A stretch of DNA of 64,000 bases from Weissella confusa (GTDB lineage Bacteria > Bacillota > Bacilli > Lactobacillales > Lactobacillaceae), in assembly GCA_014332815.1 (NCBI GenBank), contig JACSZT010000022.1, positions 1-64,000 on the forward strand, written 5' to 3'. Shown here in pieces: positions 1 through 64,000 of the stretch (positions are counted from its first letter, which is position 1; each line of letters starts with the position of its first letter). Both the position numbers and the translations under genes were made by a program. Under the pieces are notes generated by a model that worked only from the letters and a program-made list of their open reading frames with translations, was not told the DNA's origin and ran no database searches.

Positions 1-19
1 TTGTGATAATTGATGGCAC

Positions 20-46
20 AAAAAAACCACCAGGTAACTGGTGGTT
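20..46 (-). terminator. Terminator of the rRNA/tRNA operon
   Basis: Restored 152..178 +. AACCACCAG, loop GTTA, CTGGTGGTT, then a run of T: a classic intrinsic terminator right behind tRNA-Val. Confidence 0.85.
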
Positions 47-50
47 AGGA

Positions 51-123
51 TGGACGTTACAGGGATCGAACCTGTGACCCCCTGCTTGTAAGGCAGGTGC
101 TCTCCCAGCTGAGCTAAACGTCC
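51..123 (-). tRNA. tRNA-Val (anticodon UAC)
   Basis: Restored 75..147 +. Acceptor GGACGTT pairs with AACGTCC, D-arm GCTC..GAGC, anticodon stem CCTGC/GCAGG around loop CTTACAA (anticodon TAC), and T-arm CACAGGTTCGATCCCTGT. No encoded CCA end. It sits 4 nt after the 5S gene, the usual place for a tRNA trailing an rRNA operon. The gene fits within one inverted segment, so its fold is intact as supplied. Confidence 0.93.
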
Positions 124-127
124 ATGT

Positions 128-197
128 GCATCGCGACGTCCTATCCTCGCAGGAAGCGATCCTCCAACTACTTTCGGCGCTATTGAGCTTAACTTCT
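128..197 (-). rRNA. rrf: 5S rRNA, 3' part
   Basis: Restored 1..70 +. Contains the 5S core AGAAGTTAAGCTC followed by GCGCCG, TAGTTGG, GGATCGC and the closing GGACGTCGCGATGC. The 5' half lies before the window, so an rRNA operon runs into it from the left. It lies inside one segment and is readable intact on the minus strand as supplied. Confidence 0.85.
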
Positions 198-198
198 T

Positions 199-1980
<1,782 letters not shown>

Positions 1981-2970
1981 ATGCTTCGGCTGCACTCATC
2001 GCTGAATGCACGCCCAACTTTCGCGCAACATAGTTAGCTGTCGCCACCACACCACGGCCACCATTCTTACGCGGGTCATGCGCCAGAATTAATGGCACAT
2101 TTGCCAGCGCGGGATTATCACGGATTTCCACTTGGGCATAAAATGCATCCATATCCACGTGAATAATTTGTCGATCTTTTTGCTGTAATTCGTGAGCCAG
2201 TGCCACTGCATTGGTATGCCCCGTTTTATTCTCAGTAACATCAAGATAAGCCTCATCAAACGCAATTGGTTCAACCTTATCTGTGTAACGATGAAAAATA
2301 TCATGAACTTGCTGTGACACAGCACGGTACTTTTCAAAGTTAGGGTCTAAGAACGTTGCGTTCGGTGCTAATCGTCGTTCGTGCATCTTTATCGCCGTTT
2401 TCTGTCCCACACCACGCACATCTTCAATTGGTAGCGCATCTAAAAATGCACGAATATCCGCCTCTCGGACAATCGTGAGACCAACCGGCTTATTGTGTTC
2501 AGATGATAACTTCGCTAAGAATTTATTGAATGAAATACCAACTGAACTCGTCAACGACAATTCTGCAAAAATATCCTCAATCTGCTCCTCAGTGTCTAAG
2601 AATGGCCCGTACGTATGCTCTTTACCAATTGACTTACGCTCACGCTGCCATTCAACCGGGCGATCATCAACACCACGAATACGACGATAAAAATCGTAAC
2701 CCATTCGACCAAAATGCTGGGTCAATGTTGTCTGGTCCATCTCGTATAAGTCACGCCCCGTATCCACACCACACCCACCTAACTCTTCCCAAATGTCCTG
2801 CGCCAAGCGCACAAATTCCGTAGCGTCATTCGGTAAGAAATCCGTCTGAGTAAAGCGACGTGTCTCTGTATCAAAGTCTTCATCACGTACTTTCAAGACC
2901 AGTGTTTTACCGTGCATACCACGGCGTTTAAGTGACTGTTCTAGTCGCTCGGCCAATCGTTTAAACTCTA

Positions 2971-4158
2971 GCTAAAATTGCTGTTTGCGCTGTCATGTTG
3001 CTTTCTCTATTCTATCTAGTTTACTTACGTTGCTTTTATTAGTATAGCAGAAAATGGCCGTAAAAACGCGTTGTGGTTAGTTATCATACAGATTCAGCGG
3101 AATATTTTCAAAGGTCAGCGGCGCCAAGTTGGTCATCGTTAACCCAAGCAAGCGAATCGGCTTTTGAGTTATCATAAAGTGAATCTGGAATATCTTCCAT
3201 CTCACCCATCCAAGCTGAGCTAGGCACTTGCTTACCCACAACGTGGACATGCTTATTCGGGAATGATGTCTTAATCAATTCAGCAAGACCAAGTTGTGAA
3301 CCAAATGCGTCAGGGTCTGGACGTTGATGACGGTGAATAATAATCGTATCCGCCGCCTTAATTTGCTTCAATTCGTCTTCAAATTCCTTGTAGAAGGCGT
3401 AAATCAAAGCTGATGTTGATGACGCACCCTCTTCAACCCAATTAAAATCTGCATATGGGTCTTCATTAGGGTGGTGGTCAATCTTAACTAACGTCTTACC
3501 GTAATCAAAACGGCGGTCATCAATACGTGGTTCATTAGCCGTATCGGTAACAATAACTAAGGCGTTGCTATAAACGTAAGCTGATGCACGGGCAGCTTCA
3601 AGTGAAATCGTATCCATTCGTTGGTTAATCTCGAACCAATCAAAATCGTATTTCATCAAATCTGCCACAACCTGCATCGTTTCAGACTTCGTTGCATACA
3701 AAAAGCGGCCTGTATCGCCGACAATTCCAGCATACAAATATGACGCACCCGCATCAGACAATATCACCGTGTTACGTGAACGGAGTCGTACGCGGAAGTA
3801 CCCTTCATCTTGCTGCTCAAAAACAGCCCAGGCCTTCGCCGTGTTAATCTTTCCTAGCAATGGCACGATAAATGCGGTACCAAATTCGCCAAGATCGAAA
3901 CTCTCTACGACTTCATTCGTCAAAATAATATAGTTAAAGCCACTTTCAGTCATGACCATTGAAACGAATTTCTTCCAACGCTGTGTAAATTTCTGATCGT
4001 AGGTTGTAGTCAGTAAACTTCGCCATTATGCTTCTGTTTGCTCCTTCAATGTTTGATCGGCTTCACGAATGATATCGTTAATTTCATCCATATCCTTTGC
4101 TAAGGCACCTGAGGCAAACTTGTGTCCACCACCGCCGTGACGCTTAGCAATTTCGTTA
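2971..4158 (-). CDS. nrnA: DHH-family bifunctional oligoribonuclease / pAp phosphatase
   Basis: Restored 3142..4092 +, 316 aa. Degrades nanoRNA and dephosphorylates pAp or linear dinucleotides (family knowledge). Motifs: [14 protein letters not shown] (motif I), [18 protein letters not shown] (the DHH), GDTGRF, and in the DHHA1 domain [12 protein letters not shown]. Start ATG in frame with AQIKAADTI; the upstream region has TATACT preceded by TGC, an extended -10. Its TAA shares one base with the ATG of cshB, so the two genes are translationally coupled. Confidence 0.92.
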
Positions 4159-5544
4159 TGCATAGATTTGTTGTGCCAATTCACGTGAAGGCGTTGTAAT
4201 AACGGCTTGCACCTTTTGAACTGATGGGTCGTACTTTTGGAAAATAGGAATCAAAAATGTGTGTGTCTTACCAGATCCCGTTTGTGATTGTCCGACGACT
4301 GAACGTCCTTGCATGACAACTGGAATCAAGCGCTCTTGCACCTTAGTAGGCGTTGGAACCAATGTGTCAGCCGTGTGGATATCCAATGCACCAGCCGTGT
4401 ACAAGTCCTTGATACGACCAGGTGTTCCGATAACGATTTGTGGTTGTGAGCTTTCCAATTGGTGCAATTGACGCGCCTTGTCAGTACCACCAACGTACAA
4501 ACCAATGCGTGGTTGTTGATCAACTGGGAAACCAGTTCCCAATTGCTTAGCCGGGATAGTTGGGGCGATAACCGTTTCCGTTGGGATTTCTTCGATAACT
4601 GGGTTCGTTAGGTACTTCTTCAAGAATGGTTGCAACTTTTGTGGAATCGTTGCTGAGAAGACCAACATTTGCAAGTCTTCTGGCATCGCACCAGCAATCG
4701 CGTCAACTTCAGGCAAGAATCCCAAGTCCATCGTCATATCCGCTTCGTCGAAACGCTTACGCTCACGTGGTTGGATACCACCGTGAATTTCAGCAACCTT
4801 CAAACCACGGTTACGCAAAGCCTTCGTCAACTCACGGGCACGTTCCTTCGTGTTTGTGAAGACCAAAGCCATGTATGGGTTACCCATCGTCAACAACTCG
4901 TATACCAAGTCGTCCTTCTTCATTCCCTTCGTACCAACCAACAAGTTCGAATCAGGGTTGTAAATCGTAATCGCAGTTCCTTCCATACCGTTACGGCCAG
5001 TACGACCAACACGGTGCACGAAGAACTCCAATTCAGTTGGAATACCATCGTTGATGATCAATGAGACACCTGGGATATCGATACCACGGGCAGCCAAGTC
5101 AGTAGCAACCACGTATTGGTAATCCAAGTGTTGGATTTGTTGCATAGGTTGACGCTTGTAATCAGGCTTCACGTTCTTCTTCTTCTTCTTGACCATTCCG
5201 ATCATCGTTGGGTCAAGCTTAACCGTTGACTTTGAACGTTGCTTACGACGGCGACGGTCGTAACCAGGCTTCAACTCACCGTGTGAGTAGGTCATTGGCT
5301 CGAATTCAACACCCATGGCTTCAACCGCTTGCACGCGATCTTCCTAACCAGTACCAGTAGAAATCATCTAGCAAACACAAAAAGGGCCTCGTAATCCGCA
5401 TTTGATTACGAGGCCCTTTAACTTATTCAGAAAGAAAACTTACTTCTCGTTCGCCTTCTTCTTCGCCTTCTTAGCGGCGCGGAGTGATTGACGCTCTTCG
5501 ACACGCTTCTTGTACTTTGCGTCGCGGGCAATCGCTGCCTTAAA
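3961..5544 (-). CDS. cshB: DEAD-box RNA helicase
   Basis: Restored 4092..5450 +, 452 aa. Cold-shock/RNA remodelling helicase. Visible: Q-motif region [11 protein letters not shown], Walker [60 protein letters not shown], then a Lys/Arg-rich C-terminal tail ([10 protein letters not shown]). The joint at 5148/5345 reads GAT-GAG-GAA (Asp-Glu-Glu) only if base 5148 is left uninverted; otherwise a false TAG appears. The 1-bp overlap with nrnA makes a two-gene unit closed by a terminator. Confidence 0.92.
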
Positions 5545-6732
5545 TTTATTAGCGACGTTATATGCTTTTTATCATTTTAACGGCGATCTATCGGATACGA
5601 GTCAACATCTGCATATTCATCGCAATACCTTGAATTACCGTCTGGATAAACTAACCGAAGTATTAGGCAAAAATCCAAGGCACGTCAAAGATTCTGCGAT
5701 TCTATACCCGATTTTGCTACAACTGACCGTGAGTCAACACTATGGCGAATTGTTAACGGATGTTTCGGCCTCATATTTGCAAGCTAAGCGCGCTTTTAAA
5801 ATTCACCAGCTATTGCCAACTCTATCAACCGGCGAATTTCAAAAATTACAAGATGTTGATGCATTATTAAATGCTAACATCTCAGTACCTAGTGTCGAAC
5901 ACAGTCTATCGCGTCTGCCTGATACACACAGCGGACAAACTCATTTACAAATTGATTTAAGCAGACTTTATGCGGTGGTTGTTGTTGAAATTTCTGACAC
6001 GCAAGGTAACCTGTCGGAAGATATAAAACAGTTAGCGAACTATTGGCTAATCAGTACCTCTAACGCTTTCGTCATTTTAACAACCAATCCAGCATCATTA
6101 ATTGATGTCATACAGTCACGGCATTTAATTTATGGTACCATCGGAGTCGTCGGCATCTCCGGTGCGCCTGAAGAAGTGAGTCCCTTCGCCAGATTAGTCG
6201 TCACGACAACTGAACTGTTGGTCGAACAATTAAGCGCTTCCCTAGACAGCCAACTAATTCGGCAACGACGACAAGCATTTATCAGCGACTGGTTGCACAA
6301 TAATAATCTCTCAGCTGAACAACGTGAAGACGCACATGATATTTCATACAATATAAACATCATGAACGAAGTTGGTATCATTATTGCCAGTAGCGACAAG
6401 TCCCGAATTGGCGAGCATCACGCCGGGGCAATTGACGCCATTCAACACGATTACACAAACACCATTACCCCCAACGATCCCGCTGGGAGCGCCCGACTCG
6501 GGGTTAACATGCCAATTCATCATCAGCACGACACTATTTAACCTCTAAAAATCTACAAGTCTAATTGTGCTATATTTCACTAAGAGTTAGAATAGGTAAA
6601 TGTCAAATGATTTTTGTGCATTTGAACAACATAAAACGTTTTACAGTATCTTGTGGCGTTAAATTCACGAAGGATTATGACAATGAAGCTTACAACAAAA
6701 ATGGCTAATACGCTCGTCGAACATCTAGTTCG
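5347..6732 (+). CDS. cdaR: Sugar diacid / glycerate regulator of the CdaR family
   Basis: Restored 5519..6583 - (minus after restoration), 354 aa. Transcription regulator with an N-terminal sugar-diacid recognition domain (MKLTTKMANTLVEHLVRDI, NEVGIIIASSD, RIGEHHAGA) and a C-terminal PucR-type helix-turn-helix (LHIHRNTLNYRLDKLTE). It diverges from gntP-glxK with 159 bp between starts, which makes it the likely regulator of glycerate or gluconate uptake. Start ATG after AGGATT. Substrate is inferred, not seen. Confidence 0.85.
5379..5420. terminator. Bidirectional terminator between cshB and cdaR
   Basis: Perfect 16-bp stem AAAGGGCCTCGTAATC / GATTACGAGGCCCTTT with T-runs in both directions. 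It lies between the convergent restored genes cshB (+) and cdaR (-) and serves both. Confidence 0.85.
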
Positions 6733-8118
6733 CCATAACTGATTGCGTTCCGGTAATCACCAATGATGTTGTTTGCACAAAATTAGCGCCACCAATCAAC
6801 GCACCGACAACCGCACCAATAAACAGTGCGTATACCGGATTCAACTTCTTCAAAATCAAAATAATCGCTAGTGCTAGCCCAAGTAAGGCGCCCCACCACG
6901 TTACAATTGCTGTAGCCATTTTTAATCTCGCAATCGGTGCAACAATCAAAATTGCAACTGGGATAAAGACACCCACCGCCGTGATAATCATAACCGCCAA
7001 AGTGATGGCAAAAATGGCCAAGTGCTCACCCAGCTTATTCACAACTGTGCGAGCCAATGTCTCAGCTGCACCAGACTCCATCATAACACCAGCCAGGAGA
7101 CCAGCCGCAATAACACGTACCACTGTTCTGAACGTGGCGGCAAACAAACCAAACAACGCTGGGATAAAATCAGCAATCATCAAGTGGCTCATATCCAATC
7201 CAAATCCCTTTGCAGCAGCAATCGTATTTGGATTAGGTGAAATCAAGTTTCCAGCCTTTCCACCACCAGAAAGCGCCACAAGCAATGCCAACTTTGAAAT
7301 CCCCATACGGTGACCAATTTCCAATTTCGCATCTAGTTGGATGTTAGCTAACAACTTAATGTGCAAGATTTGTCCAATTGGGTTGATCAACAACAAGACA
7401 ACTGCCAAAATTGGCGTTACCAATGATGACTTCAATGAAGGCAGGTGACTTGTGTCAGTCTCACTGTCGTCAATGATATCGGCATCCAAAACCTTGTCAC
7501 CCTTATTCTTTAGCATCATTGCATCGCCAGATGTCTTAATCAAATCTACCATCACAGCTGGCAAGTTTGAGGCGGTGATTAAGCCTGAAATAAATCCAGC
7601 ACCAATCAAAATCAAAACGACATCTGTCATACGACTCATACCAGCTTGGGCGAAGTGCTTCAATTCCTTAGCCTTACCCATTGCAATCGCACCGACAGCG
7701 GCAGCGATTGGCAACACAAACTGGAAGTAGTTTCCGTGTGGCAAGTGGTCAATCAACATGGCACCAATGTGGACCAAAACGGCAGCAGTTAATGGATTAA
7801 CACCCATGCTCAAAATTGCCTTAGAGAATGATCCCGTTGCCAAAATAACACCTGTTGATGTAGAAGCAGACGCAGCTCCCATCGCAATACCGGCAATCGG
7901 TGCCAAGAATGTTCCTGAAACAGTGGCCTCTTTTGCTGTCATACTTTCTTTAAATGAATCTGGCGCAATTACAAATTTCATTTTAAACCTCTATCTTATT
8001 TAGAAAACGACGTACATGACGTAAGCAACAACCATCATCACCGTTACGACCAATGTCTCGTATCCAACTGACTTCATACGTTGTCCAATTGTCATGTGCA
8101 TGGCATTGGCAGTCACGT
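6733..8118 (-). CDS. GntP-family gluconate/glycerate permease
   Basis: Restored 6743..8038 +, 431 aa. Polytopic inner-membrane proton symporter family for gluconate and related acids. Restored order gives many transmembrane helices with family motifs: NPVYALFIGAVVGALIGGANF, AAGLLAGVMMESGAAE, GVFIPVAILIVAPIA, ALSGGGKAGNLISPNPNT, and GVILATGSFSKAILS. Start ATG after GAGATTAAAA. glxK follows after 18 bp, so transport and phosphorylation of glycerate are probably one operon under CdaR. Confidence 0.86.
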
Positions 8119-9306
8119 CAGCTGTTTGTTGGTCGCCCAACACCCCATAAAATGCCGAAACAGTTTCGTACAAAGGGTTTTGGACATCAGTTGTAATTAG
8201 TTGACCATTTGTTGCATCAACCAAGGATTGAACCGTACCTTCACCACCATCGGCCATCGGCACTAATTCATATTCCGCATCTGGAAAAATCTTTTGCAAG
8301 CCAGCTTGGATGGCCTATTGAACCCCCAAAGCTTCAGCCATGCCGGCACCACCGTCGTTAGTCGCAGATCCACCCAGTCCAATAATGAAGCGACGCATGC
8401 CACGGTCCAACGCATCTTTAATCAATTGACCCGTACCGTAAGTTGTCGTAATCAATGGGTTCTTCGTCTCTGTCGTCACGAATTGAATACCTGATGCGGC
8501 TGACATTTCGATTTCCATCGCTGGTGTGGCACCCTTTTGCGGTCCGAATACCGCTGACGCCCCCGTTTCACCAACCAACGGATTGGTAACATCTGACGCC
8601 AACAAAAATTCAGATTCGGCAACACGAGGATCAAGATTACTCATATCAATTTCATGCAACGTTGCTAGTGCCGCACCACCGCGAGCAATTTGTTGGCCAT
8701 TTTCATCAAGGTCGTTCGCAGCTTTAGCAACCACCTCAGTCGCTTCAACAACCAAGCTAATACCTGATTGCATCTTAGCCTGCGTGAATGCCAACATACC
8801 GGCGCCTAAACCGCCAGCGGCTCCAGCACCTGGTGTGTTAGCCAAATCAACGCCAAGTTGGGCCTTAATAACTGCGGCATAATTAGTCAACGCCGCATCC
8901 AACTCGGCACCTGCACCCGGCACAATGCTGAACACCGCGTCGATACCCAAATCATACAACGCATCAATGCCATCCCCAACATAACCAGCAAGCCCAATCA
9001 CCTTTGCATTTGGTGAGGCTTGCTTAATCGCTTGGGCTGCACCCATTGGGGTCTTACCGTATTGCGTTTGGAAATCAATCGCGCCTTCGCCGACAAACGC
9101 AACGTCCTACAACGTTTCTGTTGGCTCTCAAACCTTAAATGATATGTCCTTGTTCATTATTGTAACATATTAAGAACTTCTAATAGCCGTTTTTGTTTGC
9201 TTGAAATGTTTTTGTAAAAGTTATTTGGTATTTAACAATCGCGCGATGTTCTCAGCCGTTCGTGTTAGATTGGCCTCACCAGTCTTCATTGCGGTTGGCA
9301 AATCAG
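7921..9306 (-). CDS. glxK: Glycerate kinase
   Basis: Restored 8057..9193 +, 378 aa, the usual size. Phosphorylates glycerate, feeding it to lower glycolysis. Visible: N-terminal KFVIAPDSFKESMTAKEA, VPMADGGEGTVQSL, RRFIIGLGGSATNDGGAGMAEALG, VTNPLVGETGASAVFGPQKG, GAGAAGGLGAGMLAF, FVGEGAIDFQTQYGKTP, GLAGYVGDG and SIVPGA. Start ATG with AGAGG upstream. Second gene of the gntP operon; the alaS leader follows. Confidence 0.92.
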
Positions 9307-9503
9307 AATCCTCACTTAAATAAATATCTAAATAAAAACAGACCGCCATTGCATAACAGAGACGCTAACACGCGGTACCACTCTGCTTGCAATGATGGTC
9401 TGCATCATTACCTCTTAGGATGCCGTTAACGCGGGCGCACGGCTTGTTTTCACAAGCAGCTAGAAGGTAGCACCAGAAAAGGTTGAGCGTTGTTTGCATC
9501 ATC
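9307..9503 (-). promoter_or_regulatory. T-box riboswitch leader of alaS
   Basis: Restored about 9235..9504 +. The conserved T-box sequence CAGAGTGGTACCGCG (supplied 9371..9385 on the minus strand) is followed by an intrinsic terminator whose stem pairs AGACCATCATTGC with GCAATGGCGGTCT before TTTTT. A -10 TACAAT lies upstream around restored 9250. Uncharged tRNA-Ala should favour the antiterminator and switch on alaS. By chance almost the whole leader fits in one inverted segment, so it is intact on the minus strand. The specifier codon could not be fixed by eye. Confidence 0.88.
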
Positions 9504-9504
9504 G

Positions 9505-12474
<2,970 letters not shown>

Positions 12475-13068
12475 CTTTGGTAGACCAAGTACAAAGCCAG
12501 TTGGCTCAAATTGGGCTACTAGTTCCTTCATACGGTCGATACCGAACTCTTTTTCATCCTCGTTAATGCGAATGATTTCAACACCTTGTGCCGTCCAACC
12601 AAGTAGGTCAGAAACTGCCACACCAACTGTGCGTGACCCGACATCAAGTCCCATAATTCGTCCCATTATTAACAAGGCAGCTGCCAACTTATCAATCACC
12701 TGCTTGCGCTTCTTACGAGACGCATCGGCTTCCTCAACAAGCATACGTTCTGCCTCAACCGTCGTCAAGCGTTCGTCCTGGAAATCGATTGGCAACCCGA
12801 AAGTTTCCGTTAGCAATTCACCATAGGCTTGCGCTGCTTCAACACGCGGACCAGATGTATTATTCATGTATCGTCTTCGCCTGCACCAGCTGGGTACAAA
12901 ACGATGTATGACTTACCGTAATCTTCTGACTTAAACGTGAACAATACTTCGAAAAGTTGCTCATCGCCATTGTCATCGATCAACGTGATAATGTCTTGCT
13001 CTTCGTCCATCTCAATTTACCTCTTACTTTACAAGTGGGCCTTTGCGATCCAAATAGTTTTGGAGAAA
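12475..13068 (-). CDS. ruvX: RuvX/YqgF pre-16S rRNA nuclease
   Basis: Restored 12480..12914 +, 144 aa. RNase H-fold enzyme for 16S rRNA 5' maturation. Shows [44 protein letters not shown] with the conserved acidic residues, and the C-terminal FLQNYLDRK. Start ATG of [10 protein letters not shown] after AGAAAGGA. Standard ireB-ruvX-DUF1292 cluster. Confidence 0.92.
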
Positions 13069-13266
13069 TCGCACTTAACAAAAAATGGCCGATTCATCAC
13101 CGGCCATCAATTGTACTAAAATTAGTCTTCTTGTTCGTCCAAGAATTGGTTCAAACGCTCTTCAACCATTGACCACTCATCGTCGTCTTCGATTGGCGTC
13201 AAACCACCCTCAGTAGACTCTGCAGTCTCGTCTGGGTCAAAGATGTATGCCAACATCTCTACTTCA
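12871..13266 (-). CDS. DUF1292 protein, first copy
   Basis: Restored 12928..13212 +, 94 aa. Small acidic cytosolic protein of the YrzB family, function unknown. Starts [15 protein letters not shown], middle [16 protein letters not shown]-terminal [22 protein letters not shown]. Begins 13 bp after ruvX with GAGGT upstream and is followed by its own terminator. A second copy stands directly behind. Confidence 0.88.
13079..13108 (-). terminator. Terminator between the two DUF1292 genes
   Basis: Restored + strand: ATGGCCGGTGATGAATCGGCCATTTTTT, a GATGGCCG/CGGCCAT-type stem followed by T-run. Confidence 0.7.
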
Positions 13267-13662
13267 ATCCTTGTTGTAGATGAATGGCATGATACCAACT
13301 TCTTCTTCGTCATCACCGTCCATAGCTGCATCAGCAGGGCCAAGGATGATGTATGACTTACCAAAGTCTTCTGAATCAAAAGAGAACAACTCGATAAATT
13401 CGTGCTCGTTACCTTCTTCGTCAGTCAAGATAAACAATTCAGCTTCGTTCATGTCGGATTCCTGAAAGTCGTCATTTATTTTCCCTCCAACAATAAAGAG
13501 GTGAAACCCGGCAAAAAGTCCAAAAAAAATGCGACGAATCGCAAAATTCGTCGCAAATCATTTTTATTGCAAGTTTGGATCGTTGAAGATGGTGTTCATC
13601 ACCTCTTCAACCATGTCAAATTCTTCTTCTGTTTCGATTGGTTGCAACATACCTTCTTCGTT
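13267..13662 (-). CDS. DUF1292 protein, second copy
   Basis: Restored 13278..13562 +, 94 aa, exactly the length of the first copy. Starts MNEAELFILTDEEGNEHEF, middle FDSEDFGKSYIILGP, C-terminal TEEEFDMVEEVMNTIFNDPN. Clearly a diverged tandem duplicate (shared S-E-D-Y/F-G-K-S-Y-I and F-D/W-M-V-E-E cores). Function unknown. Terminator behind it. Confidence 0.87.
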
Positions 13663-14454
13663 GCAGTAGTTGCACTCACTGATTTGCTAACACTACTTGG
13701 CATTTGTGAAGACTGATCCACTGCGATGCTCGGTGATACATCACGAGGCAAGACCAGTTTTGTTTGTGAACACTGCCACCAAACAATTAAGCCGATACCC
13801 ACTGCAACTAGACCACCGAAAAAGAAAATCACATGTTGGAACCGATAATAAAGTGCTTTCTCAGGCACGTCTTCCGTTCCATTTGGTACATATAACACCT
13901 GCCCATTCACCAATGGCGCTGCTAAATTAAGCCGTGTTCGGTCAACCGTTGGCAATGTCCCACCCGCTTTTTCAAGAACATCAGCCATAATCGGTCCATT
14001 ATTGAATTTATAAACGCCCGGTCGATACACTGCACCTTTGACATCAATCACCACTTTAACCTTTTGTAAATCAGCGACCGTTTTAAACCCACCCATCGTT
14101 TCACGTTGGTCAATAATATCTTGTGCACGCTTAGCACCGACACCAGGCAGTTTTTGTAACTCTGCCAATGTCGCCGTATTTAGATTGATAGTCTCGCTGC
14201 TTGTATCCCCACCCGCCGCACTCGTTGTCGTCGCTTGGCCAGGTAACGGGTACTGGAGTCAAACACAGTCGTTTTTTAAAACGAGTCACCAACAAAATCA
14301 GCAACCATACAAACATTGGCACAGCCCACCAAAATTGATGACAAACCATGACATTTAGTGTGCCAACTAGCAATCCAGTCACTAACCAATAGCCGTTCAT
14401 TACACCGTGACCAATGGTTCTAATTTCGCAAACGTTTTCTCGCCGATACCTGAG
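13465..14454 (-). CDS. comEA: Competence DNA receptor ComEA
   Basis: Restored 13651..14310 +, 219 aa. Membrane-anchored DNA-binding receptor for transformation. N-terminal transmembrane segment (HVIFFFGGLVAVGIGLIVWW), Ser/Thr-rich linker, SLBB domain (VDVKGAVYRPGVYK, NLAAPLVNGQVLYVP), and two helix-hairpin-helix motifs (LNTATLAELQKLPGVGAKRA; GIGEKTFAKL). Start ATG behind GGAGGG. Its TAA overlaps the comEC ATG by one base. Confidence 0.9.
13522..13555 (-). terminator. Terminator after second DUF1292 gene
   Basis: Restored + strand: GCGACGAAT TTTGC GATTCGTCGC followed by eight T. Strong intrinsic terminator. Confidence 0.85.
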
Positions 14455-16632
14455 CTTACAGAACCAAGTCAAACGGACGCGTTCTTTATTTGGCAATGTG
14501 GCAAAGCCAGTAATTGTTGTGCCTGTGAAATGCAATTCGTCCGGATGCACCATAACGGTTGTTTTAACATCACCTATCGACTGGTCGCCAAGTTGATTCA
14601 GGTGAACCTGATGCGCACCAAAAAACGTCCCGTAACTCCCTATAATCAAAAGCACATTCGCTGGTACATAAGCTTGCTTTATCTCACCTTGTGTCAAAAC
14701 AAGTTGGTGCATAATACCACGACTCCGCCAATACCCCACTGGATCAAAGGTGTATGCATTGCGTCGTGGTGCAATCTTTTCGTATTGCCCGCTACCCGAT
14801 ATCACCACCGCATCATGACGTCGTTGTAACTCACGAAACGGTTTTTCGTGAGCCACTTGAAAACCGGAAATACTAAACAAATGAACCAATCCCATTTTCT
14901 GAATACCCAGATTGTCGTCATAAAAATCTCGCCGGGTATAGCCAAGAAACAGCGTCTCACCGTAATCACGTAGACCAGGCGGTAACCGTTCAAACCATTG
15001 TACTAGCCGGCGATGCCAGGTCCGAATTTGCAGTACGAAGAATTCACGGGCGTCGACGGCTGACAACCTTAACCATCCCAACTCGCGCCACGCTTGGGTC
15101 AGGGCCAACAAAACAGCTCTGACTAACGATTGTACGCCACCCGCAAATAGCAGCAGCCCAAGTAACAACAACTGCACAATCAACAACGACCGTTCACGCG
15201 TAACACCCAACCACCGGCCAATTCGACGCCAAATCACATACAAACTGATACCAATTGGGTGCCACGCATATGTGTGCCACAACAATAACGGTAAAATCAG
15301 CAACGACAAGAAGACGCACTGCCACCATCCCGGTTTACCTTCAAGCCATAGCAAACCAAACGTCAACAAGTAAGACAATTGGCCACCTAGGTTGTGCAAA
15401 ACACCTGGTTCTAAGAGAAGGCCACCCAGTAGTGCAATTCCCCTTAACAACACCGGTGGCTGTCCAAATGTTAATTCACCTGGCAAGCCTTCCATTTGTG
15501 CAATCGTCCAACGTACCCCTTCAATAAACGCATTACACCAGTTAGTTAAATCCGTAATGTTCAACCACGCCGCGAGTATGCCCACGATCAGAACTGGAAT
15601 CACAAGCCACGTAAACAGTGGCATGGCAATCAAGTTCGCTATATCAACCATCATCACTTGATTAGCGCGTTGTTTAATGATGGTTGCATCGCCCTGGCCG
15701 ACATCCACGAATGTCGCAAAACCACCCGGTAGCAAATTAGGCAACAACAGCATAATGCAGTAAACAGTGCCTAAAATGCCCAATAACCACCGCCGTCGAA
15801 CGGCCAACCAAACTAGCGTGCCGATTAAAACAATCGCGCGATAAATTGTCTCCACTCGTACTAGTTTTAGAAAATGCGGCAAGTTACCAATATGATCGAC
15901 ATCCTTGTGAGTCAGCACTAACTGCTGAATTTTAGTGATACCGTTACCTTTTAGATACTGCGCTAACTGTTGCGCTTGAAAATCCGTCTTGCGGGGCGCC
16001 GCCCAATCAGGTTGTGGCAACTGCAATTTACCCCCGAGCATTAAGTGTTTTCGGCCAACGTTCACGAGCAATGCAATCGAATCCTCATTTTCGCCAGTTC
16101 CCGCTTCGAATGGATGCTGTACCGTTGTCCATTCATTTAGGCGCATGCCAGTGCGAACTTCTCGCACTTCAGTTATTCCGATATAAGGCGCAACCAATCG
16201 TTTGTATGCGTCAGTCTGTTGCATCCCCAACGGCAACGTTTCTTTGTTCGGATGACCAAATCGATTATTCACACCAGCAGAAACAATACCAATTTGTGGT
16301 TTTAACGCGTGCACAAATGACGGTGCGGTACTCGTTTTTGAACCGTGGTGTCCTAGCTTCAGAAGTTCCACTTGTCGGAATTGGTTGTTCCGGATAATTC
16401 GTTCCTCACCGGCCTGGTCTAAATCGCCCGTCACCACATCTTTCAGCGTATAAGCCATGCCCACGCCTCCTCGTTTTAATCGTATCTCTACTGTATCATG
16501 TTGCCTCCTGAACGTGAATAGCTACTTGATTTCAGCTTGCCACCAATCTCGATTACCACGCCAATGGTACTGCAGCATGCCGTTTTCAGCTGTATTAAAC
16601 ACTGTCATCCCCGCCTCCTTTGTCGTTGACAC
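14257..16632 (-). CDS. comEC: Competence channel protein ComEC
   Basis: Restored 14310..16544 +, 744 aa. Forms the transformation channel and its nuclease domain. Order after restoration: N-terminal helices, OB-like domain, the competence domain with MGLVHLFSISGFQV and about eight further helices, then the C-terminal metallo-beta-lactamase domain (FVDVGQGDATII, LTHKDVDHIGN, LKLGHHGSKTS). Translationally coupled to comEA. No nonsense or frameshift was found, so the locus looks intact. Confidence 0.92.
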
Positions 16633-17820
16633 AAAAAACGGTACTGACCGCGCATCATCTACTGCAATACCCAACGCCGTTTCACGCATATCAAATTGTG
16701 CCAAGTTCAACGTGCGATCTTCATCTGGAATCAGACTCACAAACGCCGCACGAACTTGATCAAGCAAATATTGGTCTGTACCTTGAATTAGGTAGATTGG
16801 CTGCAATGTTTGCTTTGCAACATCTTGTTGTGCCTTCTCTTTCAGTAACTTAACAACCTTCTTGCGACTATCCAGCTTCTCGTATGGTGCAAAAATCACT
16901 AAGACCGTCTGTGGCTCTGGGTGTTCAATGTAGGCCAATAAATCTTCGACGTGATGTTCCAGCTTAGTTCGTGGATTTTCACCGGTCAGGAAGTAGGCAT
17001 CGTCAATAATTACGACACGTCGGTCACGCTCGTCAATCTGCTTCGTATCGTACGCATAAAGCATCAACTTATCAAGTTCAGACATAATTTGCGTTAACGA
17101 CATATTCGTTAAACGAATTAGCAGTTGCATGGCAGGTCCAGACATTTCAAACCCGCCTTGGCGCAACTTATCATTAATCATGTTTCGCACATCTTTTTCA
17201 GTCAAATCACCAAAGGCCAAGTAAGCTTGAGTTGATGACTTCACCTGTAACAACAAGCGGAATTGTCCTAACAACGCTGCGTGCAATCGCAATGGTGCCT
17301 CACCACTCTCGACCAATTCGTGATACAACTCCACAGCGCGTGTTAACTTGCGGTTCAACAACGCATTAATTAAGTCGAAGATATTTTCGCTCAACGTACG
17401 AGTTACCAAGGCATCAACAGCTTAATCAGCTTGGTAACGCAACACGAATAATTCAAAGAGCAATTCAGGGTCACGTGCCGTTGATTTCAGCTGTTCTTCC
17501 ATATCCACTAGCCCCAGATAAGCCTTGGCTAGCGCGGTATAACTGAAGCGACGTACCGTTTGACGGCCAAGCTTCACACGGTATGGATTCACTTTCAACA
17601 TTGATGCCGTACCAGACTCACAGTGCGAATTCCTTGATGATTTCATTCTTGCGTTGTGCAGAAATAGCCATGTTGGATATCCACCTTTCTTAATATATAG
17701 TCGCCTAAAACAACGTAGGACGACGGTGAACCGTCAAACATCGTAAAAGGTCGTGTGCTTTTGCACTTCAAATATAATACTAAACTTTCTAACTTGATGC
17801 AAGTAGAAATCCTATGCAAG
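16435..17820 (-). CDS. holA: DNA polymerase III delta subunit
   Basis: Restored 16608..17630 +, 340 aa, normal. Clamp-loader subunit. Shows [77 protein letters not shown] and [11 protein letters not shown]. Start ATG (7 bp after AGGAGG) preferred over a GTG two codons upstream. Lies 63 bp after comEC, as in most Firmicutes, and before rpsO/rpsT. Confidence 0.9.
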
Positions 17821-18216
17821 GGATCAACTCACGGTAACGTTGAACGTCGTTGTCACGCAAGTAACGCAACAAGTTACGACGGTGACCGATCTTCTTCATC
17901 AACCCACGTTGTGAGTGGAAGTCGTGCTTGTGCTCTGACATGTGTGCGTTCAATTCGTTGATGTCGGCAGTCAAAACTGCAACTTGAACTTCAACTGAAC
18001 CAGTATCACCTTCGTGAACTTCAGCAGCCTTACGGAACTTCTTCACTTCAGTACGGTATGCACTCAATTGTGAGATGTTACGCTCGCGTTGCACCTTGTT
18101 CAAGCGGGCACGTTGGATTGATGACTCAATAATTGGCATCGCTTTTCCCTCCGATGATAAATGTCAAAATAACGTACGTTGTTAATGTAAAAATTAACGA
18201 CGCAATCCAAGCTTTC
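17623..18216 (-). CDS. rpsO: 30S ribosomal protein S15
   Basis: Restored 17771..18040 +, 89 aa. Shows [24 protein letters not shown], where Arg before HEGD appears only when base 17820 is left uninverted, then [39 protein letters not shown] and the C-terminal LGLRR. Start ATG behind AAAGGTGG. Separate unit with its own promoter; rpsT follows. Confidence 0.95.
17774..17802 (-). promoter_or_regulatory. rpsO promoter
   Basis: Restored + strand: TTGCAT, 17-bp spacer, TATTAT, about 130 bp before the rpsO start. Good sigma-A type match; the element is within one segment so it is readable as supplied. Confidence 0.65.
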
Positions 18217-18414
18217 CAACAAAAAAGACCAACACCCGAAGATGTTGGTCTTTTTTCAGTTTGCTATCGCAAGTAATAAATTACTTGTTCAACAAAGCTG
18301 CCAAACGTGACTTGTCACGTGAAGCCTTGTTCTTAGCAATCAAGCCCTTTGATGCGGCACGATCGATAGCTGACGTAGCGTTAACAAACAACTCTTGCAA
18401 GTTGTCTGCACCAT
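18019..18414 (-). CDS. rpsT: 30S ribosomal protein S20
   Basis: Restored 18095..18349 +, 84 aa. Shows [53 protein letters not shown] and [17 protein letters not shown], the usual S20 helical bundle. Start ATG with GGAGGG upstream. Followed by a strong terminator. Confidence 0.94.
18221..18256 (-). terminator. Terminator after rpsT
   Basis: Restored + strand: AAAAGACCAACATC TTCG GGTGTTGGTCTTTTTT, a long stem with TTCG tetraloop and T-run. Confidence 0.88.
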
Positions 18415-19206
18415 CCTTCCAGTTTCGATAACACCAGAACCATGTCAGTCAAATTTTGTTGTAGTTTCTCTACTTGCTTCGTAGTCTCTTCAATCGCAGA
18501 CCTCAGAGCTTTAATATCTACTTCTTTCATCAATATCACCTCTTATACCACGAGTATACGACCCACGAATCAGCAATACTAACATAAACTCTCACCCAAA
18601 CATATCTGTAGACCTTTCCGGAGAGCTTCGGTAAAACTATCCACAAATTCAGTGTAATCGATGTGCTCAACTTCTTGATCCGAAAACGCATCATCTACTG
18701 AATTACTACGTTCTGCGTAATCTCCTCCGTACACTGTGATTACTAGTTCACCTGCCGTTACCGCCTCAGCCACTGTTTCATATTTATTTTGTTCAGGGAG
18801 CGTTCCTTGTAGTAACGGTTCAAAGACATGTTGTCTAGTGAATGTATCCCCCGTTAAAACCGTCACTTTACCGGCTTTCTGTCGTCGAAGAATTATGCTA
18901 AATAATTCTTCAGAAATTTTATTTTTACCAGCATACATCTGAACATTACCAAATTCCGCCACTGCAAAAGATGTTAACTTCGACTTGAACTCATCCGTCG
19001 CTTGCGCGACCGCCCCAATCATCATTTGCTTGCGCTACTTGTAAGCCAAATTCAATTAATTTAGCGCTAAGCCACCACGAATTCCTTAGTTCAATTTCTT
19101 TTGCAGAAAGTTTCCCAAGTTTACTATTTAAATCTCTTTTTTGGAGTTTATGCATAAAACCACCTATTTCAAAGTCACAGTAGCTGACCGATTAATTGCT
19201 TGAGAA
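18415..19206 (-). CDS. Unknown protein with N-terminal coiled coil
   Basis: Restored 18496..19050 +, 184 aa. Not recognised. The first about 40 residues ([38 protein letters not shown]) look like a coiled coil; the rest is mixed with [13 protein letters not shown], an acidic stretch [13 protein letters not shown], and [20 protein letters not shown]. No transmembrane segment. Start ATG with AGAGGTG upstream. It is followed after 8 bp by a PD-(D/E)XK-like gene, so the two probably act together. More AT-rich than the housekeeping genes around it, suggesting an acquired islet. Confidence 0.7.
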
Positions 19207-19602
19207 ACCTGTTTTTCTGTCTTTAGCAAATGAATCAACATAGGCCCACAAGTCATCATGCGGTATCAAAACCCATCTACGATCATTCTTCCTTAGCGGG
19301 AATGCCATCAACAATCCTTTTCCCAGATATTTGCGTTCGACATCCAAACGACCTTTGACTTGAATTCGATAAGTATCAGTCTGATTGAATGCGATTAAAT
19401 CAAGTATTTTATGAACACAGCGTCAATCTGACAAAAAGGATTCACACGTCTTAATACAAAATAAAAACGCCATCTCTGGCGTTTAATCTTCTGCCGGTTC
19501 GATAACCATTGGTGGCACAATACTCATTTCAATTAAATCAGGCACTCTGTCGAGTCCTATCCCTTGTGAACTCCAGGCTCCGTGAACTTGAACATATGAC
19601 TA
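19009..19602 (-). CDS. Putative PD-(D/E)XK-like nuclease-fold protein
   Basis: Restored 19059..19523 +, 154 aa. Suggestive core: DDWGGLDLIAFN followed by YRIQVKGRLDV, the D...(Q/E)xK spacing of PD-(D/E)XK folds, then RKYLGKGLLMAFPL, RRWVLIPHDDLW and a C-terminal GIGLDRVPDLIE. Starts [20 protein letters not shown]. Second gene of the islet, closed by a terminator. The join at base 19404 reads GGT-GAG-TCA; leaving the wrong base would give a false TAG. Nuclease activity is inference only. Confidence 0.6.
19465..19487 (-). terminator. Terminator after the unknown gene pair
   Basis: Restored + strand: AAACGCCAGAGATGGCGTTTTTATTTT, a short CGCCA/TGGCG stem and T-run. Confidence 0.7.
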
Positions 19603-20196
19603 AAGTTTTCAGATTGCGTCGGTGGTGTTGACGGTTCCAAAAAATTCCCGGAGCTTTCGAGTGCTAGCTTTAGTGGCATATAAAGTACGTCAATGGTAAT
19701 TATCACTGAAAATATCATTGTTATAACGATACCTAAGGCAAATTTGAATTTCATTTCCTGATCCCCTTATAGGTGATTCAGTTTAGCATTCAGTTTTTGC
19801 TGCAATATTTCCGACACCTTTCGCCCTAGAATCACAATCAAAATCGGCGTCGCCCAGAAAGCAACAAAACTGCTAATCACAAACCTAGTTTGCATTTCGA
19901 TACTCTCTTTGCCGATTGATTTTGTGATGATGATATTGATCACCGTCAGTATGATTGGTGGCACAATCTCAATTAACAATAGTTTCGCGAAAAAATTGAT
20001 GTCTTCACCGACGGTAACTGCGTACATGTTCTTTCCATTTTCACGTACACCACCGAACGGCATAATACTTAATGTCGTAGCCATAATGTTCCTATTCTCG
20101 TTATATTTCACGGGTCAGCACAACCCAAACGTTTGTATGATTTACTAACAGTTTACCACACAATGCGTACCCTACCAACAACGAGAAAATTATATT
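19603..20196 (-). CDS. Small polytopic membrane protein, unknown
   Basis: Restored 19648..20004 +, 118 aa. Three predicted transmembrane segments: FALGIVITMIFSVIITIDV near the N-terminus, LLLIEIVPPIILTVINIII, and FVISSFVAFWATPILIVIL; a short Ser/Pro/Thr loop (LEPSTPPTQSENF) lies between the first two. Start ATG with GGATCAGG upstream. Not recognised. Lies between the PD-(D/E)XK-like gene and rnj, separated from both. Confidence 0.65.
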
Positions 20197-22176
20197 AGTT
20201 CTGATCCGAAGACCGGCACCTTAACCTCACTCAACAAGTAAGGCAATGCCCCAATTGCATCCGCGTGTCCGTGTGTCAAAAAGACACCGGCAATCTTATC
20301 TGCGTTCTCTACCAAGTAGGCAAAGTCAGGAATGACAACGTCAACTCCTAGCAAATCGCTTTCTGGGTACTTCAACCCTGCATCCAAAATAAAATCACCA
20401 GTGTAGACAACTTGTCCTTCTGGCGTTTCAATTACAATTCCAAGAGATTCTGGAATCGTGTGTGTCGTCTCAAAGAATGAAACGGTCACATCCCCAAAAG
20501 ATACTTCTGAGTTACCACGAACCACGTGGTAATCATCAAACCCCTTTGCTTCAGGCTCTGCTTCCACAGCCAACTTAGCCAATTCAATCGTTACGATAAT
20601 ACGACCCTCAGTGTGACCGCGGAACGTATCCAAAACGTAGCTACCCAATTCAGATTCATGGGCTGCCAAACCATAGCTAGCTGTACCTGCTGCATCAGCA
20701 AGCAAAGCGATTACCCCCTTGGCACCAATTTGTGCCAAACGTGCCAAATCAGTACGGTAGTATGGCAATGCCGTTGTATCAATCTTAAATTTTGGCTCCA
20801 ACTTGCTCAAGTTCTTCAAAGAAACAAATAGTTCGTTTTCAGGCATTGGCAAGTGCAACTTCTTCAAACGCAAAGCAGTACGTACAACCTTTTCCAAGTC
20901 GTTTCCAGAAATCACAATCTTACGACCAACCTTGAAGGCTGCGTCGATAACTTGTTGGATACGTTGGATGTTTGAAGCGACTGCAGCCTGCTTAACCGTT
21001 GCACCGGCATGGAACAACATGTCACGCGTACGTGCCACGTAACCTTCCATGGCCGTTGAAGGCGTCGTCGTAATGAATACCAAGTCACCTTCTTGAATTT
21101 GGATGTTGCGATCATCACCTTGCGCCATGCGTTGCAAGTGACGAATCGGTTCACCCATCTTACCCGTTTCAAGGATAACCGTCTCACAGCGAAGGTTGTC
21201 ACCCTTAGCAAGCAAGAAGACGTGGTTATCATCGTAACCAACTTGTTCAGCAGCCTTGTAAGCTGCGTTCAAGACACGGTACTCACCTTGCACAGGGATA
21301 ACATTCTTAGGCTTCAACAAGTTCAACAAAAGTTGGAAATCTTCCTTAGATGCGTGACCTGAAGACTTCTTATCCGTTGAAATGCCACGTGAATCAATCT
21401 TTGGCTTTGAGATAATCTTCTTTTTCTTACGATCAATCGTCACAACGGCGATGAAGACACCGTCTTCTGACAAGATGCGACGGTCGTTCAAAACGATAGA
21501 ACCGATATCACCGACACCAGATCCATCAATCATTGTTGAGCCAACCTGGATTGAGCCACCCAAGTACATTTCTTCGCCATCAGCTTCCATGATAACTGGC
21601 AAAATCACTGGCTTACGACGCGTTTGCTCGTACAAGAACTTACCCAATGCATCGCGAACAGAGTTCTTAAGGTTACCCCAGTCGAATTCCTTAGCGTTCT
21701 TGATACCTTCAGCGACGGTCGTTTCAACCAGGTCACCAGCCTCGCGAATCAAATCACGTGACGTCTTCACATAAACGAATGCGACCTCCGCTCCATTTTC
21801 AGCTGGCTTAGCAGGTTGATTATTATTATTCTTAGCAGGCGCTGGCTTGTTAGCGTTTGCGTTCTGCTTCTTCTTTGGCTTGTTGTTTTGCTTTTGTGAC
21901 TTGTTTGCTTCAGGAGCTTCAGCCTTCTTAGCGTTCGTCTTGCTTGCTGAGCGCTTGCGACGACGACCATTTTGGTTTTGATTCTCATAGGCTTCTTTTC
22001 CCTTTGCTAATAGTAGCTCATAGCGCTGTGTTTGTTCTTCGTTCATGATGCATCCTTCCTAACAAACAAGCGTCGACCCGTTAGAATCGACGCTTGTGTT
22101 TTATTCAGCTGATGGTGCTGATTCACCTTGCGTTGCCATTGGCTTACGACGGCGTGGACGGCGCTTCTTTTTCTTT
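19999..22176 (-). CDS. rnj: Ribonuclease J
   Basis: Restored 20110..22053 +, 647 aa. Endo/5'-exoribonuclease of mRNA decay and rRNA maturation. Visible: MPFGGVRENGKNMYAVTVGE, FILDAGLKYPE, the metallo-beta-lactamase motif THGHADAIGALPYL, YTGDFILDAGL-like beta-CASP region, RKIVISGNDLEK and VIPVQGEYRVL. The core is followed by an unusual about 90-residue tail rich in Lys, Arg, Asn, Gln and Ala. Start ATG of MATTLSIMPFGG. Terminator follows. Confidence 0.92.
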
Positions 22177-23166
22177 TTCTTTAATGCCACCGTGACATAT
22201 AGTTCAGCCAATTCAGCACTTTCTAGATATGAATCAATGAATTCATCCGCAAACAATTGTGCCGTCTTGAACTGACCATCGGCTAATAACACACGGGTAA
22301 TCAATTGATTAAGTTCTGGCGTTTGTTGGAAATCATACGCTTCATCAAATGCATCTAGTGCTGGACCGAATGCTTCAGCCGCAATCAAGCGTTCCTTTTG
22401 ATTGATAGCATCCCCATCACTCAAATGATAGAATTGGCGCGCAATTGTATTTACTGTCGCCTTTTGTTCTGTTCTAAAGGTTTCTTCGGCCGTCTCAATC
22501 TCTGTTGTTAATGGTGTAGCAACATCTGGTGCAACCCAGGTTACAAATTCTCGCGCTGCGATAAATTGTTGCAGTGGCATTTCATCTAGTGATTGCAGGT
22601 CCTTTGGCACGATTGTCATTACCTTTTCGTCTAACCAGGTCATGTCTACCGACTCAGTTACCTGCAAACGACGCAACTTATCCAAAACCGTTACCCGCGC
22701 AATGGCTGGCAGGAATGGATCGACCAATGCAAAGCGTGCACCAACCAGGTATTCGCGTAATGGCAGCTTTACCGGCTCCGTTGGGGCATTTCCCCCCATT
22801 GCTTCGGCCATTAAGCCTGCTGCCCAAGCACGTGGATTCTCAACAACCCGATCAATCGCTGGATAAGCAATCATCAACATTAAACGTGCTTGTTCAACTA
22901 AGGCATGTACCGTAGCTAGGCCAAATTCATGTTCATAACCCGATAATGTCGCCACCACCGTTTGGAATCATTCCTTACAGAACTAAAACAACTTGGTGCG
23001 AAAATCTTTGTAATTTCTCTATATGAGACTGGAATTATTATATATAACTTGGCGATTTTTGTAAATATTTTTTACCTAAATTCGACTATCAATTTCAAAT
23101 TAGTTTTTTTAGGGCATTAATCCCATCATTTCTTGCCCTAATTTCGCCCGCCAAGATTGTTGCTCT
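21979..23166 (-). CDS. TPR-like helical repeat protein, unknown
   Basis: Restored 22108..23025 +, 305 aa. Starts [21 protein letters not shown]; helical repeats such as [20 protein letters not shown] and [17 protein letters not shown] resemble TPRs, followed by long alpha-helical stretches ([27 protein letters not shown]) and the end [13 protein letters not shown]. No signal peptide. Partner and role unknown. Sits between rnj and the tuf promoter; start ATG behind AGGAAGG. Confidence 0.75.
22064..22100 (-). terminator. Hairpin after rnj
   Basis: Restored + strand: ACAAGCGTCGA TTCTAACGGG TCGACGCTTGT TTG. A perfect 11-bp stem between the rnj stop and the next start; T-run is weak, so it may be a terminator or an mRNA-stabilising hairpin. 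Confidence 0.6.
23037..23065 (-). promoter_or_regulatory. tuf promoter
   Basis: Restored + strand: TTTACA, exactly 17 bp, TATAAT, about 140 bp upstream of tuf. Near-consensus, as expected for an abundant protein. Confidence 0.75.
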
Positions 23167-24552
23167 CCAATCCCTTGTCAGCCAATACCTTTGAGATAGC
23201 GGCAGTCAAAGTAGTCTTACCGTGGTCGACGTGACCGATAGTTCCAATGTTAACGTGAGGCTTAGTGCGCTCGAAATTTTCCTTAGCCAAAAGCTTGTCC
23301 TCCTAATATTCGCATGTTAGCCCTTAAATGGGCTAACCCTTATTGCTTAAATAGTATTATACTCAAGCAACAACCAAGATAGCACCGTCCATTTGGGCAG
23401 CACCAGTGATCATGTTCTTAACGTAGTCCGCGTGACCAGGGGCGTCGATGTGGGCGTAGTGACGAGCTTCCGTCTCGTACTCGATGTGAGCAGTGTTGAT
23501 CGTGATACCACGCTCACGCTCTTCAGGAGCAGCGTCGATAGCAGCAAAGTCTTGTTGCTCACATCCGCGGATAACTGGAATATCATCCCCAGGGAAATCG
23601 TACTCTGACAACAATTCACGAACTTCCATTTCAACCAAGTCAACCAACTCTTCGTCGTCAACCAAGTCAACCTTGTTCAAGAACACAACCAAGTAGTCAA
23701 CACCAACTTGGCGAGCCAACAAGATGTGCTCACGAGTTTGTGGCATAGGACCGTCAGTTCTCAAGTTAACAGTTCCACGGTCGATACGACCTGAAGCAAC
23801 AGTACCACGACCAGTGATCGTAAATACGTCTTCGACAGGCATCAAGAATGGCTTGTCAGTGTCACGCTCTGGCGTTGGAATGTATGAGTCAACAGTGTCC
23901 ATCAACTCTTCGATAACCTTAACTTGTTCTGGGTCACCTTCCAAAGCCTTCAAAGCTAACTTAGTGTGCGTTTGGATTGAACCAGGCTTAGCCAAAACTT
24001 GACCACGCTCGATTTCCTTACGATCAACACCACGCAACAATGCACCGATGTTATCACCAGCTTGACCTTGTTGCATTGACTTACGGAACATTTCGATTCC
24101 AGTAACAACAGTCTTACGAACGTCTTCGTGCAAACCAACGATTTCAACTTCATCGTTTTCGATGGCAACTGGTGCGATCAATTCGATATCGAATGTTACG
24201 TTGTCACCAGGCATAACCATTTCAACGCCTTCTGGCAATTGAACTACACCCGTAACGTCAGTCGTGTGGAAGTAGAATTGTGGACGGTAGTTAGTGAAGA
24301 ATGGCGTGTGACGGCCTCCTTCTTCCTTAGTCAAAACATAAACTTCGGCCAAGAGAGACGAAAGTCCCAACAATATGCCTGGGTAAACAAAAAGAGAGTT
24401 ATGACATACGAATATGTCATAACTCTCTTTTTTTGAGCAGCCTAAGCTACATTGGAAAATTTTACGTTAACCGTAAAATTAGTCCTTGATTTCTGAAACA
24501 GTTCCGGCACCGACAGTACGTCCACCTTCACGAACCGTAAACTTCAATCCCG
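23167..24552 (-). CDS. tuf: Elongation factor Tu
   Basis: Restored 23240..24427 +, 395 aa. GTPase delivering aminoacyl-tRNA. Visible: [92 protein letters not shown] and the C-terminal [18 protein letters not shown]. Start codon is TTG, placed 9 bp after AGGAGG. Joins at 23364 (Ala of GLAEQQDF) and 23562 (Ser of ASTDGP) need the uninverted spacer base; otherwise a TGA appears. Confidence 0.96.
24388..24433. terminator. Terminator after tuf
   Basis: Perfect stem AAAGAGAGTTATGACATA / TATGTCATAACTCTCTTT around TTCG, with T-run. A shorter AATTTTACG/CGTAAAATT repeat lies just before it. Confidence 0.88.
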
Positions 24553-25146
24553 TCCCCAATGCGCTTCCTTACCCATCTCTGCACCAAATGCAAAGGTGGC
24601 TGCTTGTTCTTCATCCGGCATGGCATCAATTAACTGCCACATCTTCTCAAATTGCCGTTCCGACGCAGTTAATAGCTCTGCTTTTGTCTTCGGTCTCGCC
24701 ATGGTGATATCCCCCCAGTACCTAGCATTTACCGTCAGAATACCATTCACCATGACCTTCGCATCTGTTAATGTGGTCTCTTGATGCTTTTCCCAGAAAC
24801 CAACATTCATCTCACCGTACGTTTTCCAATTATAAGGTGCCGGTAAAAATGGTTGCTGATCGCCATTTAGATTGGCATTCACCCACCGCAGTAGTAGCTG
24901 GTGCCATTCATAAAGATGAACCAACACATCTCGGATATTCTTATCGCCTACCAGTCATTACGCCTGGTAAGTTTTCTGATGTGCTTTAAGCTTCTTTATT
25001 GCCCACTCATAGTGTGCGACTGTGGCTGAAATACAATAACTAGCTAGCGTCGTGGTCCCAGTCCATGAGAAATATTGTTTGGTAAACAATGCTTCATCAG
25101 AAAACTCTGCTATAAGTGCCATTACTTTGTCATGACTGTCATGTAT
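24553..25146 (-). CDS. ClbS/DfsB family four-helix bundle protein
   Basis: Restored 24600..25136 +, 178 aa. Starts MARPKTKAELLTASERQFEK, then HWGRDKNIRDVLVHLYEWHQ, PAPYNWKTYGEMN, WEKHQETT and C-terminal YFSWTGTTTLASYCISATVA with HYEWAIKKLK. Matches the DinB-like ClbS/DfsB family, some of whose members protect DNA from alkylators; function here unknown. Start ATG after GGGGGGAT. Not in an obvious operon; hairpin and deoxyribosyltransferase gene follow. Confidence 0.82.
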
Positions 25147-25740
25147 GGGCTGCTTCGATACGTGCGACACGATCAATTTGCTCATCACTAAAGAATGGTG
25201 CTGCCAAATAAATTTGCATTGTTTAAAGCTCCTCTTCATTGAAAAAAGTGTATAAGCTACTCTATCACATTTGCGTTGGTCGTGAGCAACAAAATTTGCA
25301 GAAAAACGGCTCTTGAATTCATGTGAATACCAAGAGCCTTGTCTTACCTGCTTCAAAGGCTGTACCTGAATCAGCATCATCATCACGGAAATCAGCAACA
25401 ACAACCAATGCGTCAGCGTCCAACACTTGTGTGACATCACGACGGAATACTTCTGCAGCCCATGCTGGCGTGTATTCTGGGTTATCTGTCTTTTGGTGGT
25501 GGCGTGGTGAGTAGAAATCAGTCACCGTTGGGTTAGCCTCTTAAAACACGACATTTTTCCGACAAAAACGAACTTAGAAAAGTTGACCTTCAAACTTTGA
25601 CTCTGGGTAGTTCTTAAAGTCATAAGTTGCCAAATCTTCAGCCTTGTTAACGAAGGCCGTCAATGACTCCGTCAACATCAAGTTAGTCTTGTAGTCCGTC
25701 TCTTCGACCATGATTACTGGCTTCTTCAATGACCATGCCG
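25147..25740 (-). CDS. Nucleoside 2-deoxyribosyltransferase
   Basis: Restored 25271..25708 +, 145 aa. Transfers the deoxyribosyl group between bases in nucleoside salvage. Shows MQIYLAAPFFSDEQIDRVAR, NPTVTDFYSPRHHQ, LDADALVVVADFRDDDADSG followed by TAFEAGK (catalytic Glu), and PVIMVEET. Slightly shorter than lactobacillar enzymes (about 157 aa). Start ATG with GAGGAGC upstream. Preceded by an AAGGCTCTTG/CAAGAGCC hairpin with T-run. Confidence 0.86.
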
Positions 25741-27324
25741 GGCGTCGATACCCTTTTCGTATACGTCAACAGGAACTTCGAACTTGATCGTTCCCTTGTT
25801 GCCTTCACCCTTAGTGAAAACTGCGTTTGCCATGTTTATTCCTCCAATAGTCACCGGTTAAAGACCGACGACATATATTATCTTTACATACTTTATAAGT
25901 TTACCGGAAAAACCGTTATTTGGCAATAAATGTAGGCGCTCTGCGTCGATCTTTGGTTGACCAACAGTCGTAACACCTGCTTCAGCAACTGCATCAGCAA
26001 ATACATCTGGCAATACAACGTTCAAAGCGTCTTGGTACAATGACTCTTCACCGTACATTTGGAAAAAGACTTGCTTAGGCATCTTACCCTTACGGAAACC
26101 AGGAACCGTAATTTGCTTCTTAACGTCGTTAAATGTACCGTTCTTTGCAGGAGCGTCAACCAAAACCAATTCTGCTTGACCTTCTTGCAAACGAGTGATT
26201 TCAGCGTCCAATTCTTCATCAGAAACAGTAACGTCTGATGCAGGAACCTTAACACCCTTGTACTCGCCCAATTCGATTTCTGGTGCCAATTCAACTTCAG
26301 CAGTCAAAACCCAAGCTTCACCCTTGTTCATTGGTGCCAAGTCAGCAGCTTGGTATTCTTCTGGGAACGTTACGTTAACGTTAACAACGTCTTCGGCCTT
26401 GGCACCAACCAATTGGTCTTCGAAGCCAGGGATGAATGAGCCTGAACCCAATTCAAGTGAGTAGTTCTCACCCTTTCCACCGTCGAACTCAACACCGTCA
26501 ACTGAACCAACGAAGTCGATAACAACCGTGTGAGCTGCGATAGCTGCGTCTTCCTTGGCATCCTTAGCTGCGTCTTCCTTAGAAGTCGTCAAGCGAGCCT
26601 TAACCTTGTCCTTCAATTCTGCCAAAGTTTCAACTTCTTCGTCGATGTCCTTTGCGAACTCGTCGTCCAAAGCTGGAACTTCCTTAGCCTTAACTTCGTG
26701 CACAGTAACAACGAACAAAGCGTCCTTACGCTTTACACGACGCTCAGCACCTTCTTCGTATTGCTTGTGCAAATCATCTTCTGATGAACCAGTGATTTGG
26801 TAGTACAACTCTGGTGAGATACCTTGTTGTTGCATTGAAGCAAAGAATTGGTTCATTTGACGGTGAACGTCTTCGTGAATCATTGAGTCAGGAATTTGAC
26901 CACCTTCAACAGATGCGTTGTCAACAAAAACAGCGTTATCAACAATCATGTCAACAACTTGCTTGATAGCAATGTCGTGTGACAACATGTCGTCTGACAA
27001 AGCACCGCGAACAGCAGCTTCGTCCATACCGTATTGGTCAGCCAATGACTTTACTTCAGCAGCAATGTCGTCAGCTGATGGCTTGATGTTTTCTGCCTTA
27101 ACAATAGCTTCCAATACCAAGTTCGGTCGGTTGTATTAAACACTGTTCAACCTCCTGTAAGTTTTTAAACGTTAGACTAAACGTAAGTTACCTACTATTG
27201 TACCAGAGATTTTGTGTTTTTTTATACGATATTCTTAGGACTTATATAGTGTAACACTGCAAAAAGAGGTTAGACTCGAAAAAGTCTAACCTCTTTTGTT
27301 TAACGTTTAATTGAATTAAGCTTT
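25741..27324 (-). CDS. tig: Trigger factor
   Basis: Restored 25845..27134 +, 429 aa. Ribosome-bound chaperone and prolyl isomerase. N-terminal ribosome-binding part shows [19 protein letters not shown] (signature G-F-R-x-G-K-x-P), the FKBP domain shows [17 protein letters not shown] and [15 protein letters not shown], and the helical C-terminus shows [15 protein letters not shown]. Ends ..NAVEA. Start ATG behind GGAGGA. Terminator, then clpX, as usual. Confidence 0.94.
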
Positions 27325-28710
27325 AAGTTATCAACAATTTCACGTGGTGTTTTCAAAGTCAATGTGCGCTCCAATGCATCTTGTTGCAAATCTTCATTAA
27401 TAATATCTTGTGCCAAAGCCACACATTCGTTACAAATGTATACGCCAGGCCCTGCGATAAGCTTCTTCACTTCAGTAGAAGCCTTACCACAGAATGAACA
27501 GTAGGCAATGCCGTTTGAATTGAATAGCTTAGCCATTGATTGTGCGATGTACGTCTTACCAGACCCAGTAGGTCCGATCATGGCGATGTTTGACTTTTGC
27601 AGTTCAACACCTTCAGCCCCAGTTTCGCCCGTCAACATCGCGTTAACTCGCTTGTAGTGGTTGTAGACGGCAACTGCAAGAGTACGCTTAGCTTCGTCTT
27701 GTCCGATAACATAAGAATTGACGTCTCGGGTAATTGAAACGTTTTCGGCCTTCTTGGCAATCTTGTCAATTTCGTCGATGTAGATGATACCAGTTTCAGC
27801 ACGCTCGACATCGTAGTCGGCGGCTTGGATCAACTTCAAAAGAATGTTTTCAACGTCTTCTCCAACGTATCCAGCTTCAGTCAAAGTCGTGGCATCCGCA
27901 ATTGCGAATGGCACGTTTCCAATAACCTTCGCACCAACACGCTCCTTAACCATTTGTTCAATACCCGCAAAGGCACCACCGACGATGAACAAAATGTTCG
28001 TCGTATCGATTTGAATGAACTCTTGGTTAGGGTGCTTACGTCCTCCTTGAGGTGGAACGTTAGCAATCGTACCTTCTAGCATCTTCAAAAGGGCTTGTTG
28101 CACACCTTCACCAGAATTAACCAAAGCGTTCTTAGGCTCCGTCAAAATACGAACCAAGTCATCTTCAGTCAATTCTTCCAAAGCTGTCAAAATTGGCAAA
28201 CGGCCAATGAATTCTGGAATCAAACCAAAGCTCATCAAGTCTTCAGGCACAACTTGTTGCATGATTGACTTGTCTGACGTGTTGAATTGTTGCGTCTTTG
28301 AATCCGTTCCGAAGCCTTCCGTAATAATAACGCCATTAACGTCATCACGTGAAGGCACGTCGAACATCACGTCACGCATCGTTTCTTCGATGATTGAACG
28401 CAATCCACGGGCTCCCGTCTCACGCTCGATTGCCAAGTGAGCCATTGCCTTCAAGGCTTCAGGCGTGAACGTCAAAGCAACACCTTCTAGGGCCAACAAA
28501 GCTTGGTATTGTATCAAAACGTTCGTCAATGATGACTTACCAACGTTTGAACGACCAACAAAAGCCACCTCTGGCAACCCATCAGTTGGGTATTGGCTCG
28601 CACGAACGGCAGACATTACCATTTCGACATTGTGTACTTCCATGATAAATCCTCCGTTAAATTATGCTTGTTCAGTGACCAATTCAGGTTGCTCGTGGTT
28701 CAATACGGCT
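27127..28710 (-). CDS. clpX: ATP-dependent Clp protease ATP-binding subunit ClpX
   Basis: Restored 27307..28560 +, 417 aa. Unfoldase partner of ClpP. Visible: zinc-binding YCSFCGKA and [10 protein letters not shown], Walker [15 protein letters not shown], Walker [45 protein letters not shown] and sensor 2 [13 protein letters not shown]. Start GTG with AGGAGG 9 bp upstream. engB follows after 18 bp. Confidence 0.94.
27261..27298 (-). terminator. Terminator after tig
   Basis: Restored + strand: AAAGAGGTTAGACT TTTTCG AGTCTAACCTCTTTTT. Long perfect stem with T-run. Confidence 0.88.
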
Positions 28711-29304
28711 ACAATTCCCTTCAAGGGCTCACGTGTACGCAAGTATTCACCGATCATCACAGCAAATTCTTCACGGGCCTTCTTTGACACCTTGGCATAA
28801 CCGTAACCAGGCACGTCGACGAAGAAAATTTGATCCTCTACCTTGTAGAAGTTCAATGTTTGCGTCTTACCTGGTTGTGATGACGTACGAGCAAATGACT
28901 TGCGGTTGATCTCAAAGTCAGAAACATCGGGGTTGAATTGCAACCCACGCTTGATGTCAGCTTCAGCCTTGTTCCACTTACCGCGTGAAATCTTGTCGGC
29001 CTTCGTTGCAACAACAAGCACTGGCAAGCCAATGTCATCTGACGTCAACCAGTTGTACATCTCGATGTCTTCCTTAGAAGGCATGTGACGGGCATCAACT
29101 AGTTGTCTTATTTCATCAAATTTGCATCTGAAAACGGTTGCAATCTACTGTTTTTACATACAAAAAATACCCATGCCAATAAATGACATGGGTATAATTT
29201 TTTAGTCTTCGTAATCTTCAGGATTGAAGTCCGTACCATCTAGCATACGAGCTTCTAGCCAATCCCAAACATTGTCCTTACCATACTTCGTTTCTGATGA
29301 GAAA
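28513..29304 (-). CDS. engB: Ribosome biogenesis GTPase EngB/YsxC
   Basis: Restored 28579..29208 +, 209 aa. GTPase for 50S assembly. Shows [19 protein letters not shown] (G1), [20 protein letters not shown] followed by GYGYAKV (G3), [14 protein letters not shown] (G4), and a C-terminal helix [20 protein letters not shown]. Start ATG behind GGAGGAT. In an operon with clpX. Terminator behind it. Confidence 0.93.
29162..29197 (-). terminator. Terminator after engB
   Basis: Restored + strand: ATACCCATGTCATTTATTGGCATGGGTATTTTTT. Confidence 0.82.
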
Positions 29305-31086
29305 GTGCCAAGTTGCGCAGTCTCCGTCCAATTGATTGTCTTATATGTGGCGGCTTGCGTTGCCGTTGGTACCACGATTGATCCCAAAATTAGACTTGCT
29401 GATGCAAGTGCTGCTCCCTTAACTACTTTATTCATACTCGAATGCCCTCCTAAACGATGACTAAATAGTACCGCCGAGCGAGGGTGAATTCAAAGAATAG
29501 CAGCCGTCAATGCATCCCCGTTCGACCACTTCAAATTTGGACGAAGCTTGAAAGTATATGTCAAACCATCATCTGACTTTTCAACTGATTAAGCCAATGC
29601 CAATTGTGGTGTGCTGTTCTTATCATTGCGGTACAAACCATCCCCAATGGCTTGCATGGCATCAAAATCAACGGCAGCAGACGACTTTGCTTGGTCCATC
29701 GATTCCAACTGTGGCATTGGCTTATCGAGCGTGACTTCCAAAGTCGTGTCGTCGAGCGCCTTTACACCCAAATCATCCAAGTTCTTGTCCTTACCTGACT
29801 GAATGTCATCCGCACCCTTAATCCCTGAAAATAGGTATGCATACGTTGACGCCGTCTTTGGATTATTAGTACGTTGCCAACCATAAACAAAGTCGTTAAT
29901 CTTAGGCGTTTTAACTGCCTTGGCATCCCAGTATTGCTTGTTCTTCACCAACGTATACTTGTTGTTCGAACCATTCCAACCCTTCATGACGAACGGACCA
30001 GATGACAACGTATACTTAGACGTCGTACCGTACTTGCTACCGGCCTTTTCAACGAACGCCTTATTTTGTGGGAAGAATGGTGCCATCGTCAAAATTCGAA
30101 TTTTCAGGTTCTGGTAGACCGGATAATTCTTTTGATTGAATTCGACATAAGCCGTTGTGGCTGATGGAATCACCTTGTAGGCCTTTGAGTTCTTTGACGC
30201 AGTGACTTGGTCAGGCGACAAGTTCGTGAAGTCGACGCTACCAGCCTTGTACAAGTTATAACCAGTGTTTTGGTCCTTAATCGCTTGCACCACCCCTTCC
30301 TTCATCAACTGTTTTGCCTTGGTCTTGTCATAAGCAATTGCACCAGGCACAGCTGCTGACTTGGCGAAATCTTCACCCGTGTTCGGATCCTTGGCCAATT
30401 TGGCCGCTGTAAACGTTGTAGCTGGTGTTGCCGTTCCGGTCAAAATCTTATTGGCCAATGTCTTACGATCAATGGCATATGACATGGCTTGGCAACGGTC
30501 AATCACCACTTGGAACTTCTTAGCTTCGGACAAAGCCAAACGTTGCTTGAATGGCACCACCTTGATGGTCACCTTCACGTTATCCATTTTTTGCCATTGC
30601 GCTTGGATAAACTGGGCCATACGCTTTGAAGCATCTGTGTCATCAGCCAACAATTGGACGGCTAACTTCTTTTTACCAGTCTCTTTAAGGGCGACACCAA
30701 CTTGCTTTTCGATTTGTTGCTCAGCCGTCTTGTAATCTTCGTAACGCTTGTTAGGATCGTTCACATCAGTTGTCTTGGCAGCGTTCACGGCGTCATCATA
30801 CGTTTGGTCACTCCAGCTACCATAGTTGAAGTCTGAATTCGTCGTGGCCAAATCCAAGAATGATGATGGATCAGCATAGTCAGCGCCATGTGTACCATGC
30901 TTCGCTTGCATTATCGTTACCTACTTTCTACGGTAGCTGAGCCCTCTTCTCGGTACCAGTATACCATTTAATGCGAGTTACTTCTTGTAGGCCCACTTCC
31001 AGTCATATGGTGATCCAACTGGGTTCAACACCACATTCTTAACTGATGGACGCATCAACGTAGCAGATGATTGGTAGTAAAGTGGA
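29305..31086 (-). pseudogene. oppA: Oligopeptide-binding protein OppA, interrupted by an in-frame stop
   Basis: Restored 29371..30996 +, 541 codons. Extracellular peptide-binding protein of an ABC importer. Sec signal peptide (MNKVVKGAALASASLILGSI, then VVPTATQAAT) without a lipobox Cys; then [81 protein letters not shown] and a C-terminal VLNPVGSPYDWKWAYKK. Codon 81 is TAA (GCT-TAA-TCA; supplied 29589..29591) although the frame continues intact on both sides, so the product would end after 80 aa. No other opp genes are adjacent. Confidence 0.85.
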
Positions 31087-31482
31087 TTTTCATTCACGAT
31101 GCGCAATTCCTGTCCATCACGCGTCAGAAAGTCACCGCACGCCCCCATGGCAACTGACCAAGGTGCATTAAGCATCAAGGTGTTTTCTTCACGTGCATCC
31201 CAGTGAAGTAGCCCTTGTTTGAACGCATCTTGCACCCAAACAGCTGGTGACATATCATCAGAAATTTGCCAGACATCCACAATTGTGTGCTTGTGATTCA
31301 GCAGCTGTAATCGTGATTTCTTTACCTAGAATTTCGCCTTTAAAACGTGTCTTTTCTGCCATGTTGTCTTTCCTCTTCTTGTTTATTCATAACTACCAGT
31401 ATAGCAAAAAAGCGCTGATATTTCAGCGCTTTCCGGTCGATGCTATTGATTATCGATTACCTGATAGTCTTTTTCGAATTCA
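30889..31482 (-). CDS. Small PGDYG-like domain protein
   Basis: Restored 31063..31323 +, 86 aa. Starts MQAKHGTQIVDVWQISDDMS, then NAPWSVAMGACGDFLTRDGQ and ELRIVNENEFEKDYQV, which resembles the PGDYG family (x-G-D-x-L-x..-R-I-V-x..-F-E-x-x-Y). Role unknown. Own start ATG 66 bp after oppA; the start is preceded by GGTAACGATA, a weak ribosome site. Terminated by a hairpin. Confidence 0.6.
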
Positions 31483-31680
31483 CCGCCGCTAGAAGCAATA
31501 CTGCAATAATAATTGACAGCAAGTTCATTATTCAGCGTGGTCCTTCTCGGCTTGCATCTTCAATTGGTCTGACAAGGCGTTGATAGCCAACAAGGTTAGG
31601 AGTTGGTCATCTGACAACTTGGGTGCCAATTGCTTCATTTGGTCCAATTGTTGGTTAGCCAATTCAAAAACAGCCTTCAT
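31285..31680 (-). CDS. zapA: Cell division protein ZapA
   Basis: Restored 31404..31634 +, 76 aa. FtsZ-associated protein. Shows [40 protein letters not shown] and [14 protein letters not shown], a helix that forms the coiled coil. Start ATG with GAGGAAAG upstream. Its TAA overlaps the cvpA ATG by one base; zapA-cvpA-mutS2 is a standard order. Confidence 0.88.
31405..31432 (-). terminator. Terminator after PGDYG-like gene
   Basis: Restored + strand: AAAGCGCTGAAATATCAGCGCTTTTTTG, GCGCTGA/TCAGCGC stem with T-run. A TATACT -10 for zapA follows at once. Confidence 0.82.
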
Positions 31681-32274
31681 CTAAAAATTCATTGGCTTTG
31701 TCAGAAACAAATTCCGGTACCCCATTGGCCGCCCAACGTGCTTGTACCGTCATCAAAAACGTTTCGTGAATCCAGCTTCCCAAGCGGTGTGACATCAAGA
31801 CAGCCACTGCGTAAACCACAAAACGACCACCCAATGACAATAAACTGCGGACGAAACCTAAGTATCGGCCACGTAGTCAAGGGATTTCCCATGTCTGTGT
31901 TAATTGTAAAACAAAGAAGATTTCAACGTAGACTAAAAGGCCGTAAACTAGCATTCCGGCTAGACGATTCACCGTGCCGAGCAAAGGCACATGGTTAATG
32001 AAACGCAAACTACGCTCGATTGAACGCACAATGAACGTGCCAATAATCATGATTAATCCAAATGCTAAACCGGATGAGGTATGGTCGCAATTGGGCCTTT
32101 ACCGCTTCATACTCAAGGGTTGCTAAGACTTTCTTATTCATGTGTCTTAACCTCTAATATCTCTTATTAATCCCTACTGGAGAATCCACCATTGATAGAT
32201 GGCATCTGAGAAGTAAGGTGTCTGATTCAAAATCCATTGGGCGATGGGTGACTGAATCATCGCATCGTGGTACC
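31483..32274 (-). CDS. cvpA: CvpA family membrane protein
   Basis: Restored 31634..32176 +, 180 aa. Four transmembrane helices: [14 protein letters not shown], a second around [33 protein letters not shown], and [28 protein letters not shown] after the first helix and [13 protein letters not shown] near the C-terminus fit the colicin V production family. Translationally coupled to zapA, 32 bp before mutS2. Confidence 0.85.
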
Positions 32275-34650
32275 TCGGTCCCACTCAATGACGCATCAAT
32301 CTTCAAACGTTGCATGTGAGGCTTAACATCCGCCAACTTTGGAATGTTAATACCACCTTGCCAGCGTAGCACCTTAGCTGCGTCTGACGTTTCTGCCAAC
32401 CACGTTTGCATTTCGTTGGCATCTGCAGTTGGCAACAAGTTGCGCAACTCATTTTCACCAGCAGCCGTTGAATCTGGTGAGGCTTCATCGGTCACACGAC
32501 CATCCCCATCAATCGCCGTGTTCACACGACGCGTCAAATCTTGCATGACAACCAAACGCGTGTAGTAAGGACGCAAGGCAGCCAATGGCTCACCACGGTC
32601 TTCCACCAAGTTTTCGAAGAACAAACGCATTTGTCCCGTCGTAAACAACACGCGTCCGACTTGCGCCAAACCAGTTTGTGATTGGTCGTGCACAACACCA
32701 CCGAAGTGACTACGGTATTCCGTCTTAACTGGGATAACATAACGGTCATTACGGATTGTCACGATTGGGTCAGACAAATATTGTGCTGACTTACCACGTG
32801 TGTAATCTTGCATCTTTTGACGGATGGCGTTTTCCGTTGACGTGATGGCTTGGCGCACACGGTGCAATGCATAACGGGCCTTGGCGTTCACAAAGTCCAA
32901 GTGACCCAAAACTTCAGCATTCTTTTGAATGTTATCAGCTTCAGGACGCAACATAGCTGACAATTCAGCCAAAACACGCTCTTCTTCGTGACGCTCCTTG
33001 ATGTAGTGCTCACGCAAACGGTTGTTCATATCAACCACATCACCGGGCTCGATGTACAACGTTTGTTGCAACAAGCCCAACGTCTTCAAGGTAATTGTCT
33101 TACCACCGGTGTTAGGACCCGTGACGATGATGGCCTTGTAATCTTCACCAATGATAATATCGTTGGCCACAGCCTTTTGTGGGTCCAACAATGGGTGACG
33201 CGCTTGCAACAAACGCACGTGGTTTTCTGGGCTGTACTCAGGCTCTTGTGCCTTTGTTGCCGCACCCAATTCATCGAATAGGACCAATGAATCAGCGTCA
33301 ATTTGCTTCAAGATTTCAACGATGTTGACCATGTGTGATGAGAACGTTGACAATGATTGCTCGATTGATTGCTCATCACCGATATCAGCAAAGACTTCCT
33401 TGAACAACCCAACTGTTGAGTACTCAGCAACTGGAATGAACAAACCTGATTGCGCCATCAATCCCAACAAGAACTTGTACGTTGGACGCAACGTTTCAAC
33501 ATCAAATTCCATTGAGGCATTGATGGTATCAACGCGGTTGTAGCCGTAAACTTTCAACTCAGGATAGTGAGTTGTGGCAACAGTGTATGAACCCTTGGCA
33601 CCAACGGCATCCAAAATTGACATGGCCAAAGCTGCTCCTTCTTGTGGATCAGTTCCGGCTATTTGACGATTTTCGATGACTTGTTGGGCCAATTGCACTT
33701 GTTGGGCCAAAACGGCGTTACGACGTTCAACCAAATCGGCAATCATGTCGTTCAATTCTTGTGAATCTTCTGTCGTCAATGAGGCAGCGGCATCAATAAT
33801 GCTTTGATCCAAGCCCAAACGCTTTGAAATCTCCAAGGCGTTTGAACGACCAGGAATGAAAGCACCCTTGGCATCCATCAACTTATTTTCCTTAACGGCC
33901 ACCCCATCAAGTTGCATCTTACGCAAATCAGCGATAATCTTATCAGCCTTCTTACGTGAATCAGCAACGATGTGGTTGGCTTCCTTCTTGGCTTCTTCAA
34001 GCGTACGGGCCTTCTCAGTTTCCATCTTTTCAAGCTTTTGCTCGTAATCGTTCTTGTCTTCAGCAAGCACCATCTTCAAGATACCCATCTGGACTTCAAA
34101 CTTGCCGTCCTTGAGCTTACGCTTAACCGTACCTTGTTGACCGTACTCACGCACCAAAACCGTATCGCCGGCTTCAATGTTTTGGCTCTTCGCCTTCTTA
34201 GCCTTGCGCAAAACGCGGTTGTTTTCAGCTGATGGTTCTTGACGCATGGCGTTCACGGAAGGCAAGTTGTTTAGCAATGCACGGTCAATAAATTGATCCA
34301 ACTCACTCATCGCAGCTTCATAGCGTTGTCCACGCAAATCAAGCGTTGCAGACGCGTTCGCACGGTTAACTGCCTTGCTAGTGTTAACGCGTGGCTTTGG
34401 CGCAGCCTTTTGCTCTGACTTCACTTCGGCAACGTTTTGCTTCTCGATTTCTCATCATTAAATTGATTATAGCAAAAAGGCTAGTAACAAGTCGTTACTA
34501 GCCTTCGGCATTATTTATTAACCTAGTTCAGCATACGTGGCACCTTGATCAGGACCCGTGAAGTTGAAGTTCTTCACGGCACGGTGTGAACGCAAGTATT
34601 CTTGCACACCTTGGCGGATTGCACCAGTTCCCTTACCGTGAATAATTTCT
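32077..34650 (-). CDS. mutS2: Endonuclease MutS2
   Basis: Restored 32209..34584 +, 791 aa. MutS-like ATPase with C-terminal Smr nuclease domain; acts on recombination intermediates or stalled ribosomes. Visible: [38 protein letters not shown], Walker [45 protein letters not shown], a long charged coiled coil, [20 protein letters not shown] and [15 protein letters not shown] of the Smr domain. Start ATG after GAGGTTA. Terminator follows. Confidence 0.94.
34473..34505 (-). terminator. Terminator after mutS2
   Basis: Restored + strand: AAGGCTAGTAACGACTTGTTACTAGCCTTTTTG. Confidence 0.85.
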
Positions 34651-36234
34651 TGGCCCGTTAATCGGGCAATGTCTTCATTCAATTGATCAACTACCGAAAT
34701 CACCATATAACGTGAAAATTTAAATTCTGCCATCAGGTCAGACAATCGTGTCACTTTATTTCTAACCATATAACGGAACACAGAAAGTCGATGCTGTTCC
34801 TGCGTTGTCCATATCCATTCCATACAAATGCCCTCAATACCACGCCTATAGATAGTGGGCGTTGAAATTCCTAAATCAAATGCCAAGTCTTCCCACGACT
34901 CAAAATCTTCGGCAATTAAGTGTTCAATAATCTGTGCTCTGGTTGAGTTTGACAAATAATATTGTTTCAACTCATCTATCGGTAGCAGATTTAACGGCGC
35001 ATCAAATACAATTACATTCCCCTTTTCGATGACCAACACACCTGTTGCTATGACATGACTAATATAGTAATTAGCGGCATTTTTAATCTCATCGGCAACA
35101 TCGGCCGTACGTTGGCCATTATAGACCGTTAATAAGGCAAAGGTTAGGAATCGAATATTTTCCTCCTGCCCTACTAATCGATAATCTTTGGTTATTTCGA
35201 TACCCTGAACTGCAAGATTGTCTTGCACAATTGTTCTTTCTTTGTGGCCATTCCGAGCCATCAAGACTTTCAAGTGTTTTAGAAGTCGTTGCGCCTGTTC
35301 AGACATTTCAATCGTACCGTTTAGATACTGGTTGGTAAAACCGCTAGAAACGAAGTGCCGTTGTGAAAAACGATTTGTCCAAATCGCGGCCATATGCCAA
35401 ATAATACTAATCTGGGAGTCTTTTAATTCACCAAATATTGGTTTTCTGGAGTCAACAGGTGTCATCGACAACCGGAACAGACATTTATAGCTCGTTTGAA
35501 TGCTCTCATCAAACCGCTGCCAACATTGCTTTACAGTAGGTGTGACATCGCGCGCGGTTTGAATGGTCGAAAATAGTCCTAAACTATGCAAGATTAAGAT
35601 AATAAAACGCGCCTCATTATCTAATTCCCCATCAGACATAAAGAGTGCCGTTTTCAGTTTACTAGAATCGAGTTCTTGTTTTTGCGCAAAATCATTCAAT
35701 ATTTCAGTGCCCAGCTGAAACGCCAGTGGGTATCGTTCTGAAAATTCTTCAAAATGTTGTAAATCATAAATCCCTGAACTAATCCCAAATGGATAGATTA
35801 AAAATTGAAATAGTGTATGCCCGACACTATACGTTAAAGGGACATCTGTTAACAGTATATCTGTTTGATTGTCCAACCTATGTGACGTCGCAATCTTCGC
35901 TTTGGTTACCGGTCCGAACTGGTCCAGTAGTAAATTTTCGATATTCACATGATTACCAAAGTCCAACACAATATTGACCTTTGGAATGCTTTGGTAAATA
36001 TAATCGCCTGTTGCCAAAGCTGAGACAAGGTCGGTTTTTTAATAATGAAAAAAGCTTCATATCAAACGATTAACGTCCAATAATGAAGCTTGTTCTCATA
36101 TTTAATTTTGTCGTCGCCAGGCATTAAATTTTTTGGAACTAATCCGATTAATATCTGCAATCAGCTGATTAAGATAACGATCAGATTCAATTCCTTGCCA
36201 AACGTACACTAGTTCATTAGTCACCGGTTTCCGG
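34651..36234 (-). CDS. Mga-like transcriptional regulator
   Basis: Restored 34675..36168 +, 497 aa. N-terminal helix-turn-helix (VFRYMVRNKVTRLSDLMAEF, KFSRYMVISVVDQLNEDI), a second (FESWEDLAFDLGISTPTIYR) and YRLVGQEENIRFLTFALLTV, the layout of Mga/PRD-containing activators; the remaining about 350 residues have no clear motif. Start ATG behind GAGGGC. Directly upstream of the exopolysaccharide operon on the same strand, separated by a terminator, so it is a candidate regulator of that operon (inference). Confidence 0.78.
36046..36092 (-). terminator. Terminator after the Mga-like gene
   Basis: Restored + strand: AAGCTTCAT ... ATGAAGCTTTTTT with a 27-base loop; T-run present. Confidence 0.65.
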
Positions 36235-37422
36235 AGTATGATTAAGGCTGTTGCGAATCCAAAAATATAAAATCTACTCCGACTAATTAAGTTTTTTCTT
36301 GTCGACATTCGCCATCTCCTTTCGTTGACTAAAAGTAAACGATAACCATATTCGCATATTTCAGCATGGTCTTTAATAAAATTCGTTTTAAAAAAAGACC
36401 GAAAAAATAGAAAAAACTCCTATTTATCAGACATTAACAAGAGTATTTTTTCTGGTATTCCCATGACAAATGATCCAATCATCAGCATTAACACACCAAC
36501 AACCAAATAAATCAATCCTAACCAGGTGATAAGTAACCCTGGCAAAATCAAACTTGAAAATATGCCTAACAGGACTAATAATGCCGTTGCGATTTGCACC
36601 ACGCTGGAATAAAGACTGGCCCACCAAATCGTTAAACCAGGGTATGTACCGAAACGACTGACTGACTTTTCAAAAATCTTGTTGGCATTATATGAGCGCT
36701 GGAGATTCAAACCAGGATGATAATTCTTAGTAAATGACGCGACGTGTTGTTCATTAGCCATTAACCAACTTAAGTCACCGACAATTGTCCGACGCCCGTT
36801 CGTCAAAAATAGCGAAGCCGGAAACGCCAAGGTTTCTCGCGGCAGCCTAAATGACAAAATCAAAAACATATCATCATCTAATATATAAAGAAATTCAGAT
36901 GGCAATCGCTTTTGCTTCAATACACCCGCTACTGCGTGTATCACGGCATCATATTGATTGGCATTAAACTGACGGTACTGTTCGCTGTGCGCCCATTGAA
37001 TACCAGTCACGTCCACGCAAACCTTTTCGCTCTCCTTTTTCATATATTCCGTTACAAGATCTGTTTCCATCTCACGACGAATATGCTTCAATGCATCTGG
37101 TAACGTTTGGTATTTTTCAGCATTATCCTCTGTAATCAACGTATGTCCCCATTGAAATTGGGGGTTGTAATCGCCAACCATGATTTCTGACAATGCCATC
37201 TTCGTCTCATCAGTTAAACCAGTCGACAACCATATCGAAAACAACGTTGTAATCAATAGAAATTGGTGTATCATTATGCCTCACTTTCTTGTCCCCATAA
37301 CTTGCACATCGTTGCTTCTACGCGGGAATAAATGGTCCATTGGGCAACAAATAAAACTGCCGCAAGTACCAAAAATACAACACTCACTACTAGCGCAATC
37401 CAAAAAAAGATATTAATCATGA
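36235..37422 (-). CDS. Membrane protein with degenerate GGDEF domain
   Basis: Restored 36358..37233 +, 291 aa. N-terminal transmembrane helices (RFYIFGFATALIILIWWASL, VVQIATALLVLLGIFSSLIL, LIYLVVGVLMLMIGSFVMG), then a cytosolic domain laid out like GGDEF: LTNGRRTIVGDLSWLM at the D-x-L-T-G-L-x-N-R position, KVCVDVTGIQWAHSEQYRQF, and LYILDDDMFLILSF where GGDEF should stand (LDDDM), ending PDALKHIRREME. The active-site glycines are gone, so it should not make c-di-GMP and may be a receptor or structural partner. First gene of the operon; start ATG behind AAAGGAG. Confidence 0.7.
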
Positions 37423-38808
37423 AGTTCCACCTTTTCTGGTGGATAATTCAGGTTCAAGAGCGCCGTCATCGTTTGCGCAATAACAACATCTTCGTTGTGA
37501 GCTGGGACAACAATAGATATCGTGGGGTAACGCTTTAGCGGTATAATTTCCGTCTCTTTTGTGCTGTTTTTAAGCCAAAAGTGGACGGCCCCGAACAGCG
37601 TAACCATTGCCATCGATAAATCTGGCATGGCATCAGCGTCATAAACTGCAATGAATTCGCCCGTTGCCACCTGTAGGGAATCGTTCAACACCCCAGCCTT
37701 ACCACCTTGTCCAGTTCGCTCGATAATGACAATATTGCGATTTTGATTCTCAGGCAACTTTTTAATACGACGCATCTCAGCCGCCGTTTGATCCGTAGAA
37801 TTGTCTGAATACAACAGAGTACCTGGAATACGGCCAATCTTAAATAAATGCCAAATTACAATATGCTGGATGCGCTGCGTCACAACAATCTCTTGATTAA
37901 TAAATTGTGTCAGTAAATTTTGGTCCGCATTGCGCGTCTTGTTACGACCAAAGACAGCCACATGACGCTCCGGGTCTTCTAATGCTTTACGAACCAGGAA
38001 GTACAATGCATTCCGGCCTTTAGCCCAACGTAACCGCTGATGATAGTAATCTCGGATATGCTCAGGTTCTTGCTGAAATGCCTCAGAATTATAGGCCAAA
38101 GCAATTAGCTTGCCACTCTGCATAATCTTGAATGAAATATCGGTATCTTCCGTTAACGCACCATCACGCCATCCACCAATTTCAGTCACATAATCTTTTT
38201 GGATAATAAAGTTAGTGAACGGTATCGTAATCGTTGGATTGAACAAACCAACAATGTAAAACACAACATTTACCGCAAATAAGATATCCGACAACAGAAT
38301 TGCGGCATTAAACCAAAAGAAAGTCGAGGCGTAGTAAAACGTTTCAATTTTTACGCGCCAGTTACTCCGATCGAAGAGATGCTTAATATTATTAATCACC
38401 ACTTGATAGTTGGCAACTGCGTGCACTGAAACCGCCATGAATAGTTGGGTATAGGTAAAGTACGACAAGAATGATAACCAGATTTGTTTGGTCGTCGCCT
38501 GACCGAACTGGGTGGACATTGCAATGTTAATCTGCAAAACATACAACAAAATCATCAAGACCCAATTAAACAATAAAATTTGCGCCAGTAAGACATTCGT
38601 CGTGCCAAAGTGTATCACGTACAACCGCTCGTTCATTATTGACACGAACATAAACCAAAATAGATGAAAACGCCAAAATAACCGCAAATACTGCCCACCA
38701 TAATCTTCTATGTAATACCATTTAAACCTCACTAACTAATCATTAAACCGCTTTGTCTTAACCCAGACATTACCATTTCGATGCCAGAGACTATCGCCGA
38801 TAACTTGT
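37225..38808 (-). CDS. Processive glycosyltransferase family 2 (BcsA/PgaC-like)
   Basis: Restored 37372..38682 +, 436 aa. Membrane polysaccharide synthase. Two N-terminal helices, then the GT2 fold: PTISIVVPAHNEDVVIAQTM, EFIAVYDADAMPD (D,DxD), GWRDGALTEDTDISFKIMQ (TED catalytic base) and HQRLRWAKG (QxxRW), followed by several helices (FFWFNAAILLSDILFAVNVV, LLFNWVLMILLYVLQI). No PilZ domain. All catalytic motifs are intact. Coupled to the 48-aa peptide; GH8 gene follows after 14 bp. Confidence 0.9.
37274..37420 (-). CDS. 48-aa membrane peptide of the exopolysaccharide operon
   Basis: Restored 37226..37372 +, 48 aa. One transmembrane helix (FFWIALVVSVVFLVLAAVLF) followed by a short basic/acidic tail (TIYSRVEATMCKLWGQESEA). 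Its ATG lies inside the end of the GGDEF-like gene (8-base overlap) and its TAA overlaps the next ATG by one base, so translation is coupled on both sides; that argues it is real. It fits in one segment and is intact as supplied. Probably a small subunit of the synthase complex (inference). Confidence 0.7.
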   Translation of the reverse strand: MINIFFWIALVVSVVFLVLAAVLFVAQWTIYSRVEATMCKLWGQESEA

Positions 38809-39996
38809 GCGATGTAGTTGATAATACGCAAGCAAACTGTCAAAGTCCGCTTGCTTGGCCCAACCATTACGGCCGGCACGCGCAGTAATAAGCATCCCCA
38901 TTCCTTGCGCTTCAGACATTGCTACCCGGTGCTTAGACGTACCCGCATTCACATAGGTTGCCCCCGAGTGATTTTTCACGACAAATGTTTCACGCCACGT
39001 TTTATGATATTCATAACGCAAAATATCAGCTGCAATTTTTCGGGCAAGCCGACGATATTGATCGGCTGCCTTGGGCCAAGATTTAGCTGCCGTTATCAAC
39101 GACTGAGCAATATACAAGTCACCATCAGTGGCACTATTTTGATCATTACGCCATTCACCTTGCTTGAGTTGCTGACGCCAACTCATTAAATACGTACTAC
39201 CATACCCCGTCTGATGTTGGTCACTCAACGTCTGCAATTTATCTAACATACTATTTGAAATCTCTCGCCAACGGTCATCACCAGTCGTTATAGCTAACGC
39301 ATCAAAAACAGTTGGCATCACATCAGATGAGCGCATCACATTGTAAGCCCAGCTATCTGAAGTTGCCCAATTTCCGACAGTCACCATTTTTGCGGTGTCG
39401 TTTACCAGCGTTTTTTGCTGCGCAAAGAAGTGTATCATTCGATCATTAATTTTGCGGGCACGGTCATCGGTGGCGTTGGCCAGCATCATCGGAACTCGCG
39501 CTGCGTTATAGTCGTACGTACCGTCAGCCTTAGTTGACACTTCGTCACGTTGGGCTGGTCGAATTCGATCTTTTTCAATAATAGAAAAATCTGGTACCAG
39601 TCCTACAGCAACTAGTGTTGTGATCGTTGCATCATAATAAGGTTGTTGCGCCAAAGATTTGTTTAAAATATTCTTCGTATTGCGATACAGCACTTCAGCA
39701 TCTGCGTTGTTGGCGTTGGTGGCCAAATTGAAAATTGGCGCTTGGAAAGCCGATGATTCATACGTTTTTGTCGCTTGACCATTCAACTGATAACCAGGTC
39801 CATAATTGCCAAATCATAATCCGGCTTAACATCGAAAATATCCAAAATGGGCTGCAACATTTCTTGGTGTTGCCCGGTAACAACCGTTACTGGTGTCACT
39901 GTATCATCATTTTCAAGTGCCTTAATAACTGGCGCCATTTTTATGCCTTCAGGCCGGGTGCCAAAAACAGTCATTACTTTAATCATTTTTAAATCG
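38611..39996 (-). CDS. Glycoside hydrolase family 8, membrane-anchored
   Basis: Restored 38697..39815 +, 372 aa. N-terminal signal anchor ([19 protein letters not shown]), then the GH8 catalytic core: [17 protein letters not shown] (general acid Glu), [14 protein letters not shown] (catalytic Asp region), [28 protein letters not shown] and [14 protein letters not shown]8 enzymes are standard partners of cellulose-like or Pss-type synthases, trimming the nascent chain outside the cell. Overlaps wecB by 8 bases (ATGATTAA). Confidence 0.88.
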
Positions 39997-40986
39997 GGTG
40001 AGTACTTATCCCACGTTCGCAACCCAGCCTCTACGTGTCCCACCGGGATGTGATGGAAAAATGCACTCATACTGGTCGCTAGTGTCGTACTGGTGTCACC
40101 ATGAACTAAAACGACGTCTGGTTTTTCAGCTGTTAAAATGTCATCCATCCCAAGCAAAACTTTGCTCGTAATTTTGGCCAAACTTTGCTTAGGGTGAATT
40201 TGGTCCAAAACGGGATTTTTATAATCTTTATGTAACGTGTAATGCAAGGCATCAATCACAGTATTTCCGGTCACAAAAACATTATCTGTCTCGACACCTT
40301 CTTGAATCAAATTATTGGCACTTAATCGCGTTGGTGCAAAATACATATCTGCAATGCGATCTGTCATTTGGCGATTAATTTCTTCCGGAAATACTAGATG
40401 CACACGGTCAATATCACCCAAAATTTCAGTCGCGACTGATTGCACAGCTGGACTCAAGTGGACTGGATACACAACTTCAACTTCAGGGTTTTCAAACACG
40501 ATATCCCGAATTGCTCTAAAGACACGAGCCATTGGCGCCCCTTGATTTTCTCGTCGGTGCATCGTTAATAGTACCATTTTTTGTTCGGGTGCTTTAACTG
40601 TCTGGTAGTCCGTACCAACTAATCGTAACGTACCGGCATCAACTCCCTCTGGTCGTTCAGTCGTATCTCGCAACACAAGTACCGGTACATTTAATGAAGG
40701 CGCCTCTTCTTGAATACCACCTGAATCCGTTAAGATTAGATAACTGCGGGCAGCTAAATTATGAAAATCGACAACATCTAGTGGTTCTAACTCTTAAATG
40801 AAAAACTGATATAAACACCTGGATTCGGTATGTTTTATTACGTGTTTAATAATTAAACACACTTACATCATAAACTGCTTAATAAGATGCACAATTCGTT
40901 CAGCTGTATGACCATCACCATAAGGATTCGTATTATCTGACATGTCACGATACTACGTCTCATCATGGAGGAGTCCTTCAACAGCA
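39799..40986 (-). pseudogene. wecB: UDP-N-acetylglucosamine 2-epimerase with a premature stop near the C-terminus
   Basis: Restored 39808..40911 +, 367 sense codons when the internal stop is ignored. Interconverts UDP-GlcNAc and UDP-ManNAc. Shows [84 protein letters not shown] and [13 protein letters not shown]. Codon 338 is TAG (GAG-ACG-TAG-TAT; supplied 40953..40955), while the frame behind it encodes the conserved NPYGDGHTAERI end, so a 337-aa truncated product is expected unless suppressed. Last gene of the exopolysaccharide operon. Confidence 0.88.
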
Positions 40987-41580
40987 GATGTAAATGTAGT
41001 CCGTCAACTCATCGGGCGTCAAATAAAAGACGTCACGGTTTGATGGTCGGTTATTAACAGCTGTTGCCAAGTTCAAAACGTGTGAATCACGCAAATACTT
41101 CTCCAGCAATGCTTTGGTATCCAAATTTGCTTCTGTCATAGTTTCATTACTCCCTTTAGTTAGTTCCTTGTGGTTATTATAACACTCACCAGCAACATCC
41201 ATCCAATTTGGAATTTGGTTTTCAATCAATTCTGCGACGTCATCAATTGACTTGTCCGTCAAATGAATTTCAGCCTTGTTTGATGTGACTACCCCATTGT
41301 CCTCATCAGTTGGCACCGTCGTGAACGCAACAAATGGATTAGCCTCAATTTCGGCCATCTTGTTTGAGTTGCGTGTCGTTGGCCGAATACATATGCCTAA
41401 TTTGCGAAACATCCCGGAGAAAGAAAAAAGGTTGCCCGATTGGACAACCTTTCATATCAATACTTACAACGTTTCTTGTGTGGCACCTTCTTCGTTCAAC
41501 AACAAAGAGCTGATCCCTTGATCACCGAAAATCTTAACTGAGCTGAATGACAACTTCAAGACAACGAAACTGTCCTTTGT
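40987..41580 (-). CDS. Pyridoxamine 5'-phosphate oxidase family protein
   Basis: Restored 41031..41498 +, 155 aa. Flavin-binding split-barrel protein. Shows LLEKYLRDSHVLNLATAVNN, DVFYLTPDELTDYIYI, NSNKMAEIEANPFVAFTT, IENQIPNWMDVAG and FVVLKLSFSSVKIFGDQG. Substrate unknown. Start ATG of MTEANLDTKA with AAAGGGAG upstream. Monocistronic, terminator behind. Confidence 0.8.
41423..41453 (-). terminator. Terminator after PNPOx-like gene
   Basis: Restored + strand: AAAGGTTGTCCAATCGGGCAACCTTTTTTC. Confidence 0.85.
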
Positions 41581-42372
41581 GAACACCACTACCAACTTGG
41601 GCATGGTCTCTGTGACCGATCCGTCCGCCGCAAAATGCGTTGGCATGCGATCAGGTAACCGATGATACAGCATGGCACCGAATAGAATTGGCAACAGCGT
41701 GATCAACGTCGACCCAGCAATAATTCGTTTCGTAAAAGGCATAACACTCTCTCCCTATGTCCTAATACTTTTACTGTGGAACATCACCACCGTTGTGATT
41801 TGGACCCGGTAGCCGAGCGCTAAAACATCAACCATCAACATCGTTCCGACCGTAATAAACGGAATCAGGCTCGCGATAATTGCAACCGGAAAAGTAGTTA
41901 AGTGTTTATTCTTTGGGTCAGCATTCGCAAATACCAAAACAATCACATTAATGATGGCAAAAAACAATGGCAAGCAGAAAATCGGCGTGTGATTAAAGCC
42001 CGCACAGCCGAATAGCAAGATTCCGGCACCAATGAACAAGCGACCACCTAAACGATGCACCATGCGCCAATTATTGCGGTTTGACAGCGTCCAAGGCGTG
42101 CGAATACCAATCGTGTAACTGGTATCCACTTTCGGTAGCACCAAGCCGATGGCGATAAACACAATCCCTAAGATCCGTAATATCTTGAACTGCCATAATT
42201 AGCGTTCCTCCCTCATTATTTTCTAATGTAAGGTTAGTATAACGCCAAGTGTCCGATTTGTCGAATAGGCATTTAATCCCTCAAATTAACGGTTAGATTG
42301 GCGCCAAAGCAGATATGAATAGACAATTGGGACGATGACAACGATCAAAATAATGATAACCAGAATCGTTAA
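41581..42372 (-). CDS. SdpI/DUF1648 family membrane protein
   Basis: Restored 41616..42260 +, 214 aa. N-terminal DUF1648 part (ITLLPILFGAMLYHRLPDRM, PTHFAADGSV), then helices (FFAIINVIVLVFANAD, FPVAIIASLIPFITVGTMLM) and the SdpI signature TSYTIGIRTPWTLSNRNNWR. Family includes the immunity protein SdpI; there is no sdpC-like toxin gene next to it, so an envelope-stress or regulatory role is as likely. Start ATG behind GGGAGAGAG. Confidence 0.82.
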
Positions 42373-42768
42373 TCGTTGGAATCGCCATGATACCAAATTC
42401 TTGCGCCGTGGCAGGGTTTTGATCAACATCCATCTTGTTGAACTTTACTTCAGGCATTGATTCAGCCACCGTTTCAACAACAGGTGATTGCATGCGGCAA
42501 GGACCACACCACGTTGCCCAGAAATCCGTCAACGTTACCCCTGTATTTGTCTCTTGTTCGAATGTTGCATGCAATTTCAGTTTCGTTCAGTGGTTTCATC
42601 ATTATTGTCCAATCGTTAAAATATATGTCCATTTTACCGCAGAAAAAAAGAGATGTCTGAACATCTCTTTTAATCGTTAGGCATACTTTGCCAAAATTGC
42701 TTCTAGTTGGTGTGCTGGTGTGAAACCAGTCAAACGTTCAACCACTTCGCCGTCCTTCTTTACAAGGA
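42175..42768 (-). CDS. trxA: Thioredoxin
   Basis: Restored 42350..42661 +, 103 aa. Redox-active WATWCGPCRMQSPVVE with the CGPC site, then NKMDVDQNPATAQEFGIMAI and the cis-Pro PTILVKKDGE, ending [14 protein letters not shown]. Start ATG with GGAGGAAC upstream. Followed by a terminator; mutS2-trxA proximity seen in relatives is replaced here by about 8 kb of accessory DNA. Confidence 0.93.
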
Positions 42769-43362
42769 GATGCTGAAGTCGCCATGCCAGGCAAAAACTC
42801 ATGCAACAAGCGCGTGGCTTCAGCCATATCTGTCTTTGCAACGTCATTCATTCGTTGCACCTGTTGGAAAGCACGTTGCGTAATAGCTTGTAACTGGGGT
42901 TCCTTGCCATATTGGTACCAGTCCCCTTGATCAATTTTGGTAAAGATATCTAGCGCTGCTAAACGATGCCACCCCTCGCGACGCAAAGCCACGTTATATG
43001 GATGATGATTTGGCGTGAAGAACTGTGCATTTGGACCGATAAAGGCATGTTTACCAATTGTTACTTTACCAGCGCTGACAATTTGCAGATTGGCGTTGAT
43101 GAAACTGTCCTCGCCGAGAACCAACTGTTCCGGATACTCAATCGTGTTCACCGGGAACGTGATGCCGGTTTTCGTTTATTCTTGGGTTAAATCTTTTATG
43201 ACGCGGGCAGGATTACCTGCCACCATCGTGTTACTTGGCACATTCTTCGTGACAACACTACCGGCACCAACAACGACGTTATCGCCAATCGTCACACCGG
43301 GTAGGACAATCACTGAACCGCCAAACCAAACATCATTCCCAATCGTAATTGGTAAATCATAC
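42571..43362 (-). CDS. Maltose/galactoside O-acetyltransferase family protein
   Basis: Restored 42736..43350 +, 204 aa. Hexapeptide-repeat acetyltransferase. N-terminal helical part ([20 protein letters not shown]), then left-handed beta-helix repeats ([27 protein letters not shown] with the catalytic His, [44 protein letters not shown]). Sugar acceptor unknown. ATG-ATG start; the second lies nearer to GGA. Converges on the nucleotidase gene. Confidence 0.86.
42642..42671 (-). terminator. Terminator after trxA
   Basis: Restored + strand: AAAAGAGATGTTCAGACATCTCTTTTTTT. Confidence 0.86.
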
Positions 43363-43559
43363 ACGGGAAACTACAAGATGTACAGTATCGACAAGGTTGT
43401 TCGTGAAGTCCAAATCGAGACGGCCGACCTTATCGGTGACTACATCGCAGATCATCCGGATATTCAAATCCCACAACCAACGAACATCACCAGTAAGGGA
43501 TTCGTTTGGGCAAAGACAAATTAACAACAAAACCGGCGGCATCTCAATCGCGAGATGCC
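43165..43559. terminator. Bidirectional terminator shared by the acetyltransferase and nucleotidase genes
   Basis: After restoration it reads AAAACCGGCGGCATCTC, six bases, GAGATGCCGCCGGTTTT: a perfect 17-bp stem. In the supplied sequence the halves are separated (43165..43173 and 43527..43559), and the stem forms only under the 197+1 rule, giving non-coding support for it. Confidence 0.85.
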
Positions 43560-45144
43560 GGGCGAATTGATTGTGAATCCACGTTTTCTTGAGCCAAAAG
43601 TACAACACTACAACTATGATATTTGGAGTGGTATCGATTACACCTTTGATTTCAGCCGTCCCGCTGGTAATCGCGTGACGTCGTTGAAGGTGAACAACCA
43701 ACCGATGTCCATGACGGAGTCGTTTGAAGTCACGATGAACAACTACCGTGCAACTGGAATGGCTGCGACGGGCACCCACATTTCAAACACCGCGTTATTT
43801 AATGACGAAGTCCGCGGGTTGCCTAATGAAGTCACTCGTCGCGATGTCATGACAAATTACATCTATCCAAATACGCTAGTCGTTGAAAAGTTGACGGGCC
43901 AAGATATCAAGGATGCCCTCGAAATTAGTGGTCGCTATTTTGATGTCACGGCAGACGCCAATGCCCAGCTAATTGCCACGGGTAACTTCAAGGAGGAATC
44001 GGCCATTCTTGAGTTAGTCTCACCCTTGAACGACCAAGTTAACGATTGGTTGGATGCAGCAATTGGTACAGTTGGTGACAACATGCAGGTCACGAAGCAC
44101 TTTGAAGCACGCTTGCATAACCACCCGTTCATTGAATTAGTGAATCAAGTGCAGGCATTGGAGCATTTGACGACTGAAAACCAAGGTTATGAGCTTTTGA
44201 AATTGCCAGGTGTCGATGCGCTGATTACCGGGCACCAACACCGTGCGATTGCTGAAGTTGTCGATGGTATACCTACCACGCAGCCTGGTTACCGGGCGGA
44301 ATACGTCGGTGCCATTCAACTAGATTTGGATGAGCAATTGCATATTAACCATAACCACATCCGTGTCGGTGTGATTGGTCTAACGACGTCTTATATTCCA
44401 CACTGGGAGCACCCTGATAACATTCGCGGCCTGGTTTTCAAGGATCCAGTTGCAACTGCCGAACGTTATATCGCTGAGCTACGTCCGAATGTCGATGTGC
44501 TGGTGATTGCTTATCACGGTGGTTTTTCACGTGATTTGCAGACTGGCGAAGCTGATTTGCCAATTTACAAACACTTGGCAGACACTGCCGGGTTCGATGT
44601 TCGGATTCTAGGTAATCACGAATTTAACTATGGTCGTGAGTACTTAGAAAGTGCGATGACCGGCGTAGATAATTTGTTGAACGCCAATATTTTGGATGCA
44701 ACAACTGGTCAACCGTTTATCGGCAAGCCCTACACCATCATCAATCGGTCAGATGTTCACGGCTACTTCCGTGCTGATGACTTTCGCCGACCACTTTTGA
44801 ATACCCGCTTAGGCTTGTCCCGTGCCGTCACTGTCATGAACGAGTTGCGGACACACGTCGCGCCGGATGACGTGGTAATTGCCATCGATAACGGCGATTT
44901 TATCCAAGGATCACCGTTGACCAACTATATTGAAAAAATGGACCGTAAGCGTCCATTTAAAGTAAGTCAATCCATTAAGACCACTAACAGGTCAAACTTG
45001 GTCAAAGTATTTCGTCCGGTAAATAACACCTTAGCGTTAGGTGCTCTAATGTATTTTAAATTAGTTACTTTTGCGGTATTCTGTTTATTAAGTAACACAA
45101 ATTTTAATGGAGGCATTATCATGCATGTCACGTTGGTTTCAACT
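43363..45144 (+). CDS. Metallophosphoesterase / 5'-nucleotidase
   Basis: Restored 43398..44969 - (minus after restoration), 523 aa. Hydrolyses nucleotides or UDP-sugars. All metallophosphatase motifs are present in order: STSDVHGYF (DxH), [13 protein letters not shown] (GDxxQG), [10 protein letters not shown] (GNHE), [19 protein letters not shown] (GHxH); the C-terminal 5'-nucleotidase domain shows [21 protein letters not shown] and [10 protein letters not shown]. No signal peptide at [10 protein letters not shown], so probably cytosolic, as in the YunD type. Start ATG behind GGAGG. Confidence 0.9.
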
Positions 45145-45342
45145 CCCATTACTGTACGTTAACGTGACATGCTCAAACCGTACTTCCACGATTGTTCCCC
45201 CATACTTCAACATAATCTTAGTCATGACTTTGCAGTCATTAACCTAACTTTCCGTTAGTATAGCATGATAATTATCAATCGAAAGAGTTTTCTTATTTTT
45301 CGTTCGTGACGTAACGGACGTTGTGCGCATAGACGCATTAAG
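45145..45342. promoter_or_regulatory. 327-bp divergent intergenic region with palindromes
   Basis: Restored 44970..45296, between the nucleotidase and the ABC operon. Contains the 12-bp perfect palindrome TGATAATTATCA (supplied 45266..45277), a TATACT -10 beside it, and CTAAC-N5-GTTAG. The first could be an operator core of the Fur/PerR kind, but this rests on shape only. The rest shows no gene. Confidence 0.45.
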
Positions 45343-46332
45343 GAATACCATCCCCACACCACGCTGCAACGCATCTTTCTTTGTGACGTCAGTATCCCCA
45401 AAATAAATCTGACCGGTCGTCGCTTGTAGCAAACCTGAAATCAGGTTCAAGGTCGTTGATTTTCCGCCACCACTTGGTCCTAACATGGCAATTAATTCAC
45501 CATCCGGCAGTTCAAAATCCATATCATGTAGCACCTCAACTGCACGAGCAATCGCGACACGTTGTTGTTGACCACCTGATAAGGCACCTGGCTTTTTGTT
45601 CAGTTGATCATCGACACGGACCAATTTGGCCAGTTCCTTTGCTTTGGCTTCACGCGTCGTCTTATCAACCTTAGCCATCTTCATTGGGAAAATAATGTTA
45701 TCCAACACCGTCATATGTGGGTAAAGCGCATAATTCTTTTGAATCACCCCATCATTCAACACCATTATTTTGTCGGCCACGTGCATGGCTTCGCTCTGGT
45801 CGTGCGTCACAAATACCGTCGTGATACCGGTTTCCTGTTGAATACGGCGGATTTCTTCACGCATTTCGACACGTAGACGTGCATCCAAATTCGAAAGTGG
45901 CTCATCTAGCAACAAGACTGTTGGCTCTTTTGCCACAACGGCCAACGTTGGGTGTCCAGGCACAAGACCTTGAATGGCCTCAGGACGAATACCGATGGTG
46001 GCGGCGTTGGCTGGCAAACTCAAGGTTTGACGTAGCGCATCAGCTGGTACTTCATTAATCACCGGATCACCAATAAAGCGGGCCACAAACTGGTTAGCTG
46101 GGTCTTGGTACAACGTTTGTGGTGAATCGAATTGTTGGCTTGATTTGATTCATCATGCCTATTCACCCCCTAGCGGCAAGCGAACACCTTGCGCATCAAA
46201 GGCGAATACTCCCAGCGGATTAAGCGATACTTGGTTAGTGGCAATCGTTAATTCGGTTGAGACCAACTTGTGCTCACCGAGTTTCAAGGTAGCTTGACGG
46301 TCACGACCAAATGCATGCACTTGTTGGGCTTC
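45145..46332 (-). CDS. Sugar ABC transporter ATP-binding protein (MsmK/UgpC type)
   Basis: Restored 45297..46307 +, 336 aa, somewhat shorter than the common 360-370. Shows Walker [21 protein letters not shown]-loop [15 protein letters not shown], signature [16 protein letters not shown], Walker [18 protein letters not shown]-loop [15 protein letters not shown], then the regulatory domain ([23 protein letters not shown]). Start GTG behind GGGGGAAC. Energises the two permeases that follow directly. Confidence 0.9.
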
Positions 46333-47322
46333 CTGCCAGATGGAAATCGTTGTCTTGCCATAGGGTCTTAAAGTTATCGAAGCCCACTGCATTGACCTGA
46401 TTCGTGAAAAAGTTGTAGTCGGTGTAAAAACTCATCGCCAAACTTTTAATAATCGGATACAGGCTGAACACCGCAATGATCACCAGCATAGGTGCCAAAT
46501 AGGCCAGTGCCTTTAAGTTGTCACGCCACTTCAATAGACCGGCATCTTTGTTGTAAATCCACCGCCAGACCATTGAGATAGCCACAACACTGGTTACGAA
46601 CGGCATGAAGTAAAGGGTGCGGAAGAAACCAGCTAAACGCTTGATTTGATTCAACAACACTGCAATAACCAGCGAAATAATAATTTCAGCTGGTACAACG
46701 CCAATAACGAAAATAATCGTATTCCAAAAACGTTGCCAGCTGTTTGCACCATCAAGCATCGCGGCATCGTATAAGCGCTTGTCCACGTTATTCAGTGCCA
46801 CCAAGAAGAGCAAGATGTTAAATCCCAATCCCTTCCAGATTGCCAAAATGATTAACGCCGGCATGGCATAGTGTGGATCGTTCAACCAATCAATCGGATG
46901 TACACCGACGAAACCGAGTAAGTAGTCTGCAGCAAGGCCGTACTTGTTTTGCTCATAGAACATTTGATACAAGTAGTAAACGACCGTCAGCGTACTGTGT
47001 CCAGGTCCTGGTTGACCGCCGAACAGCGCGAAAATCTCATCAAACACCTTGAACGAGCCAATCACCGCATTCACCGTCACCAAGAATGTCATTGGTGAAA
47101 TCATCGGCAAGGTCACATGCCAGCCGAAACCGGTTTTGAATGCCGTCGACACCATCCAGAAGAATGGCAGCAACATCGTAATCGCGCCGAACGTCAAAAT
47201 GACATAAACAACTGTTTTCTTTGCTTTCATGACGCCCTCCTAGTAGTGCACGTGCTTCTTGCTCCACCAGAGTTGGAACAAGGTGACAACCAAAATCATC
47301 ACGAACAAGACAACACCAGATA
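46135..47322 (-). CDS. Sugar ABC transporter permease (UgpA/MsmF type)
   Basis: Restored 46310..47206 +, 298 aa. Six transmembrane helices beginning [33 protein letters not shown]-type loop [15 protein letters not shown] followed by [12 protein letters not shown]-terminal [14 protein letters not shown]. Begins 2 bp after the ATPase gene (TAGGCATG), so strongly coupled. Forms the channel with the next gene product. Confidence 0.88.
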
Positions 47323-48114
47323 CTTTCTTCCCTGAGAAATTCAACTTTGCAAACGCAAAAGCTGCCAGAATGGACGTCACTAACTGGCCAACGGTGGTCG
47401 TCAGTGACACCACAACTGAGTTGACGAGATATGTTGCAAACGGTGCTGCGTGCCAGGCACGTACCCAGTTGGACCATTGCATGTGCTTCGGCAACCAGGT
47501 TGGTGGCGTTTGCAAGGCTTGGGCAGCGTAATACAATTGATCCGGCACACTGGCGAAACTTTGACGGAGCGTGAACACCGAAAAGAATGACGCCAACCAA
47601 GGCACAATCAATGCCCCATACGTGTTGACCAAATGCATTTCTGACAACGTCACGAAGTTTGGGATGATTAGCATTTCACCCGGTACCATCATCGTTGCCA
47701 AGAGAATCGTGAATAAGGGCACGCCAGAATCACTTGAGAAGGCTTGCAACCCAACTGGTAGCGTGCGCATCCCCTCCGTATTCGTGACAATCAATGGCCA
47801 CATAAATGAATTCCAACTACCAATGATTTGTAATAACCCAATCGCCGTAATCGTTGATTTGGCGTTTGGCACCAACACACGCCAGAGGAATTGCCAATCA
47901 CTGGCACCGTCCAAGAGTGATATTTCTGAACAGTTTAGCGGTGACAATTGCTTCTCATCACTAAACCGTCCACAAACATGCTGTGAACAGTCGGTTAATT
48001 AACCTTTAATACCTGTATTTGAAATGCCGGCAACCACGTACTTGTTCAACAACAAATACATGATGACCATCGGCAAGATGACGAACGTTGAGGCCGCCAT
48101 TAATTCTGGATATA
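47125..48114 (-). CDS. Sugar ABC transporter permease (UgpE/MsmG type)
   Basis: Restored 47216..48031 +, 271 aa. Starts [20 protein letters not shown] followed by [36 protein letters not shown]-type loop YYAAxLDGASDWQFLWRVLV; C-terminal LPMVIMYLLLNKYVVAGIS. Start ATG with AGGAGGG upstream, 9 bp after the first permease. A hairpin-like region separates it from the binding protein gene. Confidence 0.88.
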
Positions 48115-49500
48115 TAGCGTGCCAGAATGTAATCTTCGTTGGCTTTGATGCAGCACTGGCAACCGTTGGAACCGCCGTTGCGAATGCGCCTGATGTCAAT
48201 GCCAATACAGCTGAACCTGCGAACAATTTTGTCCAAGTCTTCATGTTAAAAGTTCCCCTTTTTTCCCACATAACTAACAATTAATGACTGTCAGGCATAC
48301 CACAGGGCCCTTCATTCTTGGCATAGTCTGGCACTTGTGTGTAAGTTGCTTGTGCCATGTCAGGCAACGTCTTTGACTTGGCGGCTGCCATGACCTTTTG
48401 GTTCAACGTTGTGTAGTCACCTTGGGCAGTTGCGACAATCTCATACTTTGATTGCGACGCGTTAAATGCCTTGATTTGTTCGTCCAATGCTTTGGCGTAG
48501 TTTCCCGTCGTCTTTGGCACTGACAAACCGTATTGATCCAAGATTGACTTGTTGTAGAACATCACACGCACTGATGCTGAGAATGGCATGGCGTAGTATG
48601 AGCCCTTGTACTTGGCTTGTTCCAAGAATCCTGGGTAAATGTTCTTCAAATCAGCCTTTGAAAGACCATCCTTACCCTTAACTTGGCTATCCATGTTGGC
48701 GACGATACTGACCATGTCCGTAATCGTCTTAGCTGCTGCCACAGCCTTCTTTGAGTTGATGTTGACCTTACCAGAAGGTGTGACCAACTTAACCCCAGCG
48801 GCACGCACCATTGAGTTCCATTCCATATCAAATGACTTGTCATATCCCACGGCGGCGATGTTGTGTTGCTTCAAGACCTTCGCCATCTTGGCCACATCAT
48901 CCCACAAGTTGTTTCCAGCTAGCATCGTCGCGTTCTTACCTTCGTATGATGGCATTACCGCCGTACCCCAGTCGAATCCATCTGGTGCGGCAGCCTTGGT
49001 TGCTGAAATACCAGCTGACGATGAGAATGACAAGGCTGTCTTACCGTTGACGAAGTTTGTCGTACCGTAAATGTCAGAACCAGCGGTCAACGCTTCCCCA
49101 TTGTATGAATCTGAAGCAGCCTTCGCCAATGGGTTGGCCTTCAAGTAAGCCTTGTATGACGCTGACTTGGCGGCCTTCTTCGTAATTGGCAAGTAACCAG
49201 TAGCTTCAGCCCACTTTTCAGTTTGCTTATCAGATGCCAAGAACTTCATAAAGGCAAACGCACCGGCTTGTTCCTTCTTTGACGCTTGGGCAGTCGTGAC
49301 CTATCAACACCGTTTAGTACTGTTACCGTGGTCGTCATGTTACTTGCTTTCCTTCACGATCTTTTGCGTTTGCTTTTGCAACGTATCCAACGCATCCTTA
49401 GGTGCTGTCTTCTTCGTCAACATTGCGTCAGTCGCGCTCAACAAGTCCGTACGGTACTCTTGGTAACCCAAGAAGGCCGTATCAGAGAACGCACCTGGCA
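48115..49500 (-). CDS. Sugar ABC transporter substrate-binding protein (UgpB type)
   Basis: Restored 48182..49462 +, 426 aa. Sec signal peptide MKTWTKLFAGSAVLALTSGA, then FATAVPTVASAAS with no lipobox Cys; mature part shows ITFWHAMTGDYAKALDEQI, LPDMAQATYTQVPDYAKN, YYAMPFSASVRVMFYNKS, ILDQYGLSVPKT, FDWGTAVMPSYEGKN and FMKFLASDKQTEKWAEATGY, typical of UgpB/MalE cluster proteins. Sugar or glycerol-phosphodiester specificity cannot be told. The MBL gene begins one base after its stop. Confidence 0.88.
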
Positions 49501-50688
49501 CAGATGAAGGTGTGACACGAAAATCGCCGTTTCCTGCTCAGTCGCTTTTTCGTCCGAAAACAAATCTGGCAAATTGGGTAGCACGCCACTCGCCAACAAA
49601 TCATCTGGTCGCGTATCAGCCGGCGCAAAGTTCATGCCAAAATCCATGATGACACGCGCTTGTTCTGTTTCAAATGACACCACGTTCCCACCGATGGGCG
49701 CATCGTGGTCCGACAAGAATGCTCGCACCGTCAAATCACCAATTTCGACCGGTGTCTCAGTGTCAATCACCTTGATTTGCGCATTTGGTGCCGATTCAAC
49801 GCCTTGACGAATCAACTCAACATACAACCTGGCCGACTCTGGGCTCATGTATACCGGCGTTGGCTTCGTCAAATATTGCAACGCCCCCATGTGATATTCC
49901 GTGCGACGTTGACGGGTTGGGTCAGCGTCGAATGAGAACTCGGTTCCCTCAATAAAGAACATGTCTGGTTGATGGTCATGCAAGTACGTCGTCCACGCCG
50001 TCACGCGTTCTGGGTGCCAGCCATCATAGCGAACATCCCCACTGTGCACAAAGCGGTGCTTACCGTCAGTGACTTCAAACATATAAGCTCCCAGTTCACC
50101 GAACGTCACAACATCCACGTGTCCCATCGCTTTTAGAATCCCCGCAAAGCGTGCATCCCAAACCAATTCACGACCAAAATCATGCACGATGGCTTGCAGG
50201 CGTATCAACCGCTCAACATTGCGCTCATACGGATTGATGACCACCAGTTCTTTTTGCGTCATAGCCGCTGACAAATCAGCTAGCACATTTGGGGCAATTT
50301 GCAGTGCAACCCCACGCTTATCGAGATAAGCTGCCAGCTCAGCATAACGCGGATCGTAATCACCTAGTGGCTCACCATTCATGTGCAAATAGCTGAAGCG
50401 GTCGAAATGGTCGAGCATGTCGATGTCATCAAAACGATTTTGCAACACATAATGCTGCTGGTTAGCCATAATATCGTTTAACGTCACATGCAACATCACG
50501 TAGCATTTTCAACATTATTCGAATGTAAACGTTTCACCCTTCTTAGGCAGATACGTTTCTAGTCCCATATTACGCAGCGCTTGGGCTTCACGTTCTGGCT
50601 TAAACGAATGCCAAGGCAACGTGACCTTTGCATTCACTTCCGCTGCAATGCGTAGCAAGTCATCCGGTGTGGCGTGACCACTTGCGCA
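49303..50688 (-). CDS. MBL-fold metallo-hydrolase, RNase J-like
   Basis: Restored 49464..50663 +, 399 aa. Metallo-beta-lactamase fold with beta-CASP-like insert: SFETEQARVIMDFGMNF, zinc motif FVSHLHLDHMGAL, FLSDHDAPIG-type strand, KHRFVHSGDVRYDGWHP, IEGTEFSF, and a C-terminal ASGHATPDDLLRIA followed by PWHSFKPE, which matches the conserved HxTP and His of RNase J relatives. Encoded one base behind the binding protein, so co-expressed with sugar uptake; substrate unknown. Confidence 0.82.
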
Positions 50689-53460
50689 TGGAAAGTTTCG
50701 TAAAAATGCTCATTTTCCGCTGTCATGTTAACTCTCCTCTAACGACTAGTCAGTTGTTATTATTAATAAGTAATATTAGAACTTTTCTCATAAAAGTCAA
50801 TGCCATGTTTTATGGTACTACCTTCCTTAAGATGTGACGTGAATTTTGTCCTATTTCAGTTATACAAATGAAAATGCTACGCAATAGTAACACGAATCGC
50901 CTCGTGTTCGTTATCAACCGTGTAAGCCAGGTCTTGGCCGGCTTCATCGGTCACTGACGTAATCGTCAAATACTTTTGGTGAACTGAAATTTCGGTTGCT
51001 TTTGCTTCACCAGAAATCGTCGTACGTCCACTAATTACTTTAGTACCGCGGTTCACATCAATGTACAAATCATAATGTGAAGGGAAATCAAACGTTGCCT
51101 TGGCTTCAGGTTCATCAATTGATGGGAAGGCTTGGCGCGCAAAAGTCGTTTCAAATTGCGTGCCGATAATCTGCTTCTTCTCACCGGCCACCTCATAGTA
51201 TGACGGATAAATCCCCATCATCGTATCAGTCAACGGTGCCGTGTACGCAATCGTCAAAGCAGTTGGCCCAACTTCGCGTAAGGCCTTCGTGGCAAAGACA
51301 CCAACTTCAACGCCACTCTTCGTACGGGTTGTCTTGCTTTGCAAATCACCGAATGCAAAGGCTACCAAGTATGTTGACATGCGGACAGTCGTCGCAAAGT
51401 AGTGCACACCATCTTCTTCACGTAGTTCCGGCATATTTGCCAACACGGTTTCACCCGGTTGCTCATCAAACTTGAGCGCCGTATTATCTGGATCAAGCGT
51501 TAAATAAGCTTCACGATACGTAACCAAGCCCCAGTTTTCCATGGCACCAGCTGAAAAATCAGGCAACGCCAATTGCCATGAGTGTGGCAACGGATATGGT
51601 GTTTGGTAGAAATCTTCATAGAATTCGATCGAACGCTTAGCAATATCAAGCGCAAAGTCCAATTCATTTGCCTTGTGGACATCATCAGTCTGGAACAATT
51701 CCCAAATGTGCCAATCTGGCTCAATCGCATCGATGGCGACATACTCCATCATGTTGGCAAAACTTTCGTTAAGCCACAAGTCGTCCCACCACTTCATCGT
51801 GACCAAATCACCGAACCATTGGTGGGCCAATTCGTGCGCAATAACAGTCGCCACCACTTGCTTCTGACGCAATGGGTGGTGCGCATCAAAGTATGCCTTC
51901 AAGCCCTTACGCAAGGCATCATCTCCAAGCAACGCACGGACCATGACCAACATACGCGCACCCTTCGCATAGACAATCGCACCATCAAAGAGAGCATCAA
52001 TTTCTGCTGGATCTTCCACTTGCACGTGAACGGATTGGACACCGTCAGTCGCATCACGATTCAATGCTGCCGAGTGCCACTGACGCCCCTTTTCTTCGCC
52101 TTCACCAATGAAGAATTGTTGTTGTGACAAGGTCAATTGACCATCCACAACCGCTGCTGTGACCACTGGATAACCCGGTTGCTCCAACCACGACGTCATG
52201 ATAGCACCGACATCCAAGCCAGAGGCATCACCCAATGCTTGCCATAAGTCAGCACCAGTTGCATTGCCATAAGCAGACAATTTCGTCGCATCTTGTGCCA
52301 AATCAGCCAACAACGTCTCATCATATTTCACAATGAAGTGCGAATTATTACCAACGTTCAATTGGAATGGTTGACCATTTGCCTCACGCAATTGTTGATA
52401 ATCACCAACTACGATTTCATGTTCAGTCAGCAATTCTGGCACGGCTTCATAGTTACTGTTCAATGGAATCATTTGTAGTTGATGCTCTTCTTCAGAATCA
52501 GGCATCACAAACTTCTTCAAGTTATTCGCAACATCATAAAGTGTTGTCGTAACAACTACATGTTTACTATTCGCAAACGTTTGTAGCAATGGCACAACGG
52601 TGGCGTATGATGTCAAACGACCTTCAGCCAACAAACGTTGATCTTGCAACAATTGTAACTGTGAAATGACTTCAGCAGGCAACGCCGCCAAATCTGCTTG
52701 GTCGGCCACAAACAAGTCGTGGGCAGCCGCAATAGCTTCTGCATTTTGGGCATACAACGCGGCACGCAAGACCAACGGACGCGTAATCGCATCGTCACTA
52801 CTCTCACCGGCTTGGGCGTGCCAACCTAAACGTGCAACTTGTTGACGACTCAAGCTATCAAAGAAATGTGGCTTGATGGTGTTAGCATCCTCAAACTTGC
52901 TAATCAACGTTGCAATCAAATCTGAATCTGGTGTTTGGGTAAGTGCGCCTTGAATATCACGCTTGAACGTCGCATCTGATGACGCAACGTAAGCTTGGAG
53001 CAGTTGATCAAACAAAGCCTCGCTACCATAGTTTTCGACCTCATTACGCAAAACCAAGCCACGAGGTTCAAAGAAGGCCTTGAACTCTGCCAAGCGCTCG
53101 GCCGTTTGGAAAATACCAGCCGTCACCGTGATGTACGTCGTGAACTCCATGTCGCCACCAACCGTATCTTCCAACCATTGCCAGTCTGCACGAACCCAAT
53201 CCCAAGCTGCTTGTTGCCCATGCTTATTTGTCAAAACGCCACGATACCAAGCACGTAAATCAGAGAACATTTTGATGTAAACAAAAAGAGGTAGAAAATC
53301 CACGGATTTTCTACCTCTTTATTTTGTCTATTAATTGTTATTTGCTGCGCGAACCGCTGCATTAACTGCTTCTTGTTCCGCTTCAACCAGCGCAACGCGG
53401 GTTTCTACAACCTTGATATCCATCGTGATTTCACGTGTCAATCCAGGCGTTGGCAACTTA
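50689..53460 (-). CDS. pepN: Aminopeptidase N
   Basis: Restored 50848..53391 +, 847 aa, normal for lactic acid bacteria. Zinc M1 peptidase of peptide utilisation. Visible: HYDLYIDVNRGTKVISGRTT, FPSIDEPEAKATFDF, GAMENWGLVTYRE, zinc motif VIAHELAHQWFGDLVTMKWW followed by NESFANMMEY, ALLGDDALRKGL and a helical C-terminal domain. Start ATG with AGAGGAGAG upstream. Followed by a strong bidirectional terminator. Confidence 0.95.
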
Positions 53461-54648
53461 GAAGAAAACACGTACCCAATGCCACAATTGATGGCTGGTG
53501 AAGACTTCTCAGCCTACACGGAAATTAAGCCTGGCGCTTACTTCGGTTTGGGCTCTGGGTTGGCTGAAGATGGTTACGAATTCGTCAACCACCACCCTAA
53601 GTTCATCGTCGACGAAGACTGCATGCCAGTTGGATCTGCGATGTTCGTTAAGATCGTACACATCAAGGCGTCAGTTCGTTCACGTAACCCACAAGTGCGT
53701 GCCGACATGGAACGTATGATTCGCGACATTATCGAGCACGTGACGGCAATGTACGGCGCTGAATACGATTTGGACTTCCAAAAGGGCTACGGCTCAGTGA
53801 TGAATGCTAAGGAAGAAATGGATTTGGTGTTGGACACGGCCAAGGAGTTACTTGGCTTCGACCTAACGATTAAGGGCCGTGGTGCCCACGCCATGGCACC
53901 TGAACAATCAATTGATCCAATTACGATTGGGACAGAGATTATTCAATCAATCAACAACATGATTGCACGACGTGTTGCTCCTACTGAAGCTGCTTTGGTT
54001 TCATGGGGACAATTCACGGCCGGCACTGTCAACAACATCATTCCACACACGGCCATGCGTGACAACATTCACGGTGATGTGAAGTTTATCTTCCAAGCCG
54101 CTGAAGAAATGCCACCTGGTGGCGCAATCGCCTTGGTTGAAGCTGGTGTATTGGATGACGTTGACCAAATCTTTGGTTTGCACGTTTTCCCAATGACCAA
54201 GACCGGTACTGTTGGCTTTTCTTACGGCGCCATGACAGCTTCATCTGATTTCGCCCCAACTGGTTTGGTTGCGACGTTGCACGGTGCCCACCCTGGCAAG
54301 ACAATTGCCTTGCGTGCCGATATCGATGCTTTGCCAATGGATGAGTTGGCTGATGTACCTTATAAGTCAATTAACCCTGGTGTGATGCACTCTTGTGGTC
54401 ACGATGTACACGCTGCCATTTTGCTTGGTGCGGTCTTCGCGTTGGCCGATGTCACGCTTTATTCCAAAACAATCTAAGGAGAACGCCTAATTATGGAAGC
54501 ATTGCTTGAAAAGATTCGGGTTGCTGATCAAGTAACCTGGCGCCGTTGGTTACACCAACACGCCGAATTGTCATTCGAAGAATTTGAAACAACGGCTTAC
54601 ATCGAGAACTTGTTGCGTGATGTGCCGAACCTAACGATTGAACGTCCC
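53263..54648 (+). CDS. M20-family amidohydrolase / aminoacylase
   Basis: Restored 53442..54605 - (minus after restoration), 387 aa. Shows RWLHQHAELSFEEFETTAYI, RADIDALPMDELADVPYKS, MHSCGHDVHAAILLGA, FIFQAAEEMPPGGAIALVEA, GLHVFPMTKTGTVGF, IKGRGAHAMAPEQSIDPI and MAGEDFSAYTEIKPGAYFGL, i.e. the metal-binding His/Asp/Glu set of N-acyl-amino-acid hydrolases. Encoded 2 bases after the MFS gene, so transporter and hydrolase likely handle one acylated substrate. Confidence 0.9.
53284..53320. terminator. Bidirectional terminator between pepN and the M20 gene
   Basis: Perfect stem AAAGAGGTAGAAAATCC / GGATTTTCTACCTCTTT with T-runs both ways; the genes converge here after restoration. Confidence 0.87.
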
Positions 54649-56034
54649 CGTTACGCTGATGTCATTGCCAGTTAAGCGTTTTGCGCCACACAAGTTCGGT
54701 CCATCATACGCCATCGTTGCGACTGGTGGTATCTTGGGTGGTATCGTTTCACCAACGTTGATTGGGTTGTTGGTCGACATGGCTAACGGCGCTTACTTCA
54801 TGGTATTCGTTTACTTCCTAATCTTGGGAGCCTTGATGTTCTTGTACGGTGGCTTGGCCTTCTTGGTCGGATCAATCGGTGGTTCATACATCGTCGGCAA
54901 GTTCTTCTTCGGTAAGGAAAAGACGGTTATCGGGTTTGCGGCCATCATGGCTGCTGTGAGCCTATTCTTGGCATCACTATCAGCTGACAGTGGGATGATT
55001 ACAATCGCCTTGGCATCTGGTGAATTCTTCAGTGCCATGACGTAAGAGACTGACGCAGCCGTCACAGAACAAGCACCCGCTGCCAAGATGTCTGACGTCA
55101 TTCGTGAACGTTTTGTTTGGTTGCTATTCCTATCAAACTTTACGATTAACGCGATGATGTACGGCATGATCAACTGGATGCCTTCTTACTTGATTCAATC
55201 AGTGAAGCTTTCAACGATTGTGCAAGGTCACATCACGGCAATGCCGTTGGATCAACGTACTTTGGCGCAAGGTATTTTGATTTCCGCATCAGGTATTTCA
55301 GGAATCATCGTGCCATTGGTCGTGTCACCGGTTTTGCAAGATTACGGTTGGCAACGTGCTTTCTGGATGATTGCCATCGCTTCTGTTGTGGTTGGAATTG
55401 TCTTGCGATTTGTTTTGCCAAGCGAAAAGAAGTTTGCAGAAGTGCCCGCTGGTTTGTTGAACACGAAGCTTGGTTCAAAGCGTTTGTTGGTCTTCTCAAT
55501 GGCCGCAATCGCCATCTTCGCCGCTATGGCTGGATTCGCCAAGGCCGTGTTGTTCATCATTATCATTCGTTTCTTGGCCGGTGCCATCGCCCACTCTGGG
55601 TATGCGCCTAGTGCGGCCAAGGAAGTTGCGACCAAGTTGGCAGCCCCGGCAAAAGCCAAGGTTACTGCCCGCACAATCACATTGGTAGCCGCCCTATTCC
55701 TCGGCTTCATTATGATTTACTTCGATAAAAACGCGATTTGCATCATCTTGGTTAGCATGCAACAAGATTTCGGTTTCAGTAACGTGCAAAAAGGAATGGT
55801 TATGTCAGCTTTCTTCATTGGATATGCTTCAATGCGGAATTAGCATGCATAAATTATGAATATTATACGGCTGGTATACGTGGTCTATACCATGAGAAAT
55901 CTTCTTAGTTGAAATTCACAAAATTACCATACTCAACCGGTAGACTAATTTCATCTATAACAACTATTTAGTCTTAGAAGGAGAATTTTTCTTATGGATG
56001 ACGAAACAATTGTGGCAAAGCCGTCCACTAAAAA
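54451..56034 (+). CDS. MFS transporter
   Basis: Restored 54608..55876 - (minus after restoration), 422 aa. Twelve-helix major facilitator: short N-terminal tail MDDETIVAKPST, first helix RTITLVAALFLGFIMIYFD followed by KNAICIILVSMQQDFG, QVPAGLLNTKLGSKRLLVFS (A-loop), LASGEFFSAMTxPVKRFAP and GPSYAIVATGGILGGIVSPT. Resembles the anion/cation symporter branch (sugar acids, organic anions). First gene of the MFS-M20 operon; ATG behind AAGGAG, with a palindromic operator candidate upstream. Confidence 0.86.
55872..55892. promoter_or_regulatory. Palindromic operator candidate upstream of the MFS-M20 operon
   Basis: TGGTATA-N7-TATACCA, a perfect 7-bp inverted repeat (restored 55978..55998), about 100 bp before the MFS start and 113 bp before the divergent unknown gene. 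The TGGTNTA...TANACCA shape is common for GntR-family operators. No GntR gene is in sight. Confidence 0.55.
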
Positions 56035-56628
56035 GCAATGAGGCCATCGCTTCTTGCATCATGTAGCCCTTCAAAGATTCCCCATATACTCGCATCGCCG
56101 TGATGCCATTTTGCGTATCGTTATCAATTTCCATATTGCGAATATTTGCAACCATACTAACGTCCCCTCATATCATTTTTGTCATTAATCTAATCATGAC
56201 GGACAAAATCGAAAAAGATGGTTCGGATTTTACAACAAAGCGGTTACGGAAGAATTGATCCTTATCTAGCAACTCCACACCCGCTGCCAGAATTTTCATA
56301 TCCTCGACCTTTTGGCCCATACTTTCAATCTTGTCCTTAACCCGTTCCACTACGGCTTCAGGCGTTTCGCGGTATCCGGCATACAAACGCCATAGAATTT
56401 CATCCAAGATGACATCCCCATTTTGGCAGGTGTACCAACTCTACTCTCTCCTTCTCTCCGTGGATTATTATACAACTTTAAGATAACCATAAACGAAAAG
56501 TCTTATTATCTGTACAGTTCCGTATACGGGTCACTAATTTTCCCGACGTGGGTTGACCAATACGTAACCCTCTGGGCGTGCCAACTTAATGTCATAACCC
56601 TTTTCAACAAACGTATCAGCAACTTCGT
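56035..56628 (-). CDS. Unknown protein, 137 aa
   Basis: Restored 56111..56524 +, 137 aa. Not recognised. Starts MVANIRNMEIDNDTQNGITA, then MRVYGESLKGYMMQEAMASL, DEILWRLYAGYRETPEAVVE, RVKDKIESMGQKVEDMKILA and FVEKGYDIKLARPEGYVLVN. Predicted mixed alpha/beta, soluble, no signal peptide. Start ATG behind GAGGGG. Divergent from the MFS-M20 operon, 234 bp apart. Confidence 0.65.
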
Positions 56629-57024
56629 AACATAGCGACGTAAGATACACTCACGACAAAAAGAGCTGCCAAACGTGCTGCAACTGAAGACTTCGTTCGA
56701 ATTGCGCGGCGCACTGCTGGGCTAGCGATAAGCTTTACCCAACTTAACGTCAACAAAAAGCCTACTAGCCAGCCAACGGTGGTTAATTGTAACCCCTTTG
56801 ACCAGAAAGTAAGTTCATTTAAACAGAATTCCTGACCAACAAACGGACGCGGCCAGGAACCCTATACCCTTCAACAGTTTCGGTGCCCTTTGATACAAAA
56901 AAAGCCGACCATCCCTGGTCGACCAAAAAAATAATAGCGTTAATCTGTCTCTCGTACTGACGCTTGCAAAGCTCCGACTTCATGACGCACTACGATTGTG
57001 TAGTGACTTGCAGTATATGATGAG
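56431..57024 (-). CDS. Small membrane protein, 96 aa, TTG start
   Basis: Restored 56620..56910 +, 96 aa. Two helices: LQLTTVGWLVGFLLTLSWVK and LAALFVVSVSYVAML, with a basic loop (AVRRAIRTKSSVAAR) between. Start is TTG, 6 bp after AAGGAGAGAG; no ATG is in frame. C-terminal TIVVRHEVGALQASVRETD. Unknown function. Terminator behind it. Confidence 0.55.
56897..56937 (-). terminator. Terminator, GTCGACCA type, copy 1
   Basis: Restored + strand: GGTCGACCA GGGA TGGTCGGC TTTTTTT. Nearly the same stem recurs about 320 bp on. Confidence 0.82.
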
Positions 57025-57420
57025 TGTTTTGTGGAGCACCGTCGCAAAATCTTCTTCTTCAGAAATTGCCACGCGCATTGTATCTTCCACTTCTAACGTT
57101 AGATGTGCAAATTTGTACTCTTTCATATCATTCTCCTTGCATGTGCTTCATTTACCGAGTTTTAGTATATCTAACCTCACCTTGAACACACCAAACAAAT
57201 ATTCAACCAGCCGTAAAATGGGTAACAAAAAGCCGACCATTTCTGGTCGACTCCTAATTATCGGTGGATACCGTTTGAAATTCTATAATTCAGATTTTGC
57301 CTTGATCACCATTCGATCACCAGCCATAAAGGAAATCGTAAAAAGGTAAAAAGCTGTGTCCCCTAATTTAACAGCGCCATCCTCCATGAACAATGATAAT
57401 GTCACCCCTTCATTATTCTT
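57025..57420 (-). CDS. Unknown small protein, 79 aa
   Basis: Restored 57120..57359 +, 79 aa. Starts MKEYKFAHLTLEVEDTMRVA, then ISEEEDFATVLHKTENNEGV and ends FMAGDRMVIKAKSEL; predicted beta-rich, acidic, soluble. Start ATG 7 bp behind AAGGAG. Unrecognised. Its terminator is a near copy of the one in front of it. Confidence 0.6.
57224..57254 (-). terminator. Terminator, GTCGACCA type, copy 2
   Basis: Restored + strand: GTCGACCA GAAA TGGTCGGC TTTTT. Confidence 0.8.
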
Positions 57421-59796
57421 CAAACGCAGCGCGCCCAGCATAATAGCGTGCCGACTTGTAACCCGGCTTGCTTGCCATCACCTGCTGCAAAACTTCCTGC
57501 GCTTCAGCAAACTGCTTGGCCTTAATCAAAGAGCGCGCATGATTATATTGTTCATTAATGTCACTCATCAACCTAAACCTCTTTCCACAATCTACTTATT
57601 TTACCAGAGTGACGCAACGAATCTTTTCTAAACGGTCATTCACTAATCCGTGTGAGGCCGCGCGCTGCAAGAGTTTACGCGCGCTATCACTGTCCTCATC
57701 AAGAATCGCCAACCGCGCTAAATAAGAATAAGCATTCGCTAAATTTGCTTTAGGTGTTGGCTTCTGGCGGACAAAACCTGCGAATAATTGTCCCGCTTTT
57801 TCATAATCTTTCAACAATTCCTTGTCAGTCAGCATTTGTATTTGATCATACGACAGCTTATCGACGAAAATCGAGGCACTTTGATAGCCCTTTTCCGTTG
57901 TTGTGACAATCGGTGTACCGTTCGATGCCAAACGTTCTAGTCGCACATTCATCCGTGAATTCAAAACTGGCTCATCATCACTAAATTCGTTTTCCAATTG
58001 CCAGATTTGGGCTGACGCAAAAACCTTCGATAGCTCCCACTTTTGTTGGAAGTACGCATTCTCTTCCAGGTAATCATTGAACGCTGACATATACCGAATA
58101 TCCGTCATCCGCGGCAAGAACTTCTCGTACAGCGTCCGTGACTCTAAAGCCGACGCACTCATATACCCAGGAATATTTGTCCAACGCGGGGTCGTCAAAC
58201 GTAGTTGATGCTAGCCGAATTCAGGTGATTGCATCAATTCCAGCGAACGGAAACGTTGCCGTTCTGAAACTGGTAGCACTTCACCACTCGCTTTTAGCAT
58301 CACCAGGTCATCAACGGCTGTCAAGTGCTTTAATACCTGGCCGTCAGTCAAACGACTTTCATCTAGCAGTTGCGCAACAATCGCTTTATTGAATTCCGGT
58401 ACTTGCAGTTGCGCAACCAGACGTCGTTTCTCCTGCTTAATCCAATTGATAAAATCAGTTTGCTCACCAATCGGCTCAAAATCAGTCACTTTATCACGGA
58501 ACGGTAATTGCGCATCCGTTGTACTAGCCAGCGCTTTACGCACCAACCGTTCATCAGCCAGCTTTGCCTTCAAATACAACAAACCTGATTGCTCTTCTTC
58601 ATTAATATTAATGACCGTATCGAATTGTTTGAACGCTTGGGCGGTATCCGTGTCCGCAGCGACAGATTGGACCGTCCCAACGGTTTTAAAACCATTATCA
58701 ACCAGGTTCAATTTCGCTTTGTGCGTTGGTGCCAAGGCAACGACGGCGTCGGTATTCAAAATCTTACCTAACACAAATGTCTTACCACTACCTCCAACAC
58801 CGAGTTGATTATTTTGGAAGACAAACCCAGTCCCGAACTGGCGAATCAACCCGATCAAATCACCTGTCACCGACAACGCATCCTCATCCAAACTAACTGG
58901 TGGCAGCTGCGCGTCATCCCCAATTAGAATAAACCGCGTTGCTGGTCCAAAGAAGGCCAATACCTTTGCCATCATTTCCATCGACATCATCGAAATTTCG
59001 TCAAAATACTCATTCACCTGAGCGACACGCTGATTGGTGTACGCCAGAATCATCACGTCATCCAGTTCTAAGTGGCGACGCTTATCTTGTAGCATTTCGC
59101 CATACTTAGCCGTTTGATATTGCCCTGTGGTCTGAATAAAGTGATCATCCTGGGCACGCACATGCGCAATAAATTCCCGTAACGCTGGCACCTTAGCACG
59201 GTCACCGTAATCGCCATTCATGTCCGACACACGCAGGTTGGTAATTTCACCGTATTCACTCGTCGTATAGCCATATTGATGCGTATCGTCGTTGTTGTAG
59301 AACATGACTTTCGCACCAATAAAGAAGCCACCGCGACCATATTTACCGCGCTTGGTAAACGGCACCACCACTTCTTCGTCAGTGGCCAATGCCTTGAAGA
59401 AAACCAATTCTTCCTTCGCACGCGAAACTGCTGTATAGGCTAAGCCATAATCGGCTGCTTCCAGCACATATACTTTCCGCGCACCACTACCTTGCGACTT
59501 GTGAATCGTAATCGCATAGGCTAGTAGCAAATCGCGTTTTGCTTGCCACACTGGCAACTTATACGTTTGCCCAGTGGCTGGTATCGTAACTTCCACCTTT
59601 AGTATAGAACTGCATGGGTTACATTTGGGAAAATTAGTGACTAAGACCATAATAAATAATTATCTGATATTTGAAAAATATAGAAAAACGACCGATTCAG
59701 TCGCGAATCGGTCGTTTGATCAGTTATACAAATTCAATTTCTTAGGTGATGGCGTGTGCAATGCTTGGATGAGCTGTTCGCGACTGTAGTCCACGT
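57421..59796 (-). CDS. TPR-containing SF1B (RecD-like) helicase
   Basis: Restored 57470..59674 +, 734 aa in one open frame. Residues 1 to about 115 are TPR-like ([59 protein letters not shown]); a helical middle region of about 230 residues follows; then the helicase: Walker [13 protein letters not shown], Walker [76 protein letters not shown] and [13 protein letters not shown]. Shorter than RecD2 and with TPRs instead of its OB/HhH front. Start ATG after AAGAGGTTT. Role unknown. Confidence 0.82.
59683..59718 (-). terminator. Terminator after the helicase gene
   Basis: Restored + strand: AAACGACCGATTC GCGACT GAATCGGTCGTTTTTC. Confidence 0.86.
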
Positions 59797-61380
59797 TGCG
59801 TTCTCGATCAAAATGAGCCAACTTTTCAAGTAGTTGGTAGTCTTGAATCAACACTGGCCCACGTTGACCAGCCGTCAAACTGTGTTGGTTATTTGCCCAA
59901 GGTTGTCCCTCTTGCGTCGTTAACTTCTCTGCCATTGTATCGTTTCCCCCGTTACAATTCCGTGTGCAATTTCAGTAACCTATTCAATTTACTTTAACAG
60001 CAAAGCCACGAACGTCGCGGATGGTGTCAGGGTAACCCAGCTCACCAGCAACTTGTGAAATGCGGATTGCCAATGGCGTTTCCTTACCTTCACCGTTAAA
60101 CAAATCGGCCTTCGTGTATGCACTCATGTCATGTGTCACCTGGAAGACACCCTTCGCACCAGCGCCCTTGGCGTGAACAACACGCTCTGGAACCATGAGG
60201 TACGTGACTTGGTGAATTGACTCTGGTGAATGTGACCAAAAATCAAATTGCATATTCACATCACGTTTGTGACTACGTGGGTCACGCTTTTGTGAGTGGA
60301 TGAAGTCCGGGAACTTCAATGGATCGTTAATAAAGAAAATCGGTGTGTTGTTACCAACGATGTCGTAGTTACCTTGTTCCGTATAGAACGTGAACAATTC
60401 ATTTTGTAGATAATCCGTATCTTGGCCTGCCAACTTCTCAGCAACTTCATTGGTCATGTTTGACACACCTTGGTTGCTGATAAAGTGATACTTCACCCAG
60501 AATTGCTCACCGGCGGCATTCACCCACTTGTAGGTGTGACTACCATACCCGTTCATTGTGCGATAACTGGTTGGATTACCACGATCAGCAATTTCTTCAA
60601 CATCTTCAAAGTAGTTATCAGGGTTGGCATTCAACGTCATCACACCTACTTCTTGGAGTGGATAATCCTTGTGTGACACAACCTTCGTGACATCAAAAAT
60701 ATCGTACTTGTAGTCCAAACCTTCTTGATAAGGAATGATTTGGACATATAGCGTCCATGAAGGGTAATTACCATCTTCAATTGCGCCACTGCCATCTTGG
60801 TTTTGTGCCATGAAGCCATCACGGGCGTAATTGTGTACTTCATTACGTGGGCGGTTCGCCTTTAATTGCTCATAGTTGGCCCCCAAACGGTAACGCGCCG
60901 CATCCTTGTATGCAAACAAGCGTCCTTGCAACAACTTATCCAATGAAGGCTCGATACCTGGCACCAAATTTGCTGGTGAGAAGTTACCTAACGTTTGCTT
61001 GAACGTCTCAACCAAGCGTTGCTTCTCTTCTTCAGACATCAAGTTATACAAACGGCCAGCTGCTGAATAGTAGTCCGTGTCATATGGTTCGTACGCCCCG
61101 GTCATACCTTGGAACATGTCACCACTAATTGATGCATGTGGATCTTCAACCGGTCCACCCTGGCTATTTGGTTCATAGTTCCACTACCAATTTATCGGAT
61201 GTTTTTGCATCAAAAAAACGCAACGAACGTATTTCGTCCATTGCGTTTCATCATGATTCAGTTATAGTTCGATATCTGTCATATCAACGCCAATAGCATC
61301 AGCAACACGTTGACCGTAATCAGCATCAGCACGCGCCATTTGTTGTACCATCAAGCGCTTGTTTTCAAGGCTATCAATGG
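59797..61380 (-). CDS. katA: Haem catalase
   Basis: Restored 59855..61300 +, 481 aa, normal. Decomposes H2O2; needs external haem in lactic acid bacteria. Shows [40 protein letters not shown] followed by [20 protein letters not shown] (active-site His), [46 protein letters not shown], and the haem-ligand region [18 protein letters not shown]. Own promoter and start ATG behind GGGGGAA. Terminator follows. Confidence 0.95.
61211..61248 (-). terminator. Terminator after katA
   Basis: Restored + strand: AAACGCAATGGACGAAATACGTTCGTTGCGTTTTTTTG. Confidence 0.82.
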
Positions 61381-62370
61381 CAAAAATGTGTGTACTTTGA
61401 CTCACAATTTCGATCACCAAAAACAAGGTAATCAATCGCCATAATTTCGACTTCGTCATGATTCTCTCCTTACCATTAATCCCAATTTATCACGCCTTAA
61501 AACGAACTTCTTTTATGATATTTCAAGTTTCGTGAAATTCTTAACTAGTATCCCGATTATCCCAACATTCCTTCCGGGACGTTCCCAGTGTCATCATTAA
61601 GAATAAGAACCCTGGAAACAATAAATACGATGACTGCGGGACAGTCATATGCCGGTCAAACGGCACTTGTACCTGAGTTAAAAGCTTATTCAACAACAAC
61701 GTGAGTCCGGCTAGCGCTGCTTCTACTACAATAAATGCTAACATCGTGTATCGCGCGGCAAGATGAAAGTTCGTTTGCTGTGAAAAAGCATTTGTAATGT
61801 GCCACAATCCAAACAGTGCCCCCAGACCGACTACCAGTACTAGTTCACTCTTAACGTATTGCTTCACAACCGACAAAATAATCCCGCGCCATAAGTATTC
61901 CTCAAAAAATGCCACTAATAGCGTCAAAACAACCGCCATCACAAATCCTTTGAAGGTGTAGTCAGCGCTAACCCCATAACTAGCGAACACAATCGCAGCG
62001 ACGTAATAAGGAATACCATGCGGCTCCGCCATGTTTCGTAAAATGCCACTGAAGTCCAGTAACCCATGCATTATCATCGGGTATAGCAAGTTCTTAGTTC
62101 GCAACATCAGTGCTGTCTGCAGCATACCCAAACCAGCAATTTCAATCATTTGCACAACAGTCTCATGCCAACCGCTGCTACCATCGCAACAACACCCCAA
62201 GGATACCCTTGCCAAATATTATCGCCACGAATCACGTCTAAAATAATCGGCCACACACTCACTAGCACCAATATATACAACAGCTCTTTAAAACCCGTTA
62301 ATTGTTTATTCATCACTCGTTCTCTCATGTTTTCTTCTGCCCAAATAGACAAACAGTAGCGCCGGGGCGT
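61381..62370 (-). CDS. CPBP family intramembrane glutamic endopeptidase
   Basis: Restored 61499..62236 +, 245 aa. CAAX/bacteriocin-processing type membrane protease. Several helices, with the catalytic motifs LLVAFFEEYLWRGIILSVVK (EExxxR), GALFGLWHITNAF (FxxxH) and MIMHGLLDFSG (HxxxD). Ends RRKHERTSDE. Start ATG of MTKSKLWRL behind AAGGAGAG. Overlaps the next membrane gene by 8 bases; no bacteriocin precursor was seen beside it. Confidence 0.85.
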
Positions 62371-62568
62371 ACTACTTTCTTACCCATGAGTCTTAGCATA
62401 AATGCCAAGCATTGCCGAAAAACCTGTCATGAATCCTGCCAAGATGGCCTGAATAATAAATTTCGGAAAAATAAGATCATTTTTAAATACAATAATAGCA
62501 ACCAACCACGCAAGATAAATTAACAACGTCAGCAAGACCTCATTCAGCTTCGTTAAGTATAAGAAAGG
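62173..62568 (-). CDS. Membrane protein, 109 aa, unknown
   Basis: Restored 62229..62558 +, 109 aa. Four short hydrophobic segments: LLYILVLVSVWPIILDVI, WGVVAMVAAVPFLYL, LLTLLIYLAWLVAIIVF and AILAGFMTGFSAMLGIYA. Starts MNKQLTGFKE inside the end of the CPBP gene (8-base overlap), so co-translated with it. Unrecognised. Confidence 0.65.
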
Positions 62569-63360
62569 TACCATCACTATTTGATTGTTCTGCAGGTTTG
62601 GCTGCATGGAATCGCCTGAAATGGTCACCGGACTAGCTACAAAATTAACCCCGATAAGCCCAATCGTTAATCCTACAACAATCGGCCACAACCCACTTAA
62701 AAAATTCCGCATATCGTTTCCCCCTACAAAACAATTACGCCTTCTCTAATAAAAGAAACTTAAAGACTGTTCGTTTTCGCTAATGAAAGATTGATCAACA
62801 ACCTTACCATTCACTCGCAACACACCATTCACATCCGACACCGTATCACCAGGCACACCAATGACACGTTTAATATATTTTTCATCAGGCGTAGTTGCAT
62901 TGGGGTCGACACCATACGCATTAAATACAACGACTTCGCCCCGCTTTATCTCGCCTTGTTTATGCGGCGCCCATACTGTGCCAGAAATCTTGTTCTTAGG
63001 CACAAATCCCCAATACCTTGAATCGTTTGAAATACTACGATGGTCGCCCAGCACAAAATAGTATCCAGCTGGAACCTTACCACTAATTGGTCCTTGTCAG
63101 TTTTGTGATTGACCCAATTCTGCTAGTGATGTCCAATCACCAACACGATTATTCGTGGCGACAAGCTGCCACGCTAACAATTACGACAAGGACTAGGATA
63201 ATAATAATCAACACCATGTCAGGTCACCTCTCGCGTATTTTTGTTAATCGTAGCATAATCGGCGATAAAAAAAGCGCAACGAGTTTTCAGCTCATTGCGC
63301 ACCATCAAGTCTATATTAGAAAGATACCTTATTCACTTCTGTCGCGTCATTATCAAATGT
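62569..63360 (-). pseudogene. Signal peptidase I with an in-frame TGA
   Basis: Restored 62622..63206 +, 194 codons. Type I signal peptidase: N-terminal anchor LSGLWPIVVGLTIGLIGVNF, catalytic Ser in VTISGDSMQPNL, QGEIKRGEVVVFNAYG, catalytic Lys in KYIKRVIGVPGDTV, and box E YYFVLGDHRSISNDSRYWG. Codon 136 is TGA (CAA-AAC-TGA-CAA; supplied 63097..63099), between the Lys and box E, where Trp (TGG) would fit. The frame is otherwise whole, so a recent nonsense change, a sequence error or readthrough are all possible. Start ATG with GGGGGAAACG upstream. Confidence 0.85.
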
Positions 63361-63558
63361 ATCGTTACAACCAATCCACGTTGCCACATCTTCATGTCAC
63401 AATCCCCCAACAGTTTTAATATGTCATTATTATTACATTTTGTAACACAAATGACAAACTAAAAAGGAGTTAACGATTACGACGTTTGTGGTCACGTCGG
63501 TCTTGTTCCCAACGTTCGATATCTTCCCAGTCAATCGTCCGATCCGAGTCGTCAGAAG
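63163..63558 (-). CDS. Small membrane protein, 47 aa
   Basis: Restored 63305..63448 +, 47 aa. One transmembrane helix (VLIIIILVLVVIVSVAAF) and a strongly charged tail (WEDIERWEQDRRDHKRRNR). Start ATG 9 bp behind GAGAGGTGA, a good ribosome site. Unknown; typical of small bitopic stress or regulatory peptides. Confidence 0.55.
63267..63300 (-). terminator. Terminator after the signal peptidase gene
   Basis: Restored + strand: GCGCAATGAGC TGAAAAC TCGTTGCGC TTTTTTT. Confidence 0.8.
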
Positions 63559-64000
63559 TAGTAAATCTTCACCAACGTCGTGCCGGCAGCCATGGTCTTA
63601 CCAACCTTCAACTTCTGCACAGCGATAGCATCCCCAGCCAACGTCAAATCCGTATCCGCTTGAATTGGTGCAGCTGACGAACTTGTCGCTGACACTGCCT
63701 CATCCGCAAATACCACTGCACCTGGCATTACAACCCCACCAAGTCCAGCCAAAGCCAACTTTGGCTCGTCCTTTGACATCTTCGTCTCCGGATCCTTGTG
63801 GTTCAACGTCGTACCGTCTTGTGACAAGCCCTCATCGTTCACAACGTACACGTACTTGTCCGTGTTAATCTTAGGCAATTCATTTGACGTTACCGTGTAA
63901 CCACCAAAGTCCGTGTATGGACCTGATAGTTGCAACACAGTACCAGGCTTCATCACAGTAGTTGTCTTAGGATTCTTGAACTTCTTGAATGAAGAATCAA
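63361..64000 (-). CDS. Secreted surface protein, 3' end outside the window
   Basis: Restored from 63523 +, at least 144 aa, incomplete. Signal peptide MKMWQRGLVVTMALAGLGGV with cleavage near VVFADEA, then a Ser/Ala linker and repeats of a beta-rich type (LQLSGPYTDFGGYTVTSNEL, DKYVYVVNDEGLSQDGT, LNHKDPETKM). No anchor is seen because the end is missing. Start ATG behind GGGGGATTGTG. The last 46 bases belong to a segment that continues past the window. Confidence 0.7.

Follow-up and report, generated by a model that had tools for sequence, protein, structure and literature searches.

A 198-base grid of inverted blocks in a Weissella confusa-type assembly, almost certainly a data error

In the stretch of DNA analysed here, several enzymes can be read only as short pieces in reversed order, and the question raised by this locus is whether that order belongs to a bacterial chromosome or to a data file. 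The window is the whole stretch, 64,000 bases, and corresponds to bases 1-64000 of contig C15 (77,717 bp) of the Weissella confusa-type assembly G000, which has 24 contigs, 2,294,552 bases and a completeness given as 66.5%, against 95-100% in its relatives. The original prediction described 197-base inversions repeated every 198 bases and considered them a re-encoding or processing artefact that matches no known recombination process, and all tests run agree with it. The pattern is almost certainly not a real biological feature but a data error. Very probably it is a line-wise inversion of 197 bases produced by software that reverse-complemented contigs per text buffer and passed over the character at the end of each, taking it for a newline. 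C15 was compared by BLASTN with an intact relative, G005:C4 (78,911 bp), which is the main reference, and the assembly with a second relative, G006 (main contig of 2.30 Mb, 2.02 Mb covered). The grid in the window has the following elements:

1..64000, no strand: 198-base grid, 323 complete lines and the first 46 bases of another; bases 198k+1 to 198k+197 are turned to their reverse complement where they stand, and base 198(k+1) is left untouched.
1..197, no strand: first inverted block, the grid beginning at contig base 1; the HSP at 1-106 extends to the end of G005:C4.
48..124, minus strand as supplied: tRNA-Val (tac), which is whole because it lies entirely inside block 1.
198..198, no strand: first spared base, followed by each 198th base, as seen by comparison with the relative and by column composition.

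The grid is visible with and without a reference. In a reference-free Markov test of the window, period 198 is top-ranked among the periods 20-599, and the weakest log-probabilities fall on base 198k (z -6.4). C15 and G005:C4 share 313 HSPs, all on a single strand, with a median length of 197 and a maximum of 210; among those longer than 100 bases, 206 begin at position 1 and 211 finish at position 197, modulo 198. Both the HSP ends and the Markov weak point place the breaks at multiples of 198 from base 1, as had been predicted. Of the 393 blocks of C15, 318 map to G005:C4 (75 are unmapped), all 318 on the same strand, their order reversed, and the step between neighbouring mapped blocks is exactly 198 in 294/308 pairs and differs from 198 in 14/308. 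Identity is 97.6% over the 292 fullest blocks.

The fault belongs to the assembly and extends beyond the window. Samples of 2 to 2.4 kb were taken from the readable stretches of G000 and classified by HSP length against G006, and of 168 samples 79 are scrambled, 45 intact, 10 unclear and 34 without usable match, the single sample of C1, which spans scrambled and intact parts, being tallied as intact. C11, C14 and C18 are scrambled wherever they could be placed, as is C15 in 17/19 samples, and C13, C17, C21, C22 and C23 are intact wherever placed. Contigs C19, C20 and C24 are mixed, and so is C1, in which the first 997 bases are scrambled and are followed by 100 N and by an intact part. The first 4 kb of C12 are scrambled and its remainder is mostly unplaced; C16 is also barely placed. 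On C22 the rpoB gene is undamaged, and C21 carries a MutS-type gene whose frame stays open for 884 aa, in contrast to MutS2 on C15, which is cut into 11 pieces. A fault limited to the window was rejected, as the grid is present in the rest of C15 and in other contigs, and so was damage throughout the assembly, given the intact C13, C17, C21, C22 and C23 and the intact parts of C1, C19, C20 and C24.

In 12 tiles from nine other contigs, the step is reversed and exactly 198 in 776/880 pairs and is off in 104/880, and the spared base is on the old strand in 635/691 cases and fails in 56/691, its complement being found in 15 and the continuation of the block in 168. Over C15 and the other tiles together, 5-12% of the steps and 5-8% of the spared bases deviate, which could be explained by strain differences of 2-7%. 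The junction test, applied to tiles of contigs other than C15, is clear for C14 alone, and its values are meaningless for C2 to C7, which read as N; for this reason a plasmid search with C2 also came up empty. Two further features of the record ends were observed. In the 7,157-bp contig C8 (L108), bases 1-161 and 6997-7157 both hit one 161-base segment of G006, in opposite orientations, a pattern expected where a repeat element ends or where contigs were broken at a repeat. Scattered single Ns occur at 149-354 of L125 (C22), near the record start, and at 163276-163516 of L135 (C19), past a 100-N gap, and look as if they were the consensus of two merged overlapping ends.

Only some pieces of the assembly are hit, and the grid restarts where pieces join. 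C18 follows one grid up to 60,472 and a new one from 60,473, with no gap letters between them. Period and phase are fixed from the start of the record or piece in C15, in the other tiles and in C18, as expected from an artefact; the exceptions are C20, with 140 bases before the grid, and the C19 piece after the N gap, with 119, and these off-grid left ends need trimming or an extra small piece to be accounted for. At piece ends the last, short chunk is inverted whole in 8/8 cases, and the step of a spared last base is seen in 0/8, several of the eight ends sitting in repeats with multiple G006 matches. The order of the scaffolds follows the same division into pieces. On G006, C24 rises from 1.391 to 1.669 Mb in its scrambled piece and falls from 1.382 to 1.354 Mb in its intact one; the two scrambled pieces of C18 rise over 352-407 kb and 92-347 kb; and C19 rises over 569-613 and 494-544 kb, falls over 459-441 kb, where it is intact, and rises again over 432-441 kb. 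When each scrambled piece is flipped as a single unit, C18, C19 and C24 each run downward on G006 unbroken. C20 is partly collinear and also jumps between two regions; all four of these mixed or multi-piece scaffolds follow the chromosome of the relative far better after the scrambled pieces are reverse-complemented as units. Judged against G006, the affected pieces are those that needed a whole reverse complement, in C18, C19 and C24 and in part in C20, and since the scaffolds are collinear only with the scrambled pieces turned as units, the software evidently aimed at reverse-complementing whole pieces. Taken with the last chunk inverted whole, the scaffold order points to a whole-piece reverse complement made buffer by buffer.

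These joins also bear on who introduced the grid. It might have entered during a later preparation of the genome copy or of the window, and not by the hand of the depositors, which is improbable: the grid tracks the pieces of which scaffolds are built and begins anew where they join, to which any processing of a finished record would be blind. The completeness of 66.5%, if this value comes from public metadata, likewise fits a scramble that was already present when the value was calculated.

What happened to each line is revealed by its 198th base. On C15 the spared base is the complement of the base that the relative has between the blocks in 269/282 cases, so that the single untouched bases of the original prediction lie on the old strand; it is that base itself in 4, and the rule is broken in 13/282. 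The column composition, which needs no reference, agrees: the spared column deviates by 0.0465 bits, against a maximum of 0.0196 among 178 in-block columns, and complementing it lowers the deviation from 0.0465 to 0.0079 bits, as expected if the other strand was kept there alone. One letter per full buffer is left on the old strand, as a buffer artefact would leave it, in C15, in the other tiles and by composition.

Lines of 198 letters that were merely put in backward order, with no reverse complement at all, would also give blocks on the strand of the relative in reversed order. The 198th base should then continue its own block, and on C15 it does so in only 64/282 cases, about chance, against the 269/282 that match the complement. 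Undoing the pattern on C15 gives the same answer. None of the 391 24-mers that cross the supplied breaks is found in G005:C4, against 192/390 mid-block 24-mers; an undo with period 198 and one spared base recovers 186/391 of the join 24-mers, which equals the mid-block rate, and an undo without a spared base recovers 44/391. Eight undo settings were tried, and the seven others recover 0 to 44 of the 391 joins, by which the periods 196, 197, 199 and 200 and other numbers of spared bases were ruled out. In each line only the 198th base stayed as it was, on the old strand and in its old order, and the reverse complement in place was applied to the preceding 197 bases; this excludes a mere reversal of line order, and we give this alternative very little credence.

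The reverse complement in place, with one base spared, also restores the genes. Six proteins of the relative align end to end and without gaps to the undone stretches, with identities of 95.5-99.9%, and in the supplied sequence each of the six is broken into 5-11 HSPs (>80% identity), none longer than 88 aa, with the blocks in reversed order:

195..1583, minus strand: Tgt, 7 HSPs with blocks in reversed order; 389/389 aa aligned after undoing.
9502..12276, minus strand: AlaRS, 9 HSPs of >80% identity and 12 profile pieces, with an 818-aa ORF open through the permuted blocks; 882/882 after undoing.
19998..22037, minus strand: a 647-aa protein that we take to be RNase J-like, 9 HSPs; 647/647 after undoing.
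25741..27129, minus strand: trigger factor, 5 HSPs; 429/429 after undoing.
32262..34661, minus strand: MutS2, 8 HSPs of >80% identity and 11 profile pieces; 791/791 after undoing.
50883..53468, minus strand: aminopeptidase N-like PepN, 11 HSPs, with an 808-aa ORF open through the permuted blocks; 847/847 after undoing.

The original prediction held that the blocks of Tgt, AlaRS, MutS2 and PepN are individually right and in reversed order, and that restoring them would give AlaRS, PepN and others end to end; both hold for these proteins. For alaS, mutS2 and pepN its co-linear lengths agree with the ORFs of the relative, and only its 381 aa for tgt departs from the 389 counted in the relative from the first ATG. 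The frame is kept in each turned block and long ORFs survive because 198 is a multiple of 3. The Tgt profile matches G000 in five pieces on the minus strand in block-reversed order, and elsewhere in the genus it gives one near-full-length match in 26/27 other genomes and none in the 27th. NCBIfam models name Tgt, DNA polymerase IV, AlaRS, EF-Tu, trigger factor, ClpX and MutS2 on the relative, EF-Tu and ClpX from internal starts, and the models for aminopeptidase N and catalase HPII match genes of the relative below their curated cut-offs. The catalase-like gene, of 481 aa, lies at L121:114-1559 (G005:C4:20114-21559) of a W. confusa-type genome and scores 490 bits with the HPII model against a cut-off of 1102. 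In a passage of PMC3569357 the genus is called catalase-negative.

Inversions do occur in bacterial DNA, and site-specific invertible DNA, such as phase-variation switches and shufflons, shares with G000 the adjoining inverted segments. The blocks of G000 differ from such systems by their one fixed length, by their phase counted from the record start and by their ends, which lack terminal inverted repeats (3.06 of 12 matches, where random 197-mers have 3.01). The ends share no motif either: a candidate break motif on C15, with a 0.0465-bit excess above all 100 controls, was due to the spared column alone and was gone once that column was complemented, so that column composition shows only the strand effect of the spared base and no further motif. 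A genuine biological inversion, by an invertase, a shufflon or other recombination, with a single length of 197, a phase tied to record and piece starts and all tested enzymes cut to pieces, has practically no chance of being the explanation.

The line-wise fault in software can be followed through its probable steps. An assembly or scaffolding program would have set out to reverse-complement whole contig pieces, and its code may have worked through each one-line sequence in portions of fixed size, with 198 characters to a buffer. Every full buffer would have kept its final character unchanged, taken for the newline that line-based code looks for there; in the last, short buffer a true newline would fill that slot, and all bases would be inverted. 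Only the pieces placed in reverse orientation would be hit, and the fault would have arisen before deposition. This resembles the mis-oriented or wrongly reverse-complemented contigs known from draft genomes, which share with it a strand-handling error at scaffolding that hits whole pieces and spares others, but in G000 the strand change is made separately in each line and leaves out a single letter of it. A literature search, which was not a thorough one, found no paper on such a buffer-wise fault.

Other genomes were screened for similar damage. In 151 genomes of the family rpoB is never split into more than three profile pieces, a weak screen, as the copy of G000 itself is intact. Among nine genomes that include G000 and eight others of 65-91% completeness, G000 alone has block-permuted AlaRS or MutS2. 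In one of the genomes, AlaRS (G034:C11:23972-26562) is in normal order and split over frames with stops, which is a different fault, and in another, G089, MutS2 is partial. It is possible, though in our view rather unlikely, that the scaffolding program silently corrupted further public genomes in the same way, unnoticed thanks to the divisibility of 198 by 3, with permuted enzymes entering databases as real.

The undamaged content of the blocks also places the assembly. Of the first 56 blocks of the window, 44 map to W. confusa DSM 20196 (L020) with a mean identity of 98.5%, and against two other W. confusa-type genomes the identities of these window blocks are 95.8% and 95.7%. In 9,375 aligned bases, DSM 20196 and VTT E-062653 share 95.8% identity; over 8-9 kb, DSM 20196 is about 4% from both VTT E-062653 and G006, which are 98.2% alike (L021 and the G006 tile L137). 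On these sequence comparisons W. confusa seems to hold two lineages, and G000, judged by contig C15, would belong to W. confusa as defined by its type strain.

The G000 assembly nevertheless serves as the representative of one species despite the 98.5% block identity to DSM 20196, and its separate species entry presumably results from the scramble. The scrambled genes have long open frames, and gene callers are likely to report them as proteins. Values of completeness and identity, gene content and protein families derived from G000 are likely to be wrong until the assembly is redone from reads. The grid matters as a database error, and its signature, weak joins at a fixed period from the record start, offers a cheap screen.
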